From a virus, in the IMG/VR virus record IMGVR_UViG_3300042924_008060, positions 1-64,000 of that record: a DNA stretch of 64,000 nucleotides, one strand, 5' to 3'. Positions 1-64,000 of the stretch are shown in pieces; position 1 is the stretch's first letter, and the number at the start of each line of letters is the position of its first letter. Below the pieces are notes generated by a model that was not told the origin of the DNA, ran no database searches, and saw only the letters and a list, made by a program, of their open reading frames with translations. Both the position numbers and the translations under genes were made by a program.

Positions 1-722
1 AGAAGAGCGATTCTGCTGTACGCATTTGCATGTGTAACCAGGTTTGCGCTAATTGTGTTCGAGTAAGAATCAGCACATGCAACAGCACCTGTTCCAAGTG
101 CGTCATTAAACAACTCAAGAGCACTTGTATATGTGGAATCTGTTACTGATGATTGATTTGCATCACCAGCTGAAAGAGCTGTGGCTGCAAGAACGGCTGG
201 GATGAGTGTTTCGTCATCAACTGAAGCAACAACGTAGCGCGATGCGACTGCGCTCAAATTGATTCTGCCTACAGCCTGCGGAACGGATGAAACTGTTCCA
301 GTTGTGTAGACAAGACTATTTTCAAAGAACAAGTTAACTTTGAATGTTGAAACCGATGGGTGTTCTACTTGAACGTCAACATCTGCTGACCAAGCGCCAG
401 CACCATTTGCTGTGATTGTCATTGCGTCATCGCCGCCAGACTGAAGCGTCAATTCACCAACTGTTGCCGAAGCACCAACTGCACGAGCAACATACGCGCG
501 CGTTCCGCCTTCTTCAAAGAAGCACTCAACCAATGGGTGAAGGTATGAGTCTGACTTGTATGGGCCAAAAATATCTTCGAATTCTGCAATGCTCTCTACA
601 AGCACCGCCTCTGTTGATGGTCCACGCTCCGCGAGGCCAACAATAAATAGCTGCGAAGACTGCCGAACCGTTGCCGTTGACGGGCCGGTTCTTACTGAAG
701 TTGAAATCACTACACCAGGCAT
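1..722 (-). CDS. Tail sheath protein, C-terminus beyond window
   Basis: This is the N-terminal 240 residues of a contractile tail sheath protein, the subunit that surrounds the tail tube and contracts during DNA injection. The start MPGVVIS and the early segment LFIVGLAERGP, followed by a conserved stretch with FEEGGTRAYVARAVG near residues 60-75, are typical of myovirus sheath N-terminal domains. The ATG at 722 follows a GGAAGG ribosome site. The gene continues past the left edge, so its C-terminal domain is not visible. It lies downstream of three head-tail joining genes on the same strand, the usual order. It is the best evidence that this phage has a contractile tail. Confidence 0.88.
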   Translation of the reverse strand, partial: MPGVVISTSVRTGPSTATVRQSSQLFIVGLAERGPSTEAVLVESIAEFEDIFGPYKSDSYLHPLVECFFEEGGTRAYVARAVGASATVGELTLQSGGDDAMTITANGAGAWSADVDVQVEHPSVSTFKVNLFFENSLVYTTGTVSSVPQAVGRINLSAVASRYVVASVDDETLIPAVLAATALSAGDANQSSVTDSTYTSALELFNDALGTGAVACADSYSNTISANLVTHANAYSRIAL

Positions 723-852
723 AGGACCTTCCTAATTCGGTATTGGGGTTGAATCCCGTATGTTGATTTCAATTGTACAGATAGGGAGTGTTTATTTTAT
801 GCAACTATCTATTTAACTTAAAATTGAAAAATCCAAACATACTGGAGCGACA

Positions 853-1494
853 CTAACCAAGCGAAACGCTTGCCGATTGATTCTCATCGTCCAGCATTGA
901 TGGAAGTGCGCCATCAGAAGAGACAGATTTAACGACCAAACGAAGTTCGTCCATGGTTCCGATGTCAAGTCTCGTCACAACTTCATCAATTTCTAATGTA
1001 TAACCAATATATGCACCAGCCATAAACCGGTCACCCTTGAGTAGGGTAATGTCCGAAAACTCTTCACGAAAGGTTGATTCGTCAATTAGTGCCCTGAAAG
1101 AAGTCCTTGAATCATATGCTTTTAAGCATGGGTAGTCCAAAAGTGCAGAACGAACAACAGTTGTTAATCTATCTCGCATTAATGTCGTCTCTGCAGTTCC
1201 TTCGGTTCTAACCCAAACGTAAGTCCTCATGTTGTACGAGACTCGATACAGGGGGTCTGGCCCGGCAAAACCAATTCTTTCCATTTGTCCAGTAGATAGA
1301 GCGACGGTAATTATCGAAGGCCAATGGTCTATGGCCAATGGCTCATGGGCCAGGTAGTCCTCTGGGTCAGGGAGTTGTCCGGAGTGAAGGTTCCAGCCGT
1401 TTCTGTACCTAACCAGTCTTATCGGTATGTCTTGCTGGAGATATGAATTTACATATTCTTTTGCAAAGTGAACGCCATTCATTAAATCGCTCAT
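853..1494 (-). CDS. Probable tail terminator / tail completion protein
   Basis: A 213-residue protein with no motif I can name with certainty. It sits between a virion-morphogenesis protein (stop/start overlap of 4 bases at 1491-1494) and the tail sheath gene. In contractile-tailed phages that slot usually holds the tail terminator, which caps the tail and joins it to the neck. Mixed alpha/beta composition with a segment near residues 80-120 (RVSYNMRTYVWVRTEG then TTVVRSALLDYP) fits a terminator fold. The function comes from position, not a recognised signature. Confidence 0.5.
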   Translation of the reverse strand: MSDLMNGVHFAKEYVNSYLQQDIPIRLVRYRNGWNLHSGQLPDPEDYLAHEPLAIDHWPSIITVALSTGQMERIGFAGPDPLYRVSYNMRTYVWVRTEGTAETTLMRDRLTTVVRSALLDYPCLKAYDSRTSFRALIDESTFREEFSDITLLKGDRFMAGAYIGYTLEIDEVVTRLDIGTMDELRLVVKSVSSDGALPSMLDDENQSASVSLG

Positions 1495-1988
1495 ATAATT
1501 TTGCTTCCCTCGGTGACATAGCGAGCGACAGCTTTACCCATATCTCTGTCAAAATCTTTGGGAACAAAAATTATTTTTCTAGCTGGCATGTTTTCAGTTC
1601 CGTATTGATGGAACTTTGGAATTTTTCCAACAACACCAAATACTGCTTCGTGGTCACTTATTGAATTTACTGGACCTTTGGTTAAGTTGGATACGCTGCG
1701 AAACAATTCTCCGGTCTGCACCAATGGTGGGGCGCCTGGATATCTCATTGCTTTCCATGCTGCGTACTGTGGGTCAAGCGGTGGCCAGGCACCGCGAAGC
1801 ATTGCTTTTGCGGACATTGCTCCCATGGTCGTAAAGTTTTCAGAGTAAACGCGCTCGAGCTTTTCTCCAGCGTGTCTTAGAATTGGACTGAAATCGTTCA
1901 TGCGGTCAAGCATGTTGTCGAGCCTGTCTTTTGCCTCATCAATATCTATTCTGATGATTACTTTGTATTGGACAGCTCCGCCCACCAT
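1491..1988 (-). CDS. Virion morphogenesis protein (HK97 gp10 / Mu gpG-like)
   Basis: A 165-residue protein resembling the phage virion morphogenesis / HK97 gp10-like family, which acts in head-tail joining. Visible signs are an N-terminal helical region, the segment WPPLDPQYAAWK near residues 68-79, then GELFRSVSNL and a C-terminal HQYGTENMPARKIIF stretch. The Q-x-G-x-x-x-x-P-A-R pattern is characteristic of this family. Its ATG overlaps the stop of the upstream connector gene (TAATG), so the two are translationally coupled. Confidence 0.7.
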   Translation of the reverse strand: MVGGAVQYKVIIRIDIDEAKDRLDNMLDRMNDFSPILRHAGEKLERVYSENFTTMGAMSAKAMLRGAWPPLDPQYAAWKAMRYPGAPPLVQTGELFRSVSNLTKGPVNSISDHEAVFGVVGKIPKFHQYGTENMPARKIIFVPKDFDRDMGKAVARYVTEGSKII

Positions 1989-2632
1989 TAAACCCTTACT
2001 CTGCGGTATTTTCTTACTGCCATAAGTTCAGAATCAAGGAATCCAGTAACCAGTGGCCCGGTGTTCCTTGTGTTCAGGTCTTTAACGGATACTACGTCAT
2101 CGTGCATATTTTGCATCTCTCTGCTGGCGGCACGCAAAATCATCAACTTAAACACCGGAATTGTTGAGCCGTCCAATCCCGCTTCATACGTCACTGTAAC
2201 CAAATCGTCTGCGTATCCGTAATAATAGTCAACCCCATATGGGCGAGTTACATAGTCTGTCTCTTCTTCAAGAACTCGCTCTTCACCAAATAGCGGTTTT
2301 ACTTTTATTTCCGTAATTGACGATATTGGTGTATTTTTAAAATAAATTGCTGGGGGTGGAGAAGCCCATGTGGTCATGTCGTATTTTGGACTGCTTTCGA
2401 AACCGTAGTTATACGTATTATCGTTTGCTGTAAGGAATGTGCTCATCGGAATTCCGGTGTGAGACGAAGTGAGACGATGTTCTTCCGTGTATTCGGAAAC
2501 TTCAATCGGTCTTTTTAGATAGCCCTCAAGCTCGCTCTGCAGTCCGGCAAGAATCATTGTCGCGGCGTCTTCTTGCCTCGCAGTAAGCGAGATGTCCATA
2601 TATGTTTTGATGTCAAAAATAGATGCGAGCAT
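1988..2632 (-). CDS. Head-tail connector (adaptor) protein
   Basis: A 214-residue protein like the gp6/gp15-type head-tail adaptors that bind below the portal. The N-terminus (FDIKTYMDISLTARQEDAATMI) has the usual two-helix start of these proteins, followed by beta-rich segments such as ISSITEIKVKP and VTVTYEAGLDG and a helical C-terminus ending in KYRRVRV. The ATG is preceded by GAGAGG. It is the first gene of the minus-strand neck/tail operon. Confidence 0.65.
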   Translation of the reverse strand: MLASIFDIKTYMDISLTARQEDAATMILAGLQSELEGYLKRPIEVSEYTEEHRLTSSHTGIPMSTFLTANDNTYNYGFESSPKYDMTTWASPPPAIYFKNTPISSITEIKVKPLFGEERVLEEETDYVTRPYGVDYYYGYADDLVTVTYEAGLDGSTIPVFKLMILRAASREMQNMHDDVVSVKDLNTRNTGPLVTGFLDSELMAVRKYRRVRV

Positions 2633-2717
2633 TTCGGCCTCTCGTCAAATGATGCAATAAATTGCTGATATTAAATTTTAACATTAAACACGTATCCCCC
2701 TTGCCAACACTATGTGC

Positions 2718-2729
2718 TAGCTTCTGGGT
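2718..2729 (+). promoter_or_regulatory. Leaderless-type -10 box
   Basis: TAGCTT at 2718-2723 fits the TAnnnT -10 consensus and ends 6 bases before the ATG at 2730, so transcription would begin on the start codon. No Shine-Dalgarno is present. No convincing -35 was seen. Confidence 0.45.
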
Positions 2730-3119
2730 ATGGCCGAGGAAGCAAAAATTGTTCGAATTCCTAAGGAAAAACAAAAAGAACATGTTGTTGACATAATTAA
2801 CCATGTATCTGAAATTCTTTACTATTTTTTCGAGGAAAATGAAGAACTAGAGAATGAAGAGCAACTCGAAGAGTTCGTGCTCTTCGTTTGGGATATTGCC
2901 GTTCTGTGCATGGGTTCTCTCAATATGAGAATCGTCGGCGAAACAAAAGATGGAAAAATTCTGGCTGAAATTTCTCCAGTTGAAAGCGTTAAACAAATGC
3001 TGATGGAAAAAAGTATCGGTGAAGAGGGTGAAGCCTATTATGAAGATGACATTGACGAAACAACTAGCGAAGGTGCAGAAGTCGACCTTGGCGATTGGGA
3101 ATCAATCTTTACTAGCTAG
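2730..3119 (+). CDS. Acidic protein of unknown function
   Basis: A 129-residue, strongly acidic protein that I do not recognise. The N-terminal 15 residues are basic (IVRIPKEKQKE), then a helical region with repeated Glu (EENEELENEEQLEEF), a hydrophobic strand-like segment and an acidic tail. It is a lone plus-strand gene between two minus-strand blocks, ends five bases from the end of the convergent basic-protein gene, and has its own leaderless-type promoter. An acidic protein with its own promoter could be an early host-interaction or DNA-mimic protein, but nothing specific shows this. Confidence 0.7.
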   Translation: MAEEAKIVRIPKEKQKEHVVDIINHVSEILYYFFEENEELENEEQLEEFVLFVWDIAVLCMGSLNMRIVGETKDGKILAEISPVESVKQMLMEKSIGEEGEAYYEDDIDETTSEGAEVDLGDWESIFTS

Positions 3120-3124
3120 GTAAA

Positions 3125-3961
3125 TTATCTAGCCCGTTTACGCGGCGTTGTCGACTTTGATGCTTTTCGTGGTTTGGTTGGCTTCTTTGCCCCACGCGTT
3201 TTCTTGGCCGTGCTCATTTTGTTGTCGCGCCTTCCGGCTGTCGCAATTGTTCTGTCACGCTTTTTTTGAAGTGGAGTTTTTGGTGTAGCTTTTCTTCTTC
3301 CGCCAGGACGTGAGGTTGTCATTCTTGGACGAATAGTTTTTCCATACCGTTTAGCTATATTGACTTTGTCAAGGTCATCTTGTCCACGTATTTTTCTTGC
3401 TGGCTGGCCACCGTAAGATACTGCACCCTTCTTCGACATTCGGTCATAGAAACGTTTTTGTGCATCCATGAATTTTCTTGGGCTTGTCCGTCCAATATAT
3501 GTTGCGCCACCAACTGGGTTAAGTTTCTTTTGCATTTCTTTCGTGTCTTTGGCGCTGATAAATGTGCGACCTGGATTTGCTCCTCGGTACTTTACGTGCT
3601 CGTCAGCAACTGTACGTTTCTCGAGTCCGTCTTTTCCTCTTGCGAGTTTTGCACGCTTAGTTTTTTCGTAAACCCATTTTCCATTGGCCCCCCTCTTCCG
3701 GCGCGAAAGATTAATTCCGTCCCCGGAATACTGAGCCAGTGTTCCCATGTCACCGAATTTTCGTTTCTTTATGTCTGCAGCACTTACACCAAAAAATGTT
3801 TGAGCTGCTTTTACGTTTCGTGCCAACGTCTTCGAGTCACGGTCGTTAAGTTTTCGCCCACGACGCTTGAGGTCAGCCTCGAGGTCCTGAAAGCTGACAA
3901 TTTGATTCATTATGTATGCGGCGTCATCAGAAATGTCAGGGCCGTACCGTACACCAGGCAT
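3125..3961 (-). CDS. Very basic protein with Lys/Arg-rich tail
   Basis: A 278-residue protein, unrecognised. The N-terminal third is mixed helical (SFQDLEADLKRRGRK). The rest is rich in Lys, Arg, Gly and Pro, and the last 60 residues form a histone-H1-like tail (KKTRGAKKPTKPRKASK). Such composition suggests nucleic-acid binding. The start is well supported by AAGGAGC four bases before the ATG. It could be a packaged DNA-condensing or virion-associated protein; this is inference from composition only. Confidence 0.7.
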   Translation of the reverse strand: MPGVRYGPDISDDAAYIMNQIVSFQDLEADLKRRGRKLNDRDSKTLARNVKAAQTFFGVSAADIKKRKFGDMGTLAQYSGDGINLSRRKRGANGKWVYEKTKRAKLARGKDGLEKRTVADEHVKYRGANPGRTFISAKDTKEMQKKLNPVGGATYIGRTSPRKFMDAQKRFYDRMSKKGAVSYGGQPARKIRGQDDLDKVNIAKRYGKTIRPRMTTSRPGGRRKATPKTPLQKKRDRTIATAGRRDNKMSTAKKTRGAKKPTKPRKASKSTTPRKRAR

Positions 3962-4006
3962 GTTGCTCCTTAAGCTCTATAAAAATATAGCAGAAAAAAA
4001 TGTTCT

Positions 4007-4564
4007 TTATCTGTCAGGATTTGGCGGAGATTCAATAACCATCTTGTCCGATACCGGAAGAGACGATGGAGCCTCTATTGGAACCCATGCTTTGGCGTAA
4101 TTATGTTCTTTTATTTTCCTTGCTTTTAGGACACTTCCGTCAAGCATTAATGAAAGCTCTTCGTTTCTCATTGAAAGTAACTCATTAAAGTCGCTATTTC
4201 TGTAGTCTCCGGAGCGTTTTGCTTTTCTAATTATTTCCGATGTTTTTGCAGCCACAACAGTTGAACGCCCACGATTAAGGCGCAAATGCATAATCATTGC
4301 ATCTATCTGGCTAACGTCATGAAAAACAACTGGAATCTTTCCATCAAGTTGTTCATATATATCGTCAATATTGCTTGCAAGAAGAAATCTTTCAGAACCA
4401 TCAATTATTTCATTAGACGAGCGCCTTACATGAATTGGTTGAATGAAACCAAACTCCATAAGTGAGCCAGAAATGATAAGAAGTTCTGGTCTGAGGACAT
4501 ATGTTGCGCGCCAACTTGGAACCACGAGCAAGTCCATATCTACATATTCAATATTAATAGCCAT
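4007..4564 (-). CDS. ParB/Srx-superfamily protein (short)
   Basis: A 185-residue protein with a ParB/sulfiredoxin-type N-terminal domain. The order FGFIQPIHVRR, then EIIDGSERFLLAS, then IPVVFHDVSQIDAMIMHLRLNRGR matches the ParB box I / box II layout, with a D-G-S-x-R core in place of the usual G-E-x-R. It lacks an obvious ParB HTH. The gene overlaps the 3' end of the PAPS-reductase-like gene by 11 bases, so the pair is coupled. Paired ParB-like and PAPS-reductase-like genes are known from IbrB/IbrA and from many phages. The biochemical role here is not established. Confidence 0.75.
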   Translation of the reverse strand: MAINIEYVDMDLLVVPSWRATYVLRPELLIISGSLMEFGFIQPIHVRRSSNEIIDGSERFLLASNIDDIYEQLDGKIPVVFHDVSQIDAMIMHLRLNRGRSTVVAAKTSEIIRKAKRSGDYRNSDFNELLSMRNEELSLMLDGSVLKARKIKEHNYAKAWVPIEAPSSLPVSDKMVIESPPNPDR

Positions 4565-5696
4565 CGCCGTAAAGTTCCTGTTCTAGGTCCGCTGTTCGTA
4601 TGGTGTGGGCTTTTGTTCTTGGCCCGACTGGTGTTGGTGAGTTTACGTCAATTTCGTTAAGCATCAAGTTCCTTATAAGCCAAGCAACCGGGTAACCATG
4701 CGGGTCGGTTAGGTGTTTTTTGCGAAACTTAGAAACGAAGACTCGCGCCTCCATCTGCCTGCGTGAGCCAACTAGGTATTTATCAATAAAGGCCGAGGCA
4801 CCAGCAAATCCGTCTTTGGCATAAGAGGCGATAACTTTTTCTACGTCGTACTCTGGCCACACTCTACGCTGAGCATCAATGTATGGGAAGCATTCATAAA
4901 GACGGTCGTAGAATTCTGGCTCTGTTGCAATCACATCACCTATCCGTCTGATTGCCGTGGCGTGTAGCGGTATTCCTATTCTTGTGTTGCTACCCGTAGC
5001 AACAGCTAGGTCATAGTATTCACAGTAATCTGCGCCGTGTTCCTCAATTATAAATTTAAATACATCGTTTGTGTTCCAGTCATAAATTATTTTTGCAAAC
5101 TTTAGTGGTATGCCGCGCTTCAGTTTGTATGGCGTAACGATGTAATTTTCATGAAGTTTTTGGACAATTGAGCGGTAACGAACCATTGATTCGCTGGCGC
5201 GAACCCCAGTTAGAAAAGCAACGTTTCCCTTCTTTCCCTGCATTGTGTAGTAATCGGTCTGCTCTGGCAGCGATACATCGTGATTCAACCCAAAGTGTTT
5301 TCCAGTAATTGCCCATGGTGGAATCTCCCTGACAAGACGGTCCTGTTTTCGTCTCTGGTCACTCCATAGCAGCGTCGTTATTCTGTGCCCAAGAACCCAA
5401 ACTTCTGCTGGATATGGTAAGCAATACCACTCCATATCGACCCAGTCATAATTTCGAACTTGTTCTACATATTTGACTACTGCAGGACTAACCATTTCTT
5501 CGTCACGAAAAATCACCTTCACTGGACCAAGACCGCGCTCTTCGTGGATTTCTTTTGCAAGATACAGAACCGCTGTTGAGTCTTTTCCTCCGGAGAACTG
5601 CACACAAACGGTGTCGAACGTGTCGTATACGTGACGAATGCGTTCACGTGCTGCATCAACACAGCTCATATCCAAAAAGAGTCGCTGTCTAGTCAT
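4554..5696 (-). CDS. PAPS-reductase-like (PP-loop) protein
   Basis: A 380-residue member of the PP-loop ATP pyrophosphatase / phosphoadenosine phosphosulfate reductase superfamily. The PP-loop SGGKDST is at residues 35-41, and the following helix AVLYLAKEI is typical. Related groups include true PAPS reductases, DndC/SspD-type phosphorothioation enzymes and IbrA. It is flanked on both sides by ParB-like genes, overlaps the downstream one and lies 9 bases from the upstream one. No Cys-rich DndC-style iron-sulfur motif is obvious, so assimilatory sulfate reduction is unlikely. An adenylating or sulfur-transfer role on DNA, RNA or protein is possible. Confidence 0.82.
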   Translation of the reverse strand: MTRQRLFLDMSCVDAARERIRHVYDTFDTVCVQFSGGKDSTAVLYLAKEIHEERGLGPVKVIFRDEEMVSPAVVKYVEQVRNYDWVDMEWYCLPYPAEVWVLGHRITTLLWSDQRRKQDRLVREIPPWAITGKHFGLNHDVSLPEQTDYYTMQGKKGNVAFLTGVRASESMVRYRSIVQKLHENYIVTPYKLKRGIPLKFAKIIYDWNTNDVFKFIIEEHGADYCEYYDLAVATGSNTRIGIPLHATAIRRIGDVIATEPEFYDRLYECFPYIDAQRRVWPEYDVEKVIASYAKDGFAGASAFIDKYLVGSRRQMEARVFVSKFRKKHLTDPHGYPVAWLIRNLMLNEIDVNSPTPVGPRTKAHTIRTADLEQELYGDGY

Positions 5697-5705
5697 TATT
5701 AACTA

Positions 5706-6554
5706 TCAAATCTCGCAGTGTTCATCAATGAAGTTCATCAGTCTTTCTGCCGTTGTTGAGCCATCTATACCTGGGTTAGAGCGCAACCACCTGATGAAGT
5801 CATACCAACGAGATTGCTGTTGTGGTGAATCAAAAACAAGTGTGTACTGAACAACTGCCTGCGGAGCAGACGAGGGTGAAACAGTGGTTGAACCGCGAAT
5901 AGCAGCATCGCGCTGGTCTACCCCGCCCTTTGCTGAAAGATGCTGACCATCTCGTGTTTTGGTTACCTCTACTGTATTCATGTCTACAGATTGTCTTGGC
6001 TGGATTGATGCTGGAGAATCTTCTTCATCATCAACCAAATCATCTGGATTATCAAACGACGCATTTGGATTGACGATTACAGGTGGCCTATATTCTCCGC
6101 TGTCAACCACCTGGTGGTTTTCACGTATCGATTTTTGTTCTATTTCAGCAATATCAAATTCATCCCAGCCAAGTCCATCCATTAACTCTGGGTAGTAATC
6201 ACTAATTTCTAAGACAAAATCATTAAGCAATTCTGGCTCGGTATATCCGAGCTCCATGGTTCTGTTGTCTGCTAATGCGAATGCAATTGCTCGCTTGTCG
6301 TCCACATCATATTCAACTGCTGCAATCTTGTCCCACCCGAGACGCTTTGCGGCTTCAAATTGATGATTTCCCGCAATAACGGTTGATGTTCCATCTCCGT
6401 TTGGGCGCACAACGATAGGTTTGATTTGGCCAAATTCTGCATACGACGACATGATTGCTTCAACGTTGCCTCGCCGCGGATTGTTGTCAAGCGGGAAAAG
6501 CGTGTCGATATCTACCGCAAGCGAAAGAAGCGATTCATGTATTCCATTAGCCAT
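5706..6554 (-). CDS. ParB-like N-terminal-domain protein
   Basis: A 282-residue protein with a clear ParB/Noc-type N-terminal domain: PLDNNPRRG near residue 21, AEFGQIKPIVVRPNG, STVIAGNHQFEAAKRLGWD, and then AIAFALADNRTMELG. The last segment is common in ParB-like proteins linked to phage or methyltransferase genes. The C-terminal half is low-complexity, ending in a helical segment (WYDFIRWLRSNPG). It starts an apparent operon with the PAPS-reductase-like and second ParB-like genes. Chromosome-type partition is unlikely because there is no ParA and there are two ParB-like copies. Confidence 0.78.
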   Translation of the reverse strand: MANGIHESLLSLAVDIDTLFPLDNNPRRGNVEAIMSSYAEFGQIKPIVVRPNGDGTSTVIAGNHQFEAAKRLGWDKIAAVEYDVDDKRAIAFALADNRTMELGYTEPELLNDFVLEISDYYPELMDGLGWDEFDIAEIEQKSIRENHQVVDSGEYRPPVIVNPNASFDNPDDLVDDEEDSPASIQPRQSVDMNTVEVTKTRDGQHLSAKGGVDQRDAAIRGSTTVSPSSAPQAVVQYTLVFDSPQQQSRWYDFIRWLRSNPGIDGSTTAERLMNFIDEHCEI

Positions 6555-6557
6555 AAG

Positions 6558-6893
6558 TTAAACCTGTGTCCTGACATTTGCATTGAGTGTTCGGATTGCA
6601 TCCATTGAAGCACGAATAGACAGAAGCGACTCACGCTTTGACTTCACCAGCGCCTCGGCACACTTGTACTCGAAATTCTGCTGGTCCATTTTGTAATCAG
6701 CCCATGCTTCACGCTCTTTGATTGAGCCTTTAGCAGAAAGATATTCCTTGGCCCAATTTGACTTATAAAGCGCTTCTTTTTTTGCACAATCCATTGCGAG
6801 CGTTTCGAACTGCTCAGTTTCGGTCTCGAGCTTGTCCATCAAGCGAAGCAGCTCTTGTTCAATCTCGACTTGGCTTATTGGGTTATTTCTCAT
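6558..6893 (-). CDS. Small coiled-coil phage protein
   Basis: A 111-residue, almost entirely helical protein. It resembles a conserved family of small actinophage proteins of unknown function, with the pattern EQELLRLMDKLE, then ALYKSNWAKEYLSAKGS and a C-terminus RTLNANVRTQV. A GGAGAG site lies just before the ATG, which overlaps the end of the RuvC-like gene (6890-6893). In related phages this gene often sits near replication or recombination genes; its role is unknown. Confidence 0.72.
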   Translation of the reverse strand: MRNNPISQVEIEQELLRLMDKLETETEQFETLAMDCAKKEALYKSNWAKEYLSAKGSIKEREAWADYKMDQQNFEYKCAEALVKSKRESLLSIRASMDAIRTLNANVRTQV

Positions 6894-7426
6894 TTCTCTC
6901 CAAGCTGTTCAATGTAGGCATTTAGTAGCGTCCAATCTACTTTCTCTAGACCAGAGACGTGCGTGGCTGGCCAGTCAAATCTAGGACTCCCAAGGCGAGC
7001 CAGAACCATCTCTTCCATAATCCAAGCGTCGCATTTATCATCTGCACCAGGGTTTGACCACACTAGTCCTGTTTTTGCAGATATGGAAGAAATTACTTCA
7101 TTTTTAGAAGCATTGCCTTTTCCTGTTGCAAATTTTGCTCTACATGTTGGGGGAATCACGACTACTGGCCTGCCCAATTCCCAAAGCAAGAGACGAATCA
7201 CACCACCAAGTTCACCAATTGAATGTGCCTGAGAATTCCTGGAAGCAAACGAATACCCCTCCATGGCAACAACGTCAATCGAGAATTCAATGATTAGGTC
7301 TTCAACTTTGCGTTTTATCAACCACAAACGATGCGGTCCAGTTTTGTCGACAGATATAACTCCGGTTTCGCCATTGTGGCAATAACCAGTGGACGTTAGG
7401 GATAAGTCGAGCGAAAGAATATTCAC
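6890..7426 (-). CDS. RuvC-like Holliday junction resolvase
   Basis: A 178-residue RNase-H-fold nuclease of the RuvC type, expected to resolve branched DNA before packaging. The acidic catalytic residues are visible: D7 in the first strand (LSLDLSLTSTGY), E56 in VVAMEGYSF, and D129/D130 with D133 in GADDKCDAW. The lysine-rich GKGNASK at residues 102-108 is also typical. The start is GTG at 7426. It has no Shine-Dalgarno but lies 7 bases after TAATGT, so it is probably leaderless. Confidence 0.85.
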   Translation of the reverse strand: MNILSLDLSLTSTGYCHNGETGVISVDKTGPHRLWLIKRKVEDLIIEFSIDVVAMEGYSFASRNSQAHSIGELGGVIRLLLWELGRPVVVIPPTCRAKFATGKGNASKNEVISSISAKTGLVWSNPGADDKCDAWIMEEMVLARLGSPRFDWPATHVSGLEKVDWTLLNAYIEQLGEK

Positions 7427-7439
7427 TTAGTAGACATTA
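7427..7439 (-). promoter_or_regulatory. Leaderless-type -10 box for the RuvC-like gene
   Basis: On the minus strand TAATGT (7439-7434) fits TAnnnT and ends 7 bases before the GTG start at 7426. It lies directly downstream of a terminator, so the resolvase operon appears to have its own start. Confidence 0.45.
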
Positions 7440-7440
7440 A

Positions 7441-7485
7441 CCTAAAAAGCAAAGACCCGCCGAACTTCTAGCCTGTCCGGCGGGT
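7441..7485 (-). terminator. Rho-independent terminator
   Basis: ACCCGCCG (7485-7478 on the minus strand) pairs with CGGCGGGT (7462-7455) around a 15-base loop, and is followed by CTTTGCTTTTT. It would stop minus-strand transcription just before the RuvC-like gene. Confidence 0.65.
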
Positions 7486-7590
7486 GCTACTGGCGCTGGT
7501 GGTTTTACGTCTGGCGTAGTTTTGCCGTAGCTCGCGCTACTAGACCTTTGACCACCTGCCTTTCTCTCGCTAAGAGTAGATGTTGGCTAG
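7455..7590 (-). ncRNA. Candidate structured non-coding RNA
   Basis: Read on the minus strand, this stretch folds into nested helices. GGUGGU (7556-7551) pairs with ACCACC (7503-7498); GUCU (7545-7542) pairs with AGAC (7512-7509). Inside are a GUAGC-GCGA-GCUAC hairpin (7540-7527) with a GNRA-type tetraloop and a GGC/GCC hairpin (7526-7513). A CUCU/AGAG hairpin (7576-7564) precedes this, and an 8-bp terminator hairpin (7485-7455) with a following U-rich run ends it. The upstream DNA (about 7600-7670) is AT-rich and could hold a promoter. The GNRA loop and the terminator both favour the minus strand. The 5' end is a guess. It could instead be a leader of the plus-strand gene at 7831. Confidence 0.45.
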
Positions 7591-7673
7591 ATGAAAAAAT
7601 CGTAACACTAAAAATAAATACTGATTAGTAAACCAATTAAAAATTAATTTGTTTAATTTTGAACATGCAAGAA

Positions 7674-7730
7674 CCGGGTGCCGCACGTTGCCCTGTGCAC
7701 CCGGCCCTCGCACCTATAACGGTCCTAAGG
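7674..7730 (+). other. Hairpin followed by 23S rRNA helix-69-like sequence
   Basis: CCGGGTGC (7674-7681) can pair perfectly with GCACCCGG (7697-7704). Directly after it, 7714-7730 reads CTATAACGGTCCTAAGG, identical over 17 bases to the universally conserved helix-69 region of bacterial 23S rRNA, which is also the core of the I-CeuI recognition site. No other rRNA sequence is present around it. It lies about 100 bases upstream of the gene at 7831. The rest of the 7427-7830 gap beyond this and the candidate RNA is AT-rich, with no convincing gene. Confidence 0.6.
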
Positions 7731-7830
7731 ATTACTACATTACACCCGTAATAAATACTGAAAGTGTTAATAATAAACTTTTAAAAAAGAATATCTGTAG
7801 TAAGCTGTTTAACTACTCGAAGGAGAAAAC

Positions 7831-8523
7831 ATGTCCGGAATTATCGCACCATCCATAGTTAACTACGATTGGACCGTAAAAATCAGCGACCCATCTTTTT
7901 TGAATGTGTCATTCCCATTCAGAGTCAAGATTGTATCAATCTGGTTCACCACACAAGCGATTTACGGCAACACGGCTGGTTTCTGGCAGGGTGATGAGAC
8001 AACTTTGGACATTGAGACAACTGACAGAGTTTTGGCTCTTGCGGCTTATAAAGCAAAGAATTCCAAGACTCAACACAGCATTTACGACAACCCAAACGAC
8101 ATATTGTACGCATTTGAAGACCTTGGCTACAGCCAGAGCATAAACGAAGAACTTAAGCCAACAATGTGGCTTGGCAATCCAGACGATGCCGCTGGAAGAA
8201 TTGGTGCATTCTGCACAGAGGGTGGCGGTTTCGGAGGAAATGCAATGAGCCTTAGAAGTACTGCTGCATCACCTATTGAAAAATCACGCGCTACAAACTC
8301 CAATTGGAGCGAAGAAGAGTGGAATGAACGGACGTACCTCGCAGATGCTGCGGTTATGAATACCGACGAATTCCTCCAGATGTTCGTCTACAACGTCGAT
8401 GGCAACTGGGACGACTACGAGAATGACGCAAAGGTCATCATCTCGATTGCATACACTGGTATGTCTGGTGAAGATGCTGTTTCTGCTACACAAAAGCCAT
8501 GGGTTGATTGGTGGAACGACTAA
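7831..8523 (+). CDS. Unrecognised protein with strong ribosome site
   Basis: A 230-residue protein that I do not recognise. It begins MSGIIAPSIVNYDW, is rich in aromatic residues, Asn and Asp, and ends KPWVDWWND. It has no signal peptide, membrane segment or coiled coil. The start has a very strong ribosome site (GAAGGAG, 7 bases before ATG), and the codon pattern is regular, suggesting high expression. The composition resembles a secreted-fold or virion surface protein, but this is only an impression. It is followed nine bases later by the gene at 8533. Confidence 0.7.
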   Translation: MSGIIAPSIVNYDWTVKISDPSFLNVSFPFRVKIVSIWFTTQAIYGNTAGFWQGDETTLDIETTDRVLALAAYKAKNSKTQHSIYDNPNDILYAFEDLGYSQSINEELKPTMWLGNPDDAAGRIGAFCTEGGGFGGNAMSLRSTAASPIEKSRATNSNWSEEEWNERTYLADAAVMNTDEFLQMFVYNVDGNWDDYENDAKVIISIAYTGMSGEDAVSATQKPWVDWWND

Positions 8524-8532
8524 CCTAGCCTA

Positions 8533-9153
8533 ATGCCTTTTAAGCAACTTTGGTTTTGGGAATCAGGCAAATTAAACAACAGATGGGCGGAAGTTCATGC
8601 TTTCTCGACGGAGGAGTTTGAGCGTCCTTCCACTGTTGTTTCTAAAGATAAACCTACTAGCGCTGAATCGGTTTGGTATGGGTCTCTAGACTCAGAAAAT
8701 AATCTTTTCATAAACTGGAAAGACGAAGACATTATCGGGATTACCCCTCCTCTTTGGTATGTAGTGAAAGATGCGCCGCGTCCACATCCGAACGGTCCAG
8801 CAATACCAATGATGTTTATCTATGCATTATTCGGAGATGATTTCCCATCCGGAACAATAGTTATGGAAAGTGACTTAATAAACAAAAAATTTCTCGGACG
8901 CTCTCAGCGTGTTGGGTTTTTGCAATGGTTTAAGCAAGATTCAAAAATACAACAAATATTCGTAGAAGAAAAATGGCGTCGCAAGAGAATAACGCTGGCC
9001 CTATTCGGTGTTGCTGATTTGGTTATTGTTTCTGGAGGTTACGGACAATTTCTTAATGGCGGAGATGTGACTACGAATGATGGGGAATCCCTCAGAGATG
9101 CCTGGGCAGGAAGCAAAAGGGTTGCCCCAAGAATTGGTTCTGTAGAAAACTAG
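8533..9153 (+). CDS. Unknown protein with possible GNAT-like segment
   Basis: A 206-residue protein without a firm family assignment. Its C-terminal third, FVEEKWRRKRITLALFGVADL then DGESLRDAW, has the spacing of a GNAT acetyltransferase motif A (R-R-K-R-I in place of R-x-x-G-x-G), but the glycines are missing, so acetyl-CoA binding is doubtful. It starts at ATG 8533, six bases after TAACCT, which overlaps the stop of the previous gene; a leaderless start there is possible. Its stop overlaps the stop of the convergent HNH gene. Confidence 0.6.
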   Translation: MPFKQLWFWESGKLNNRWAEVHAFSTEEFERPSTVVSKDKPTSAESVWYGSLDSENNLFINWKDEDIIGITPPLWYVVKDAPRPHPNGPAIPMMFIYALFGDDFPSGTIVMESDLINKKFLGRSQRVGFLQWFKQDSKIQQIFVEEKWRRKRITLALFGVADLVIVSGGYGQFLNGGDVTTNDGESLRDAWAGSKRVAPRIGSVEN

Positions 9154-9527
9154 CGTTCCCATCCATGCTTGGCTAAACCAAGGTCGAATGCAAGCTGCGG
9201 GTTGGCGTTAATTCTTGCGTGACAAGGCCTGCATACAGCCAGGATATTTTCTTCGTCCAGAATCGAACCGCCCTGTGAGCGACGAATAACTTCATGCAGG
9301 TCTCTGCTTAGATGGTGATTGAAAGTTATTTTTCCGTCGTGTGTAGCAAATATTTTGCATGCTTCACACAGCGGTCTTTCTTGAAGAACCTTCTCAACAA
9401 GCTTTCGGCGCTCCACATATGTATCAGACATTTTTTTGCTTCGTTTGCGAATTGCTTTTCGCGGCTTTGCTTTTGTTGCTGAACGCTTTATCGGCGTGCG
9501 CTTCAATGGCTTTTTACGACGAAGCAT
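9150..9527 (-). CDS. HNH endonuclease
   Basis: A 125-residue HNH nuclease. Two zinc-binding Cys pairs are visible, CEACK and CRPCH. Between them lie the HNH-type residues: HH in FNHHLSRDLHEVIRRSQGG, N in DEENILAVC, and the terminal H of CRPCHARIN. The first 35 residues are a Lys/Arg-rich DNA-binding extension. AGGAGA precedes the ATG. Free-standing phage HNH proteins may be homing endonucleases or packaging cofactors. This one is far from the terminase small-subunit candidate but 3 kb from the large terminase. Confidence 0.85.
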   Translation of the reverse strand: MLRRKKPLKRTPIKRSATKAKPRKAIRKRSKKMSDTYVERRKLVEKVLQERPLCEACKIFATHDGKITFNHHLSRDLHEVIRRSQGGSILDEENILAVCRPCHARINANPQLAFDLGLAKHGWER

Positions 9528-9591
9528 ACGAATCTCCTATTACATGTTTAGAGCGTGAATCTCCCTGCTGGGCACATTAAGTGTGGCTTTA

Positions 9592-10104
9592 TTACAAATT
9601 ATCGCTAGTGACGGAATCGAATAGCCACTTATTGTCAAGTGTAGACCACAGAGCCCTATCGATGGCGGTATCTTCAAGGTCAAATGAACGCATAAGGGTG
9701 CGATGAGTGACGATTGCCCTCCGAAGAAATTCAACCTGGTCCCATCCATCGGTCTGTATTTCTGCGCCGGTTTCAATCATGTTCATGACTTCGTCAAGAC
9801 GCTTGTCTACATGAAACTTAAACCGCTTAACGCGAGTTGCTTTCGTGTCGTAATAAGATATTGCTTCTCGACTTAACTTGGAGCCAGCTGGCCCAAGCGA
9901 GGAATAACGAAGATTGTCTGATTCGGCATCTGATTCGATATTGTCGATTTGATTCTGGAGGTTGTCAGACAATGCTAAAAGGGCATCTTTCCATCTTCCC
10001 CAGTTTTCTTTTTCTAGAAGAACCTGCTTATGCGTTGGGGAGAGCTTATTCTTCACCTCTTCCGCGACCATTCTTGCAAATGAATCATCGTTTAAAACTT
10101 GCAT
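9592..10104 (-). CDS. Helical protein of the recombination operon
   Basis: A 170-residue mostly helical protein, unrecognised. It shows long amphipathic stretches (VEFLRRAIVTHRTLM) and resembles conserved hypothetical proteins found near recombination genes in actinophages. AAGGAGA is well placed before the ATG. It lies 17 bases downstream of the Cas4/RecB-like nuclease gene on the same strand, so it probably belongs to the recombination operon. Confidence 0.68.
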   Translation of the reverse strand: MQVLNDDSFARMVAEEVKNKLSPTHKQVLLEKENWGRWKDALLALSDNLQNQIDNIESDAESDNLRYSSLGPAGSKLSREAISYYDTKATRVKRFKFHVDKRLDEVMNMIETGAEIQTDGWDQVEFLRRAIVTHRTLMRSFDLEDTAIDRALWSTLDNKWLFDSVTSDNL

Positions 10105-10121
10105 TATCTTCTCCTTGATTT

Positions 10122-10904
10122 TTAATTATTCCACGCAGGGCAGATTCCCTTGAAGCCACACCAATTGCAAAGAATCGATTTATTGGCAACAAATTCACCG
10201 GTCTTACAACATTTGTCAATTTCCTGTTTTGTCGATTGAATTGACTCAACGGTTGATTTAATGTCATCCAGTGAAACATCTTTTTCAAACTTCACTCCGT
10301 CTTTTAAATAGAGGAGTTCAACGGACTTTTGGTCAACATCTATGTCTAGGCTAGACAAAAGTTGAGTGTAGACAATCAACTGAAAAAATTTGTCGGATAG
10401 ATAATTTTTCTTTGGAGTCTTCCCTGTTTTGTAGTCGCTAACTTTTGCGCTATTTCCATTAACGCTTAGCCTGTCGATGAATCCATGAATTTTTACTCCG
10501 CCTATATCTCCGCGAACGTAAGACTCCATACTAAAAGGAGCAACGGTAGTCGGGTCCTCAATTAGCCAAAGATTCTCAATACACCACCAAGCAGCCCAAC
10601 GAAATCTGTTGAGTTCTTTCTCTGAGTGAATTACCGATGAAGCTTCTGCCGACCACTTATTCGCCCATTGGTTGCGAGCAAGGTCTTTTGCCTGCTCAAG
10701 AGTTCTAAGTTCTGGCGGAAGTTTGTACAAATCTTCAAGTACGTCGTGAACGAAATTTCCAAGAATTGCTTCTTGGCCACTTGGGTCATGGAGACCATCT
10801 ATTTTGCTGTACTTAAATTTTTGCGGACACTGCCTAAACGTTCCCAGTGATGATGGGGATAGAAACTCTGGAGCGACAAATCCACCATCAGGAATTAGTG
10901 ACAT
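10122..10904 (-). CDS. PD-(D/E)XK nuclease, RecB/Cas4-like
   Basis: A 260-residue RecB-family exonuclease. Recognisable parts are the N-terminal SPSSLGTFRQCPQKFKY, the helix GNFVHDVLEDLY, the catalytic IHGFIDRLSVNG...AKVSDYKTGK (D and the D-x-K of the PD-(D/E)XK core), and the C-terminal cysteines C-N-W-C-G-F-K-G-I-C-P-A-W, which with the early Cys would hold a 4Fe-4S cluster as in Cas4 and AddB. I chose ATG 10904, which overlaps the end of the Rad52-like gene by 17 bases; a longer frame opens further upstream but its extra residues look non-native. With the annealing protein it forms a phage recombination pair. Confidence 0.85.
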   Translation of the reverse strand: MSLIPDGGFVAPEFLSPSSLGTFRQCPQKFKYSKIDGLHDPSGQEAILGNFVHDVLEDLYKLPPELRTLEQAKDLARNQWANKWSAEASSVIHSEKELNRFRWAAWWCIENLWLIEDPTTVAPFSMESYVRGDIGGVKIHGFIDRLSVNGNSAKVSDYKTGKTPKKNYLSDKFFQLIVYTQLLSSLDIDVDQKSVELLYLKDGVKFEKDVSLDDIKSTVESIQSTKQEIDKCCKTGEFVANKSILCNWCGFKGICPAWNN

Positions 10905-11604
10905 ACTGCCCACCAAACTGAATTCGCAATGCCTCTGTGATGAGTGCTTGCAAGTCATCGATTGTGGCACTTGACTTCGTCGGCTTTGGTCGGCCACCAG
11001 AGTGGGTTGACCAGAACGAGTTCAACTCTTCCTTCTGTTCTTTCTTCAGCCCCTTGGTGATGTCGATGAAAGTATTCCATTTTTCCTCAAGCTCAGAAAG
11101 CGCAGGTGTTGGAACCTGTTCTGGAATACGCGCAAAACCATCATCTGATGCATCAAGAAGAATTGCGTCTTCGGCGTCCATAGCGTCAACCGAGCGAGCA
11201 AGATAGAGACCGACTCCCAATTGTTGGGCAGCCTTCTTTAACGCATCAGAAACCGCGCCCTTAAAGTCATTTCCAAGGTCAACTGGCTTTTGATTGCTCT
11301 TAGCGCGCTTTACGTTTGAGCCACCAAATCCATGTTTGACCACTCGCTTGTCGCCAATCTCTGCAGTAAGCGCAACGTGCGCTACCAATTCGTCTTGGTC
11401 AATTTCGTCGCGACGAACTGAAATAATTTCAAATGACCAGCCCTCCACGCCGAGAACCTTGTTTAGTCGATTGATTACTTCGCTGATTGGCAAGTAAACA
11501 AGTGATACGCCGCTCTTGACGATTGTGCGTTCTGATTCTTGTGGGAACTGCGCATACAGTTCCTTCATGATTGATGAAGCGTCTTTTACTTGATTTTGTT
11601 CCAT
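10888..11604 (-). CDS. Rad52-like single-strand annealing protein
   Basis: A 238-residue protein of the Rad52/Sak-type annealing family. The N-terminal domain shows YLPISEVINRLNKVLGVEGW, the strand pair EIISVRRDEID and VAHVALTAEIG, and the conserved DFKGAVSDALKKAAQQLGVG, a hallmark of Rad52 folds. The C-terminal part is a linker and helix that may bind SSB or itself. It would anneal ssDNA made by the adjoining nuclease during recombination-dependent replication. The start has AAGGGA upstream. Confidence 0.85.
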   Translation of the reverse strand: MEQNQVKDASSIMKELYAQFPQESERTIVKSGVSLVYLPISEVINRLNKVLGVEGWSFEIISVRRDEIDQDELVAHVALTAEIGDKRVVKHGFGGSNVKRAKSNQKPVDLGNDFKGAVSDALKKAAQQLGVGLYLARSVDAMDAEDAILLDASDDGFARIPEQVPTPALSELEEKWNTFIDITKGLKKEQKEELNSFWSTHSGGRPKPTKSSATIDDLQALITEALRIQFGGQYVTNS

Positions 11605-11634
11605 GATGTTTTGTATCCCTTGTTGGTGGTGTAT

Positions 11635-12138
11635 TTATTCGGAATCTTTTGGCTTACGGACAATAATGCTAGTCTTCAGTTCGCCAACTTCGCAATAATT
11701 GTCTGGATTGATTCCAATCTTGTTCAACTCCTTCACTCGCCAATATGACGGAGCACAATACGTAACCATATCCATGGCTATTTCTCGTGGTGACTTCAGT
11801 ACTTCGCCGGTATCCATGTCAATGGACATCTTCACCAACTTGTCCGAAACCGCAGAAGCAAGCGCCTTGTGGTCCCACGACTTTCTGTCGTATGAAGATT
11901 TCTTCTCGATTTCTGCGCCGTTGTCCAATTTGATTGATTCAGTTGACCCCATGATTTTGCCAACAAGGTGTGCGTACCCGTCATAAACAAAAGTTAGGTC
12001 TCGCTTAAGGAAATTGATGTCTGCCAAAATTCCACAAGCAATTGGAATCTCAACATCAGAGTCAGCAATGGACTGAAGTTCTGAATCCAGTTCGGTAATC
12101 AGTGCGCGAATCTGCTCTATCTTTTCTACAGCATTCAT
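11635..12138 (-). CDS. Hypothetical protein next to the annealing gene
   Basis: A 167-residue protein with an N-terminal helical region (KIEQIRALITELDSELQSI) and the segment DRKSWDHKALASAVSDKLV near the middle, a pattern I associate with small phage proteins that precede RecT/Rad52 genes. Its function is unknown. AAAGGGG precedes the ATG. It is the first gene of the operon that runs through the annealing protein and nuclease. Confidence 0.7.
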   Translation of the reverse strand: MNAVEKIEQIRALITELDSELQSIADSDVEIPIACGILADINFLKRDLTFVYDGYAHLVGKIMGSTESIKLDNGAEIEKKSSYDRKSWDHKALASAVSDKLVKMSIDMDTGEVLKSPREIAMDMVTYCAPSYWRVKELNKIGINPDNYCEVGELKTSIIVRKPKDSE

Positions 12139-12177
12139 TTTATTGCCCCTTTAATTCAGTAGTAGTTTAAGTAATTA

Positions 12178-13491
12178 CTAAATCAGTATAGAGACACGCT
12201 TTCTCTGTGGCAACCCCAGGCCAGTTAAAAACGTAAATGCTCCGACAGCCGAGTCGACCTGGTCGTCGTGGTCGCAGGCTTCGGGGAAAGATGAAAATTC
12301 ATCCATCCATGCAGTCAGCCAAGGTGCACGAATAATACGTACATTTCCGTTGGCTGCAGCGGCGGCGAATGGCCGTGCGCGAGTTTCTTTGTCTCCAGTA
12401 GAACGTATTGCCCCAAAATCGTACCCAGGAACCACATACCTGGCATATTGGTCGGCAAGTGCTTTACCCGACGAACCTGGTTCTTGTTCCATTCGTATTG
12501 ATACTCCCAGACCATCTTCCTGAGCTGTCTGGGCAATCAGCTGCTCTACTTTTTCACCTTTTACTCGTGCTCGTTTTACATCCAGAATGTAGGCAACACC
12601 GCCGTCAAACATCATCAACGTTCCGACCGTATAGTCTGGATTCGGGTTGCTCTGGGATGGTTCGGTGGCAGCAAGGTCCCAAAATCTAACAACACGGGCA
12701 GAACTTTTGATTTCAGGGATTTCTTCTGGGTCGATAATAATAAATGAAGTTCTTTCAAAAAGAGTTCCGAGCGTTGTCGACCACCAGTCGCCCATTTCTA
12801 GGCGACGTCTTTCCACGGGGTCAAGTGCAGCAAGGGCCTGTCGGTACGATTCAGCGTCAATTCCTGGGTTGTCGGTCAACTTGGATGGAACGAAAATGCG
12901 GTTTTCCTGACGACCCTCAACAATGAATCTCTGTCTAACCCAGTTGGGAGCAGGGTTTGATGCTGAACGCATTCTTAATGGCACTTGAGAAATTGGTCCG
13001 CTCGCAGGGCGACGCAAACGGGAGAATAGGTAGCGATAATCAGATTCACGGATTTCGGTTACTTCGTCCATTCCAATGAACTGAAATTCCGAGCCTTTAT
13101 AGCGTAAATAGTCATTGGCATTATTTAGATACCCGAATGAAATGCGGGCGCCAGATGGGAAAGTGGCGATGAAGCTATTTGCATTCCAATGCACATCATC
13201 GTAGTTGGACATCCAGGACTTAAAGCGGTCCATCAGGGCTCCGGGAAGCGAAAGGTCAGCGAAAGTTCTACGGAAAAGAATGGCCGAATACCCAGGCACA
13301 TCTACATACTGGAGCGCAGCCATTAGCAAAGCGCTTGACTTTCCACCACCTGCTGCACCACCAAATAGGGCTTCTATTGAATTAGTTCTTAAAAAAACTT
13401 TTTGGTTTATTGATGGCTCTTCTGGGCAGAAGGGAGGCATCTTGGGTTGCAGATATTCGAGAACTTCAGCCCAATTCGGTTTTTGTGTCAT
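12178..13491 (-). CDS. terL: Terminase large subunit
   Basis: A 437-residue DNA-packaging motor. The ATPase domain has Walker A GGAAGGGKSS (residues 44-53, K51) and Walker B FIGMDE (D142, E143). The nuclease domain shows FWDLAATEP (first Asp), the middle segment MEQEPGSSGK and the last acidic cluster DHDDQVDSAVGAF. The ATG at 13491 has no clear ribosome site. It is divergent from the portal gene, whereas most HK97-type phages carry terL and portal on one strand. The likely small subunit is far away (54298). Confidence 0.95.
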   Translation of the reverse strand: MTQKPNWAEVLEYLQPKMPPFCPEEPSINQKVFLRTNSIEALFGGAAGGGKSSALLMAALQYVDVPGYSAILFRRTFADLSLPGALMDRFKSWMSNYDDVHWNANSFIATFPSGARISFGYLNNANDYLRYKGSEFQFIGMDEVTEIRESDYRYLFSRLRRPASGPISQVPLRMRSASNPAPNWVRQRFIVEGRQENRIFVPSKLTDNPGIDAESYRQALAALDPVERRRLEMGDWWSTTLGTLFERTSFIIIDPEEIPEIKSSARVVRFWDLAATEPSQSNPNPDYTVGTLMMFDGGVAYILDVKRARVKGEKVEQLIAQTAQEDGLGVSIRMEQEPGSSGKALADQYARYVVPGYDFGAIRSTGDKETRARPFAAAAANGNVRIIRAPWLTAWMDEFSSFPEACDHDDQVDSAVGAFTFLTGLGLPQRKRVSILI

Positions 13492-13540
13492 GTAAATATC
13501 TCGGCGTCTTCTTGTCCACGGACAATCGTAAATTATGCGC

Positions 13541-13553
13541 TACTGTATCTTAT
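13541..13553 (+). promoter_or_regulatory. Leaderless-type -10 box upstream of the head operon
   Basis: TACTGT (13541-13546) ends 7 bases before ATG 13554. It lies in the short divergent gap between terL and the head operon, the natural place for the operon's promoter. Confidence 0.4.
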
Positions 13554-13754
13554 ATGCCCAAATTAAAAGAAGTAGTTAATAAAGTCAGTTCCAGGGCAAA
13601 GACAGTGTACAACAGGCGTACTTTCGCTAATTTATTCATGGTTTCGTTTATACTATTAACAAGTATTGGTGCTGGTCTCATTGCCATGCCCGTCGGTTTG
13701 ATTGTTGCTGGTATCGGTTGTGGAATATTCGGATTTCTATTAGGGCTTGAGTAA
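13554..13754 (+). CDS. Small two-helix membrane protein
   Basis: A 66-residue protein with a basic N-terminus (MPKLKEVVNKVSSRAKTVYN) and two closely spaced hydrophobic segments (LFMVSFILLTSIGAGLIA and GLIVAGIGCGIFGFLLG) separated by a proline turn. The size and shape fit a small holin or holin-like protein, but its position ahead of the portal is unusual for that. The frame is open further upstream without a better start; ATG 13554 is favoured by the -10 box 7 bases upstream. The portal gene starts 7 bases after its stop. Confidence 0.6.
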   Translation: MPKLKEVVNKVSSRAKTVYNRRTFANLFMVSFILLTSIGAGLIAMPVGLIVAGIGCGIFGFLLGLE

Positions 13755-13761
13755 ATAAAAT

Positions 13762-15828
13762 ATGGGCTGGAACTCTCCAAAAGATAAATCACTCAAGTCG
13801 TCTGACTCAAAGCAGATTGCCTTTGGTGCACCAATTTCGGCAAACCCAGGTCTTGTACATAAACCATATCGAGATTCATGGGACATTGAACGCGCATATC
13901 GCGAGGGCATGTCCAAAATCACCTGGGTAAACAGGTGTATTGATGCAATTGCCGGTAATCAGGCACGACTGCCAGTGATTCTTCGAAAAGATAATTCCAA
14001 CAAGGGCGAGATAATAGTTGGTAAAGAAGCAAATCGCTCCACGTTGCTCGAGCTACTAAACACAAGAGCCAACGTTGGAGAAAATAGTTTTATCTTTAGA
14101 TATAGGCTTTCTGCACAGCTTCTTCTTGGTACGCGCGGAGCATTTATTGAGAAAATACGCGGAAGAGACGGCGGAATAATCGCCCTTAATCTTCTACCAC
14201 CACAGGCAACGGCGCCAATCCCTCATCCGAAAACATTTGTTTCCGGCTATGAAGTTGCCATGCCCTACGGAGAAAAGGTAATACTTAAGCCAGAAGATGT
14301 TTGCTGGATTCGCCGTCCACACCCACTTGACCCATATCTGTCACTTACTCCGCTCGAGGCTGCTGGTGTAGCTATTGAAATTGAAAATCTTGCGAAGCTC
14401 TACAACAGAAACTATCTCCTTAATGACGGCCGTCCTGGCGGCTTGCTTGTAGTCCGTGGAGAAATAGATGAAGACGATAAAGAAGAATTAAAGAGCAGGT
14501 TCCGTGGTAACCTATCCAAGACTGGACATACAACAGTAATCGCAGCAGACGATGGCGTTGATTTTGTTGACACATCAGCGAGCCCGCGCGATGCCGCGTA
14601 TATCCAGATGCGCCAAGTTACGAAAGAAGAAATTCTTGCTGCATTCGGTGTGCCGGAATCAGTAATAGGAAACGCAGCTGGAAGAACATTCAGCAATGCT
14701 GCGGAAGAAATACGTGTCTTCTGGATGGAAACAATGTTGCCGCACCTAGAACCGATTGCGCGAGCACTTGATGAGTTGGACGATAAAAACTATGTCGACT
14801 TCGATACGAGCGAAGTTCCAATTCTTCAGTTGTACAAGCAAGAGCGCGATAGATATTTGCTTACAGAGTTTCAGGCTGGATTGATAAGCGGAAACGAATA
14901 CCGAATTGGTTCCTCAAGAAAAGAAGTTGAGTCCGACCTTGCTGACTCACTCCTCGCTAATCCAAACTTAATTCCGATTGCGAATACAAAGAAGAAGATG
15001 GACGAGAACGCTGCAATGGTCCCTGGTGCAGCCCCAGGTATGCCTGGAGCCCCCGGTATGCCACCAATTCCTGGAATGCCGCCAATGCCAGGTCAGGCCC
15101 CACCGATGGAAAACATCCCCCTTGACCCGAACACGATGCAGGGTGCAATGGCCGAGGTTACACAAACAGGCGAGCTTGCTCAAAGTACACTCCCGCCAGA
15201 AGCAGCCGCATTACAAACTGGAGCTGCACCAACTCCACCTGGAGCGCTCACCGCAGAAAGCGGCGAGATGCAGTACAAATCAGCTGAGCCAGCTGTCGAA
15301 GACAGAACAGAAACTTCAATTGAGCGTTGGTCGGAAATACTTTCACGAGGAATTGAGAGAATTCTGGAAAGACAGCAACGAGTTGTACTGGAAAAGTCTG
15401 GTGGAAGCAAGGCAAGAAAAGGGCTCATGGCTGGAACGCTTGACATCGATTCAATACTCTCGATTGACTCATGGAATAAGCAATTTGAAGATGACCTAAA
15501 GCCAGTTGTTTCCGCGATTATCAATGACTCGCATGAATCAAAACGCGAAAGAATGCATGTAAAGGGTTTGTCGCCAAGAGCTATACCGCCTCTAGATTTC
15601 TTGAGAGCTGTTGATTCACACGTTGCAAATATCAAAAAAATAAATGAGCAGACAGCCTTTAACATCAATGAAATAATGCTTAAATCGTTTGTTTATTCTG
15701 ACGAAGAGCGAAGATTTTCATCCTTCAGACAAGAGCTAATTGAAATGTATGCAAATCTTCTTGCAAAAGAACATGTCGAAATTGCTGAAGAAGAGACACG
15801 CCGAGCCTGGAACTTCGCTCAGTTCTAA
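13762..15828 (+). CDS. Portal protein, HK97 type, with long C-terminal extension
   Basis: A 688-residue protein whose first 400 residues are a typical HK97-family portal: DAIAGNQARLPVILRK, LLLGTRGAFIEKIRG, the PLEAAGVAIEIENLAKLYNR helix, and VTKEEILAAFGVPESVIGN. The portal forms the dodecameric DNA channel at one capsid vertex. After residue 400 comes a Pro/Gly/Met-rich linker (PGMPGAPGMPPIPGMPP) and a helical domain of about 200 residues, making it longer than the usual 400-550 residues. The extension may bind scaffold or packaged proteins; no known toxin or MuF motif was seen in it. Confidence 0.93.
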   Translation: MGWNSPKDKSLKSSDSKQIAFGAPISANPGLVHKPYRDSWDIERAYREGMSKITWVNRCIDAIAGNQARLPVILRKDNSNKGEIIVGKEANRSTLLELLNTRANVGENSFIFRYRLSAQLLLGTRGAFIEKIRGRDGGIIALNLLPPQATAPIPHPKTFVSGYEVAMPYGEKVILKPEDVCWIRRPHPLDPYLSLTPLEAAGVAIEIENLAKLYNRNYLLNDGRPGGLLVVRGEIDEDDKEELKSRFRGNLSKTGHTTVIAADDGVDFVDTSASPRDAAYIQMRQVTKEEILAAFGVPESVIGNAAGRTFSNAAEEIRVFWMETMLPHLEPIARALDELDDKNYVDFDTSEVPILQLYKQERDRYLLTEFQAGLISGNEYRIGSSRKEVESDLADSLLANPNLIPIANTKKKMDENAAMVPGAAPGMPGAPGMPPIPGMPPMPGQAPPMENIPLDPNTMQGAMAEVTQTGELAQSTLPPEAAALQTGAAPTPPGALTAESGEMQYKSAEPAVEDRTETSIERWSEILSRGIERILERQQRVVLEKSGGSKARKGLMAGTLDIDSILSIDSWNKQFEDDLKPVVSAIINDSHESKRERMHVKGLSPRAIPPLDFLRAVDSHVANIKKINEQTAFNINEIMLKSFVYSDEERRFSSFRQELIEMYANLLAKEHVEIAEEETRRAWNFAQF

Positions 15829-15934
15829 CTATTTCACTAAATAGTTTCTGTAAAAGAAAAGCAATTCTCAATACTTGCACTGCAGATTTATCTGGTCGTT
15901 TATTATCTATTGAGTCTTAGTGAAAGCGAATTAA

Positions 15935-16480
15935 ATGACCACTGACCACTTTGAATACAAGTCGACATCCCTTGGCTCCGCTTCACAGAAAGCCGGCTCC
16001 GTCAATCTCGATGAGATGCAAGGAATTGTTGAGTGCTTTGTAGCTGGAATCGGCAATAAAGACTCTGTTGGTGATATTTGCGCAAGTGGTGCTTTTACGA
16101 AGAGTCTTCAGCGCCGCAAGCCGCGTGTTGTGTGGGGCCATAACTGGAATGACCCAATCGGCAAAGTACTCGAAATTTACGAGGTGCCACCGTCTGACCC
16201 ACGCCTACCACTAAAAATGAAGATTGCCGGAATCGGCGGATTATTTGCAAAAGTTCAATTCAATCTTCAGTCAGAAAAGGGCCGCGAAGCTTTCACGATG
16301 GTTGCTTTCTTTGGAGAAGAACAAGAATGGTCGATTGGATATAAAACCCTGCGCGCACAGTATGACCAGAAGTCTCAGGCAAACGTAATCTACGAGTTGG
16401 AGCTTTATGAAGTGTCTCCAGTTCTTCATGGAGCCAATCAACTGACTGGCACAATTTCCGTGAAGACAGATGACCCATAC
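15935..16480 (+). other. Prohead protease domain of giant 1
   Basis: The serine-protease domain that cuts scaffold and capsid delta domains in HK97-like phages. It spans residues 1-180 and contains the H69, S133 and E156/E159 candidates for the catalytic triad. In most phages it is a separate protein of about 200 residues. Here the first LSSG site is not reached until residue 822, so the protease may be released with a long tail or trimmed elsewhere. Confidence 0.85.
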
Positions 16481-19400
16481 GGCGAAGATAGCTCCGTAAT
16501 GATGATGGATGATGAAAAGCCGAACAAGTTGGAAATTGAAAAGCAACTCTCAGGAATGCTTGGCGCAAAAATATCGCTCATGGAAATGGACGACGAAAAT
16601 CTGACATTTGCTCGTCGTGTGGCTGACGGTTCAGTTAAGAGATTCAAGTGTGGCTGGAGTCGAACGGGTGGTCGAATGATGTTCGGCCCGCCAGAAGAAA
16701 TAGTGATGCAGAGACCGTCCGCACCACAAACAGCACCAATGATGGTTCCGCCAAATGAGCCAAGAAGAATGGTCCGCCCACAGCAGATGCCATCAATGCC
16801 AATAGCTGTCAAGCCAGGCATGGAGGGTGTTGTTGTTGTTCCGCTCCCTGCAGTTCAGTACGAAGAGGGCAATAACAAGCCAATAGATAAGAACAACCTC
16901 GATAAAGAGGAAGCGGACCTGCGTGACGCTTTGCTAAAAATTGTAAAACGCCACGGCAAGTTCAACGAAGACAAAGATGGTGTGTGGGCTGGATATAAAC
17001 CGGCTTCAGAAAATCCCATCGCATCAATCGGGGTCAAGTGTGCAAATTGCGTGTTCTTCCAAAATGATGGGTCATGCAAGATTGTTGATATGGACATCGA
17101 ACCAGAAGGCAAATGTCGTTTTGCAGTAATTCCAAAAGGCGTTGTCAATGTCGATGGAATTGCTAAAAAGGAATACGAAATTGAAGAAGACGCAAATTTC
17201 GATGAAGCTATTGAAGACCTAGAAGTTAAGTACCCTGGCGAGTTTGTCATGGCCATGCTTCGCGGAGCGGTAGGTAAGAGAAAAAAGAAGCGTAGCAAAT
17301 TTAAATCACTTTCTGAATTTGGCAAAGATGACAACTCATTCGATGAGCAATACTGCATTCCGCTTCACCCAAATGACGCGTTCCGTGTCAAGCAAGAAAT
17401 TGACCCAATTCTCGATTACTACATGGTTGATGCAGAAGTGGATATTGATGGAATCGTTCTCAAATCCGGGGTTAGTTTAGATTTTATTGAAGCAGTCGAT
17501 AACGCTCTGGAAAACATAAAAAAAAAATTTCTAGATAGCTCTGAGTTTGAGTCAAAAGCGATTGGCCGAAGACTAGGAAGCTACGTTGGCAGCAGACTCA
17601 TTGATAGACCATCAATCGGTGGCCGTCGAGACAGAAGAAATCGCCGTGGCGACATTGACATGCCAACCGGCGGAACACCAGGAAATCGACGACCAACGGG
17701 GAGCGACTTCGACCCCGACAACGATGGCTGGGTAGATGAAGGAACAACACGACCCCGCTTCGTCGGCGTGCAAGATGCAAAACCGGCAACACCGTCAAAA
17801 CCCTTCTCTTCTGGAGCTGAGAAACGCTCACGATTTAATACTTCACGTCACGGTCTTGGAAAAGAAACCGAGAGTAAGTTTGGTGTCGCACCAGATGAAC
17901 AGGCAAGACGAGAAGCATTTGACAAGACTGCACAGGAATGGGTTGATAAGGGCTTCGGCTGGGAGGAAGTGCCTCGCTACCAAACAGACAATACACGTTC
18001 CGCAGAGTTCTTAAGAGGGCGCGAGCTTGGGTACAACCAAGCAAGAAGAGCATGGCAAGGCGACGACAAGAAGCGCCCAGCAAAATTCAACGAAAAAGCA
18101 AAGAGCGGACAGGCGTATCAAGAGTGGTATTACGATTTTGTTCGCACACTAGGCACATACCTCGATGCAACAAATAAGTATTTTGCCGGAAAAGACAAAA
18201 AGGACAAGAATAAAAATTATGTTGGCGAAGACGGCGAGAGCCAGTTTCTTAAAGGACTTGATAGTGCGCTACGCAGCGAAGTCTATGAGCGTCGCCCGTC
18301 AACTGGAACATGGGACCCAAACGATAAAGAGACTCTTGCTCGCTGGATGAACTCATATGGGTTCGACGGTGCAAGCCCAAACAAGCCAGATAGAAAACTC
18401 TCATCCGGAAGACTTCCTGCGCTCGATGACGATTTCGACCCAGATAATCCCTACGGCGACGACAACCTTCCATTCGATGAGAGCGGAACTGATACATACG
18501 ACAGAATTATTAGAGATTTCCTCGGCGAAGAAATGCCACGTCCAAAACGAGGGAAAATCGCTCCACCAGAAAAGAACCCAGAAGACTATACAGACCAGGA
18601 TATTTACGAAGAGCGCATGAATGGCGTATCCATTGAGGATATGGCCAAAAAACTTGGTGTAACAAGAACGGAGGTGCGCCAGGCAGAACAAAGATACATG
18701 TCCGAGATTCGAAGAGGCAGTGCATCGCGTGCTGCCGAGAGCGCGCCAAGACTTTCTAGTGGATTTGAGAATTTCCTAAAAAAGCCAGAAAACAAGCGCA
18801 CTCGTCGTGAAAAGCAAGACTACTTAGGACCACTCTGGGAATACAGGGATGGCCAGACACTGTCATCTGGAAAAGATGAAAATCAAGAAGCAGATGCAGC
18901 TCGTATTAAAGACATGTACCAGCAAATGGGTGAAGCAATTATTGCTGCGCTTGATGAGATATTAAAGGACCCAAGCAAAGCTGGCCAGTGGCAAGTGCCT
19001 TGGCGCTCGCCAGAGTTGTACGGTCGAAATCCAACAAGAAGAAATCGTATTTATCAAGGCATGAATCAATTGATTCTTTCCCAGGTCGCATCAAAGCGCA
19101 AATACAAAACAAATCGTTGGGCTGGACGTTCGCAGTGGCGTGAGTTGAATAAGAAAGCAAAACCAAAACCAGGAGAAATTGGTGTCAATATCCTCGTTCC
19201 GTTTGACATAAAAAATGATGACGGAATTCGTACTGGTGAAAAGGGTTTCAAAATTGAAACAGTATTCAACGCCGACCAAATGGACGGACTGCCAGCATGG
19301 GTCTACGAAGTCAAAGAAACAGAAAAACTTGATGCGGCACAACGACTTGAAGACATTGAAAATGTAATCAAAGAAATTGGTCCTAGATACAGGGAACAGG

Positions 19401-22400
19401 GAGTCAGTGCATTCTACGACCCAAACGATGACACGATAAATGTTCCTCCATTTGAGAACTTTATTGAACCAATTGCTTTCTATGGAACAGTTCTGCATGA
19501 AATTATTCACTGGACAGCCCATCCATCGCGACTAAAGAGAGACCTAAGCGGCAGAATGAAGGGCACCCCAGAACAGAGAAAGAAATACGCATTTGAAGAA
19601 CTCATCGCAGAAATCGGTGCTTCATTTGCGATGGGATTCCTCGGTGTAGAGCCTCAAATACGCGAGGACCATATTCAGTACCTAGCGTTCTGGCGCAAAG
19701 CACTGCAGGACGACCCAAGCTCAATCCGTCGTGCAATTGAAGGCGGACAGCAGGCTGTTGACTACATTATGAATAAGTCAGCAACGCTGCGCAAGCGCGC
19801 TGGTGTTCCAGACAGCGAACGCAAGGGTAAAGAAGACTACACAATTGAAGCGCCAATCGTTGGTCGAATCACTATCCCAATTCCAAAGAAAAAGCCAGTT
19901 GTCGGCACACCAACACCAGAAAACAAAGTACGTCAACGCGTGCGTGTTCGTGGACAAGGTCCATCTGCAGTAAAAACTATCCTTGAGGACTACGAGAATA
20001 ATCGTCTTTCAAGCGGCATAACCGGATTCGTTATCAAGGACGAAGAAGGCAACACGTATAACCAAATTAACAAGCGTCTTTCTTCTGGCCGCGGACCAAT
20101 TGTTGGCGCCAAGGACCCTAAGCGCAAGATTGAGCGAACTGAGGGTTCGTTCATGGAAATGTTTGGAATGAAGTTTGAGCCGACTGATGAACAAAAAGAC
20201 GTTATGGACACAGTTGCACACTTCACAAAAACTGGTGAAGGTGGATTGGTTGCTGTTCGCGCAGGAGCCGGAGCAGGTAAAACCACCACACTTGAACAAT
20301 CTGTTATTCGTATGGCCAAGGAATCTCCGGAGTCACAGTTTTATTACATAACATTCAATAAGAAAAATGCTTCAGAAGCAGCACGTAGAATGCCTGACAA
20401 CACAGGAAGCTCTTCGATTAACCAATTGGCATACTGGTCCCTATTGCTCGAAGACAGGCCAGGAATTTCTCCAGAGTTCAAAGAGAAACTAAAAAAGATA
20501 GGCATTGGCGCCGGCAACGAGTACTACTCATCAGCAAACCCTAAATCAACAAGACAAACGTCTGCAGAGGGATATGGTGGAAAAACTGTCGATACAACAG
20601 GATTGAAAAAAGCTGGATTCAGAACTTTGGGATACGTTTCGTTTGAAACAACAAGCGGTGGTCGCGACGTAGCGAGACACTACGATTTCGGCACGAAATA
20701 CCCAGACGGACTCACCCACGAAGGGGTGGAGCTGACTGCTGACGATTATGGTCTTGTTCTCATCAACGCCCTTACTCGTTATTCACAGAGTGATGATGAT
20801 GTGCTTAGTGAAAAACATTTCAAGCTTCGTCCACACGAAATTGAAAGAAATAAGCAACTTGCCGAGTCTGGCGACCCAATCGACCCTGCCGAAACAGCAT
20901 TCGACCAGATACCACAAGAGTGGGTTGACCTAGCACTCAAAATGTGGTCTGACACGCTCGACCCGAAGAGCAATGTACTGCCCAATTACGACCAGCAAGT
21001 AAAGATTTGGGCTATGCAAAAACCAAATCTGCGTACAGACGCTGGAATGGTTGGTCACGGCACAAGAAAAGTGAAAGATGCAAGAGCACAGGACAAAAAA
21101 CTTGACCCAGGCTCAATAGTCCAAGTTGATGGTGTGGATTATGTCTACACAGGTGGTGGAGCACGCGCCGGATTGCGTCGCCGATATGCAACGGAAGATA
21201 AGCCCATTTCGACTTTCTTCTTTGACGAAGCTCAGGACGTAAACCCAGTTCTCCAAAAGGTGATTGAAGACAATATTGCGAATAATAATCTTGCAATAGT
21301 CATGGTCGGTGACCCACGGCAATCAATTTATGGATTCCGTGGTTCATCTGACTCATTCGCTCGACTCAATCCAGATTTCAACTTAACGTTGACTGACTCA
21401 TTCAGATACGGAAAGACAGTTGCGTTCCTTGGAAACTTGATGCTTGGTCGTGGAAACATGACCGACAGGCAGGGTGGGATTGATGAGGTTTCTGCGGACT
21501 ACAAGTTGTTTGGCCGACTTCAGGATGTGGTTTCTCATGACTTCAATCTTGGAACACTCACCGGAAATGATTTGCGTAAGAAACTTGATTCAATACAAAA
21601 GAAATACGGAATTTCTGGTCCAGACGGACAGTCACTGGCAGATATGCCAGAAAAAGAGAGAAATGAGCTACTGGACAAGGCTCGTGGTTACATCGTTCCA
21701 GAATCGGAAGGAATCCTCTACCGTCAGATACCAACAAGCGCAGATGGTACGTGGGCATATATTTCTTATTCAAACAAAAACACCCTTACAGCTGCCTTGG
21801 AATTCATCGGAGCGCATCCAGACAAAATCGTTGGATTGCCTGCCGAAAAATACAGAGACATGGTTGAATTCCTACGCCACTATCAGTTTGTCCTCCGTCC
21901 TGTTGGGACACGACCACGCGAATCAAAGATTATTGGCAATGCGTGGACAATGGAGGAAATCAGAAAACGCGCAGGTCAAAAATCATCCTATGGTCAACTG
22001 GGTTCAATGCTCAAGCTTTTGCAGGTTCGAGACGCAGAAGGAAATCAACTTTCCCCACTTGACTGGCTAAACAGATTGCTAGGTCGAAGGGACCCACAAA
22101 CTGGCGAGGTCTTAACTAGAGCAAGAATACGAGAAATAGAAGAACCACTCGATGTTGACCCATTCAAGAATATAGATGGAAGTTCTTCGACGGTTTCTGG
22201 TGAGGAACTAATTGCTCTCGGAAAACAAAAAGCAGGTAAAGGCGGCGGTGGAGCTAAGGGTGCGTACAAGATGAATCGTGATAAGCGATTTAACATCATC
22301 CCGAACCCAACCGGCCAGACACCAAGCAGAGAAGTTTTCTGGAAACTGGATACCGAAAGTCTTGGTGCAGATGGGAAATGGGAGAATGGAGTAATTATTT

Positions 22401-24799
22401 CCGGTGAAGGAATAATTGATGTCTACCAGTTCAGGGACGCAGCAGGAAAAATTCAGTACACAGGTGACAAGAACGGCGAAAAGCCTATGATGCGACGCCG
22501 GATTGAGAAAATGATTAAAGACCTCAATCTGGAAGGAAAAGTCACAATAGAAAAGCAGTACGTACCACGTAAGGCTGGCTCATCGAATGCACCAGCATAT
22601 GACGCTGTAAGAATAAAGGGAGATAATCCAGAAGAGACTGGATTGCTCCTCAGCCTTGTTGGAAGAATGATAACTGACTCAGCAAACGAGCCAGAAGTTG
22701 ATGCATCGTTCTTAACAACACACGCAGCCAAAGGTTTGGAATTCGACAACGTGGTTGCCGGAGACGATTTCTTCCAGCCAAAGTTTGAAGACGATGGTTC
22801 GATACTTCCAGGGAATGACATAAGTCGTGAAATGGAAAACCTTATTTACGTCATGATGACTCGCGCAAAAAAGCGCATTCAGTTGTCTGAGGCAACGTCA
22901 TGGATTATCGACCCAAAGAAAAATCCAAAGGGTTTTGAATATATTGAAAAGTTCCTAACCGAGGAGCAGCAGGCTCCTTCTGGATTTTGGAACCCATTTG
23001 GAGATGGTGAGCAAGTATTCCCTGATGGCGCAAGAGAGATACTTTCAAGCGGTCGCGTAAATAGCGTACCTGAAACAGCAGTTCCAGGAACTGGGACCAA
23101 CAGGTCGGCAAGACGAGCAAGACTTCGTGGCGGAGATGTTGAGCGACAGGCCACTACAGAAACATCAGCACCAGAAACGCCAGTAGTCCAAGCGCCAGAA
23201 CGGACAGCAGCAGTTGGTGGGCCACGTTCAGTAAACAGTTCAAATCGCGCTGACAGAAAAGCACGAAGAATGAGTAGCGGGTCCACTTATGCGGACAATA
23301 TCAATGCTACAAATCTTGCTGCAATTAGAGGCTCAAAGACTGGAGAGTCATTCGCGTTTGCCAGAAGATTCTGGGATGGTTTTAGAAAACGCGGAATAAC
23401 GCTAGATACGTCAAGTAAGTCCGGAACAGTAAAAGAGCGCAGACGACAGATAAATGAGGGCCTGGATAAGGCTGCCGCCGCAATGAAGCGTCGACCACAA
23501 GTAACTATCGGTCGCGTATCTGGGAATGAAAATCTTTCGAATCCAGATGCAGATACATGGATGCTTCCAGTAAAGAGCCTGAAGGAATCAATCAGAATTC
23601 CAACAGAGTTTGATGTTGTCAGAAATCCAGACAACACAATTGCTGATGTAAAGTGGACCAAGTCGGAACCAATTTCCAACACCGACCTTTCAAGATTGCT
23701 AAATTTATCGCCAGAGGATGCAAAGAGGATTTCTGATGATGATTCTGGAATATCCCACAATGCCGTCAGATTCCTCGTTGCAGAACTCGGCAATAGACCT
23801 GAATTTGGTGGATGGAGATTGTTCTCGCCAGTAACTTCAGACGAGCCGGGCGTGGAGAAGATGTCGTCAGCTCAACGTTTTGCCGAAAATCTCGGTAGAG
23901 CCAATATGCGCGACAGATTCATCATTGAAACATTTGGGAAAGACGCATATCCGTTCTGGGCCGACAGGGAAGAAAATCAAATCATTTCTTCAGATGAATA
24001 CTCCACTCTTGGAGAAGTCGACCCAGTGGCAAAATTTAGGGCAACTGGAAGATTTACGCCAAACCCAGAAGACGCTGATGGCGAAGCTTCTGCCGAGGCT
24101 GACCTTATTTACGAGGGAATGCCAGACTTTGTTCCAGAAGCACCAGCACCGACGGTCAATGAAACAAACCCAGCTGGCGCAAAGACATCAAGAAGAGATT
24201 TCAAGTTGGATAATCTCATCGAAAATCTTGGTCTTGACAGAGACGAATGGATGGCTCAGCTAAGAGAAAGAATGAAGCGGTCATTCGGGATGGATGATGT
24301 CGGTTTGACCAATCCGAAAGACAGGAAGTCATGGGAAAGTGACGGAGTGCCAGTTGCAGCAATCCAGGAGATGATTCGGACAGGGATGATTGAGAATGCG
24401 GAAAGCGTTTGGCCAGAAAATGGTCAAAAGCTTGACGGTGAACTTCGCGCAAGCAAGGCAAATGTTGCCGAGGCGATGGTTGAGTTCATATCAAACACCC
24501 AGAAGGGTTCTGGTGGAAACACCAAGAGAAATAAGGAATACATCCTTGGTACGAGCAATCTTTCCGTTCTTCTAAACAATGCAGCAAAAACACGCGGCAA
24601 GACTTTCAGCAAGATTAAGGGTGATGAGCCAAGATACTCATCCAACGAGCTTCAAGATGTGGTCAATCGTTTCAATGAAATATTTGGCACAAGCCACACA
24701 ATTGAGGACATTTTCAGTAAAGAGCAATTAGAAAACGCACGTAAGAGACTTCAAGAAGAAGGTCGAACCATGTTCGGCAAATCAGGAACAAAAGAATAG
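15935..24799 (+). CDS. Giant polyvalent protein 1: prohead protease, ArdC/zincin, SF1 helicase
   Basis: A 2,954-residue protein in one uninterrupted frame. Residues 1-180 are an HK97-type prohead protease: H69 in VWGHNW, S133 in EWSIGY and E156/E159 in YELELYEVSP are the likely catalytic residues. A four-Cys module (CANC...C...C) is near 368-395. A shared module around 545-610 ends in an EF-hand-like FDPDNDGWVDE. Later come an HTH segment (about 897-920), an ArdC-like domain with zincin HEIIH (1188-1192), and a UvrD-type helicase with Walker A AGAGKT (1445-1450) and DEAQD (1764-1768). The motif LSSG occurs at residues 822, 940, 976, 1358, 1382 and 2370, and MSSG at 2446, each between domains. 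I infer self-processing into at least eight products. The start lacks a good ribosome site. Confidence 0.9.
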   Translation: MTTDHFEYKSTSLGSASQKAGSVNLDEMQGIVECFVAGIGNKDSVGDICASGAFTKSLQRRKPRVVWGHNWNDPIGKVLEIYEVPPSDPRLPLKMKIAGIGGLFAKVQFNLQSEKGREAFTMVAFFGEEQEWSIGYKTLRAQYDQKSQANVIYELELYEVSPVLHGANQLTGTISVKTDDPYGEDSSVMMMDDEKPNKLEIEKQLSGMLGAKISLMEMDDENLTFARRVADGSVKRFKCGWSRTGGRMMFGPPEEIVMQRPSAPQTAPMMVPPNEPRRMVRPQQMPSMPIAVKPGMEGVVVVPLPAVQYEEGNNKPIDKNNLDKEEADLRDALLKIVKRHGKFNEDKDGVWAGYKPASENPIASIGVKCANCVFFQNDGSCKIVDMDIEPEGKCRFAVIPKGVVNVDGIAKKEYEIEEDANFDEAIEDLEVKYPGEFVMAMLRGAVGKRKKKRSKFKSLSEFGKDDNSFDEQYCIPLHPNDAFRVKQEIDPILDYYMVDAEVDIDGIVLKSGVSLDFIEAVDNALENIKKKFLDSSEFESKAIGRRLGSYVGSRLIDRPSIGGRRDRRNRRGDIDMPTGGTPGNRRPTGSDFDPDNDGWVDEGTTRPRFVGVQDAKPATPSKPFSSGAEKRSRFNTSRHGLGKETESKFGVAPDEQARREAFDKTAQEWVDKGFGWEEVPRYQTDNTRSAEFLRGRELGYNQARRAWQGDDKKRPAKFNEKAKSGQAYQEWYYDFVRTLGTYLDATNKYFAGKDKKDKNKNYVGEDGESQFLKGLDSALRSEVYERRPSTGTWDPNDKETLARWMNSYGFDGASPNKPDRKLSSGRLPALDDDFDPDNPYGDDNLPFDESGTDTYDRIIRDFLGEEMPRPKRGKIAPPEKNPEDYTDQDIYEERMNGVSIEDMAKKLGVTRTEVRQAEQRYMSEIRRGSASRAAESAPRLSSGFENFLKKPENKRTRREKQDYLGPLWEYRDGQTLSSGKDENQEADAARIKDMYQQMGEAIIAALDEILKDPSKAGQWQVPWRSPELYGRNPTRRNRIYQGMNQLILSQVASKRKYKTNRWAGRSQWRELNKKAKPKPGEIGVNILVPFDIKNDDGIRTGEKGFKIETVFNADQMDGLPAWVYEVKETEKLDAAQRLEDIENVIKEIGPRYREQGVSAFYDPNDDTINVPPFENFIEPIAFYGTVLHEIIHWTAHPSRLKRDLSGRMKGTPEQRKKYAFEELIAEIGASFAMGFLGVEPQIREDHIQYLAFWRKALQDDPSSIRRAIEGGQQAVDYIMNKSATLRKRAGVPDSERKGKEDYTIEAPIVGRITIPIPKKKPVVGTPTPENKVRQRVRVRGQGPSAVKTILEDYENNRLSSGITGFVIKDEEGNTYNQINKRLSSGRGPIVGAKDPKRKIERTEGSFMEMFGMKFEPTDEQKDVMDTVAHFTKTGEGGLVAVRAGAGAGKTTTLEQSVIRMAKESPESQFYYITFNKKNASEAARRMPDNTGSSSINQLAYWSLLLEDRPGISPEFKEKLKKIGIGAGNEYYSSANPKSTRQTSAEGYGGKTVDTTGLKKAGFRTLGYVSFETTSGGRDVARHYDFGTKYPDGLTHEGVELTADDYGLVLINALTRYSQSDDDVLSEKHFKLRPHEIERNKQLAESGDPIDPAETAFDQIPQEWVDLALKMWSDTLDPKSNVLPNYDQQVKIWAMQKPNLRTDAGMVGHGTRKVKDARAQDKKLDPGSIVQVDGVDYVYTGGGARAGLRRRYATEDKPISTFFFDEAQDVNPVLQKVIEDNIANNNLAIVMVGDPRQSIYGFRGSSDSFARLNPDFNLTLTDSFRYGKTVAFLGNLMLGRGNMTDRQGGIDEVSADYKLFGRLQDVVSHDFNLGTLTGNDLRKKLDSIQKKYGISGPDGQSLADMPEKERNELLDKARGYIVPESEGILYRQIPTSADGTWAYISYSNKNTLTAALEFIGAHPDKIVGLPAEKYRDMVEFLRHYQFVLRPVGTRPRESKIIGNAWTMEEIRKRAGQKSSYGQLGSMLKLLQVRDAEGNQLSPLDWLNRLLGRRDPQTGEVLTRARIREIEEPLDVDPFKNIDGSSSTVSGEELIALGKQKAGKGGGGAKGAYKMNRDKRFNIIPNPTGQTPSREVFWKLDTESLGADGKWENGVIISGEGIIDVYQFRDAAGKIQYTGDKNGEKPMMRRRIEKMIKDLNLEGKVTIEKQYVPRKAGSSNAPAYDAVRIKGDNPEETGLLLSLVGRMITDSANEPEVDASFLTTHAAKGLEFDNVVAGDDFFQPKFEDDGSILPGNDISREMENLIYVMMTRAKKRIQLSEATSWIIDPKKNPKGFEYIEKFLTEEQQAPSGFWNPFGDGEQVFPDGAREILSSGRVNSVPETAVPGTGTNRSARRARLRGGDVERQATTETSAPETPVVQAPERTAAVGGPRSVNSSNRADRKARRMSSGSTYADNINATNLAAIRGSKTGESFAFARRFWDGFRKRGITLDTSSKSGTVKERRRQINEGLDKAAAAMKRRPQVTIGRVSGNENLSNPDADTWMLPVKSLKESIRIPTEFDVVRNPDNTIADVKWTKSEPISNTDLSRLLNLSPEDAKRISDDDSGISHNAVRFLVAELGNRPEFGGWRLFSPVTSDEPGVEKMSSAQRFAENLGRANMRDRFIIETFGKDAYPFWADREENQIISSDEYSTLGEVDPVAKFRATGRFTPNPEDADGEASAEADLIYEGMPDFVPEAPAPTVNETNPAGAKTSRRDFKLDNLIENLGLDRDEWMAQLRERMKRSFGMDDVGLTNPKDRKSWESDGVPVAAIQEMIRTGMIENAESVWPENGQKLDGELRASKANVAEAMVEFISNTQKGSGGNTKRNKEYILGTSNLSVLLNNAAKTRGKTFSKIKGDEPRYSSNELQDVVNRFNEIFGTSHTIEDIFSKEQLENARKRLQEEGRTMFGKSGTKE
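18410..18763 (+). other. Predicted fragment with HTH (giant 1, residues 826-943)
   Basis: A 118-residue stretch bounded by KLSSG and RLSSG. Its middle, VSIEDMAKKLGVTRTEVRQAE, reads as a sigma-region-4-like helix-turn-helix, so the released piece could bind DNA or RNA polymerase. The next stretch (944-979) is only 36 residues and looks like a linker or waste peptide. Confidence 0.5.
18872..20017 (+). other. ArdC-like antirestriction and zincin domain (giant 1, 980-1361)
   Basis: Bounded by LSSG motifs. The N-terminal part resembles ArdC (PWRSPELYGRNPTRRNRIYQG, then WRELNKKAKPKPGEIG). It is followed by a metallopeptidase-like part with VLHEIIHWTAHPSRL and FEELIAEIGASFAMGFLG, the usual ArdC plus MPTase arrangement. 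ArdC proteins bind ssDNA and protect incoming DNA from restriction. Delivery with the genome would make sense; that is inference. Confidence 0.75.
20090..23053 (+). other. UvrD/Rep-type SF1 helicase (giant 1, 1386-2373)
   Basis: A 988-residue stretch bounded by RLSSG and ILSSG. It carries SF1 helicase motifs in order: AGAGAGKTTTLEQ (motif I), FYYITFNKKNA (Ia), FFFDEAQDVNP (II), IVMVGDPRQSIYGFRG (III), LTTHAAKGLEFDNVV (V) and NLIYVMMTRAKKRI (VI). It would unwind DNA with ATP. The insertions make it larger than UvrD (about 720 residues). Confidence 0.88.
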
Positions 24800-24873
24800 G
24801 AATATTGCAGTAGTAAATAAATTTGCAGAAATTAGTTAATGTTGCTAATTCACGCTGCTGCGACATGATACGT

Positions 24874-24879
24874 TATAAT
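24874..24879 (+). promoter_or_regulatory. Possible -10 box
   Basis: A perfect TATAAT lies about 60 bases upstream of the next gene in a 142-base gap. No convincing -35 at the right distance was found. The gap holds no gene. Confidence 0.35.
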
Positions 24880-24941
24880 TTAGAGCACAATTTAATGGTT
24901 AATGTCCAGACCGGTCATTTTCCTGCACAAACAGGAGTTCT

Positions 24942-26555
24942 ATGAGCTACGACGAGAAGGTGAATGTCAGTATCGACAGCGACGGAGACGTGCTGAAGTG
25001 CGCGAAAGGACTTGCTTCTGGCGAGTGCGGATTTGTCAAGGGCGCAAAAATTTGCGCCAAATGCGGCGCGGTACCAGTTGAAATGAAGATGGTTCCAGTT
25101 TCGGGATTGGATGGGAAAAGCGTCATGTCGGAAGATATGACAGAAGACATGATGCCAGAAATGTCAGAGGACATGGTTTCTCGCAACAAGAAGAAAAAGA
25201 AGAAACCATCCATGAAAGAAATGTACGCAGAAATGGATGACGAGGAAATGGCCGAAGACGAAGAAGAGTCAATGGCCAAAAAGCGCATGGTTCCAGAGAT
25301 GCAAGAAGATGTCGAACCAGAAATGGACGACATGGACGAAGAAGATGACGAAAACCTCGACACTGACGCAGACGAGGAAGAGATGGATTCTGAATCCGAA
25401 AAAATGTACGGAATGGGTCCAAAGGGACGCCGTAAGTTCAAGGCTGAAGACATGGATATGTCAGAAGACGAAATGGACGAAGACGAAGAAGACGAAGAAG
25501 ACATGGACATGGAAGAAGAAGACATGGACATGGAAGAAGAAGCCGAAGAGGGCGCAGAAGACGAAGAAGAAATGGACGAAGACGAAGAAGAAGATACTGA
25601 GGAAAAGTCTTTTGATGCCGGTAATGAATACTGGGATGCCCTCCGTGAAACACGTATTAAGTCGATGGGCATAAAGCCATCGGACATTGGTGCGTCAGGT
25701 TACGTCTGCTCCCTAGAGCGCAAGGCTTATGCTGGCTCTGCCCCAGTATGCGATGACTGCCCAGGTGGATGCATTGCGGAAAAAGGAATGCCAGGAATCC
25801 TTCATGTTGAAGGACTTGCTGAACAGATGTTCAATGGTCGCGTTATCGACTCTGGCTATTCTGCAGATGCGGACATGTTTGTGGTTGATGTGCAAACAAA
25901 GAGTGGAGATGTCAAGGAAATATTCATTGACGGAACAACTGCTGAAGTTATGGGTTTCCACAAACTTGACGTAAATGAATTTGAGCAAAAATCAGAGGCG
26001 TCTGAGTACAAGTTGATTGACTTCACTGAAGCTGCAGAAATCGCAGTAAAATCATTCGATGGACATGTCGTGGCTGTTGAGCCAGACGTATTCGAAGGAT
26101 TTGATTCGTACGCAGTTGAAATCGAAGGATTCGACGGAAAGTCATACGATGTTTTCGTTGCCCTCGATGGAGAGGTTCTCGGATACGACAGATACGAGCA
26201 AGATGAAGCTGAAGCAATTGAAGCAGAAGCAGCAGAGCTTGCCTTGAAGCGTGCTTTCAACGAAGAACGACGAATGGACCTTGCAAAAGAAGGCATGGCT
26301 CTTCCGGACGGTTCATACCCAATTGTTACCGAAGCTGATTTGCGCAATGCAATTCAGGCATTTGGTCGCGCCAAGGATAAAGAAGCAGCGAAGAAGCACA
26401 TCATGAAGCGGGCGCGGGCTCTGAAGCTCGAAAGCTTGATTCCAGCAAACTGGATTGCTGGTGCTTCAGAAAAGAATGAGGTGCCAAATGATGCAAACTT
26501 CCTCGCCTCACTGGTTGAGTTTCAGCTGCTCGAAGAGCAAATCGACAATCTCTAA
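24942..26555 (+). CDS. Acidic scaffold-like protein with Cys motifs and PepSY-like repeats
   Basis: A 537-residue protein. The N-terminus has a four-Cys knuckle (CAKGLASGEC...CAKC). Residues about 60-225 are extremely Asp/Glu/Met-rich with near-repeats of DMDMEEED. Then comes a Cys segment (VCDDCPGGC) and two PepSY-like units (MFVVDVQTKSGDVKEIFIDG and YAVEIEGFDGKSYDVFVALDG). The C-terminus has DLRNAIQAFGRAKDKEAAKKH, a segment recurrent in actinophage head genes. Lying between protease and capsid genes, it may be the scaffold or a packaged protein. AGGAG is well placed before ATG. Confidence 0.7.
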   Translation: MSYDEKVNVSIDSDGDVLKCAKGLASGECGFVKGAKICAKCGAVPVEMKMVPVSGLDGKSVMSEDMTEDMMPEMSEDMVSRNKKKKKKPSMKEMYAEMDDEEMAEDEEESMAKKRMVPEMQEDVEPEMDDMDEEDDENLDTDADEEEMDSESEKMYGMGPKGRRKFKAEDMDMSEDEMDEDEEDEEDMDMEEEDMDMEEEAEEGAEDEEEMDEDEEEDTEEKSFDAGNEYWDALRETRIKSMGIKPSDIGASGYVCSLERKAYAGSAPVCDDCPGGCIAEKGMPGILHVEGLAEQMFNGRVIDSGYSADADMFVVDVQTKSGDVKEIFIDGTTAEVMGFHKLDVNEFEQKSEASEYKLIDFTEAAEIAVKSFDGHVVAVEPDVFEGFDSYAVEIEGFDGKSYDVFVALDGEVLGYDRYEQDEAEAIEAEAAELALKRAFNEERRMDLAKEGMALPDGSYPIVTEADLRNAIQAFGRAKDKEAAKKHIMKRARALKLESLIPANWIAGASEKNEVPNDANFLASLVEFQLLEEQIDNL

Positions 26556-26572
26556 CAAAAAGGCAACCCGCA

Positions 26573-29500
26573 ATGACGGGTGATTTCACCGACAAGGAAC
26601 GAGTAGTTGTATCGCGTCGCATGCTGGCGCCTGCGCGCACTATTGGTGACGTTGATAAAAAGGCTCTTACTTTCAAGGCTTCAGTTATTGAATCAGCCAA
26701 ACAGGAAAGACTTATTGCCGATATCGCAGTAAAAGCTCTTGGCGAAAATCGCCAAACATACGAAGATACCGACAATAAGAAACGTGAATTCACTGGAGAC
26801 ACTAGACCTGGCGTTCAGTCCGACGAATTTGGTCACAGATGGGAAACTGCAGCGAAGTGGGAGCCAGGAAAAAGGTTTGTACTTAGTCCATCATACGAAA
26901 GCAAAAATGGCATGGACACCATGCCAAACATTGGGTGGATTGAGCCGACAACTGGGAATTTCAAAAATCTCGACGAAATGCTTTTTGAGCTTAATCGCAA
27001 ACCGCAAATAAAACTTACAAAATTTAAAGTAAATGCAAAAACAGATGATGTAATCCAGGAATCGGCAGAAGAAATAGATGGATTCTCTATTACTGCAGGC
27101 ATGTCATTCGATGAGCGACGAGCCAAACTACGTGAACTAACAGAAAAAGAAAACGGACTAGAAAAAAAACGCCTCCCTGGCAGACCTCTCTCTTCTCGTA
27201 TTCCTGGTGGAAATCTCATTGCGCGAGCTGCTGCTCGATTCGGCGTAGTCCGTGACGAGCTAAACAAATTCAGATGCCCTCCGGGAACCCCTGCTGCAAA
27301 CCAATTTACGGACATGTTCGGAACCAACTGTTTTGGTTTTAGCGCGTCCAGATTCTCTCGCTTTGCTGCGCGTAAGGCAAAAGAGATGCAGGAATCAGGG
27401 GAGCTTGGTGGTTTTACAAACGGAGTAAGAACACTACTTAACTTTATAAAAAACAATGAGTGGGATTCAAATGTTCCGTGGGCTCCAGTCAGAATGGCAA
27501 GAAGCCCGTATTACGACGAGATAACTGGAGAAAGACTAGATTCCCCAGATTGGCGTACGGTTGACGTTGAGCCAGGTCAGCGACTTTTTAGAAACGGACT
27601 GATAAATGCCCAGGATGCGGCTATCAAGTTCGATGAAAGCGTTTCGGAACTATATAGCGAATTGGGTGTTGACAGAAGCGATGCTGCACGAGCAGTAAAT
27701 GCTGACGTATTCGAGGCAGTAGAAAAGCTAAATGAGCTGTTCGTCGCAACGGGCGGCAGAGATGGTTGGGACCTAAACGTATCGAATGTTTCTGGAATGG
27801 GCGATATGTCCAGAATGAGACCAGACGAGGTTCGCAGGTACATAACAGCCCGCCTGCAGAAGGTGGCTAACTGGAAAGCGCTGACCAAGCCAGAACAAGA
27901 GCGCTTAATTGAAGCTGACATTAAGAGATATTACGAAACAGAGCGAGCATATTTTGAAACAGCTTTGCATCTGTACAAAACAAAACCAGGAACCGCTAAA
28001 TTTTTCGACCGAATTGAATACAATTTCTTCACTAATGACGAAGCAGGAACTGCGGTTCACGGAAGCATGAGGCCAGGTGCTGGTGGAATACGTGGAGTAA
28101 TGCACGTAAACCTAGAGCGCATCATGACAAACCAGGAATCGATGCTGCCAGACATGCGTGCAGATGAACGACTTGCCGTATCTGCTGTTGGGGTTGTCAG
28201 TGACTCAGAGGCGAAGAGCGCAGTAGCAGACTTCTTGATAAATTCCGAATATGCAGCACGCCATATGGCAGGGCTCATAGACGGGCCGAGGTCATTTACT
28301 AAACATATTGCTTTTCATGAGTTTTCACACGGAATTCAAAGCCAGGCATTCATTCAAAAAATTCTTCGCAAAGCTATCGATAACGGCGGAAAAATTGAAA
28401 TCCCTCAGTACAAACAAGACAAGAGAACTGGTGCGATGACGTTTGTCGGCAACCGTATTGTCACTGTTGATTTCGATGAAGAGCGTGGAGGCTTGTTGAC
28501 AAATCTAACAAGCGGTGATGTTATGGATTTGATGATGGATTCCAATGATGGCTTGGACCTGAAAAATATGTCAGATGCATTAAAGCGCAGTGAAGTGGCT
28601 GCATTTCTTGCTGGCAAGTACCCAACCGAATATACAGAAGGCAGCGAAATATGGGGTCTTGAGGTTGGTGCAGAACTACATGCACTACGCGAACAGGGAC
28701 TTATTTTCGGAGATGACGTAGACGCAGCATTGGAGTGGATGGATGACGTTGAGCGAAGCAGGCTTTCTGCCGAGCGCGCAGATATTGATGCAGAAGAACG
28801 CGCAATACTGGAAAGTACTACATTCAGGCCGACTTCCAGCTCTTCTGCAGACCGCCTTTCCGATGAAGAAATCGATGAAATGTCCGGAGACATTGAGAAA
28901 CGAACAATAGAGGAAAGACGGGAAAAACTTAAAGAATTTAAAAAATTCTATTCGGAACTCGATGAAGAAGAGATGTTCCAACAAGCTGCACTGGTTGATG
29001 CCCAAAGAAGAGACATACGCGCACAACTTGATAATTTTACGAATGAGCTCAATGGGCTTTCTGAACTACCAGAAGATGCAACAGAGGAATCAATAACAGA
29101 GCGAATAGAGAAAGTGGCTGACCTCAGCAAGAAAATTGAAGAAGGTCAAAAAATACTTGACTACTACGAGAAAATGTACTCTGATTCGCGTTCTGAGTGG
29201 AGGAAGAAATTCGGAGTTGGAGCAAAGGGTGAGGCATCGAGATTCGACAGGGTAGTCGAAAAAACAAGACGTGATGCAGGAATGGTGGATGACGAAGAAA
29301 TAAAAGCATTTGCTAAAGCAAAAAGAATTGATGACATAACATCTTCAGCAAAAACAAAATCAGAAAATCAACTGATTCGCCGTGCCGCTGATATTGACGT
29401 CTTGGTTAAAGACAGGCTAGAAGACGACCCGGAAGTTCAAGAATTAATGGAGGAGCGCTCAATTCTCCGTTCTGAATATATTTCACGAATTGCAGAGAGT

Positions 29501-32500
29501 GGTGATTCGCGTGCAACAGCAAGGGCCGGTAGGGAGTTTAATGGCAAGGTAGATGAATTACTCAAACCAAAACCTAAGAAAATAAAGAAATTTAAATCGC
29601 AAAAAGAAGCTATAGACAATGCGAAACGAGAGAAAGCGCGCCTGCGTCGAAAGATAACCAAAGAACAAGCTGCTGCAATCCGAGAGATGGATGATTTCGT
29701 AGCCCCAGAAATAGCGCAGATGTTAACTCCGGAAAAGCAAACTGTTGTAGGTAGGGCGATGAATGCAAGAAATGCTCGTCTCAACCGTCTTGGCCTTGCC
29801 GTAGACCCGAGGCGCAAGGACGAGGGTTCGCTGTCTGAACAGGTGCGCAACATACTCATCCCAACAATGGAAGCAATTGATTCGTCGTCGATAGATTCGC
29901 CATTTGAATTTGAGGTTGTATCCGACTTCCCAGCAGTAGAAGTAAAGGGGAAAAAGGTTGGGGATGAAATAAATGTAGATAATTTCATTTCTGGACGTGT
30001 ACTCACATCTCGCTCTAAACCGACATCATCACCTCGAGGGACAGATAAGGAAACGGGCCGCGTAAAGAGGAAAATAATCATTAGTGTTGCAGAAGGAAAT
30101 CGCGGAGTCTTTCCAAATGCCGAAAAAGATGATGAGCAAAAGTTCGTCGCACCTCCAGGGAAACTGAGAATCATTAGTCGCGACAAAGATGGAACGATAA
30201 GAGCTGAAATTGTAAGACAGAAAGACACCGTTGATGTACTTGATGCCCTTGTTGACGGAATCAGCTCTGGAACCGATGACGCCATATGGCGACAGGGAAA
30301 CTCTAAGAAAATTAGAGAAGTTGCCGATAAAGAAATAATAAGAAGAAGCAAACTCGGCATATCGAGGCCAGACTCAACAGAAAGAGAATCTGCAGATATA
30401 GACGAGACAAGCGCTGAGATAATTGATTCAGTTGCAGATTTTGGGTCAACCTTCGGCGAAGCCCCATCAAGACGACTTTCTTCTGGGTCTACACATTTTG
30501 GACCAACTCTCTCCAGAGAGGAAAGACGGTCTTCGCGGAGAAAGCAGCTTTCGTCTGATATGCGTGAGCTGCGCTCAATTCTCAATGGTAATGGTTCAAA
30601 AGAGTATGACGACATTGCATCAGACATGCTCGACTCAAATGTTGCAGAAGCTCTTCGAAGGTACTCAGATGAACAGATAGCACAGTTGATTGAAAATGCT
30701 GCATTTAAAATGCACAGTTCTTTCGACAGACGAGTTCGAGTGAGAATGCGTGACGAAGATATTAGTTCGTTGTCGGAAAATGGGGTTGTTCGTTCTGGCG
30801 GAGTTCGTCCTGGTGTTCCATCCACCTCAAGAAGAACAGAACGACTTTCAAGAATGGCACCAAACGACAGGCGCGGACGTCTGTCTAGTGGACGTATCAG
30901 CTCGGTAGAGGAATTAGAAAGTAGGGCGAAACTGGAAGATGAGGTAGCCGCAAAAGCGGCAGACATTTTCGACAAAGTTGTTGCTGGTGGAAAAAACGTC
31001 GACGACATGAATACTGACGAGATATCAAAGGTTTTTGGTAAATCACTGGTCCGCTCAACAAGGAAGGCAATTAGCGCAAAGCACAAAAATACATACATTG
31101 CCGAAGACGTACCGACAGCGTTGGCGCTTATGTCACTCGGCCATCACGTGATTGTAAAAGATGCAGACCTAACACTTACCGCTAGCGCTCAGGCAAAGCT
31201 AGAGAAGGCAGTGCAGAAAAGCGCCTTGACCCATATTGAGCAGAATAACGAAAGATGGTTGAACTTCAAGAAAGCATACGAAGCTGATGTGCTTTCAAAT
31301 AATCCAAGCATCGATATCTCATCAAAAGATTTTGTAAACAAAATGAAAAAAGACTATGTCGACAGCTACCAGGCTGACCTATGTGGGCTTTATGATGCAA
31401 TGCAAAATCTGCTGTGTTCTGGCCATATCGGCATAGATAGAGAAAAGATGCCCCAGACAAACGGAAGAACAAAAGGCGCAAACACAATTGCCATACGGAT
31501 GTTAAAAAATGGTAAAGCCGATGGGAAATGGGAACCTGCATCTGGACTGTCTACTGAGGATAGTGAAAGATACGCATCCCTAAAAAAACGTCATCCAATG
31601 AAAAATAAACCATCATCGAACCCAATGTCAGAGGATGAACTTAATTGGTTCTACTCGAACACGGATTGGAATAACACCGAGGTGAATCTTGAGGGTGAAT
31701 TTATTCAATTCCTAAATGAAACACTTACACCAGAAGACCCGTCTACTGGTCCATCCGTACGTAAAAAAACAGTCCCCGCAAACGAGTATGCTCCGTCGCA
31801 GCAGCAGCTTGTCGCATCAAAGGTGTCTGGCATGGCAGATGGAATAACCAAAAAAGCACTTGAAATCGCAGACCAACTAGAGCAAGAAGGTCTTGATAGA
31901 AAGTCCGATGAATTCAGACGGCGCTTCCTTGAAGAAATCAATAAGCAGTGGTTCAGTTCGCCGATACTCGCAACAATGGATAAATACATTTTGGATGGAC
32001 ATCACAGATGGGCAGGAATAAACGTAGCGAATCTTGGCTTAGGTGATGAATTGCAGGTTCCACTAAATGTTAACGAAGTGCAAACCGACATCGTTGAGGG
32101 CCTTACACTTGGCAGAGCTTTTCAGGAAGTATATGGAATCAAGGAAGCAAGACTTGGTGCAGAAAATGCTTGGCAAAAGGGAGATATTGCTGAAATCAGC
32201 GACTCGGAAATTGCGAAAGTTGCAGAAGACCTAAAGACGAATATTTCAGACATGGCCGACGAGCTCTATGAGCGAGGTGACTTCATCAAGGTTGGTGCCG
32301 TCGGATACACAGCACGTCCGGACTACAAAAAAGCAGTTACCACAAGACAGTCGTTGCGTTCCAATCGCAGAATAGTCCTACCAGACGATTCTGATGAAAT
32401 CACAGGTAGGGCAGCTGCGCGAAGGACATGGTTCAGCTCTGGAAGAGACATGACAAGTGCCGCGAGCCGAGCTAGAAATGATAGAAATGCAAATGCAAGA

Positions 32501-33949
32501 GCAGTTAGCGCGCTAACAAAAGCCGGAGTAGAAAAATCCGAGCGCGGAGACATGGTCCAGGCGATTGCGGCAATGAGCGTCTTTGGAAACGGTGGGACAT
32601 CAGAAGATATAGCAAAGGTGGCAAACCAAATTGCTGCTGCTGGAAATCAAGACCTGGCTCTTGTCGCTGTCAGGGAGCTCCAAAGAAGTGGAGCGATAGA
32701 CAAAAACACAGCCATGCGCGCGATGGAAAAACTTGGCGATTACTCAGGGCCAAGAAAACCAGTGAGTAACAGAAAAAAACTACAAAACTCATTTGCCGAT
32801 GGGTTTGGGGCATTTATGAAGAATGTTTCAGAAAAACGCAATAACAATCGTACGCGTGGGGTTCTGTCAAGGACGCGCAGGCAGGTCCTAACAGGGAAAA
32901 TGTCAGACGGAGATACTGACGCCACTTCCTCGCAGAGAATCGGAATGTCCGCAATTAATTTTGCCAAAGACTATCAATCATCAATCGGTCTATCTTCTGA
33001 TATTCCAAATGAATTGAGGCCAGTGAGTGGATATCTTGTTCACAATTCATATAAAAAGGCAAAACAAAATCAAGTATTGCAAAACAATTCAGGCAATATT
33101 GACATGGATGCAAATTTTGAAATCATGGACGAAGATATTGTCGGTGATGGACTTACCGCATTCGGCGACATAGAAGTTGTACTTAAGCCAAATGTATCGA
33201 ACAGAGTTGCATATGGTAAGGGTGATTCGTTAAGCACCGGCCACAGACCGGTTGCATTAAACTCAATGAACCGTGATGACATCGTTGATGCTTATATCGG
33301 TGGTAGCAGCCCAGGTTCGAGAAGCAGAAATCTAGTATCAACGCTAAATCTTCTCGGTGCTGGCATGTCAGATGATTTCTCTTCCGTAAATAGTGGAAGA
33401 GATAGAGATGGCAAATTCCCAACTCCTGGCAGCTTGGGTCAAGGGGTGGACAGGGATATATTCGAAGCACAAATTCTTGGCGGTTTTGATAAGGATGAAG
33501 TTGAGAAAATCAACTACCCATTCTCCCGACTATCTGAAAATTCTGGTAAAGAAGATATTTCTGACGTAGTCAATAATCGCTCGATTGCTGAGCGGCTTCG
33601 TTCGGCAGGATTCTCACAAGAAGAGATTGAGTATTTTTACTCAATTAACTCTGGAAGCAAAATGAATACGCAAAGCATGCAAAAATTAAGAAACTATAGA
33701 GCTGCAAAAAAAATACAAGATGAATATAAAAAACTTGGTTTTGATAATGTAGGGATAGCTCACCCAGAAGGAATTAATCTTTTTGATGCCAGGAGCTATA
33801 GTGCAGCAGCAAAGCGCTCCGACGACATAGAGACAGTCCTTAGGGAAAAAATAATGCGCGAGATTGCAGAAAACGCCAAAAAGCTTCTTGAAGAGATGAG
33901 AAAAGAGAAAAGTCCTAGCCTTGTGACTAGAAGCGGAGCAATGCTATGA
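26573..33949 (+). CDS. Giant polyvalent protein 2: zincin and ParB-like domains
   Basis: A 2,458-residue protein in one frame. Visible parts are an N-terminal 205-residue domain ending at PLSSR (205-209), a Cys module RCPPGTP...FTD...TNC (C235, C253), a metallopeptidase HEFSH (582-586), a long charged coiled-coil region (about 760-1000), and a ParB/Srx-like domain with ILDGHHRWAG (D1808-R1812) preceded by SSPILATMDKY. LSSG sits at 1302 and 1437, FSSG at 1954 and LSSD at 2140. Predicted pieces are 1-209, 210-1305, 1306-1440, 1441-1957 and 1958-2458. The last piece is unrecognised. The stop overlaps the next start (ATGA). Confidence 0.85.
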   Translation: MTGDFTDKERVVVSRRMLAPARTIGDVDKKALTFKASVIESAKQERLIADIAVKALGENRQTYEDTDNKKREFTGDTRPGVQSDEFGHRWETAAKWEPGKRFVLSPSYESKNGMDTMPNIGWIEPTTGNFKNLDEMLFELNRKPQIKLTKFKVNAKTDDVIQESAEEIDGFSITAGMSFDERRAKLRELTEKENGLEKKRLPGRPLSSRIPGGNLIARAAARFGVVRDELNKFRCPPGTPAANQFTDMFGTNCFGFSASRFSRFAARKAKEMQESGELGGFTNGVRTLLNFIKNNEWDSNVPWAPVRMARSPYYDEITGERLDSPDWRTVDVEPGQRLFRNGLINAQDAAIKFDESVSELYSELGVDRSDAARAVNADVFEAVEKLNELFVATGGRDGWDLNVSNVSGMGDMSRMRPDEVRRYITARLQKVANWKALTKPEQERLIEADIKRYYETERAYFETALHLYKTKPGTAKFFDRIEYNFFTNDEAGTAVHGSMRPGAGGIRGVMHVNLERIMTNQESMLPDMRADERLAVSAVGVVSDSEAKSAVADFLINSEYAARHMAGLIDGPRSFTKHIAFHEFSHGIQSQAFIQKILRKAIDNGGKIEIPQYKQDKRTGAMTFVGNRIVTVDFDEERGGLLTNLTSGDVMDLMMDSNDGLDLKNMSDALKRSEVAAFLAGKYPTEYTEGSEIWGLEVGAELHALREQGLIFGDDVDAALEWMDDVERSRLSAERADIDAEERAILESTTFRPTSSSSADRLSDEEIDEMSGDIEKRTIEERREKLKEFKKFYSELDEEEMFQQAALVDAQRRDIRAQLDNFTNELNGLSELPEDATEESITERIEKVADLSKKIEEGQKILDYYEKMYSDSRSEWRKKFGVGAKGEASRFDRVVEKTRRDAGMVDDEEIKAFAKAKRIDDITSSAKTKSENQLIRRAADIDVLVKDRLEDDPEVQELMEERSILRSEYISRIAESGDSRATARAGREFNGKVDELLKPKPKKIKKFKSQKEAIDNAKREKARLRRKITKEQAAAIREMDDFVAPEIAQMLTPEKQTVVGRAMNARNARLNRLGLAVDPRRKDEGSLSEQVRNILIPTMEAIDSSSIDSPFEFEVVSDFPAVEVKGKKVGDEINVDNFISGRVLTSRSKPTSSPRGTDKETGRVKRKIIISVAEGNRGVFPNAEKDDEQKFVAPPGKLRIISRDKDGTIRAEIVRQKDTVDVLDALVDGISSGTDDAIWRQGNSKKIREVADKEIIRRSKLGISRPDSTERESADIDETSAEIIDSVADFGSTFGEAPSRRLSSGSTHFGPTLSREERRSSRRKQLSSDMRELRSILNGNGSKEYDDIASDMLDSNVAEALRRYSDEQIAQLIENAAFKMHSSFDRRVRVRMRDEDISSLSENGVVRSGGVRPGVPSTSRRTERLSRMAPNDRRGRLSSGRISSVEELESRAKLEDEVAAKAADIFDKVVAGGKNVDDMNTDEISKVFGKSLVRSTRKAISAKHKNTYIAEDVPTALALMSLGHHVIVKDADLTLTASAQAKLEKAVQKSALTHIEQNNERWLNFKKAYEADVLSNNPSIDISSKDFVNKMKKDYVDSYQADLCGLYDAMQNLLCSGHIGIDREKMPQTNGRTKGANTIAIRMLKNGKADGKWEPASGLSTEDSERYASLKKRHPMKNKPSSNPMSEDELNWFYSNTDWNNTEVNLEGEFIQFLNETLTPEDPSTGPSVRKKTVPANEYAPSQQQLVASKVSGMADGITKKALEIADQLEQEGLDRKSDEFRRRFLEEINKQWFSSPILATMDKYILDGHHRWAGINVANLGLGDELQVPLNVNEVQTDIVEGLTLGRAFQEVYGIKEARLGAENAWQKGDIAEISDSEIAKVAEDLKTNISDMADELYERGDFIKVGAVGYTARPDYKKAVTTRQSLRSNRRIVLPDDSDEITGRAAARRTWFSSGRDMTSAASRARNDRNANARAVSALTKAGVEKSERGDMVQAIAAMSVFGNGGTSEDIAKVANQIAAAGNQDLALVAVRELQRSGAIDKNTAMRAMEKLGDYSGPRKPVSNRKKLQNSFADGFGAFMKNVSEKRNNNRTRGVLSRTRRQVLTGKMSDGDTDATSSQRIGMSAINFAKDYQSSIGLSSDIPNELRPVSGYLVHNSYKKAKQNQVLQNNSGNIDMDANFEIMDEDIVGDGLTAFGDIEVVLKPNVSNRVAYGKGDSLSTGHRPVALNSMNRDDIVDAYIGGSSPGSRSRNLVSTLNLLGAGMSDDFSSVNSGRDRDGKFPTPGSLGQGVDRDIFEAQILGGFDKDEVEKINYPFSRLSENSGKEDISDVVNNRSIAERLRSAGFSQEEIEYFYSINSGSKMNTQSMQKLRNYRAAKKIQDEYKKLGFDNVGIAHPEGINLFDARSYSAAAKRSDDIETVLREKIMREIAENAKKLLEEMRKEKSPSLVTRSGAML

Positions 33950-34458
33950 AAGCTGTATTGGCTGGTTCAATAGGCCAAGACCGTATTTATTACATAATCG
34001 ACGCGAATAAAAATTCCAAAGATGGTGCAGTTGTTCGTCCGGACGGAAGTGCCGTATTCGTGTACTTTTTCTCTTTTGCAGCAAAAGCAATCGGCGTCAG
34101 AAAGAACCGCTCGTCAAGATTTTTACGATTTCTTTGGGATTCACCACAAAATCCAACCAAGGGTTCATGGTACGACACATTTATTTTAAAAACTAAGCCA
34201 ATAGATAAAAAAATGCTTGACGGTCTAAATGTTGTTTCAAAATTGGGTAAAAAACAAAAATCGCTTAAACAAAAATCTGACCGCATTCAGGAGTTTTTAA
34301 ACACAAAGACTGATGTTGTTCAAGTTCAAACTAGTTGCTGCGGAGGAATGGTAAAGTCTGAGAGGGATATTTATTCATTTAAATCGCTGCAACAGCGCGA
34401 CGACGCCTGGAACGCAATGAATATTTTGCGCCAATTGGAGGATAACAACGATGTCTAA
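33946..34458 (+). CDS. Head-operon protein of unknown function
   Basis: A 170-residue protein, unrecognised. It has a beta-rich N-terminus (YYIIDANKNSKDGAVVRPDGS), a basic middle (KLGKKQKSLKQKSDR) and a C-terminal QTSCCGGMV with a Cys pair. The ATG overlaps the stop of giant 2, and its own end overlaps the next start by 8 bases, so it is part of the same translationally coupled head operon. Confidence 0.68.
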   Translation: MKAVLAGSIGQDRIYYIIDANKNSKDGAVVRPDGSAVFVYFFSFAAKAIGVRKNRSSRFLRFLWDSPQNPTKGSWYDTFILKTKPIDKKMLDGLNVVSKLGKKQKSLKQKSDRIQEFLNTKTDVVQVQTSCCGGMVKSERDIYSFKSLQQRDDAWNAMNILRQLEDNNDV

Positions 34459-35095
34459 CGAAGACGAAATAAAAGCCGACCCACTAGGAGGGCTACTCCC
34501 TCAGGAGATTGTCACCGGCGATATTCTTCGTGGATATGGGCCGCGTCGAGGAAACCTGGAGCGCCTACTTCGCTACTGGCGTCCAATCATGAAAAAACCA
34601 GGCGGGTTCAGGAGATGCAGAGTGATTTTAGCGAATCACCCAGAACTGTATCCGCTGAACAATATTTGCGCATGGCTTCATCATGAAACAACTGGTTTAT
34701 GGCCAAATGAAGGATGCCACCATCCAGGAATGAAGAACTGCAAAAAGAAGATTCGCAAGCTGACCAACTGGACTGATGCACAATTTGCCAGAAGGCTGGC
34801 AAGCAATGCAAAGCCAGCAAATCTTGTTAGAGGGGCAAAAAAAGACGCAATTTTTGACGACGTGTTTTTTCACGACTTTGTTCAACAGGAATCAAAAGGA
34901 ATTGAAGTTGTAACTGAAGATGACTACAAGCATGCGTTTCTTGTTTTGCGCGACTTCTGTGAAATGGAGCCAAAGTTTATGGACTTTTTGAGAGAAGATA
35001 AAAACTGGGAGATTGAAGGCGAGGACGAAACAGGCAGCACAGTGTCGAAGAGTGTTGTAAAAAAGAAATCACTCGATGAGGAGTGCTGTGGTTAA
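34451..35095 (+). CDS. Conserved head-operon protein of unknown function
   Basis: A 214-residue protein. The central region, NLERLLRYWRPIMKKPGG then HPELYPLNNICAWLHHETTG, resembles a family found in many actinophage structural operons, always of unknown role; it also has a conserved His/Cys stretch (CHHPGMKNCKKK). The acidic C-terminus ends DEECCG. It overlaps both neighbours. Confidence 0.7.
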   Translation: MSNEDEIKADPLGGLLPQEIVTGDILRGYGPRRGNLERLLRYWRPIMKKPGGFRRCRVILANHPELYPLNNICAWLHHETTGLWPNEGCHHPGMKNCKKKIRKLTNWTDAQFARRLASNAKPANLVRGAKKDAIFDDVFFHDFVQQESKGIEVVTEDDYKHAFLVLRDFCEMEPKFMDFLREDKNWEIEGEDETGSTVSKSVVKKKSLDEECCG

Positions 35096-37127
35096 TAGCG
35101 ATACAGAATACTGCTGTCCGGAGTCAACTTCTCGTATCGTAACGAGAGTTATTCTTTCTGATTTGGACACTAAGTCAAAGTTTGACTTTATTCGCGGGCG
35201 TGGAGCAATCAGTCAAAAGATTGTTGAGTATAAGGCCCTGTCGCGTCTTAATGGCAATACCAGGAGAAAGCATAAAATTGATTCAAATGGAATCATGAGC
35301 ACTAAGGCAAACTTTGGCCGCCAACTCGGAAGCACATTGCTCAGCACCTTTCTGCCAGGAGATACAGGACCAATTCGTTCCCCTATTCGTTCTGCAACAT
35401 ACAGAACAATAACTCCTGGATTTGGTGGGAGCAGGGGTGGCTCAAGGCCGGGTCAGAATCGTGGTTACAGGTGTCCGGAAGGGTACCAGTACGGCGGGCG
35501 ATTCACTGACAACAGACTTTCTACGTGCGGTGCAAAACTTTTTGATATTCCTTCCGCTCTTGGAGCAACAATTAGAGCAATACGAGGAGCTGGCACATCA
35601 GGACTTCCATCCACTGTTCAGGGTCGCACTGTTACTGGCGGACCAATCGACAGCTCTCTTATTGCAAGCAGGAAACCACAAATTACCCGCGTTGGAAACG
35701 AAAACAGAAGAGCGTCATCAGACAAGGTGAAAGCGCTCATAAAAGAAATCGGTCAATTCAACCTGTCGTCTAACACTAAAGCCAGGAGAATGGTTAGGCG
35801 TGATGGATTCGTTCTGGAACCAGTAGTTCCAACGAAGGTGCTGAGAGCTATCCCGGATAACAGGGACATGGAAGGCGCCTACTACCTTATGTCGACTCTT
35901 TCTTCATCCGACCTCGGCGGAGAAGAGCTTGGACTTCTTTCCAATACTGGAATTAAAAGTTTGATTTATGTTCTACCTGGTGGTTCAACAATAAGCTTGT
36001 CTAAGGCCAGAAATCTCTCTGTTGGCGAGAGAAGAAAACTTGGAAGAGTAGTCAATTCAGCACAAAAAATAAATAACAGCAAAGACCCAGGAGCAAGGCT
36101 AAGAAATGTTGCCGACGAAATAGGCGATGGTATTCAGTATTCCGAATCGTTTGATGGAATCAAAAATCCTAATGAAATAATTGATGGGACAACAGCCTGG
36201 GCAAAGAAGCTATTTGGTAAGCGAAAACTACAGAAATTGCCAAAAGAAGAACAGGGCACCTCGCGAACTACGGTTTCACTTTCCGGGAGAGGAAAGCTAA
36301 TAAACAATCTTGATGATGCAATAAGTTTCATTGCAGACGGAGGTAGTTTTTCACGAATTACACCTATCGTTCTCGCAAAACTTCTAGCAAATCAACAATT
36401 AGTCCGCAAGGAGAAAATATCAAATTCAATATCAGCGGTTGAGTCTGGGGCTCAAAAGTATTTCGTTTACGAAAAGCCAAAAAACTATCAGCACCTAGCG
36501 GAGAGATTTGCGTCAGACCTCCAGCAGCATCTGGGCATGGAGTCTCCGGATGTGATATTTGTTGGAAAACCAAACGATAAAAGAAAGTATCTGAGACAGG
36601 ACGTGGAGTCTGCTGTGCCTGGTGGCGTATTCAACCCGAATCAAAAATTTGAAAACCTTGATATTGCGGATGTTGCAAGAATGCTTGTAAGCGACTTCTT
36701 GACAGACCAGCGCTCAAGACCAGCATCCTCAATTTATCCAATAGATACAGCTGATGGAACCAGGGCGGTATTGGCAGATAACACCACATCAGGATTGATT
36801 GACCTCTCAAAAATAGAAATAACAAAAAGAATGAAGATGCGTCTCAATGATTTTTATGGCGCACAACTCACTCCAGCATATTCTGACTATTATCAAAAGC
36901 TAAGAGCAGAGCAAAGAGTTCTTTTTATGAAACTTTTGTCACAAATGATTAATCGAGCAAGAAGTTTTAACTCAAAAAAATTTGCATCCGACATGAATGG
37001 GTATGGGATGTCTGATGGGGAAAAAATTCACTTAAACATTATTTCTAAACTGTTCAATTCAAGACTTGACGTACTACAAAATCAAAAACAAGTACTTCGA
37101 AGTCTCATTTCCGGAGGTAGCAAGTGA
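35088..37127 (+). CDS. Head-operon protein with Cys module and kinase-like C-terminus
   Basis: A protein of about 679 residues. I prefer GTG 35088, four bases after GAGGAG, over the in-frame ATG at 35076; both lie inside the end of the previous gene. Residues about 110-155 are Gly/Arg-rich and then show YRCPEGYQYGGRFTDNRLSTC, the same Cys pattern as giant 2. The last 250 residues (YFVYEKP...HLAERFASDLQQHLG..., then MLVSDFLTDQRSRPASSI...LADNTTSGLIDLS) have the order of a HipA/PI3K-like kinase: lysine strand, helix, catalytic-loop-like D and a later D-N. The catalytic loop is not canonical, so activity is uncertain. Confidence 0.7.
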   Translation: MVNSDTEYCCPESTSRIVTRVILSDLDTKSKFDFIRGRGAISQKIVEYKALSRLNGNTRRKHKIDSNGIMSTKANFGRQLGSTLLSTFLPGDTGPIRSPIRSATYRTITPGFGGSRGGSRPGQNRGYRCPEGYQYGGRFTDNRLSTCGAKLFDIPSALGATIRAIRGAGTSGLPSTVQGRTVTGGPIDSSLIASRKPQITRVGNENRRASSDKVKALIKEIGQFNLSSNTKARRMVRRDGFVLEPVVPTKVLRAIPDNRDMEGAYYLMSTLSSSDLGGEELGLLSNTGIKSLIYVLPGGSTISLSKARNLSVGERRKLGRVVNSAQKINNSKDPGARLRNVADEIGDGIQYSESFDGIKNPNEIIDGTTAWAKKLFGKRKLQKLPKEEQGTSRTTVSLSGRGKLINNLDDAISFIADGGSFSRITPIVLAKLLANQQLVRKEKISNSISAVESGAQKYFVYEKPKNYQHLAERFASDLQQHLGMESPDVIFVGKPNDKRKYLRQDVESAVPGGVFNPNQKFENLDIADVARMLVSDFLTDQRSRPASSIYPIDTADGTRAVLADNTTSGLIDLSKIEITKRMKMRLNDFYGAQLTPAYSDYYQKLRAEQRVLFMKLLSQMINRARSFNSKKFASDMNGYGMSDGEKIHLNIISKLFNSRLDVLQNQKQVLRSLISGGSK

Positions 37128-37867
37128 AACGTATTTCCATAATAAAAGATGCCCTGCGCAATATGCCGCATGCCATAGCTATTGATGATGATTCAAAATT
37201 TATTGTTAAATCACTAACCGAATTCGGAAATAGCCTAATAGATGGTGTTGTTTCGCGTGAGTCGTACGCAACAAAATCACTTCCTGCTGGATTTGTTGCA
37301 ACTGATTTCAAGGAAATTAACTCTTCGGTGCAGAGAATAGTTGATGGAATAAATTTTGATTCTCCAGAAGTAATCGTTCCGTCTACCCCAATCGTGACAT
37401 CACAGAAGAAAATACTGAACGCTTCAAGATTTCCATCAGAGACAAAAACCAATGGATTTCGTTCCCCGTCTAGCAGGGGGATTGATAAATTCAAGAGCCC
37501 TATTGAAAAAATCAACATAGTTGACTTCAAGGCAAGGTTGTTCTCATCTTCGGCTAGGCGCTCAGAAGTATTTAGTTCTATAAAAAATAATCAAAAAATT
37601 GGATTTGATAAAAAATCTGGACAACTAATTTCAAGAGAGGCTAATAGTCTTGCGTCTATTGCAATCAATCGGATAGTTGAAAGAATCGGACAAAAAGCAA
37701 TAGTGAGAGCACACGTTGCCGAAAAAACGGCAAATCCAGAATCACCTTCACGGCGCGCAAATAGGCACGCTGAATTCCTTGTTGAATCAAAGCGCGAGCC
37801 AATAGTCCCAGAGGGAAATCAAAGACTTATCGCTGCATTGCAGTCAAAACTTGGCAGGAAGATATGA
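37124..37867 (+). CDS. Head-operon protein of unknown function
   Basis: A 247-residue Ser/Lys-rich protein, unrecognised. GTG start inside the stop of the previous gene (GTGA), and its stop overlaps the next ATG. The N-terminus resembles a small folded domain (KDALRNMPHAIAIDDDSKF). The middle is likely disordered, and the C-terminus is basic (QRLIAALQSKLGRKI). Probably a virion or assembly protein, judged by context only. Confidence 0.65.
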   Translation: MKRISIIKDALRNMPHAIAIDDDSKFIVKSLTEFGNSLIDGVVSRESYATKSLPAGFVATDFKEINSSVQRIVDGINFDSPEVIVPSTPIVTSQKKILNASRFPSETKTNGFRSPSSRGIDKFKSPIEKINIVDFKARLFSSSARRSEVFSSIKNNQKIGFDKKSGQLISREANSLASIAINRIVERIGQKAIVRAHVAEKTANPESPSRRANRHAEFLVESKREPIVPEGNQRLIAALQSKLGRKI

Positions 37868-38604
37868 AAAAACCAGACTTGGTCAAGAAGCTTGACGCAC
37901 TTGCAATTGCGCGTGAAATGGGTTGCTCTGGGGCGCACAAGGATAAAGATGGCAACTGGATGCCATGTGCATCAATGGGTGAGCTTGAGCGTCTATCAAA
38001 TATTGCTGAAACAAGTAAATGGAGAACCGTTGTTGCCGGAGAAAGAAAAGCTGCCGGAAGAAGCACTGGAAAGAAAAAGAAAAAACGAAGAATAGATAAT
38101 TGGGAAAACTTGAACGAGATGCCGATTCGAGGAATAGAAACAATCGACGGCGGTGGATTGGTATCTGGGAATTTTGCTGGAAAAGCGGAATCTAGTCCAT
38201 GTTGGCCTGGATACAAACAGGTTGGAATGAAACCTGGGAAAAATGGGAGCATGGTCCCAAACTGTGTCCCGGTAAGCGGCAAAGCTCTTCAGGGCCCTCA
38301 ATACGTAAGGGAAGATGACACAGATGTGTTCATGGACCCAGACTCAGCTCGGTCAAGAGCTAGGCAAATTGGTTGCATTGGCGTAAGCAGGAGAGTTAGC
38401 AAAAACGGAAGAACAGTTTGGATGCCTTGCACAAATATGACCGATTACGCAAATAGAACCGGCTCAACTTCGCTGGGAAGAAGAAATGCGGAGAGAACCA
38501 GAAGCCGAGAAATAATGAACGCCGTTCGTACTGTTTTTCGTTCCGGTGGCAAGAGCAACTTAAAGAAAAAGCACGCAATTTCTGAGGAACTCAGTCAAAA
38601 ATAA
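37864..38604 (+). CDS. Protein with repeated Cys-pair modules
   Basis: A 246-residue basic protein built from small Cys-pair units: EMGCSGAHKDKDGNWMPCASM near the start, PCWPGYKQVGMKPGKNGSM...PNC in the middle and QIGCIGVSR...VWMPCTNM near residue 180. The first and third units are clearly homologous (GC-x-G ... MPC-x-x-M). A KKKKKR basic patch separates the first two. Each unit could bind metal or form a disulphide. Last gene before the major capsid protein. Confidence 0.68.
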   Translation: MKKPDLVKKLDALAIAREMGCSGAHKDKDGNWMPCASMGELERLSNIAETSKWRTVVAGERKAAGRSTGKKKKKRRIDNWENLNEMPIRGIETIDGGGLVSGNFAGKAESSPCWPGYKQVGMKPGKNGSMVPNCVPVSGKALQGPQYVREDDTDVFMDPDSARSRARQIGCIGVSRRVSKNGRTVWMPCTNMTDYANRTGSTSLGRRNAERTRSREIMNAVRTVFRSGGKSNLKKKHAISEELSQK

Positions 38605-38762
38605 ATAGCAATTACTATTTACACACTTTTGTATAAAACTTTATTAGTTGCACTAAAGAATGTAAACCATCTGTTATTTTTGATATTACGAGGGCTGGGT
38701 GCTTACCTAAGCCACGACGTAAGCAGTAATTCAACCCTTCAAATTCCAATACGGAGCAAATC
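38605..38762 (+). promoter_or_regulatory. Capsid gene leader region
   Basis: A 158-base gap before the major capsid gene. It holds AT-rich promoter-like sequence (TTTACA at the start of the gap and TTGCAC further in, neither with a strong -10) and a small hairpin GCTTAC/GTAAGC (38701-38724). It may give the capsid gene its own transcript. No gene is seen in it. Confidence 0.3.
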
Positions 38763-40112
38763 ATGTCACAAGACAAAGCAAGAATTGAAGAGCTGCAGTC
38801 AGCTCTTCGCACCAAAATGGCAGACAATAAAGCCATTGCGGACTCATTCAAAATCGAGGAAGGCACAGTAGTTGTTTCTTCTGAGCAGAAGTCAGCATTC
38901 GACAAGAACATGCAGGACATTAAGTCAATTAAGTCACTGCTTGCTGACCTTCAGACAATGGGCGATGTTGACTCATGGTCATCACAGCCACAGGGAGAAG
39001 CAGTAGCTTCAAGCTATGCTGCAGCAGCTGCAGACCTCAGTCAATTGAGCTCACGCGAAATCAAGTCAATCGGTCAAATGTTTATCGAGTCACCTGAGTT
39101 CAAGACACTCAATGGTGGCCGTAACGGCGCAAACATGGTTGCACCATGGCAAGTTGCTGCTTCATTGACCGCTTACAACGTAAAGGACGTTTACTCAGCA
39201 TTGCCAACAACGGCAGTTACCGACAGCCGCCTCGGCAGCTTCGGAAACGTTCAGCGCGATGCCATGGTTCTTCCTCCAATGCGTACAAAGCGTGTTCGCG
39301 ACCTGTTCCCAGTTCGCAGAACATCTGCAGCAGTAATCGAATACTTCCGTCAGCTTGGCTTCACCACGCTGCAGGCAGGTCATGGAACAAACTCGGCATC
39401 TTCAGTTGCTGAGCGTTCTGGTGGCAACTTCGGTATCAAGCCGCAGTCATCGTTCGCATTCGTTGGTGAGCAGGCTCCTGTTCGCACATTGGCACACTGG
39501 GAAGCTGCACACCGCAACGTCCTCGCCGATGAGCCACAGCTACGTTCAATCATCGACAACGAACTCATGTACGGTCTGCGTCTCCTAGAAGACTCGCAGA
39601 TTTTGAATGGCGATGGAACTGGCGAAAACCTTCTTGGTGTTCTCCAGACTCCAAACATTCAGGAGTACGCATGGTCAGACGGTGCAACCTCACCAGTTGC
39701 AGACACAAAGGCTGATGCAATTCGTCGTGCCGCAACCCTCTCGTTCCTTGCTTACTACGAGCCATCCGGCATCGTGTTGCACCCGAACGACTGGGAAGAC
39801 ATCGAATTGACAAAAGACCAGCAGGGTCAGTACCTCGTTGCAGTTTCGGTTGCAATGGGTGGCGAGCCACGCGTTTGGAGAATGCCAGTCGTTGACACCC
39901 CGGCAATTGCTGAGGGAACAGCCCTGGTCGGTGCATTCGGTACCGGTGCTCAGCTGTACGACAGAGAAGAGGCTTCAATCCGAATTTCGGAACAGCACTC
40001 AGACTTCTTCGTGCGCAACGCAATCGTCATCTTGGCCGAGCAGAGACTCGCCCTTGCTGTCAAGCGTCCAGAAGCATTCGTCAAAGTTGACTTCGACGGA
40101 GAGCCAAGCTGA
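38763..40112 (+). CDS. Major capsid protein, HK97 fold
   Basis: A 449-residue HK97-type major capsid protein. The first 95 or so residues are helical and charged, like an HK97 delta (scaffolding) domain. The mature-type sequence begins with SIGQMFIESPEFKTL. Conserved elements are DLFPVRRTSAAVIEYFRQ, the spine-helix region ending NELMYGLRLLEDSQIL-NGDGTGENLLG and the C-terminal QHSDFFVRNAIVILAEQRLALAVKRPEAF. QLSSR occupies residues 94-98, at the expected delta-domain cleavage point, and resembles the LSSG motif of the giants. GGAG precedes ATG. A terminator follows. Confidence 0.95.
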   Translation: MSQDKARIEELQSALRTKMADNKAIADSFKIEEGTVVVSSEQKSAFDKNMQDIKSIKSLLADLQTMGDVDSWSSQPQGEAVASSYAAAAADLSQLSSREIKSIGQMFIESPEFKTLNGGRNGANMVAPWQVAASLTAYNVKDVYSALPTTAVTDSRLGSFGNVQRDAMVLPPMRTKRVRDLFPVRRTSAAVIEYFRQLGFTTLQAGHGTNSASSVAERSGGNFGIKPQSSFAFVGEQAPVRTLAHWEAAHRNVLADEPQLRSIIDNELMYGLRLLEDSQILNGDGTGENLLGVLQTPNIQEYAWSDGATSPVADTKADAIRRAATLSFLAYYEPSGIVLHPNDWEDIELTKDQQGQYLVAVSVAMGGEPRVWRMPVVDTPAIAEGTALVGAFGTGAQLYDREEASIRISEQHSDFFVRNAIVILAEQRLALAVKRPEAFVKVDFDGEPS

Positions 40113-40149
40113 TTAATCCAATAACTGGTTATCCAGTTTGAGTTGAAAT

Positions 40150-40200
40150 AACCCCCGGGAGTAATCGTGAAAACGGTGAAACCGGGGGTTGTTTCTTTTA
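40150..40200 (+). terminator. Rho-independent terminator after capsid gene
   Basis: AACCCCCGG (40150-40158) pairs with CCGGGGGTT (40182-40190), followed by GTTTCTTTTA. It closes the head operon. Confidence 0.85.
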
Positions 40201-40229
40201 TAGTTTCATATCTGTGCGAAAATTGAACC

Positions 40230-41645
40230 ATGGAAGATGCGATGTCACAAATCAAAAGCGATGAAGAACTTTTTGCCGAATTAGAGCAAATAGCGAACAA
40301 TATCCAAGAACAAGATGAGCTCGAGCAGCTAATTGATGAAACGCTAATCGAACTTAAATCAGAAGATTTCATGCCAATATTCGATGAGTATTACGGTTCT
40401 AATCGTGTCGGTCAATTCGAATTCCCATCCGAGGAACAAATCTCGGCAATTCCTGAATACATAAAAACAAAGGGCGGGAAAAAACCACTCAAAGACCCAA
40501 AGGGTGGTTTGACAGCTGCTGGTAGAGCGTTCTTCAAGAGAACAGAAGGCGCAAATCTAAAGCCAGGAGTAAGAGGCCCAGCTGATACACCGGAAAAAAT
40601 GCGTCGCAAGGGTTCATTCCTTACTAGATTTTTCACCAACCCACGTGGACCAATGAAAGACGAAAAAGGAAGAGCAACAAGACTTGCTCTTTCTGCTGCA
40701 GCATGGGGGGAACCAGTTCCCAAAAATATGGAAGATGCAGCAGCGCTTGCTGCAAAAGGAAAAAGACTTCTTGAGCGTTACCAAAACTCAAAGAAGAAGT
40801 CAGATGAACTTGAAGATTATGAGTACAAAGCCGCTCTTGGAATGTCAATTGGCCAACGCGCTGGCGGCGCTGCTCCTACCGGAACAAATCCAGCAGAAGC
40901 CGTAGACCACGACAGCGATGGAATGATTTTCGATGGCACTCCACAAGAGCAAAGAAAACCATATCAACGCTCAAGCGATGCGAACTATGAAGCGCAGAGA
41001 AGAAAATTTGTTCGTCAGCAGCTAAAGCTTCAGGGAATAAAAATGAATCGACGCGTTGAGGATAGAAGCAAGGAAGAAAGAGATGCTCGTGCAAGAGCTA
41101 GAGCAGCTTTCGACAAGGTTCTAAGAGGGGCAGATGGTAAGCCATCTGCTGACGGTCTTCCAAAGGGACCGTCATCACCTCCGGGACAGAAGCCATCTCC
41201 TTCAAAACCACGTGACCAGAAGCCTGCAGATAGGTATCCAGACCCGCCAAAGAAATACCCACCAGGGCAAAAGCCGTCACCATCCAAACCAAGGGACCAG
41301 AAGCCTGCCGACAGGTATCCAAGTCCAGGGAAAAAGTATCCTCCTGGGCAAAAACCGGAGCCAAAAGATACCAAGCCAGCCGACAGATACCCAAGCCCAA
41401 GTAGGCCTCAACCAAGCAAGCCAGCAGACCGTATTCCGAGTCCTGGAAAGAAGTACCCACCAGGACAAAAGCCAAATCCTGGAACTCCTTCATCAAAAAG
41501 ACCAGGAGCTGATAGGCCACAGCCACCAACAATCGCACCAGGTCCGCGAGTAGAAAAGAAGCCAGAAACAGGACGCGTTATGGGTCCCAAGTTCCCGGGC
41601 CAAGATGCGATAATGAATCGCCTAAATCCAAAGAACAGCAAGTAG
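40230..41645 (+). CDS. DUF6321-like protein with proline-rich repeat tail
   Basis: A 471-residue protein. Residues about 85-165 (GGLTAAGRAFFKRTEGANLKP, then SFLTRFFTNPRGPM and RLALSAAAWGEPVP) match a small basic domain widespread in phages that I know as DUF6321. DHDSDGMIFDGT near residue 228 is an EF-hand-like acidic loop similar to that in giants 1 and 3. From about residue 315 the tail is Pro/Lys-rich with repeats of KYPPGQKP and ADRYPSP. It follows the capsid terminator, so it has its own promoter. A virion-associated, possibly DNA- or surface-binding role is plausible. Confidence 0.75.
   Translation: MEDAMSQIKSDEELFAELEQIANNIQEQDELEQLIDETLIELKSEDFMPIFDEYYGSNRVGQFEFPSEEQISAIPEYIKTKGGKKPLKDPKGGLTAAGRAFFKRTEGANLKPGVRGPADTPEKMRRKGSFLTRFFTNPRGPMKDEKGRATRLALSAAAWGEPVPKNMEDAAALAAKGKRLLERYQNSKKKSDELEDYEYKAALGMSIGQRAGGAAPTGTNPAEAVDHDSDGMIFDGTPQEQRKPYQRSSDANYEAQRRKFVRQQLKLQGIKMNRRVEDRSKEERDARARARAAFDKVLRGADGKPSADGLPKGPSSPPGQKPSPSKPRDQKPADRYPDPPKKYPPGQKPSPSKPRDQKPADRYPSPGKKYPPGQKPEPKDTKPADRYPSPSRPQPSKPADRIPSPGKKYPPGQKPNPGTPSSKRPGADRPQPPTIAPGPRVEKKPETGRVMGPKFPGQDAIMNRLNPKNSK
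41174..41491 (+). repeat. In-frame proline-rich repeats
   Basis: Imperfect tandem units encoding PPGQKPxPSKPRDQKPADRYPSPxKKY are repeated about four times and then decay. Codons vary between copies, so selection appears to act on the peptide. The units have no CRISPR-like spacers. Confidence 0.75.
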
Positions 41646-41657
41646 GGATAACTTGTC

Positions 41658-42059
41658 GTGGAACGATTCTGGTATGGGGCAACGGTACTCAATGTAATTG
41701 ATGGAGACACGGTCGACCTAATGATTGACCTTGGATTTAGTGTCCATCATAAAATTCGTGTTCGTCTATATGGCGTTAATACACCAGAGTCACGCACTAA
41801 AGACCTTAAGGAAAAAGAACTTGGGCTTAAGGCAAAGTCTTTTACCAAGGACTGGCTTGATGGTCATAAATGGGTTTTTGTAAACACTATTCCAGACAAA
41901 AATGATAAATATGGAAGAGTTTTGGCAAGAATTTACTCATCAGACAAAATAGATGACCCCACAACTGCTTGTTTAAACAAAGACATTATCCAATCTGGTT
42001 TTGCTCGTGAATATTTTGGTGTGGGTGACAAAACCTGGAATGAATTCAAGACAAAATGA
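41658..42059 (+). CDS. Staphylococcal-nuclease-like thermonuclease
   Basis: A 133-residue SNase-fold protein. The signature VIDGDTVDLMIDLGF, then RVRLYGVNTPESR (Arg and Glu of the active site) and KYGRVLARI are all present, so catalytic residues look intact. No signal peptide is visible, so it probably acts in the cell, for instance in host DNA or RNA breakdown. GTG start with AGGGAT upstream. Its stop overlaps the start of the lipoprotein gene. Confidence 0.88.
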   Translation: MERFWYGATVLNVIDGDTVDLMIDLGFSVHHKIRVRLYGVNTPESRTKDLKEKELGLKAKSFTKDWLDGHKWVFVNTIPDKNDKYGRVLARIYSSDKIDDPTTACLNKDIIQSGFAREYFGVGDKTWNEFKTK

Positions 42060-42274
42060 AAAGGTTAATTCTTGTTTCTGCACTTCTTATTGCTTCTTGC
42101 GGTTATGACGGTAAGTACCGATATAAATGTCAAGACCCTGAAAACTGGGGCAAGAGTGAATGTAAGCCGCCAATATGCGAGGTAGATGGAGCGTGCACAA
42201 AAACGCTGCTTGGATGGGACCCGAACGAAACAAGCGTAGATACGATTTCACCAGAGGTAACAACGGCGCCATGA
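42056..42274 (+). CDS. Small lipoprotein
   Basis: A 72-residue protein starting MKRLILVSALLIASCGYDG. This is a signal peptide with a lipobox (L-I-A-S-C, Cys15 lipidated). The mature part is short, with five further Cys. It would sit on the outer face of the cytoplasmic membrane, where phage lipoproteins can block superinfection or regulate lysis; the role is inferred. ATG overlaps the nuclease stop, and its stop overlaps the next ATG. Confidence 0.78.
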   Translation: MKRLILVSALLIASCGYDGKYRYKCQDPENWGKSECKPPICEVDGACTKTLLGWDPNETSVDTISPEVTTAP

Positions 42275-42801
42275 AAATAGAACATTTAAGAATCGGTGAT
42301 AAAGGACCTGCGGGTGGAGTTATTTTTATCAATCCGACCACACATGGAAATACTACTGGTTTGTGGTTTGAAGCAGGTCCATGCAGAAATCCCGATTTCG
42401 TCCAAATATCCTGGTCTTCTGGATACGGAGATTCTGGTGCTTCGGGAAACAAAATTGGCACAGGAGAGAGCAACACAAAACTTATTGCGTCAATGAGTGG
42501 AAATACAAAAGACAACTGCGCAGCAGCATATTGCACTAGTTATTCATGGAATGGATTTGCAGATTGGTTCCTGCCTTCCGATGACGAGATGGCCCAGCTA
42601 TACGCCCATCGAGACATGGTTGGAGGCTTTGATGATGGTAGCGCATACTGGAGTTCAACCCAAGGTGTTCCAGGAATGAACTTCACATACGAAACCGCAC
42701 ATGTGCAGATTTTTGGTGCTAGTGGGTCTAGTGGCTACAACGTTAGTAAGGACCAATTGTACTTTGTGCGCCCAGTCCGTTCTTTTTCCAACCTTGATTA
42801 A
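42271..42801 (+). CDS. DUF1566/Lcl-like domain protein
   Basis: A 176-residue protein. It begins MKIEHLRIGDKGPAGGVIF, the usual opening of DUF1566-like modules, and continues with GLWFEAGP and DWFLPSDDEMAQLYAHRD, then SAYWSSTQ and FVRPVRSF near the end. Such domains are often in surface or tail-fibre proteins and may bind carbohydrate. ATG 42271 overlaps the lipoprotein stop. A longer frame is open upstream but would run through the lipoprotein gene, so I reject it. Confidence 0.75.
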   Translation: MKIEHLRIGDKGPAGGVIFINPTTHGNTTGLWFEAGPCRNPDFVQISWSSGYGDSGASGNKIGTGESNTKLIASMSGNTKDNCAAAYCTSYSWNGFADWFLPSDDEMAQLYAHRDMVGGFDDGSAYWSSTQGVPGMNFTYETAHVQIFGASGSSGYNVSKDQLYFVRPVRSFSNLD

Positions 42802-42821
42802 TCAGGAGGGTTAATTAAAAT

Positions 42822-43109
42822 ATGAAACCACGACTCACACCAGCGGACCTTGATGCTCGTCTTAAGTTTGTTGTTGGGTGCGTACTTGCTGCAGTTTTAA
42901 CACTAACAACTATAGGTGTTTTGTACGCTCTCGTATTCGTTACGCAGCCGATAGGGGCTCAAGCAGAAAACGATAAAATGTTTTTTAGCGTGCTTTCGAG
43001 CGTCGCGACTTTCATAACTGGAACACTTGCAGGACTGATGATTTCCACTGGAAGAAATGCTGAAGACAAAAACGGCAATGGCATCCCAGATAGCGAGGAG
43101 CAACTGTGA
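42822..43109 (+). CDS. Two-helix membrane protein, holin candidate
   Basis: A 95-residue protein with two membrane segments (VVGCVLAAVLTLTTIGVLYALVF, shown here as residues about 17-39, and about 52-74 with ATFITGTLAGLMIS) and a polar C-terminus EDKNGNGIPDSEE, an EF-hand-like acidic loop. Size and layout fit a class II holin, and the gene follows possible surface proteins, but no endolysin is seen nearby. AGGAGGG lies 12 bases upstream of ATG, a long spacing. Confidence 0.65.
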   Translation: MKPRLTPADLDARLKFVVGCVLAAVLTLTTIGVLYALVFVTQPIGAQAENDKMFFSVLSSVATFITGTLAGLMISTGRNAEDKNGNGIPDSEEQL

Positions 43110-43561
43110 AAAGTGAAACATGGGGAACGTATGCAGGAAAAATAGTTGGATTCCGTTTCGAGACAAAGGCTGACCAAAAATCTAATAAATGCCCTGTGGC
43201 AACAACTGATATAGCAGTAAATCTTCGTAATAGGAAAAAAGCGATTGATACAGCGATGTATGGACCACTAAATCCTGCTGAACCAAATGAAGAGTACTGG
43301 GCAAAATTGGCAAGTGAGTGGGACGTTGACGCGGATGACGCGAAAAAACAACTCTGTGGGAATTGTGCTGTATTTATTGTTTCGCCAAAAATGAAGGCAT
43401 GCATCAATGAAGGTGTTACTGGTGGAGAACGTCAAGACGAATGGACGTCCATAGATGCGGCCGGCCAGCTTGGTTATTGCGAAGCATTTGATTTTAAGTG
43501 TGCATCAAAGAGAACATGCCGGGCATGGGTTACCGGCGGACCGATTACGGAGGATAAGTAA
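43106..43561 (+). CDS. Conserved Cys-rich phage protein
   Basis: A 151-residue protein with a conserved C-terminal Cys pattern: LCGNCAVFIVSPKMKACI, then QLGYCEAFDFKCASKRTC and AWVTGGP. Homologous proteins occur in many metagenomic and actinobacterial phages. The Cys set may bind an iron-sulfur cluster or zinc; the role is unknown. GTG start overlapping the previous stop. Its stop overlaps the next ATG (TAATG). Confidence 0.72.
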   Translation: MKSETWGTYAGKIVGFRFETKADQKSNKCPVATTDIAVNLRNRKKAIDTAMYGPLNPAEPNEEYWAKLASEWDVDADDAKKQLCGNCAVFIVSPKMKACINEGVTGGERQDEWTSIDAAGQLGYCEAFDFKCASKRTCRAWVTGGPITEDK

Positions 43562-43893
43562 TGGCTGGAGCACCCCCGAAGAAAAAAGTTGTTCGTGAGG
43601 AAAAGAACAGCGAAGAGATTGCATTTACAACTGCAAAAAACTCTGAATACAACATTTGCACTCCAATGCTTAATGCTGCGCACATAAGAATCACACATCC
43701 ATTCACGCGCAAGGATATACACCTAAGCACGAAGAGTCATGAGTTCTTTGCATTATTTAAGGACATGTCAGACAAGGGCCTTGGTGACCGACTGTTCATG
43801 GAACTCAGTCAATTCGGCGCGAACATAGATGAGAAGTGGTTCGAAGTTCTCCATGAAGCAAAGATTTACTGCGGACAAGAAACTGCGCAATGA
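43561..43893 (+). CDS. Small protein of unknown function
   Basis: A 110-residue protein with a Lys-rich start (APPKKKVVREEKNSEE) and a folded-looking remainder (NAAHIRITHPFTRKDIHL). I do not recognise it. It is tightly coupled on both sides, lying between the Cys-rich protein and the ferredoxin gene. Confidence 0.65.
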   Translation: MAGAPPKKKVVREEKNSEEIAFTTAKNSEYNICTPMLNAAHIRITHPFTRKDIHLSTKSHEFFALFKDMSDKGLGDRLFMELSQFGANIDEKWFEVLHEAKIYCGQETAQ

Positions 43894-44135
43894 GAGTATG
43901 GATTGACCAAGACTTATGTACTGGAGATGGTCTTTGCGCGGAGATAGCCCCAGATGTTTTTCATATGATGCCAGACGGTCTTGCGTATGTGCGCGAAGGG
44001 GACAAGATTTATGCGGCCGCTGTGGGGAACCCAGAAGGCGCAGCTGGCTTAGCATCTTTCGCAGACGACAGGCTTGAAGACGTAATAGAAGCTGCCGAAG
44101 AGTGCCCTGGGGAATGTATCTTTATTGAAAGCTAG
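43890..44135 (+). CDS. Ferredoxin, [3Fe-4S]-like
   Basis: An 81-residue ferredoxin. C10-x5-C16 (DLCTGDGLCAEIAPDVF) and C72-P with C76 (EECPGECIFIE) match the small actinobacterial type that partners cytochrome P450s and other oxygenases; G12/D13 in place of a fourth Cys favours a 3Fe-4S cluster. It would carry electrons in the cytoplasm. Possible partners in this window are the ribonucleotide reductase, the PAPS-reductase-like protein and the 2OG oxygenase; none is proven. Last gene of this plus-strand run. Confidence 0.82.
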   Translation: MRVWIDQDLCTGDGLCAEIAPDVFHMMPDGLAYVREGDKIYAAAVGNPEGAAGLASFADDRLEDVIEAAEECPGECIFIES

Positions 44136-44140
44136 CCCCC

Positions 44141-44305
44141 TTATGGGAGAAGCATCTTTTCGCGCTCGAATTCATTCCACTCGCGGAATGTGCCGCCCTG
44201 GCCATAGCCGGTGTACTGGTCTATCGACCTAGCTAGAAAAATGTGAAATGTTCCGGCAACAAGGCTCAAAAACCCAAGTATTATCAGTGCTGTCATGGCA
44301 ATCAT
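44141..44305 (-). CDS. Small single-pass membrane protein
   Basis: A 54-residue frame: one hydrophobic segment (ALIILGFLSLVAGTFHIFLA), then a polar tail ending FEREKMLLP. The stop lies six bases from the end of the convergent ferredoxin gene. No Shine-Dalgarno precedes ATG 44305; an in-frame ATG at 44296 is an alternative. It fills an otherwise empty 237-base gap, and the membrane-protein pattern supports it being real. Confidence 0.5.
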   Translation of the reverse strand: MIAMTALIILGFLSLVAGTFHIFLARSIDQYTGYGQGGTFREWNEFEREKMLLP

Positions 44306-44372
44306 TATTACATTGCAATCACTAAAATGAATACAACAAAGTTAAGTATCACAAAAATAGATAGGCCTCATC

Positions 44373-44699
44373 ATGAATTTTAACGACTACCAACATCGAA
44401 CCAGCTCTACTGCAATCTACCCAGAGGGCAAAGCACTCGAATACTTAGCTCTTGGTCTCTGCTCCGAGGCTGGGGAAGTAGCGGGAAAACTAAAGAAAGT
44501 CATTCGTGATTATGATTCACACCTGACGGAAGAAAAGCGGTTTGAATTAGCATCAGAGCTAGGGGATGTTCTTTGGTATGTTTCTCAATTAGCGCTTGAG
44601 CTAAATGTCACGCTGGATAATGTAGCTCATGAGAATCTTGCGAAACTTGCCGACAGGAAAGAGCGTGGGGCGATAAGTGGGAGTGGTGATTTTAGGTGA
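44373..44699 (+). CDS. MazG-like nucleotide pyrophosphohydrolase
   Basis: A 108-residue MazG-type protein. The metal-binding helices are clear: LCSEAGEVAGKLKKVIRD and ELASELGDVLWYVSQLALEL (E-x-x-E and E-x-x-D). It would hydrolyse dNTPs or alarmone-like nucleotides, adjusting pools or the host stress response. Start ATG 44373 has no clear ribosome site. Its stop overlaps the next GTG. Confidence 0.85.
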   Translation: MNFNDYQHRTSSTAIYPEGKALEYLALGLCSEAGEVAGKLKKVIRDYDSHLTEEKRFELASELGDVLWYVSQLALELNVTLDNVAHENLAKLADRKERGAISGSGDFR

Positions 44700-44830
44700 T
44701 TGACATCAAGAAGGGCTGCCAGTTTGTTTCTGCAGTTATATTTGCTCCGGTAATAGTCGCGGTAATGCTAAAAACATTTCTCAGAATGAGAAAAGACCTG
44801 TCTATTCCCAATCGGGAGATGTACGAATAA
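44696..44830 (+). CDS. Tiny membrane protein coupled to MazG
   Basis: A 44-residue frame starting at GTG 44696, overlapping the MazG stop (GTGA). It has a hydrophobic segment (FVSAVIFAPVIVAVMLKTF) and a basic tail. The coupling and membrane pattern support it. Its end overlaps the 3' end of the convergent gene by 29 bases. Confidence 0.5.
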   Translation: MIDIKKGCQFVSAVIFAPVIVAVMLKTFLRMRKDLSIPNREMYE

Positions 44831-45053
44831 CTGGATTTCTGTCCAACATATCCTCGAGTGCCTGGTTCGGCGTGTCGCCAATACCAAAAAATTTTGAGTC
44901 GTCCGAATCCCAAAAATCCAGAGCGTCGCAGTCATCGCCGTCAATGTAGTCGTAATACCCCTGTGTGAGCTCTATGTCTCCGTGATACGCATACCACTCG
45001 CCGCCCTCATATGTCCCACCATAACGAGATTGCCTTATCGTTATTGGATACAT
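44802..45053 (-). CDS. Small phage protein, YGGTYEGG type
   Basis: An 83-residue protein. MYPITIRQSRYGGTYEGGEW begins it, followed by YAYHG and an acidic middle (DGDDCDALDFWDSDD). The opening resembles small conserved phage proteins of unknown role. I chose ATG 45053 right after the previous stop. A longer frame opens at 45104 inside the neighbouring gene, but the added residues look non-native. Confidence 0.62.
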   Translation of the reverse strand: MYPITIRQSRYGGTYEGGEWYAYHGDIELTQGYYDYIDGDDCDALDFWDSDDSKFFGIGDTPNQALEDMLDRNPVIRTSPDWE

Positions 45054-45054
45054 G

Positions 45055-45450
45055 CTAGTGGTATATTGTGGATGCACTAATAAACCCGTAGTCTTCTGGT
45101 CCATGCTGAACGCACAGTGTCTGGTAAAAACGATTTTTAACTCTTAAATTTCCATTTACTCCGCATGCTTCACAAATCAAATACGACCTCTTCTCAAACG
45201 GCGCGATAATTGCGCTAGTCCTGTAAACCAGAGCATCATTTGAAGGCTTAATGTAGTACCTTAGGCCTCCGAACTTTTGTTTTATTTGATAAATCTTATA
45301 GTTTGGGTCGAACGCAATTAATGCATTGTGACATTCCTTTATTAAACCACCCCACCCTTCTCCAACCGCAATGTGATTATCGTACCCGTCCACAAAACGT
45401 GTGCGCAGAAATTCGAACTCTTCGGAGAGACCTATTTCTTTAAAGCTCAC
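45055..45450 (-). CDS. Conserved phage protein with KFGGLRYY motif
   Basis: A 131-residue protein of a family common in phages: GEGWGGLIKECHNALIAF, then YQIKQKFGGLRYYI and a Cys-pair CEACG with a later LCVQHG. The Cys/His set may bind zinc. Function unknown. GTG start with GAGGAGG four bases upstream. The start overlaps the stop of the oxygenase gene. Confidence 0.75.
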   Translation of the reverse strand: MSFKEIGLSEEFEFLRTRFVDGYDNHIAVGEGWGGLIKECHNALIAFDPNYKIYQIKQKFGGLRYYIKPSNDALVYRTSAIIAPFEKRSYLICEACGVNGNLRVKNRFYQTLCVQHGPEDYGFISASTIYH

Positions 45451-46229
45451 ATCGCCTCCTCTTCAAAATTGAAATCAATCACATGTTCGTCCATGTATTT
45501 TCTTGGCGGAAGTCTATCTATGGTTAGGATTCGCTTCACCCACCTATCGCTCCCATCATATTTTGGTTGAAACGGCTTTCTGCCATGTACAGCAACTCTG
45601 TTGTCTATAACCATAACTTCACCAGACTTGAGCGCCACTTCTTTTGTGGTCTTTGATATTGCATCACGAACAGCGGAAAGAGTCGATTGCGCTTCTGTGG
45701 TCTTACCTCTCATTAACGCCCAATCAAATGTGAATACATCATGGCCGGCTTTGTCGCGAGAAAGAGGAGTTATTCCGAGAGTAAAATCCGGTTCCCCATC
45801 CATCATGAAGCTGTCATCCAATGAAGTTGTGAAGTTTGGAGTTCGGAGAACATTTATCTGCTCTTCAGAAAGCTCGGAGACTATGTCATCAAGGGATGAG
45901 TATGTTGTCAGTGCTGTTTCGTCGCCGCGTAAACACATCAAAATTACATGTGTTGGCTTATACGGGTGAAAAGCCGTCTCGGTATGAAGATATAATTCAA
46001 CTTTTGACGACGTAGATATTTGTTGGTTTTCGTTTTTATGCACAGGGACAATATTCTGAATCAGTCGCCCACCCTGTTCTTGTCGGTAACTTACTGGATA
46101 TCCGTGGAATCCAGCGATTTCAATAAGGTTGGATGTGGCTTCCGGAGTCCGAGCGTCATCAATAATCGGAATCGCCGGGGTAGGCGGAATATTGCCGATA
46201 TCGACATTTTTGATGATTTTTACGGACAT
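45447..46229 (-). CDS. 2-oxoglutarate/Fe(II) oxygenase, TauD/TfdA-like
   Basis: A 260-residue TauD/clavaminate-synthase-like oxygenase. The iron ligands are visible as H-x-E in YLHTETAFHP and the distal His in RVAVHGRKPF, with the 2OG-binding Arg in RWVKRILTI. The substrate cannot be told; amino-acid hydroxylation (asparagine oxygenase type) and small-molecule or nucleic-acid modification are options. ATG 46229 lies 6 bases after TAGGTT, so it is probably leaderless. It lies just downstream of a tRNA cluster on the same strand. Confidence 0.82.
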   Translation of the reverse strand: MSVKIIKNVDIGNIPPTPAIPIIDDARTPEATSNLIEIAGFHGYPVSYRQEQGGRLIQNIVPVHKNENQQISTSSKVELYLHTETAFHPYKPTHVILMCLRGDETALTTYSSLDDIVSELSEEQINVLRTPNFTTSLDDSFMMDGEPDFTLGITPLSRDKAGHDVFTFDWALMRGKTTEAQSTLSAVRDAISKTTKEVALKSGEVMVIDNRVAVHGRKPFQPKYDGSDRWVKRILTIDRLPPRKYMDEHVIDFNFEEEAM

Positions 46230-46241
46230 AAATAGAACCTA
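46230..46241 (-). promoter_or_regulatory. Leaderless-type -10 box for the oxygenase
   Basis: TAGGTT on the minus strand (46241-46236), 6 bases before ATG 46229. It sits in the 20-base gap between the oxygenase and tRNA-Thr. Confidence 0.42.
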
Positions 46242-46249
46242 GCAAAAAG

Positions 46250-46324
46250 TGGAGCCCTCGGTGGGAGTCGAACCCACGGCCACCTCATTACAAGTGAGGT
46301 GCTCTACCACTGAGCTACAAGGGC
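46250..46324 (-). tRNA. tRNA-Thr (anticodon UGU)
   Basis: A full cloverleaf: acceptor GCCCTTG/CGAGGGC, D arm AGCTCAGTGGTAGAGC, anticodon loop CTTGTAA, T loop TTCGACT. The CCA end is encoded. It reads ACA-type threonine codons. Confidence 0.95.
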
Positions 46325-46341
46325 AGCCCTTAAAAATATAG

Positions 46342-46414
46342 TGCCTGGAGAGAGACTCGAACTCTCACTGGCGGCGTCCTAAGCGCCGTGCCTCTGCCAT
46401 TGGGCTACCCAGAC
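46342..46414 (-). tRNA. tRNA with anticodon UAG (Leu, CUA), short variable arm
   Basis: Acceptor GTCTGGG/TCCAGGC, D stem GCCC/AGGC, anticodon stem CGGCG/CGCCG with loop CTTAGGA, five-base variable loop CCAGT, T arm GAGAG-TTCGAGT-CTCTC. The anticodon UAG reads CUA (Leu). Bacterial leucine tRNAs normally have a long variable arm; this one is class I. CCA is not encoded. Confidence 0.88.
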
Positions 46415-46418
46415 TAGA

Positions 46419-46508
46419 TGGAGGAGCGGGAGGGATTTGAACCCCCGGTCCGCGCAAACGGACTCCTGTTTTCAAGACAGGTGCAATAAGCCTCTCTGCC
46501 ACCGCTCC
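46419..46508 (-). tRNA. tRNA-Ser (anticodon UGA)
   Basis: Acceptor GGAGCGG/CCGCTCC, anticodon stem CCTGT/ACAGG with loop CTTGAAA, long variable arm (GTCCG...CGGAC), T loop TTCAAAT, encoded CCA. Typical class II serine tRNA. Confidence 0.95.
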
Positions 46509-46518
46509 GACGCCTATG

Positions 46519-47295
46519 TTATTTTCGGCGCTGAACAACCACCTTCTTTGCCTTCTTCTTAGGGGGCAAAGTCTTCTTATTGCTAGCAATTTCCTTATTT
46601 GCAGTAGCAACACTCAATGGAACAGACTCAATTACTTGCATGGAAGCAAGGGAGGTGGTTGTCGTTGTTTCAACGATTACTGGTGCTTCACTTGGGATTG
46701 TTGGTACTTCAACTGGAGCAACATCTAATTCTTCTGCTGGCCTTGGAGGAGCAACGGGCACAATAACTTGCGGAATAATTGTCGTCGTAGTGGTGGTCGT
46801 CTCGGGAATGTTCGTCGTAGTGGTGGAAGTAGCAATGGTGCCATTAAACTGACGACCAGTCGTTCCGTCACATGAGATATTGCAATCACCATTAGTCACA
46901 ACTGGATTCGCGCTGGCTCCAATAAGGGAGTAAATAGCAGAACGAGCCACGGACAAATCAATACCTTCGTACCAAATAGCTAGTGTGTAATTCGGGCGAA
47001 AGCCATTACCACCACTTCCGTCTCCGATACCAATGCCTACGTACTGGCACTTATCAAGGTAGTTATAGAAACCAGCAATCGCCATTCCCAAAGCCTTGTG
47101 CCCACCATTGCTGTAAGCAACCAATCGTTGATATGCATCGGTTCCAACTTCTGTATCAATAATCGTAATCATTGAGGGGGCCAATGATGATGGAGCTTCT
47201 GTGTATTCGCCGCAATCTTGAGCGGTTGCCTCACTAGAGCCGAGCGTTGCAAACAAAAGGGCGGCAACTACAACTACCTTCTTCATGTTTCTCAT
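46519..47295 (-). CDS. Secreted protein with Thr-rich stalk
   Basis: A 258-residue protein. The signal peptide MRNMKKVVVVAALLFATLGS is followed by a folded region with four Cys (about residues 28-145). A Thr-rich stretch (TSTTTTNIPETTTTTTT) and a Pro/Val/Glu-rich stalk come next, and a Lys/Arg tail ends it. Thr-runs of this kind are common in surface proteins of some Actinomycetota, so it may come from a host. It is embedded between tRNA genes, an odd place. It might act on the host surface, for example in exclusion or lysis. AAAGGA precedes ATG. Confidence 0.78.
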   Translation of the reverse strand: MRNMKKVVVVAALLFATLGSSEATAQDCGEYTEAPSSLAPSMITIIDTEVGTDAYQRLVAYSNGGHKALGMAIAGFYNYLDKCQYVGIGIGDGSGGNGFRPNYTLAIWYEGIDLSVARSAIYSLIGASANPVVTNGDCNISCDGTTGRQFNGTIATSTTTTNIPETTTTTTTIIPQVIVPVAPPRPAEELDVAPVEVPTIPSEAPVIVETTTTTSLASMQVIESVPLSVATANKEIASNKKTLPPKKKAKKVVVQRRK

Positions 47296-47358
47296 GATTT
47301 TCCTTTAAATTTGTGGTTTAGATGTACCCTATCGGAAACAATTAAATAATCCACATAA

Positions 47359-47434
47359 TGGCTGGCGAGGTAGGGCTCGAACCTACGACCCAGGGATTAA
47401 CAGTCCCTTGCTCTGCCAACTGAGCTACTCGCCA
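47359..47434 (-). tRNA. tRNA-Asn (anticodon GUU)
   Basis: Acceptor TGGCGAG/CTCGCCA, D arm AGCTCAGTTGGCAGAGC, anticodon loop CTGTTAA in stem AGGGA/TCCCT, T loop TTCGAGC, encoded CCA. Confidence 0.95.
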
Positions 47435-47466
47435 AAAATATGGTTAATTTTTACACCTTCAATCAA

Positions 47467-48153
47467 CTATGGACATACCATTCCATTTTCAACCCATGCC
47501 TTATACGTGACAGGCATAGTTTGAGCCAAAACAATTTCAACACGCGTTGCATATCGGCGAATGTCCACCTGTGCAGACTTGTCTAGACGAAGAGATAAAA
47601 AATTCATTAACGAGCGAGCATTTACCGTCCAATAAAACTGTGTGTACATTCCCATTGGCAAAACTGTTCGTGCAAGCTCTTTTGCAACGCCGTCATTAAT
47701 CAATTCCTTGTAGGTGCCGTACGCCATTTCGTTTATATTTTTAATTCTTTCAATAGTTCTATCGGCGACATCTTTTTCAACGGGGTCAAAGTGGTATGCG
47801 CCCGGTTTTCCAACCTGAGTTCTCACATCGTGCTCTGCAGGAACGAAAAACTCATCGTTGACCATACTGTATCGAGCTGAAAATTCATTAAATGAACCTA
47901 TTCTGTGCCTAAACCATTCCCTAGCAACAAATATTGGACACTTAATATGGAATCTAAATGCATTGTGCTCAAAAGGAGTGCCATGTCTTTCGCGCATTAA
48001 GAAATTTATCAATCCTTTTGCTGCTTCATCAAGCTCCTCTTGGTGTCGCGCAAAAGATACACGTGCTGCATTGACAACCGACATATCGTCGGCCATATGT
48101 GCGTCTAGACGCACAAACCCAAACTCATCAATTTTTCTTTCTTTCACTTCCAT
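47467..48153 (-). CDS. thyX: FAD-dependent thymidylate synthase
   Basis: A 228-residue ThyX, which makes dTMP from dUMP with FAD and methylenetetrahydrofolate. The ThyX motif RHR-x5-NE-x-SAR is present in FRHRIGSFNEFSARYS. An upstream HGTPFEHNAFRFHIKCP and a C-terminal RYATRVEIVLAQ also fit. I chose ATG 48153, which has GGAGG five bases upstream; an ATG 12 bases earlier overlaps that site. Together with the reductase and MazG it supplies deoxynucleotides. Confidence 0.93.
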   Translation of the reverse strand: MEVKERKIDEFGFVRLDAHMADDMSVVNAARVSFARHQEELDEAAKGLINFLMRERHGTPFEHNAFRFHIKCPIFVAREWFRHRIGSFNEFSARYSMVNDEFFVPAEHDVRTQVGKPGAYHFDPVEKDVADRTIERIKNINEMAYGTYKELINDGVAKELARTVLPMGMYTQFYWTVNARSLMNFLSLRLDKSAQVDIRRYATRVEIVLAQTMPVTYKAWVENGMVCP

Positions 48154-48180
48154 TGCAGCCTCCATGATTGATGTGTTTGA

Positions 48181-48257
48181 TGGCGCGTCGGGTAGGACTC
48201 GAACCTACAACCTACAGATTAGAAGTCTGTTGCTCTATCCGATTGAGCTACCAACGC
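48181..48257 (-). tRNA. tRNA-Arg (anticodon UCU)
   Basis: Acceptor GCGTTGG/CCGACGC, D arm AGCTCAATCGGATAGAGC, anticodon loop CTTCTAA, T loop TTCGAGT, encoded CCA. It reads AGA, rare in GC-rich actinobacteria. Confidence 0.95.
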
Positions 48258-48269
48258 CTGCGTGGCCTA

Positions 48270-50198
48270 TTACTTTACAGGACAAGCACCAGTAGCGCAA
48301 TCGTCAAGCGCAAGCAGTCCGTCAAAGGAATTTTGCACCAAAGGAATTGAAAAATCTATTTTTGATATCAGTTTTTGGTATTCCTCTTTGGTGATTTCTT
48401 CGTATGGCGGAAGCGGGAAGTTGTGGTCGCTGTGCAAAAGGAATGACACCGATTTGACGCCCTTGTCGTAGTTCTTGGACAACCATTCTTTGATTGAATC
48501 GAGCTCTTCCTTACGATAGTAGACGGTTACGGACACGGCGTTGTCCGCCCATACAGTTTGCATCTTCTTTACCCATTCAAGTTGCTCAACTGCTGTCATG
48601 CTTGCGGCCAGAACTGCACCCTCTGGCGATTCGCACGGAAAATCAACCACATATTTAGTGTGGTCTTCGCGACCGTCAATTCCAATATCCCACTGAACTT
48701 TATAACCGCGCTTACGGCAACCATCGACCAATGGGTCTGATGAGCCAAAGCGCACACGTCGGATATAGTACTGCGCAAATCCTGGATGTATACCAGGCGT
48801 GTTGCCTGGGAGCAGCGCCAAGGTACCAGATGGCTGAACTGTTGTAAGGCGAACCGATTCTGGCCAATTATTTTCTGCCGAGTACTTTTTATCAAATTCA
48901 CGGAGATTTATATACGCCTTATCAAGCCACTCAATCTTTTCCTGCTCCACCTGCAAGATTCCAGTGACGCTCTGGCCAAGTCTTGCGTTCTTGCGAACAA
49001 TCTCGGTTGTCTTTGCGTATGGGTAGTCAAGCCTGGTTATCTGTTTCTGCACCTTGTACAGCAACATTGATATTTCTTTTAGCTGTTCAAGTGATTCGAC
49101 ATTTGGCAAAAATATTGTCGCTAGATTGCATGACTCGCCATCTGCGAGAGCAATTTCCGCACATGGATTGAAGCCCTCAATGCTGTTGTCGACCATTCTT
49201 TCGCCTAGTCGGCCATAATTCCTTGCAAGCTTGCGATTAACAAGACCGTATGGCTCGCCTGAGCCGTCGTAACCCTTCCAGAGTTCTGTCATGATTTCTT
49301 CGTACGCATCTGCATAGATGGAGTTGTTGGAGTTAGCACGCCACGCTGGAACGCTGCCAGTTGACCAGTTCTTTGCTCGAATAAACAGAACGTCGTCTGG
49401 GTCACCAATTGCAATCTGTGCTGAACGACGTGATGAACCAGAAACAACGATGCGACCAATGATGTTGCAAATGTCGAGCACGTCAATTGAACGAAGCTTC
49501 TTGCCCTCGCGATTCTGCATTACCTTGCATATGTCGGCAACTCCGTCAATTAATGCGCCTGGACCGGATGCGGTACCGCCGAACGTCTTCAATGGCGCGC
49601 CATATTCACGAATCAAAATTGTCGAGTATGAAAAAGACTTGCCAGTATCAAAGTATGACTTAAGAACTGCATGAAGGAGTCGCTTCCATCCTTGACGAGA
49701 GTCAGGAACGATAATGTCTGCGTCATTTGACCGCTCGTGAGTGATGACGACGCCTGGCTTAACTTTTGGTAGCTCGTGAATCTTCGAGCGCTCTACCGAG
49801 AATCCAACGCCGCCACCCAGCATCAGGTATTCAAACAGCAATTCAAAATCTTCAATCGATTCAATATTCGTGAAGTAACAATTATTCAAAGAAGTTGCAT
49901 TGAACTTCTTGACAAGCGGTGTGCCAAGTTGCCAAAGAGCACGCCCAGAAAGTGAGCAACGCAGGTTAAACATGTGGTCAAAAAGCTTTTCTGCTTCCTC
50001 TGGCGTAAATGGAACGCCAATTTCAATTGCGCCATTAATTGCGCGGGTAATTGTTTCGGTCCACGTCTCATTGCGACCAGTTCCATCGACTGGGCGGCTG
50101 TATGTGCGCAGGTATACAACCTCGCCCAAACCACCGAAACCCCATGGTGTTTTTTTATCTGCGTAACTTGCGATGAAAGATGGGTCAAGAATAGACAT
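48270..50198 (-). CDS. Class II (B12-dependent) ribonucleotide reductase
   Basis: A 642-residue reductase resembling monomeric adenosylcobalamin-dependent ribonucleoside-triphosphate reductases. Key parts are SLNNCYFTNIES (substrate-site Cys), the finger-loop region NPCAEIALADGESCNLATIF (catalytic Asn, Cys and Glu), LTTVQPSGTLALLPGNTPGIHP, and the C-terminal thiol pair DCATGACPVK that passes electrons from thioredoxin. No NrdB-like or radical-SAM activase gene is near, which fits class II. It is shorter than the Lactobacillus enzyme (739 residues). AAGGAA lies upstream of the ATG with long spacing. Confidence 0.9.
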   Translation of the reverse strand: MSILDPSFIASYADKKTPWGFGGLGEVVYLRTYSRPVDGTGRNETWTETITRAINGAIEIGVPFTPEEAEKLFDHMFNLRCSLSGRALWQLGTPLVKKFNATSLNNCYFTNIESIEDFELLFEYLMLGGGVGFSVERSKIHELPKVKPGVVITHERSNDADIIVPDSRQGWKRLLHAVLKSYFDTGKSFSYSTILIREYGAPLKTFGGTASGPGALIDGVADICKVMQNREGKKLRSIDVLDICNIIGRIVVSGSSRRSAQIAIGDPDDVLFIRAKNWSTGSVPAWRANSNNSIYADAYEEIMTELWKGYDGSGEPYGLVNRKLARNYGRLGERMVDNSIEGFNPCAEIALADGESCNLATIFLPNVESLEQLKEISMLLYKVQKQITRLDYPYAKTTEIVRKNARLGQSVTGILQVEQEKIEWLDKAYINLREFDKKYSAENNWPESVRLTTVQPSGTLALLPGNTPGIHPGFAQYYIRRVRFGSSDPLVDGCRKRGYKVQWDIGIDGREDHTKYVVDFPCESPEGAVLAASMTAVEQLEWVKKMQTVWADNAVSVTVYYRKEELDSIKEWLSKNYDKGVKSVSFLLHSDHNFPLPPYEEITKEEYQKLISKIDFSIPLVQNSFDGLLALDDCATGACPVK

Positions 50199-50296
50199 TT
50201 TAATTTAATTCCTTACTGTGTGGTGCGGTGAGCGTATAAGAGAAAAGAGTGTAGCCGAAAAAAAAATACTGAAATGGTCCAGCGTCGTGGAAAAAA

Positions 50297-50626
50297 TTAA
50301 ATTAGTCCGAGCTCTTTTGCTGTATTTAATGGAATGTGTTGTCCAGCTCGATAAATTATTGTTTTCGTTGTAACGCCTGGTGCTATTTCGTGTTCCTCAA
50401 CATAATCTTCTTCAACATAAAAAGTCAAATTGTCATCTAGTGATGAATTCGTGTTGTAACCAAAAATAGTTTTTGGTGGCCCAGATTCTCCACTACAATC
50501 ACCGGTCGGATGACCACAAACTGGGCATGGTTGACGGCTCGCTCGGTGAATCTTTACGCCTGCAATTATTTCTACTTCCCCCTTGGAGCCGTCTCCAAAT
50601 GCAGGACTATCGTAAAAAGCTCCCAT
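50297..50626 (-). CDS. Small zinc-ribbon-like protein
   Basis: A 109-residue protein with CPVCGHPTGDC near residue 34, a likely half zinc ribbon. The C-terminus (AGQHIPLNTAKELGLI) resembles conserved phage proteins of unknown role. A perfect TATAAT lies 8 bases before the ATG with no Shine-Dalgarno, so it may be leaderless or nearly so. Confidence 0.7.
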   Translation of the reverse strand: MGAFYDSPAFGDGSKGEVEIIAGVKIHRASRQPCPVCGHPTGDCSGESGPPKTIFGYNTNSSLDDNLTFYVEEDYVEEHEIAPGVTTKTIIYRAGQHIPLNTAKELGLI

Positions 50627-50648
50627 AATATTTAATTATACCTAATAT

Positions 50649-51287
50649 TTAAACAGTAAAATCTTGAATCAGAAAGCCAAGTTCGTCTATTTCATCCCTA
50701 ACTCGCATGATTTGCCCCTGGCTCACTTCATCGACCACGTTCCCCATTAACGAATTTCTTATCATCTGCGGATATTTCGCCTGTTTTAGGTATTTGTCTG
50801 CTTTTTCTGGGTAAAAGAGCATTTCTGCCCAATCAACTTTTTTACCTATTGAAACGGAATATGGTGCGGCGACCATCGAAACCGGCGTTACCGAGTCTGA
50901 ATCGTCAATAGAGGCATGGCTTATCGTTATGCACTCAGACACAGAGTTGTCCCTGTCCACGAATGCGGCTGCAAGACTGGACCCTTTGGTCTGTGCTGCG
51001 TCGTAGGAGCAGTACCCCTCAGCCACCATCGTCAGCGACGCAATACCCCAGTATTTTCGCATTAACTCGCATAATTCTTTACACTTTTCAAATTTTATTT
51101 CGTGTGGGAGATTGGTGACAGACTGCTTCATCTGGGCAATAAGCATTAAGTACTTTGGAGACCATCCAAGAAAGTGTGTAGCCACGTCCTCTCCGATTCC
51201 GTGCTCGGAAATGGCAACATCTTTAGCCAACTGGGCCGACGTCAGGGCTAAGGCCATCTTGCCGAAATCGTCAACGTATTGCTCCAC
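50649..51287 (-). CDS. Phage protein of unknown function
   Basis: A 212-residue protein, unrecognised. Helical N-terminus (LGWSPKYLMLIAQMKQSV), a middle with Ser/Val-rich strands (VTPVSMVAAPYSVSIGKK) and a helical C-terminus. The start is GTG 51287, which lies 6 bases after TAGTAT on the minus strand with no Shine-Dalgarno. The gene is divergent from the Lys/Ala-rich protein gene. Confidence 0.65.
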   Translation of the reverse strand: MEQYVDDFGKMALALTSAQLAKDVAISEHGIGEDVATHFLGWSPKYLMLIAQMKQSVTNLPHEIKFEKCKELCELMRKYWGIASLTMVAEGYCSYDAAQTKGSSLAAAFVDRDNSVSECITISHASIDDSDSVTPVSMVAAPYSVSIGKKVDWAEMLFYPEKADKYLKQAKYPQMIRNSLMGNVVDEVSQGQIMRVRDEIDELGFLIQDFTV

Positions 51288-51299
51288 ATCGAAATACTA
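51288..51299 (-). promoter_or_regulatory. Leaderless-type -10 box
   Basis: TAGTAT (51299-51294, minus strand) ends 6 bases before GTG 51287. Confidence 0.42.
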
Positions 51300-51376
51300 A
51301 TCATTATTAAAAAGTTGAACCGTAAATATGTTTTTTGAATAAAATACCCCTTTCACCGCGGGCTCGATTTATGCAC

Positions 51377-51389
51377 TAGAGTCTGTTCC
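51377..51389 (+). promoter_or_regulatory. Leaderless-type -10 box
   Basis: TAGAGT (51377-51382) ends 7 bases before ATG 51390. With the minus-strand box at 51299 it makes a divergent pair in a 102-base gap. Confidence 0.45.
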
Positions 51390-51677
51390 ATGACAACGAA
51401 CAAAAAACCAACAGCAAAAAAAGCCGCAGCTAAGAAGGCTCCGGCCAAGAAAAAGCCAGCAGCCAAAAAGCCTGCGGCGAAAAAGACGTCAGCACCGAAA
51501 GCTGCAGTCAAGATAAAGGATTCTGCCTCCTCGTATCTTGCTGACACGGATGAATTCATGAAGGCATGGGATGCCATTGAAGAAAAAATTGAGCAGTCAG
51601 TTCCAGACAAGGTTGAAGTCGATACAACTAAGGCAAAAAATTGGCTAAAGAGCTTCTTGCGAAAGCTTTTTAAATAA
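51390..51677 (+). CDS. Lys/Ala-rich histone-H1-like protein
   Basis: A 95-residue protein. The first 45 residues are AAKK/PAKK repeats, as in the tails of actinobacterial HU/Lsr2-type proteins and histone H1. The rest is a small helical domain ending WLKSFLRKLFK. It probably binds DNA without sequence preference, compacting or protecting phage DNA. No Shine-Dalgarno; the leaderless-type box supports ATG 51390. Confidence 0.75.
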   Translation: MTTNKKPTAKKAAAKKAPAKKKPAAKKPAAKKTSAPKAAVKIKDSASSYLADTDEFMKAWDAIEEKIEQSVPDKVEVDTTKAKNWLKSFLRKLFK

Positions 51678-51695
51678 TCTTCAGACCGAGTCTTA

Positions 51696-52106
51696 ATGAC
51701 ATCCGAGCGTAGGCGCTCACCAAGACGCAAAATAGCCGAAATAAAAAGAGTCGGTGCTTGGGGTCATGTTTCGTATCATCACGTCCTAGTATGTGGTCAT
51801 ACTGAGATACGTAAACGTGCAGCATCAACTGGAGAATTGGCTTGTGCGTGGTGTTTGCGCGCTGAACAAAAAGCCAGTGAGATTCGCGCGCTCGTCGGAC
51901 CTCGGGTGATAAGAACCGAAGATGAAGCCCTTGCTGACGACGAAGTAAAAATTGAACGCACGCGAGCCGCGCTAGCAACAAGATTCTCGATTCCCGTAGA
52001 CGCTGTAGATGTTCTTTCAGAAGATATATCTGGTCAACTGGTTATTCGCAGTGCGACAATATTTCTTTCCGCCAGAGACGTGACAAGATTGGTTGACACC
52101 CGCTAA
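51696..52106 (+). CDS. Unknown protein with a Cys/His cluster
   Basis: A 136-residue protein with a basic start (SERRRSPRRKIAEIKR), then YHHVLVCGHTEIRKRA...ACAWC, a likely zinc-binding C-x-H...C-x-x-C set. The C-terminus looks like a small alpha/beta domain. Unrecognised; possibly a DNA-binding regulator given the WhiB gene next to it. Confidence 0.65.
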   Translation: MTSERRRSPRRKIAEIKRVGAWGHVSYHHVLVCGHTEIRKRAASTGELACAWCLRAEQKASEIRALVGPRVIRTEDEALADDEVKIERTRAALATRFSIPVDAVDVLSEDISGQLVIRSATIFLSARDVTRLVDTR

Positions 52107-52123
52107 CATCACTCCCATCAATT

Positions 52124-52129
52124 TATAGT
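52124..52129 (+). promoter_or_regulatory. Probable -10 box of whiB
   Basis: TATAGT, one mismatch from TATAAT. A perfect TTGACA lies at 52093-52098 but 25 bases away, too far to be its usual -35. Confidence 0.4.
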
Positions 52130-52146
52130 TCATGATTGGGGGAACA

Positions 52147-52500
52147 GTGCCAAGCTATCCATATACGCAAAGTGAAATTCCAGTACGAGTGGATAGACCG
52201 CCGACTGATGGCGCATGCAAAAATTACAGCCCAAACATTTTCTTTCCACACGCTGACCGAGAGAGCGATGATTTCAAGGAAAGTTATATCGAGTCTCGAG
52301 ACAACACCAAGCTCGCTATTGAAATTTGCAATGAATGCGCAAAAATAGAACAGTGTTTTGCATACAGCATTTACCACGAAAAGTACGGTATCTGGGCTGG
52401 TACAACCGAGCGACAACGGAAGACTTTGCGACGTAGAATGAAAATACAATTGGTTCCGCGTGAACCGATAATTCTTATTCCAGGAATGAATCTCAAGTGA
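52147..52500 (+). CDS. WhiB-family iron-sulfur regulator
   Basis: A 117-residue WhiB-like transcription factor, a family confined to actinobacteria and their phages. The four cluster Cys are at 24, 61, 64 and 70 (GACKNYSPNIFFP and EICNECAKIEQC), followed by the YGIWAGTTERQRKTLRRR motif that contacts sigma factor and DNA. I favour GTG 52147, with GGGGGA upstream, because TATAGT at 52124-52129 would start transcription at about 52137, past the ATG at 52132. Phage WhiB proteins can repress or replace host WhiB regulators. Confidence 0.88.
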   Translation: MPSYPYTQSEIPVRVDRPPTDGACKNYSPNIFFPHADRESDDFKESYIESRDNTKLAIEICNECAKIEQCFAYSIYHEKYGIWAGTTERQRKTLRRRMKIQLVPREPIILIPGMNLK

Positions 52501-52504
52501 CCAA

Positions 52505-54301
52505 ATGACCCAAATATCCGACCCAGTAGAAAATTTTCTCGGACTGCTTGATGGCGTCCGTAAAACAAGCACCGGATGGGTTGCTCGCTGTCCGTGCAGA
52601 AACGACGACTCAAACCCGTCCTTATCTGTCTCGGAGGGGAACGACGGCCGTGTTCTAGTTACTTGCCACCGCGCAATGTCGTGCAATGTTGATGAAATTT
52701 GCAGTTCGGTTGGTTTGCGCGTTTCGGACTTAATGCCGCAGGATTCAAAACCCGTCATCAGAAATGCTGCAACAGACAAGCCAATAAAGACAGAAAAAAA
52801 ACCAATACCCACACAGAAACCGAAGTTGACTTTTGTTGAGTCGTATGACTTTGTTGATGAAAATCATCAGTTGCTATTTCAAAAAGTTAGATACGTCGAT
52901 GAGAATGGCAAGAAATCATTCAGTCAGAGAAAGCCAGATGGGCGAAATGGCTGGGTTTATGCTCTCGGCGATACGCCGAAAGTTCTTTACAATTTGCCAG
53001 CAGTTCTTGAAGCCAAGAAAAATGGTGTGCCAATTTGGGTTGTTGAGGGGGAAAAGGATGCCAACACACTCATTGACATGGGGATTGTTGCAACAACGAT
53101 GCCTGGCGGTGCTGGTAAATGGCTCGACATCCACACAGAGGCACTGGCTGGAGCCGTTGTAGAAGTCATCGCCGACAATGATGAAATTGGGGTAAAACAC
53201 GCCAATGAAGTAGTGGAGACACTTTCTGCAGCTGGATGCAGCGCGCAGGCATGGGTTTGCCCATCACACAAGGATATTACTGACCACATGTCGAGTGGTG
53301 GCTCAATCGATGGATTGCTGCCGATTTTCGAGGACGCGGAAAATCAAGATTTTGAGCAAATTGATTTTGAAGAGGTTGAAGTTGAGTCGCCGCAAACTCC
53401 AGAAGATGCCGCAATTGAGAAGCTAAGCGAACTGATTGCGCGAACCGACCTAAATGCAAAACAGAAAATTGCAAAGAGCAATCTAATCATTGCTTCTTCA
53501 ACTGTGTCCTTTGTTCTGGATACTGGTCGTCTTGTTCAGTGGAATGAATTTCTTAGTGAAACCACTGGCGACACATATGAATGGGTTATTCCTGGGTTAT
53601 TAGAAAAAAGCGAAAGAGTGATAGTCGTAGCCGCAGAAGGTGTTGGTAAAACCATGCTTGCGCGTCAGGTTGGAATTCTTACGGCTGCTGGAATAAATCC
53701 TTTTTCTTTTCAGCAAATGCCAAGAATCACAACGCTTACCGTTGACCTAGAAAACCCAGAACGAATCATCCGAAGAACATCACGCTCAATTGCTCTCCAG
53801 GCCATGTCCCACGCAGGAACTGACAGCATTGACGCACACCTGCTTTCCAAACCATCAGGAATGGACTTGCTCAAGGCAGCAGACAGGGCAATCCTTGAAG
53901 ATGCGCTAGACCAAGTTAGACCACAGCTTCTCGTGATAGGGCCGCTATATAAGGCATTTCTTGACCCAGGTGGGAGAACTTCTGAATCAATCGCCATTGA
54001 AGTGGCTAAATATTTGGACACAATTCGCGTTGTTTATGGTTGCGCTCTATGGATTGAGCACCATGCCCCACTTGGTACAAGTTCTACGTCAAGGGATTTG
54101 CGTCCATTCGGTTCTGCAGTTTGGTCGCGCTGGCCAGAATTTGGCTTGTCCCTACAGCCAGACCCAACTGCTGGTGGCGATTACGTCTATGACGTTAAGC
54201 ACTTTAGAGGTGCTCGCGATGAACGCCACTGGCCGCTGAAGATGAAACGCGGAAAACGCTTCCCATTCGAAGTGGTAGAGTGGATGAAGACAACAACATG
54301 A
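52505..54301 (+). CDS. Primase-helicase (Toprim plus RecA-like ATPase)
   Basis: A 598-residue replication protein. N-terminus: CHC2-like zinc-binding region (VARCPCRNDD...TCHRAMSC). Middle: Toprim domain with WVVEGEKDANTL (E181) and VIADNDEIGVKHA. C-terminal half: RecA/RepA-like ATPase with Walker A AAEGVGKT (K382), LTVDLENPER and LLVIGPLYKAF. It would prime and unwind DNA at the phage fork. An MSSGG string at about residue 260 is probably chance. Stop overlaps the next ATG. Confidence 0.87.
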   Translation: MTQISDPVENFLGLLDGVRKTSTGWVARCPCRNDDSNPSLSVSEGNDGRVLVTCHRAMSCNVDEICSSVGLRVSDLMPQDSKPVIRNAATDKPIKTEKKPIPTQKPKLTFVESYDFVDENHQLLFQKVRYVDENGKKSFSQRKPDGRNGWVYALGDTPKVLYNLPAVLEAKKNGVPIWVVEGEKDANTLIDMGIVATTMPGGAGKWLDIHTEALAGAVVEVIADNDEIGVKHANEVVETLSAAGCSAQAWVCPSHKDITDHMSSGGSIDGLLPIFEDAENQDFEQIDFEEVEVESPQTPEDAAIEKLSELIARTDLNAKQKIAKSNLIIASSTVSFVLDTGRLVQWNEFLSETTGDTYEWVIPGLLEKSERVIVVAAEGVGKTMLARQVGILTAAGINPFSFQQMPRITTLTVDLENPERIIRRTSRSIALQAMSHAGTDSIDAHLLSKPSGMDLLKAADRAILEDALDQVRPQLLVIGPLYKAFLDPGGRTSESIAIEVAKYLDTIRVVYGCALWIEHHAPLGTSSTSRDLRPFGSAVWSRWPEFGLSLQPDPTAGGDYVYDVKHFRGARDERHWPLKMKRGKRFPFEVVEWMKTTT

Positions 54302-54966
54302 GTGATGACAAAACAAAGCCGATAACGACTCGTGAATTTCTGAACGAGCGCGATATACGCATCTTTAAGATGCGCCAGGCTGGAACGTCAGTGCAGGAAA
54401 TAGCCAGAAGATTCGGGGTATCCACATCATCTGTCACTCGTTCAGTTCAGCGCCAATTGGAAAAAATGAACAAGGAAGCAATTCTTGCTTACCCCGAAGT
54501 TCTTCGACTTGAGCTTGAGCGGCTGGACAACCTACAGCAGGCGATTTGGCCAATGACGCAGCATCGCAGGGAGGTTCAGGAGGATGGCACGGAAATTCAA
54601 ATTGAACCAGACCTCAAGGCTATTCAGCAGGTTTTATCAATCATGGACAGGAGGACAAAACTCCTTGGCATGGAACAGACGAACGTCAATGTGCAAATGG
54701 ATGTCAACAACAATACGAATATACGAGCAGTTATTGCCGGCCAGCCAGGAGTTGAAAGACCGGCGATTGGTTTTGACCCAGAGTCCGAAGCAAAAAAACT
54801 TTTGGAACTGATGGCTATATCCGGCGTGTTGCCCGAAAGTACAGTAAAGTCTCTTCTAGGGACAGATAGTTCGGACATAATTGATGCTGAAATAGTCGAG
54901 CTTTCAGGTCTGGATGAATCCGAGGAGGATTACGGTGAAGAAGCAGATAAAGATTTTGACGAGTGA
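54298..54966 (+). CDS. HTH protein, terminase small subunit candidate
   Basis: A 222-residue protein. The N-terminal helix-turn-helix IFKMRQAGTSVQEIARRFG then STSSVTRSVQRQLEKM is followed by a long helical region (LELERLDNLQQAIWPMTQHR) and an acidic tail. That arrangement fits a small terminase subunit, which binds packaging sites, but a replication or transcription regulator is possible since it sits next to the primase-helicase and 41 kb from terL. I chose ATG 54298, overlapping the previous stop; an in-frame ATG lies 18 bases upstream. Confidence 0.62.
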   Translation: MSDDKTKPITTREFLNERDIRIFKMRQAGTSVQEIARRFGVSTSSVTRSVQRQLEKMNKEAILAYPEVLRLELERLDNLQQAIWPMTQHRREVQEDGTEIQIEPDLKAIQQVLSIMDRRTKLLGMEQTNVNVQMDVNNNTNIRAVIAGQPGVERPAIGFDPESEAKKLLELMAISGVLPESTVKSLLGTDSSDIIDAEIVELSGLDESEEDYGEEADKDFDE

Positions 54967-55276
54967 AGATATAAGCGCTTCAAATATGATGGCGGCAATG
55001 AAAAAAGTTGCTGACACAATCAGCCCAACTATTGCTCCTGTTGCAAAAGAAGACGACGCCCCAATCGATAAGTCCGTTCTCATCCGAACCACAGAAGCAG
55101 AAAGAGAGCGCTGGAAACAAGCCTCATCCGAGGAGCAACTATCCCTTTCTGCGTGGATACGAAACTGCCTTAACGAGCGCGCCACACGAGCCCTGGATTG
55201 CCAGCACCCGCCAAGTATGGTTAAGCGATATCCATGGTCCGTAACCTGCACAAAATGCAACACAAGACTTCAGTAA
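54935..55276 (+). CDS. Ribbon-helix-helix-like protein with C-terminal Cys/His
   Basis: A 113-residue protein. Residues about 60-90 (ERERWKQASSEEQLSLSAWIRNCL) resemble a ribbon-helix-helix DNA-binding unit as in MobC-like proteins. The C-terminus has DCQHPPS...TCTKCN, a likely zinc site. GTG 54935 is supported by GAGGAGG six bases upstream; an ATG 21 bases earlier is possible. It overlaps the end of the HTH gene. Confidence 0.65.
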   Translation: MKKQIKILTSEDISASNMMAAMKKVADTISPTIAPVAKEDDAPIDKSVLIRTTEAERERWKQASSEEQLSLSAWIRNCLNERATRALDCQHPPSMVKRYPWSVTCTKCNTRLQ

Positions 55277-55324
55277 AGTCTTAACACCACGTAAATTCAT
55301 TTTTATTGAGTTTTACACAAGTGG

Positions 55325-55337
55325 TATCATTTTGTAG
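55325..55337 (+). promoter_or_regulatory. Leaderless-type -10 box for giant 3
   Basis: TATCAT (55325-55330) ends 7 bases before ATG 55338. No Shine-Dalgarno is present. Confidence 0.45.
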
Positions 55338-58300
55338 ATGTCTAACGCAGATGAGGAATTTGAGATTCCGTTTGAGCTTTCCCGAAAAGGTAGAGAGCTA
55401 GAGCAGGAAACCAAGGCCATTGGTCGTCGCCTTGCCTCGTATGTGGGCGGTCGTCTTATTGATAGGCCAAATGTTGGAGGCGGACGTAGGCGTCGTCGTG
55501 GAGACATTGATGTTCCAACAGGAGGGGTGCCAGGAAGCAGAAAACCAACCGGCAGTGATTTCGACCCGGATGCAGACGGGTGGGTCGATGAGGGCACAAC
55601 GCGTCCAAGATTTATAGGCACAAACGATGAAACCCAGGCGGTTCGACAAGCCGTGCGACTCTCTTCTGGGCAGGCAAACACAACAGAACAAACCAGCCCA
55701 GCAGAAGAAAGAGTTGCTGTGGCTCGTAAAAGAGTTGAAGGGCTAAGGGCTGCAATTGCCGAATTAGAGCGGTCCGGGAATTGGACAGGAAAAGATAACG
55801 GTGTCGTTCTTAGCGGTAATTCAAGAAGCAACGAGCCAGTCGAAACCATCGATATTGATAAACCTGGAATAAATCCAGCAAATCAAACACGTGAAGAACA
55901 CGTAGCACTCATCGAGCAAGACCTCGATAGAAGAAACATTAACGACCCTGCGCAACGGGAAAGTGAAATTAAAAAAGCCCTTTCAAGCAGAGTTACGGAA
56001 GCAAAAGAAAAACTTTATCTTGCTGAAGAAAGCCTACGAATTCAAGAATTTGAAGAAAATCGCAAAAAAATACGAGATGAACAAAATGTTCTAGATGTTG
56101 AAGAAATACCAGAAGAAAAAATTGCAGTTCTTAAAAGCGAAGCTGATTCGATAAGGTCTTTGAGTCAGCAAGAACAAGATAACCTTTTTATTTCACCAAC
56201 ACCAACTAACGCGTACTTTATTCATCATGGAGTAGCAGAACTAGATGATGGAATATTCATACCTGAACGCACAAAAGGTGGGGGAATTGGCTCTGGACAG
56301 ATACTGGGTAATACACGCGAGCTAAATGAGACACAGTCACGAAATTTACGCCGTGATTTTGCTTCAACGTCCGTCAAAGTCAAAGCATATCGCTCATTAT
56401 TGCAAAAGCTTCGCGCAAATGATGAGTCTTCAGTAATTGAGAATCAAGACGAAGTCAGAGCTATTGCGAACATCATTGGTAGTCCGTACGTGGCATTTGC
56501 TTCTGACGATAAATTTACAAAAGGCTGGGAAGTTGGTGACAGCCTGAGAATATCTGACATAAATGCCAGAAAAGGAAATGCATTTAATCTCGACGGGATT
56601 ATCAGTGAGGTCGAGTTAAATCTAGGAGTCGAAGAAAAAGCAGCATCAGAGATGCAGTCGGTATTGGCTGCACTTGGTGATGACAAGAACTTTATGTCTA
56701 CTCACTCTGGTCTGTATCAAGCTGCTACAAAATATTCTGGATATCTCGACAGATATCCAACTGAAGCCTTTTCCTCGATGATAAAGGAAATACGCACATT
56801 GTGGTTGCAGGATTTAGCAACAGCACGACACCGCAGAGGCACATCATGGTTTGGTGTAGGTAAATGGGGTCATGACATTACCAACATCCTTGGTCCTGGT
56901 GGGGAGTGGCAAGTACTAGGCAAAAATAAGCCGATTGCCGGACTCTCGAAGCCTCAGGGTTTCAGTCAGACTGATTATGACGACATATTGTTTGCGATGA
57001 CTCCAAGAATTGTCAAAATGCATGATGAAAGGGGATATGTAGACATTGATGAGCTTTTAGCTGACATAAACGAACCGATTGACTACTCAAAGCGTTTGTC
57101 TAGCGGCTCAGACAGGCCTTCTTATCCTAGAAAACCAACATACGGTGCTTTTATTGGCGGAGCAGAGCAAGAATTTGGCGATGCTAAAACATGGCAGGAA
57201 TTTAAGGACAAGTACAAAAATCGAGAAATAATTTTCTTTGATTACGAGACGACTGGTCTGGTATTTGATGAATTCCGCAAACCTTCTTCCAATGGCCAAC
57301 CAACACAGTTTGGTGCTGTGAAGATGAAAGACGGAAAAATAATTGACAGCATCAATATTTTCATGGACCCAGAAGAATCTCTTGGTGAATGGTCGCGCGC
57401 AAACCTCAAGGACATAGATGGCAATCCGCTGACAGATGAGTGGTTAAAAACCCAAACATCCATCAAAAAGGCACATGAACGACTTGCCGAGTTCGCTGGA
57501 GATGATGCAATATTCGGCGTACAAAACGCATCATTTGACAAAGACGTCCTCGAACTGGCACTATCTCAATCAGGCATTACATGGAGACCCAAGGGCTACC
57601 TAGACACTAAAGAAATTTCAGATATGGCCCTTCCTCGTTGGACGCCAGAAACAGACGACGGCCCATTCGTTCTTGATGCAGACGGGAACAAGAAGCCGTC
57701 CAATGGACTTGCCGCCATAACCAAATACCTCAATGTTGATTTAGGTGAAAAACACCATACGGCAGATGCAGATGCTGAAGCAACCGGTCTTGTCATGTCG
57801 GCGATTATCGATGGAGCCATCATTAATGGTTGGTCAACTGACGTTTTGGACAAAGACAAAAGGGATGCAAAGTTCAATTCAAATAATGCAAAATTTGCAG
57901 CAGCGGTAGATAAATTCGAACAAGATGTCGCTGAGTATCGCCGTCTTTCATCCGGAGATGACGGCGACTACAGAGGAATGCATATGGCCCCAGATGCAGA
58001 TTCTGGAGCACCACTTCACAATTTGACTGGTGTTTACCCAGATGATGTTTATTCCTCATCAAGTATCCGCTACTACGGAACGGGTAATGACAGTTTTGAC
58101 GCAGCCGCAGTAGATGTGGTTCGTCGTTTTAGAAATAAACCGAATGCCGATGTGACCGTGTATAGGGCTGTTCCGATATCGAGGGATGAGCAAATACTAA
58201 GACTCGAAAAACAGCAGAAATACATTCTCCAATATGGTCGGGTACCTCGTGGTGTATCAACAAACCTCCATCACAGCGACTATTACGACAAACTTGCATC

Positions 58301-61300
58301 TGAGCTAGATGCTCTACGCAATCAGGAAGAATCTGAGCTTGTATCAATAAATCCAGGTGACTGGGTGACCCCCGTACGACAGTATGCAGTTGAGCACGGT
58401 GAGGGAGTTCTTCGTGGGGACTATGAAATAATCAAAAAACGCGTCAAAGCAAAAGACATCTACACCAACGGTGACTCATGGCTCGAGTGGGGTTATGACC
58501 CAGATAAACGCAACTCCTTGTCTTCAGGTAAAATTTACGATTCAGTCGTAAGTGAGGAAAATTACCTATCAAACGAACAGCGAGCAGGAGTAGAGAGTTT
58601 CTCTGCGCTGATGCTGGGTGACGAACTCCAAAAAGAAGATGAGTGGATTACTAAAGATGACCCAAGATATTCCTCATTTCAGAAAATTCAGGGTATTGAA
58701 TACGATGTATTCGAAGAAGACGTTCTCGCGGATAGCGAAGAAAGAAAAGCCTTCAAAGAATCAATAAAGTCAGCAGCGAAAGATATGTTTTCTGGTGAAA
58801 TAACGACAAGAAACGACGTTATAGTCACGGCAGCAAACGGAGAAAAAATAAATCTTGGTAGAACATTCGATATTGTTGTTTCACCGACAGACGTCGTCGT
58901 ACAGAAAATGGACGAAGAAGAATTCGAAGAAGCAAGTGAAGCCCTTGGTGTCGATGGAATTATGGAAGGCGCGAAAAAGCGGCCATCCACAAGCGTGAGC
59001 TTGAAGTTCACCGTTGAAACAAAAGACAAGGACGCTGTAAAACGACTTACTCAAGCAGGAATTCCACGGCGGGAACGTTGGGACGGAATTGGAGATATGG
59101 AGGACTTCGAAAAAGGGCAAAACGAAGGCCAACTGGTAATTGCTGATTCAATCAGAACAATTGTAATCAATGGAAGAAATAAGATGATTGTCCATGATTC
59201 ACTATCCGTCGGTGCCCCAGCTCGAGGCAATGGAATAGCGAGCATTTTCAACGCCAGAAACGAGGCTGTTTACAGAGAGATTGATGCAGAAACAATATTG
59301 GCTTCCGCTCAGTCTGGGGAACAAGGCGACTATATGGGCGCAACACACTGGGCCAGAAATGGCTTTACATGGGCGTCGCAGGGCGAGCAGCAAAAATTTA
59401 TAGAAGTAATAGATAATGCGGTAAATGATTCATCACGAAAATGGTTTACGGACGAAGAAAAGAAGAGAATAACATCGCTCTACGAAAAATCAAAAAACGG
59501 AAAATTCAAAACAAATGCAACAGCAGAACAGCTTGTTGATTTTGAAGAAGCCGATGAGCTATTTAGAGCCGGAGAAGGCGTCACTATTTTAATGAAGCGT
59601 GACATCAAGCGCAAGAGCCAGCAGTCAGCTCCAAGGACTGTGGTTAATCGCCTCCTATCGCGTGGTGGCAGGAAAAATAGACGAACCTCCAACCGTCTTT
59701 CGTCTGGAGGCGAGCGTCCAATACTAAAAATGAATCAGCCAGATATAAAAGCGCATCAATTGAAAAAATATAAATACGGAGACCAAAGTGAACTTGGCGG
59801 AAATGTTCGCAGAAGCAAGTCGAACTGGCTAAAGGGCATGACTCCAAGACAAATGTCTGAATTGCTCGTCCCAACATCAAAAGAGCAATACTTTGAAATG
59901 CTTATTGATGATTTTGCGCCAGGAGGACGAGACTCTGCAGAATACGTAAAAAGATTCAACGCCGTCCATGACGAGTATTTTAAAAACAATCCATGGGATG
60001 ATATGGATTTCTCCCCCGAAGCAGTTGAAGCTGTGCGTAACGCTGTTGAGCGAGCTGTCGAATCAAATCCAAAACTAAAGTGGGCATTTGAGACACACGG
60101 TGCTCCCGTTTTCTACATGCAAACAGCTGATGCTTCGAGGGCGTATGAAAGCTTGCCTCAGGTTTCGTCAAAACTTGAACAAATAAAGAGTGTTCGCGGA
60201 ATCGGTTCAAAAGACCCATATGTTCGCGCCAGGACAACTCCATTCCTTAATTCCGTATCCTTTAACCGAAGACTGATTATCGACAGGGAATCAAATTCGC
60301 TAGACACAGCACGCGAAAACGTGACCATGGACCCGACGAGACTCGTAACGAGCCGTGATAACACTATTGACAAATCAATAGCTGGAGTCATAACCCATGA
60401 GTGGGGACATTGGTTGCATTTCCGAGCACTAAAAGACGTCGAACTAGCTGGCAAGCCAAAAAATCGCCATTATTTTGGTTCTGGTGACCCTCAGGATAAG
60501 CGTTACGCGCAAGCGCTGCAGGTTGCGTCCGAATATAACGATGTAATTATGAATCCTGACATGATGGCCAGATTCTCTGACGGGGTTGACATAAATTCGG
60601 TTACAGATAGTCCGATGACACTCTCTTCTTACGGTAATACAAATAAAGCTGAAGCATTTGCTGAGGCAGTAGTTGCGATACTTCACCCAAATGATAAGTT
60701 GAAGACATATGCGCTAAATAAAAAACTGCGTGAAGATGTTTATTCAATACTGTTTGTTGACGGCAATACAGAACCGTGGGGAAATCTGGCAGAAAAATCT
60801 CAGGAACGAAATTCAAGCAGTGCGCCACGCCTTTCATCTGGAGCTACTGTGGAGAAAAAAAGAGTTAAGTACTCTCCAGAGCAGATACGGCAAATAGCAT
60901 CACAGGTTGAGGTCAAATATGCCGAAACCCCAGAGAAACGCCTACTGGCAAGAAAGACTCTGCAAAAAGGATTCCAAGGCGGTTTTACTGTCGAGCTAGA
61001 CACAATGGACGACATAAAAAATGGTATAGCAGTAGCAAGAAATAGAAAAGGAATGATTTTTCCAGCTTCTGCAGACTTCACTCCGGATGGAGAGCCAACA
61101 GAAGAACTTATTGACACATTCGTTGCATGGCTGGACTTTCACGGACCTGAAGTATTCAACAACCCATCGGATGGAGCAGAAAGAGTCGCTATCGGCGGAT
61201 GGGTGGATGACGGAACTCTTTATCTTGACGTAACCGATATCTACCCAACAGCGCAATTCCTTCCGCGAGCCAGGGATTTGGGTGGGCAGGAAAACCAAAA

Positions 61301-61511
61301 AGCTGTAACCAACCTGAACGTTCTGTGGGAGTTGCTCGAGTCTGGGGCAGATGACCTGAGTCCTGCCTTTATTGATACCGGCGGCGATGGCGGCCAAACA
61401 ATTACTAGGGAAACAATTGAACGGTTCAGAAAGGCCCTACTTGCTTTTGAGTCAGGCGATGAAGGACAGCCACGATTGCCCATAAAAAACACTAAGAAAA
61501 AATCTTCATAA
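55338..61511 (+). CDS. Giant polyvalent protein 3: DnaQ, ADP-ribosyltransferase-like, GNAT-like, zincin
   Basis: A 2,057-residue protein. Residues about 28-92 repeat the module of giant 1 (AIGRRLASYVGGRLIDRP, then PTGSDFDPDADGWVDEGTTR). LSSG follows at 108, 587, 870, 1061, 1454 and 1832, giving predicted pieces 1-111, 112-590, 591-873, 874-1064, 1065-1457, 1458-1835 and 1836-2057. Recognisable domains fall inside single pieces: DnaQ exonuclease (D635), ART-like fold (R943, E1050), GNAT-like motif (R1296-A1301) and zincin HEWGH (1687-1691). The 112-590 and 1836-2057 pieces are unrecognised. It is 15 kb downstream of the head operon but shares its N-terminal module, so a common fate such as packaging is likely. 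Confidence 0.88.
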   Translation: MSNADEEFEIPFELSRKGRELEQETKAIGRRLASYVGGRLIDRPNVGGGRRRRRGDIDVPTGGVPGSRKPTGSDFDPDADGWVDEGTTRPRFIGTNDETQAVRQAVRLSSGQANTTEQTSPAEERVAVARKRVEGLRAAIAELERSGNWTGKDNGVVLSGNSRSNEPVETIDIDKPGINPANQTREEHVALIEQDLDRRNINDPAQRESEIKKALSSRVTEAKEKLYLAEESLRIQEFEENRKKIRDEQNVLDVEEIPEEKIAVLKSEADSIRSLSQQEQDNLFISPTPTNAYFIHHGVAELDDGIFIPERTKGGGIGSGQILGNTRELNETQSRNLRRDFASTSVKVKAYRSLLQKLRANDESSVIENQDEVRAIANIIGSPYVAFASDDKFTKGWEVGDSLRISDINARKGNAFNLDGIISEVELNLGVEEKAASEMQSVLAALGDDKNFMSTHSGLYQAATKYSGYLDRYPTEAFSSMIKEIRTLWLQDLATARHRRGTSWFGVGKWGHDITNILGPGGEWQVLGKNKPIAGLSKPQGFSQTDYDDILFAMTPRIVKMHDERGYVDIDELLADINEPIDYSKRLSSGSDRPSYPRKPTYGAFIGGAEQEFGDAKTWQEFKDKYKNREIIFFDYETTGLVFDEFRKPSSNGQPTQFGAVKMKDGKIIDSINIFMDPEESLGEWSRANLKDIDGNPLTDEWLKTQTSIKKAHERLAEFAGDDAIFGVQNASFDKDVLELALSQSGITWRPKGYLDTKEISDMALPRWTPETDDGPFVLDADGNKKPSNGLAAITKYLNVDLGEKHHTADADAEATGLVMSAIIDGAIINGWSTDVLDKDKRDAKFNSNNAKFAAAVDKFEQDVAEYRRLSSGDDGDYRGMHMAPDADSGAPLHNLTGVYPDDVYSSSSIRYYGTGNDSFDAAAVDVVRRFRNKPNADVTVYRAVPISRDEQILRLEKQQKYILQYGRVPRGVSTNLHHSDYYDKLASELDALRNQEESELVSINPGDWVTPVRQYAVEHGEGVLRGDYEIIKKRVKAKDIYTNGDSWLEWGYDPDKRNSLSSGKIYDSVVSEENYLSNEQRAGVESFSALMLGDELQKEDEWITKDDPRYSSFQKIQGIEYDVFEEDVLADSEERKAFKESIKSAAKDMFSGEITTRNDVIVTAANGEKINLGRTFDIVVSPTDVVVQKMDEEEFEEASEALGVDGIMEGAKKRPSTSVSLKFTVETKDKDAVKRLTQAGIPRRERWDGIGDMEDFEKGQNEGQLVIADSIRTIVINGRNKMIVHDSLSVGAPARGNGIASIFNARNEAVYREIDAETILASAQSGEQGDYMGATHWARNGFTWASQGEQQKFIEVIDNAVNDSSRKWFTDEEKKRITSLYEKSKNGKFKTNATAEQLVDFEEADELFRAGEGVTILMKRDIKRKSQQSAPRTVVNRLLSRGGRKNRRTSNRLSSGGERPILKMNQPDIKAHQLKKYKYGDQSELGGNVRRSKSNWLKGMTPRQMSELLVPTSKEQYFEMLIDDFAPGGRDSAEYVKRFNAVHDEYFKNNPWDDMDFSPEAVEAVRNAVERAVESNPKLKWAFETHGAPVFYMQTADASRAYESLPQVSSKLEQIKSVRGIGSKDPYVRARTTPFLNSVSFNRRLIIDRESNSLDTARENVTMDPTRLVTSRDNTIDKSIAGVITHEWGHWLHFRALKDVELAGKPKNRHYFGSGDPQDKRYAQALQVASEYNDVIMNPDMMARFSDGVDINSVTDSPMTLSSYGNTNKAEAFAEAVVAILHPNDKLKTYALNKKLREDVYSILFVDGNTEPWGNLAEKSQERNSSSAPRLSSGATVEKKRVKYSPEQIRQIASQVEVKYAETPEKRLLARKTLQKGFQGGFTVELDTMDDIKNGIAVARNRKGMIFPASADFTPDGEPTEELIDTFVAWLDFHGPEVFNNPSDGAERVAIGGWVDDGTLYLDVTDIYPTAQFLPRARDLGGQENQKAVTNLNVLWELLESGADDLSPAFIDTGGDGGQTITRETIERFRKALLAFESGDEGQPRLPIKNTKKKSS
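55671..57107 (+). other. Unrecognised predicted piece (giant 3, 112-590)
   Basis: A 479-residue stretch between RLSSG motifs. It has a coiled-coil region (about 200-260, containing LSSR at 215-218), then a folded part with AYFIHHGVAELDDGIFIPER and TSWFGVGKWGHDITNILGPGG. I cannot name a family. Confidence 0.4.
57108..57956 (+). other. DnaQ-like 3'-5' exonuclease (giant 3, 591-873)
   Basis: A 283-residue stretch between LSSG motifs. DEDDh exonuclease motifs are in order: FFDYETTGLV (D635, E637), IFGVQNASFDKDVL, and KHHTADADAEATGLV. Catalytic residues look intact. Confidence 0.85.
57957..58529 (+). other. ADP-ribosyltransferase-like domain (giant 3, 874-1064)
   Basis: A 191-residue stretch. 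VTVYRAVPIS (R943), SINPGDWVTPVRQYAVEHG and the C-terminal GDSWLEWGYDP (E1050) match the R / S-T-S-like / E layout of phage ADP-ribosyltransferases. In T4, packaged ADP-ribosyltransferase Alt modifies host RNA polymerase on entry. Confidence 0.72.
58530..59708 (+). other. GNAT-like domain (giant 3, 1065-1457)
   Basis: A 393-residue stretch. Near its centre HDSLSVGAPARGNGIASIF carries an R-x-x-G-x-A acetyl-CoA loop, followed by YMGATHWARNGFTWAS. The rest is unrecognised. Confidence 0.5.
59709..60842 (+). other. HExxH zincin domain (giant 3, 1458-1835)
   Basis: A 378-residue stretch with SIAGVITHEWGHWLHFRAL (HEWGH 1687-1691) and a downstream NKAEAFAEAVVAIL that could give the third zinc ligand. 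It resembles the metallopeptidase domains of polyvalent proteins. Confidence 0.75.
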
Positions 61512-61536
61512 AAAGTGCAATAATATAGGTATCGAT

Positions 61537-62040
61537 ATGAGAACGCGAAATTCAGATTCAACAGCTGCGTGGGTGGAAGAGTCAATCAATACATTTGTCG
61601 GCGAAGCTCCTGTCATCTTGGCTAAGGCTGCAAACATGTCTTACACAAAACCGCAACTCCGCGAAAAAATAAAAAACAGAATTATGGCCGGCTCAAAAGG
61701 CGGGAAACCAGGACAGTGGTCTGCGCGTAAAGCCCAACTACTTGCCATTGAGTATGAAAAAGCCGGTGGCGGATACAGGGGTGGACTTAAAAAACGTCAA
61801 CGCTCTCTAAAGAAATGGACTAAAGAAAAATGGAGAACATCAGACGGCAAACCAGCAAATCGTCCTGGTGGAATGCGTAGATATCTCCCAGCAAAAGCGT
61901 GGTCAAGACTTACCCCAGCTCAGCGAGCAGCAACAAATAGAAAAAAGCTATTGGGCAGTCGTTCTGGCCGACAATTTGTAAAAAACACAGAAGCCGCTTC
62001 ATCTGCGGGAAAACGCGCAAGGTCATCGAAGGCTGATTGA
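61537..62040 (+). CDS. DUF5872-like basic protein
   Basis: A 167-residue basic protein. The central part, SYTKPQLREKIKNRIMAGSK then GGKPGQWSARKAQLLAIEYE, GGGYRGG and RYLPAKAWSRLTPAQ, matches a family I know as DUF5872, widespread in phages and large DNA viruses and of unknown role. It is rich in Lys/Arg and probably binds nucleic acid. The N-terminal 33 residues are an extra segment. It follows giant 3 by 25 bases, with a weak ribosome site. Confidence 0.78.
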   Translation: MRTRNSDSTAAWVEESINTFVGEAPVILAKAANMSYTKPQLREKIKNRIMAGSKGGKPGQWSARKAQLLAIEYEKAGGGYRGGLKKRQRSLKKWTKEKWRTSDGKPANRPGGMRRYLPAKAWSRLTPAQRAATNRKKLLGSRSGRQFVKNTEAASSAGKRARSSKAD

Positions 62041-62048
62041 TTTTAGTT

Positions 62049-62240
62049 ATGGGTAGAAGATTTGATGAAGACGACGATGAATACATCGAATTGCTTAAAG
62101 AGTACGAGCGCTATATCAGGGACACCCCCGGTGCGTACGAAGATTTTGATGAATGGCTAGAAATAGAGTATGGTTCAGCAAAGAAAAAAACACATAAACA
62201 TTCATCAACTAGGATTAACAAGATTAGGGATGGAAGATAA
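62049..62240 (+). CDS. Small acidic protein
   Basis: A 63-residue protein (MGRRFDEDDDEYIELLKEYE at the start, basic end KKKTHKHSSTRINKIRDGR). Unrecognised. An upstream TTG at 62037 with GAAGG before it is an alternative start overlapping the previous stop. Confidence 0.6.
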   Translation: MGRRFDEDDDEYIELLKEYERYIRDTPGAYEDFDEWLEIEYGSAKKKTHKHSSTRINKIRDGR

Positions 62241-62432
62241 ATGACGACACCTGGATTTGAAGCATCGATAGAGCAGCTTGCCCAAATAGCAGACGCTGAC
62301 GGCCGCATGAGGACATCAAGTTATGAAAACCACATGGACCTTGTAGCAATCATGGAACATATGTCAAAAAACAAGCGTTTTAAAACTGGCGAATTAGTTA
62401 ACGACGATAAAGGCGAAGAAGATAATGGCTGA
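62241..62432 (+). CDS. Small protein of unknown function
   Basis: A 63-residue protein, helical, with a centre AQIADADGRMRTSSYENHMD and an acidic end. Its ATG directly follows the previous stop, and its end overlaps the next gene by 8 bases. Confidence 0.6.
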   Translation: MTTPGFEASIEQLAQIADADGRMRTSSYENHMDLVAIMEHMSKNKRFKTGELVNDDKGEEDNG

Positions 62433-62583
62433 TGGACCTCTTCAACGAATTAAAAAGTTGCCAGAGAACTTCTGGGAAATGACTGATAACGAAAAAAGAA
62501 CCTGGGCAAGAAGGTTTCTACTTGACCTTAGTCCAAACGCTGAAAAAAGAATAAGAAAAGCTGAGTTGGACGAGCAAATTTAG
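62425..62583 (+). CDS. Small basic protein
   Basis: A 52-residue frame beginning MADGPLQRIKKLPENFWEMT and ending AELDEQI. It overlaps the previous gene (ATGGCTGA across its stop), is in the same operon, and has a reasonable helical pattern. Unrecognised. Confidence 0.58.
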   Translation: MADGPLQRIKKLPENFWEMTDNEKRTWARRFLLDLSPNAEKRIRKAELDEQI

Positions 62584-62604
62584 CCCCACCAACTCAGCTC
62601 AAAC

Positions 62605-62844
62605 TTATTTGCGCGTGCGCTTTACGCGACGTGATGTAGTTTCAGTTGACTGCATCGCGCCCAATTCAGCCTCGTAGATATCGTTGTATTCATCGATATG
62701 ACGACTTTTGAGAACCAAATGCGCACGTCGACGTGCTTCCTGACGCATTGTATTCAATGCTGCTGACTGAACTTTCTGCTCTTCTGTGTGACGTGGACGA
62801 CCGCGTCCCATTCCTTTTTCTTTGAGCTTGCTGTATTCTGACAT
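62605..62844 (-). CDS. Small basic AT-hook-like protein
   Basis: A 79-residue protein. GRGRPRHTEEQ near residue 13 resembles an AT-hook, which binds the minor groove of AT-rich DNA. The rest is helical with a Lys/Arg end (RRVKRTRK). A strong AAGGAGG precedes the ATG. The codon pattern is regular. Confidence 0.68.
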   Translation of the reverse strand: MSEYSKLKEKGMGRGRPRHTEEQKVQSAALNTMRQEARRRAHLVLKSRHIDEYNDIYEAELGAMQSTETTSRRVKRTRK

Positions 62845-62955
62845 TCCACTACCTCCTTGGCTGTGGTCTAGGTGGCAACAAACTTAATGTCTGATTTTTA
62901 AGATTGCAACCTTTTTCTGACTATTTTTTCTAGAGTCAGAAACTGATTTTGGGCA

Positions 62956-63004
62956 TAGAAAAAGCGCCTGTTTTGCGCTCCCTGGCGCAAATTAACAGGC
63001 GCTT
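62956..63004 (-). terminator. Rho-independent terminator of ssb
   Basis: AAGCGCCTGTT (63004-62994) pairs over 11 bp with AACAGGCGCTT (62972-62962), with a nested TTGCGC/GCGCAA stem inside, followed on the minus strand by TTTTTC. Confidence 0.88.
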
Positions 63005-63032
63005 AAACTTTTCCCCAACCTCGGGGTTGGGC

Positions 63033-63515
63033 TCAGAATGGCTCTGGTTCGTCCGATGGGGCGCCCACTGCGGCGGTTGCTGGTCGCGCGCGACGTGCTC
63101 CAGTCTGCTGAGACGACTGACGCGAGCCAGACTGCTGAGGCTGGCCCTCACCAGAATTCTTTCCAACACGACGAGTAATCGTCTCAATTGAGCGAGTCAG
63201 TACGCCAATGTCTTCTGCGACAATCTCCGTGATTGAACGCTTGTTGCCGTCCTTGTCATCGTATGAGCGCTGCTCTAGTCGTCCATAAACAACGACGCCG
63301 ATGCCCTTTTCGATTACTCGTGCAGTGTTTTCAGCAAGGTATCTCCACGCTGTTACGTTGTGGTAGCTGACCTTTTCCTGCTTTTCGTTTTTCTGGTCGT
63401 ACCAGATGTGGTTAACTGCTACAGAAAACGACAGGCGGGCCTGCTCGCTTTGCGTGTAGGTGAGCTCTGGGTCCGCCGTGACGTTCCCAATTACTGTTAT
63501 TGGCGCTAGGTTCAT
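63033..63515 (-). CDS. ssb: Single-stranded DNA-binding protein
   Basis: A 160-residue SSB. The OB-fold begins ITVIGNVTADPELTYTQS and includes SFSVAVNHIWYD, SYHNVTAWRYLAENTARVI and GVVVYGRLEQRSYDDKDGN. The Gln/Ser/Arg-rich linker ends in the acidic tip DEPEPF that recruits partner proteins. I chose ATG 63515 because AGGAGAAGAA lies just before it and residue 2 onward matches SSB starts; a longer frame opens at 63575. Confidence 0.93.
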   Translation of the reverse strand: MNLAPITVIGNVTADPELTYTQSEQARLSFSVAVNHIWYDQKNEKQEKVSYHNVTAWRYLAENTARVIEKGIGVVVYGRLEQRSYDDKDGNKRSITEIVAEDIGVLTRSIETITRRVGKNSGEGQPQQSGSRQSSQQTGARRARPATAAVGAPSDEPEPF

Positions 63516-63564
63516 TTCTTCTCCTACTGGGTTGATATTGCGTGTCACCCTAGCCCAACTGGTG

Positions 63565-63577
63565 TAGCCTGTCAACC
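63565..63577 (+). promoter_or_regulatory. Leaderless-type -10 box
   Basis: TAGCCT (63565-63570) ends 7 bases before ATG 63578, in the divergent gap next to ssb. Confidence 0.42.
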
Positions 63578-63811
63578 ATGTCAGAACCAGTATCTAGACT
63601 CACGGTCATTGACCATTTAGCGGAAGTGATTTTAAATTATATTTCCGTTAAACAGAATGATGAGCAAGATGCTGCAGACGCAAAACGACAAGCGGAAGAC
63701 ATAGCCGAACTAATACTTCGGTCAATGCAATTTGAAATTATTATCGGTCCGACGCCACAGGGTAAAGTGCTTGCTGTTTTTGAGATTCTTGGACCAGATA
63801 ATTTTCAATAG
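63578..63811 (+). CDS. Small protein of unknown function
   Basis: A 77-residue protein with a helical first part (EVILNYISVKQNDEQDAADA) and a strand-like end (EIIIGPTPQGKVLAVFEI). Unrecognised. The start is supported by the leaderless-type -10 box rather than by a ribosome site. Confidence 0.6.
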   Translation: MSEPVSRLTVIDHLAEVILNYISVKQNDEQDAADAKRQAEDIAELILRSMQFEIIIGPTPQGKVLAVFEILGPDNFQ

Positions 63812-63844
63812 ATAAAACCCTTATTTTTATTGGTTGCTACGCGG

Positions 63845-63874
63845 TTGCAGCTGGCGTAATCAAACTGTTATAAT
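63845..63874 (+). promoter_or_regulatory. Promoter, -35 and perfect -10
   Basis: TTGCAG (63845-63850), 18-base spacer and TATAAT (63869-63874). The transcript would have a leader of about 85 bases with a small CCCC-TGGC-GGGG hairpin before the next start. Confidence 0.65.
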
Positions 63875-63965
63875 TAATAGTGCCCCTGGCGGGGTGACCA
63901 AAGCAAACCAAATATTGGCTTTTTACTAAACGCCACGTCTTATCCGCCGACAACAGGAGAAGCAA

Positions 63966-64000
63966 TTGAACACATTTATTGGATGGGGATTTTCTATACT
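63966..64000 (+). CDS. Start of a gene running off the right edge
   Basis: AGGAGA six bases before TTG 63966 opens a frame reading MNTFIGWGFSI, possibly a membrane protein. An ATG lies a few codons later in another frame. Only 11 complete codons are visible. Confidence 0.4.
   Translation, partial: MNTFIGWGFSI

Follow-up and report, generated by a model that had tools for sequence, protein, structure and literature searches.

In the polyproteins of RNA viruses, one chain with an embedded protease is cut at sites that lie at the module borders. For the polyvalent proteins of phages, embedded peptidases were proposed to release the domains and the analogy to RNA-virus polyproteins was drawn, according to the accessible portions of Iyer et al. 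(2017, PMC5512222). In the giant Salmonella phage SPN3US, the prohead protease gp245 is described to cut after AXE at 14 sites in nine proteins (PMC10052503).

The locus studied here lies in a stretch of virus DNA of 64,000 nucleotides, called the window. The original prediction had placed three giant proteins in it that share an LSSG motif at their domain borders, and the three open reading frames were found where expected (2954 + 2458 + 2057 = 7469 aa). Like the polyvalent proteins, as set out in the accessible text of PMC5512222, they are very large and multi-domain, carry ArdC/MPTase and other domains and are encoded near virion genes. Giants 1 and 2 are flanked by the terminase (phrog_979), the portal (phrog_2662) and the major head protein (phrog_10). 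In the relatives, homologous genes adjoin the giants likewise and the domain sets overlap with those of the window. The main features are as follows.

15935..24799, plus strand: giant 1, 2954 aa (six LSSG, one FSSG, one MSSG), with the S78 prohead protease, a shared module, ArdC antirestriction domains, a UvrD-like helicase and unknown modules
16025..16456, plus strand: Peptidase_S78 domain, giant 1 residues 31-174
17543..17791, plus strand: basic shared module, giant 1 residues 537-619, directly upstream of the first motif site
18908..19735, plus strand: ArdC N-terminal and MPTase-PolyVal domains, giant 1 residues 992-1267
20147..22891, plus strand: UvrD-like helicase, giant 1, about residues 1405-2319
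26573..33949, plus strand: giant 2, 2458 aa (two LSSG, one FSSG, one ISSG)
27140..27334, plus strand: conserved RCPPGTPAANQFTD..G.NCF segment, giant 2 residues 190-254
28316..28675, plus strand: predicted metallopeptidase core, giant 2 H582 E583 H586, E697, A700, E701
38763..40112, plus strand: major head (capsid) protein, phrog_10, E 7e-59
55338..61511, plus strand: giant 3, 2057 aa (six LSSG), with a shared module, an unknown module, an exonuclease, the phrog_2579 module and further modules
55401..55643, plus strand: shared module, giant 3 residues 22-102, directly upstream of the first motif site
57231..57785, plus strand: RNase_T/DnaQ-like exonuclease, giant 3 residues 632-816
57960..58505, plus strand: phrog_2579 module (annotated ParB C-terminal domain), giant 3, about residues 875-1056

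The prohead protease that had been predicted to open giant 1 was recovered with Pfam PF04586 (E 2e-9) and phrog_80 (E 1e-25), and the MPTase-PolyVal domain with PF18818 (E 1e-33). With ArdcN, PF18818, the UvrD-like helicase, S78, the exonuclease and phrog_2579, giants 1 and 3 have the domain content of polyvalent proteins. Their shared modules (537-619 and 22-102, respectively) are 69% identical. When 50,697 phage records were searched, no match was obtained for the 72-aa shared module at E 1 or for giant 2 at E 1e-5. Giant 2 also had no Pfam or PHROGs match at E 0.01, and the ORFs 24942-26555 and 35076-37127 had no PHROGs match at E 0.001. The RCPPGTPAANQFTD..G.NCF segment of giant 2 is possibly a head-targeting part. 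One of the further modules of giant 3 contains HEWGH at residue 1687.

The three giants contain 14 exact LSSG (6 + 2 + 6), as predicted, where 0.21 are expected from the residue frequencies and 0.78 from a first-order Markov estimate. In 2000 shuffles of the giants the mean was 0.21 and the maximum 3; for RLSSG, 10 occurrences compare with an expectation of 0.02. The other 42 listed ORFs of the window contain no LSSG, with 0.32 expected. Of the 14 LSSG, 11 directly follow an R or K, in line with the claim that most do. Of the predicted variants the single MSSG was found, whereas FSSG occurs twice and not once (giant 1 residue 624, giant 2 residue 1954), and there is also one ISSG at giant 2 residue 1230. 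Apart from this ISSG, residues 1-1301 of giant 2 are free of the motif, and its two LSSG and its FSSG lie downstream. The sites are listed here by the residue of the giant.

17804..17815, plus strand: FSSG, giant 1 residue 624 (L006 has LSSG here, G008 has MASG in this region)
18398..18409, plus strand: KLSSG, giant 1 residue 822
18752..18763, plus strand: RLSSG, giant 1 residue 940
18860..18871, plus strand: TLSSG, giant 1 residue 976
20006..20017, plus strand: RLSSG, giant 1 residue 1358
20078..20089, plus strand: RLSSG, giant 1 residue 1382
23042..23053, plus strand: ILSSG, giant 1 residue 2370
23270..23281, plus strand: RMSSG, giant 1 residue 2446
30476..30487, plus strand: RLSSG, giant 2 residue 1302
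30881..30892, plus strand: RLSSG, giant 2 residue 1437
32432..32443, plus strand: WFSSG, giant 2 residue 1954
55659..55670, plus strand: RLSSG, giant 3 residue 108
57096..57107, plus strand: RLSSG, giant 3 residue 587, left border of the exonuclease module
57945..57956, plus strand: RLSSG, giant 3 residue 870
58518..58529, plus strand: SLSSG, giant 3 residue 1061 (an extra 148-aa unit here in the relative G002)
59697..59708, plus strand: RLSSG, giant 3 residue 1454
60831..60842, plus strand: RLSSG, giant 3 residue 1832

Serine codons of both kinds (TCN and AGY) are used at the LSSG sites and the leucine codons vary among them, so they do not stem from the copying of a single DNA repeat. A DNA-level repeat or recombination signal was ruled out by this codon diversity.

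Every domain found by profile falls into a single predicted piece, as had been claimed for nearly every enzyme: the S78 protease (31-174) into giant 1 piece 1-623, ArdC (992-1267) into 976-1358, the helicase (about 1405-2319) into 1382-2370, and in giant 3 the exonuclease (632-816) into 587-870 and the phrog_2579 module (about 875-1056) into 870-1061. Profile matches are lacking for most of giant 2 and for several pieces in giants 1 and 3; there, the borders were tested via homologues only. The flanks, which had been described as Ser/Gly-rich linkers, are polar and charged and not strictly rich in Ser and Gly. Giant 1 residues 560-1440 were modelled with AlphaFold2 (mean pLDDT 60; 352 of the 881 residues below 50). 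Of the six motif sites in the model, four lie within stretches of pLDDT below 50, another overlaps such a stretch and a further one starts two residues past one.

Relatives were picked by their major head protein, with the motif disregarded. Among the 4-mers in large ORFs of near relatives, LSSG ranks first, alone or in a tie. The giants of more distant relatives carry other recurrent motifs, among them GLSSG, RFSSG, ISGRM, VSGxM, EAGMS, RGMASR, GLRSS and STRS, the last in 37 copies. Of 32 contigs or loci, 26 had a recurrent pattern well above the shuffles in their large ORFs; two more had weak or post hoc patterns and four had no motif. Seven relatives (G002, G006, G007, G008, G009, G012, G015) were left out of this count and all seven were used for the 4-mer count, with G002, G008 and G009 also in the survey of recurrent motifs. 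G009 (one partial ORF, 2317 aa) showed no recurrent pattern, though it has three LSSG. G065 and G067 carry [LIV][ST]G[SA]M, seen with I/L/V and S/T pooled; the series of G069 (G, L or F, any, S, then mostly R) was spotted by eye only, and the motif wording for G047 and G062 was adjusted by eye.

The pattern score (-log10 p) was 10.9-56.3 in 20 of 25 large-ORF sets. It reached 9.7 at most in 20 shuffles per set and 9.6 in small proteins of the same contigs, which were under-matched in size where contig sequence was scarce (e.g. G010, G013, G060, G063). Five cultured relatives scored no higher than 7.0 in their large ORFs. Chance or composition as the source of the motif was ruled out by these three controls. 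No such motif was present in the examined head-region ORFs of the Gordonia phages GMA6, DalanDe and Chidiebere, the Brevibacterium phage Cantare and the Streptomyces phage Gilgamesh, which ruled out that actinophages with a related S78 protease have it in general. For Gilgamesh, one ORF of 4624 aa was examined.

Homologous modules are mostly bordered by the motif of their own lineage. The exonuclease module has LSSG at its borders in the window, G011 and G044, ISGRM in G048 and G050, ITGFM/VSGKM in G046, RFSSG in G037 and LSSG preceded by G or S in G036. Among its 14 homologues, including the window, 12 have the left motif within 53 aa and 12 the right one within 48 aa. The phrog_2579 module has a motif within 13 aa on both sides in 4/4. 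ArdC has one within 21 aa on the left in 10/10 and within 60 aa on the right in 6/10, the other four being without a downstream motif. No motif was found inside a module in 47 rows of six modules (six rows from the window; 10 residues trimmed per end).

Loss of the motif at the borders in homologues would have spoken against the original prediction, and this test did not refute it. When the window sites were compared with 11 SSG-type relatives (78 alignments, 24 flanking columns), the motif columns were 62% identical and the flanks 28%; the motif was in register in 47 of the 78 and out of register in 31. In G002 a 148-aa unit is gained, or missing from the window, precisely from LSSG to LSSG at giant 3 residue 1061. 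Between motif classes, 31 of 64 comparable sites (both partners of each pair counted) had the partner's own motif within 10 columns, compared with 3.5% for random columns, and 33 had no counterpart. Such alignments started near a motif in 69/333 cases (expected 31, permutation maximum 48), which exceeds chance, and ended near one in 53/329 (expected 33, permutation maximum 54), which barely does, and their cores included 52 of 401 motif sites where 117 were expected. Judged by these alignments, border placement is a strong tendency and not an absolute rule. Some of the core-internal sites are linkers spanned by two-domain alignments.

For sites to change in concert while sharing no DNA, a reader acting in trans is needed. 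We infer that the giants are probably polyproteins in which the border motif is read in trans and cut by a phage protease. The motif, here LSSG mostly after R or K, would mark the borders between the enzyme modules, and the protease reading it would release separate enzymes, probably at the time of head assembly and possibly for packaging into the head. As the reader evolves, the motif would drift as a code, with the sites within a genome shifting together and related phages using other codes. Cutting of a polyprotein by a protease is the best explanation for the lineage-wide change of the motif.

The most likely reader is the HExxH metallopeptidase predicted in the N-terminal part of giant 2, which fits as the cutter better than the S78 prohead protease. 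Its residues H582, E583, H586, E697, A700 and E701 are invariant across 12 aligned lineages and include, as in zincin-type metallopeptidases, an HExxH followed by a glutamate further along the chain (E697, E701). HExxH is intact in 75 of the 75 listed giant-2 loci having that part, all SSG-type and many near-identical. In 21 of 21 giant-2 homologues (21 contigs) HExxH lies downstream of the NQFT segment, with at least one motif after it and none in the first 200 residues after it. A motif between the NQFT segment and HExxH occurs in four of the 21, one each in G036, G034, G066 and G046. The row G059_43701, without HExxH, is probably no true giant-2 homologue, and the profile later chose another G059 ORF. 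G063 has a motif but was missed by the giant-2 profile. G064 keeps HExxH after a QFTD-like segment, yet no motif was found, so the metallopeptidase is not sufficient for the motif. Fast divergence is common to the giants generally and does not single out the metallopeptidase. The model of its region (pLDDT 77, pTM 0.80) gave no Foldseek match at E 0.001. A second fold comparison had a best Z of 4.9 and listed both DPP III and an HExxH domain at Z 3.8, and a profile of the N-terminal part of giant 2 gave no meaningful score against solved structures.

The S78 prohead protease had been proposed as the cutter, with the motif as its recognition site. Giant 1 begins with it, and it is present in 37 of 50 records of relatives searched, many of them fragments. 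Its residues H69 and S133, which we take to be catalytic, are invariant in 7 aligned proteases. The core of the protease, however, is 72-91% identical to that of the window across LSSG, ISGRM, STRS, EAGMS and motif-free lineages, and 96% identical between G037 (FSSG 19, LSSG 7) and G044 (LSSG 15, FSSG 4). The S78 ORF itself is free of the motif in G060, G048, G050, G054 and G046. In many LSSG/FSSG lineages the capsid protein has QLSSREIKSIG or similar past a variable region, which speaks for S78, but this N-terminal region ignores the code, with QLTSRE in G049 (VSGxM), G046 (ITGxM) and G043 (R[LF]SSG). When 25 capsid proteins, 22 of them from motif-bearing lineages, were aligned, none had the motif of its own lineage in the stretch corresponding to window residues 58-128 (the cut site may lie elsewhere), and the LSSG/FSSG lineages had at best LSS-R there. 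For other phages such as SPN3US (PMC10052503), cleavage of internal head proteins by the prohead protease at short motifs is described, and a few pocket residues of S78 could still shift its specificity. The proposal did not hold up well, and S78 as the cutter is now doubtful, a weak candidate that stays second in line.

Instead of being cut, the giants could be loaded whole into the head, with the motif as a docking tag by which a capsid, scaffold or portal-associated receptor holds each module. A lineage-specific short linear motif that is repeated in the linkers and concentrated in the giants is equally expected from such a receptor. A tag, however, needs no motif on both sides of single modules, nor two copies within 24-36 residues as at giant 1 940/976 and 1358/1382, and the capsid protein is conserved (at least 70% identity among the 80 relatives listed) while the motif turns over. 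We regard docking as clearly unlikely. Still less probable is a host protease reading the motif after injection, so that the code tracks the host; it would also be a trans-acting reader differing among lineages, and the hosts may differ, but positive support was not found and the sole hints of a host are two capsid matches in metagenome bins (Actinomycetota, Phycisphaerae). That recombination at similar linker DNA shuffles the modules and leaves the motif as a functionless by-product is hardly credible: modules do move between giants and an LSSG-bounded unit is present or absent among close relatives, but the by-product is contradicted by codons that differ at each site and by lineage-wide switches at homologous places, which together with a motif conserved far better than its flanks require selection on the protein sequence.

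Reading the motif as a cleavage code of a phage protease names the sites, two candidate proteases and cross-lineage controls (one and the same exonuclease bordered by LSSG, RFSSG or ISGRM). It makes testable how very large polyvalent proteins enter the head and act as separate enzymes, lets giant phage proteins be parsed into units from sequence alone and yields a naturally diverged set of candidate protease-site pairs. Tentatively, the reading may extend to a whole uncultured clade of tailed phages whose injected enzymes would be made as polyproteins and cut by a dedicated, fast-evolving metallopeptidase, the code having switched many times with dozens of sites per genome in step. Protease-substrate co-evolution would then be recorded naturally and be readable from sequence.

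Polyvalent proteins are known as a kind, and the lineage-specific border code is new. The accessible portions of PMC5512222 describe no shared border motif or lineage-specific code, and the metallopeptidase proposed there would act on the protein that contains it, whereas here one reader would serve several giants. In the accessible open-licence texts on polyvalent proteins, prohead proteases and phage polyproteins, we found no description of such a code. As in SPN3US, where several head proteins are cleaved at one short motif while the head matures, cutting would be directed by a common signal; in the parts of PMC10052503 available, however, 13 of the 14 sites remove N-terminal propeptides of separate proteins, whereas the motif of the window separates many enzymes in one chain and varies among relatives. 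The giants are also likened to DarA and DdrB of P1, antirestriction head proteins that are cleaved and reside in the head (PMC12810830, PMC5512222). For DarA, as far as these sources describe it, one N-terminal cut is reported and no repeated border motif, unlike in the giants. If the clade-wide reading is true, these phages would have a prokaryotic counterpart of RNA-virus polyproteins. The working principle would be the same, but here in dsDNA tailed phages, with several chains and with modules shuffled between the chains.

The three giant proteins of the window, which covers most of the 65,487-base virus record, contain 14 exact copies of LSSG, whereas 0.21 were expected and none of 2000 residue shuffles exceeded 3. 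None of the other 42 ORFs in the window's gene list contains the string. The motif claimed in the original prediction stands, and so does its single MSSG variant; FSSG, however, occurs twice and not once, and one ISSG has to be added. The leucine codons vary among the LSSG sites and the serines are drawn from both codon families. Because the codons differ between the sites, these were not produced by DNA copying. For residues 560-1440 of giant 1, a predicted structure placed four of the six sites in stretches with a pLDDT below 50; one of the remaining two overlaps such a stretch and the other lies beside one.

Ahead of their first motif site, giants 1 and 3 both carry a common basic module:

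17543-17791 and 55401-55643: basic glycine-rich shared module, RLIDRP..DIDVPTGG.PG..PTGS.FDPD.DGWVDEGTTRPRF

It was found in 24 copies over 18 of 19 related records, and no match was observed in 50,697 phage records. Close relatives were gathered by using giants 1 and 3 as queries, together with a pattern derived from this module. In the window and the contigs of 10 relatives, LSSG was the commonest 4-mer of the ORFs above 1000 residues or joint top (only joint top, with 3 copies, in G009). LSSG was absent from the small ORFs of 7 of these 10 contigs; in the other three, observed against expected copies were 2 and 1.25 in G002, 1 and 1.25 in G011 and 1 and 0.34 in G012. Homologous sites retain LSSG while their flanks vary. 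In 78 alignments of window sites with 11 relatives carrying SSG-type motifs, the motif columns were 62% identical and the 24 flanking columns 28%. The register was kept in 47 of the 78, with higher loss in some distant relatives (kept in 6 of 13 in G010 and 2 of 7 in G013). Giant 3 of the close relative G002 has an additional unit of 148 residues that runs exactly from LSSG to LSSG, where the window has one LSSG; two other loci (L018, L020) likewise have two sites there. The G013 contig encodes at 27637-49722 (L076, L077) one ORF of 7362 residues with 17 L[SA]SG sites and exonuclease and acetyltransferase-like domains. GATG/GPTG repeats were seen in smaller ORFs of G011 (L067-L074) and G006 (L081-L083).

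To keep the choice of relatives independent of the motif, they were also picked by the major capsid protein (phrog_10), a relative of which is encoded in 186 stretches. In the best 80 of these 186, ORFs of at least 1000 residues contained 93 LSSG against 4.0 expected (128,066 residues), and smaller ORFs, among which giants split by locus ends may be counted, contained 25 against 10.3 (332,538 residues). Two capsid relatives (L180, 75%; L181, 67%) belong to metagenome bins that carry the labels Actinomycetota and Phycisphaerae, which are weak hints to the hosts. In more distant capsid relatives large ORFs were mostly present and often had no LSSG. Other motifs were obtained by de novo pattern discovery, excluding repeats with similar flanks.

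Motifs of contigs (G) and one locus (L) of related uncultured phages, with copies in brackets
GLSSG: G036 (20), G034 (14)
RFSSG/FSSG: G037 (15), G039 (14); G043 with L and F mixed
ISGRM: G048 (13), G050 (12)
VSGxM: G049 (8)
ITGxM/VSGxM: G046 (7/5)
I-x-GKM (ISGKM or ITGKM): G054 (8)
EAGM: G063 (17, of which 9 EAGMS)
RGMAS: G057 (10)
GLRS: G066 (15)
STRS: G060 (37)
GLTGA: L179 (5)
KLSSG: G052
ITGxM: G045
[DE]GF[AS]S: G047
P[VI]GxM: G062
[LIV][ST]G[SA]M: G065, G067, seen with residues pooled
Weak motif: G061
Recognised by eye only: G069

Sets of ORFs were scored by the -log10 p of their best exact pattern. Among 25 sets of large ORFs (at least 800 residues), 20 scored 10.9 to 56.3, whereas 20 residue shuffles per set scored at most 9.7 and the small proteins of the same contigs, size-matched where sequence sufficed, at most 9.6. 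Seven further contigs or loci were examined with pooled residues and 10 shuffles. Of all 32, 26 had a clear motif, several of them sister lineages and so not 26 independent events; two motifs were weak or post hoc, and four contigs (G056, G058, G059, G064) had none. In the five cultured actinophages whose S78 proteases are nearest, large ORFs of the head region did not score above 7.0.

The motifs change with the lineage at homologous module borders. The exonuclease module lies in giant 3 of the window, in the giant-2 homologues of G037, G044, G046, G048, G049, G050 and G054, and in the S78 giant of G043, and is mostly bordered by the motif of its own lineage: LSSG in the window and G036, ISGRM in G048 and G050, ITGFM and VSGKM in G046, RFSSG in G037. 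With the window counted, the left motif was within 53 residues in 12 of 14 homologues (exceptions G013 and G063) and the right one within 48 in 12 of 14 (exceptions G063 and G049, which has none downstream). All 4 copies of the phrog_2579 module were flanked by motifs on the left and on the right, at distances of 5-13 residues. For ArdC the left motif was within 21 residues in 10 of 10 and the right one within 60 in six, the other four having no downstream motif. No motif was found inside the modules in 47 rows of six modules, excluding 10 residues at each end. Alignments between large ORFs of lineages differing in motif class contained 64 sites; for 31 a partner's own motif was within 10 columns, against 3.5% of random columns, and 33 had no counterpart. 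Aligned cores contained 52 of 401 sites against 117 expected. Alignment starts were enriched near motifs (69 of 333 against 31 expected; permutation maximum 48), and alignment ends hardly (53 of 329 against 33; maximum 54). By these counts the border rule holds strongly, though with exceptions.

Giant 2 contains a RCPPGTPAANQFTD..NCF segment, and other ORFs of the head region have similar segments close to their start:

27140-27334 and ORF 35076-37127 (window), L262-L264 (G056): CP.G...QFTD...C segment, recurring near head-region ORF starts across lineages

In the motif-free G056 the segment is found in each of four separate ORFs. Our guess is a capsid or head-targeting domain; if so, lineages would either target one polyprotein and then cut it, or target every protein separately.

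Many sites per genome change together, at homologous borders and with no shared DNA, and this requires something that reads all sites and selects on them. Since the motif occurs in linkers, on both sides of single modules and sometimes twice in succession, a protease would be the simplest reader, and we infer cutting. The first candidate would be the predicted metallopeptidase in the N-terminal part of giant 2, whose HExxH and downstream glutamates are invariant across 12 lineages. HExxH was intact in all 75 loci having the region (all SSG-type, many nearly identical); the other 5 of 80 were truncated. In 21 of 21 giant-2 homologues from 21 contigs it follows the NQFT segment, with a motif in between in four (G036, G034, G066, G046). 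As all 21 also have a motif downstream of HExxH, the nearest more than 200 residues away, the metallopeptidase would always emerge as a separate piece. Identity to the window over this region amounts to 77% in G008 and to 14-44% in the others, so it changes fast, like the giants generally. Against this candidate, G064 has HExxH but no motif, and G063 has a motif, yet was missed by the giant-2 profile. Fold comparison of the model established no relative.

The S78 prohead protease at the start of giant 1, present in 37 of 50 records searched, comes second as a candidate cutter. Its core is 72-91% identical to that of the window across all codes, and 96% identical between G037 and G044 although these prefer F and L, respectively. 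In HK97-like phages the prohead protease cuts in the N-terminal region of the capsid protein; this expected target does not track the code. In G060 a stand-alone S78 ORF of 460 residues has no motif, whereas the adjoining ORF of 3322 residues has 12. What the window has as a fusion of protease and cargo is split between two adjacent ORFs at 42584-53934 of that contig (L256, L257 and neighbours), either by natural fission or as the unfused state. Giants 1 and 2 are separated by an acidic ORF (24942-26555) whose C-terminal part, as judged by eye, looks like that of the protease ORF of GMA6 (L095 15585-17039), with PDGS.PI..E.DL.NAI...GRAKDKEAAKKHI in common. Because of this likeness, the cargo of giant 1 may have been inserted into an ancestral protease-scaffold gene.

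The giants fit what Iyer et al. 2017 (PMC5512222) define as polyvalent proteins; that paper had already suggested that embedded peptidases release the domains, and had compared such proteins with the polyproteins of RNA viruses. In phage SPN3US, according to PMC10052503, several head proteins are cut at one short motif. The searches, which covered open-licence papers, turned up neither a repeated border motif nor a lineage-specific code. The lineage-specific border code would therefore be a new feature of an already known kind of protein.
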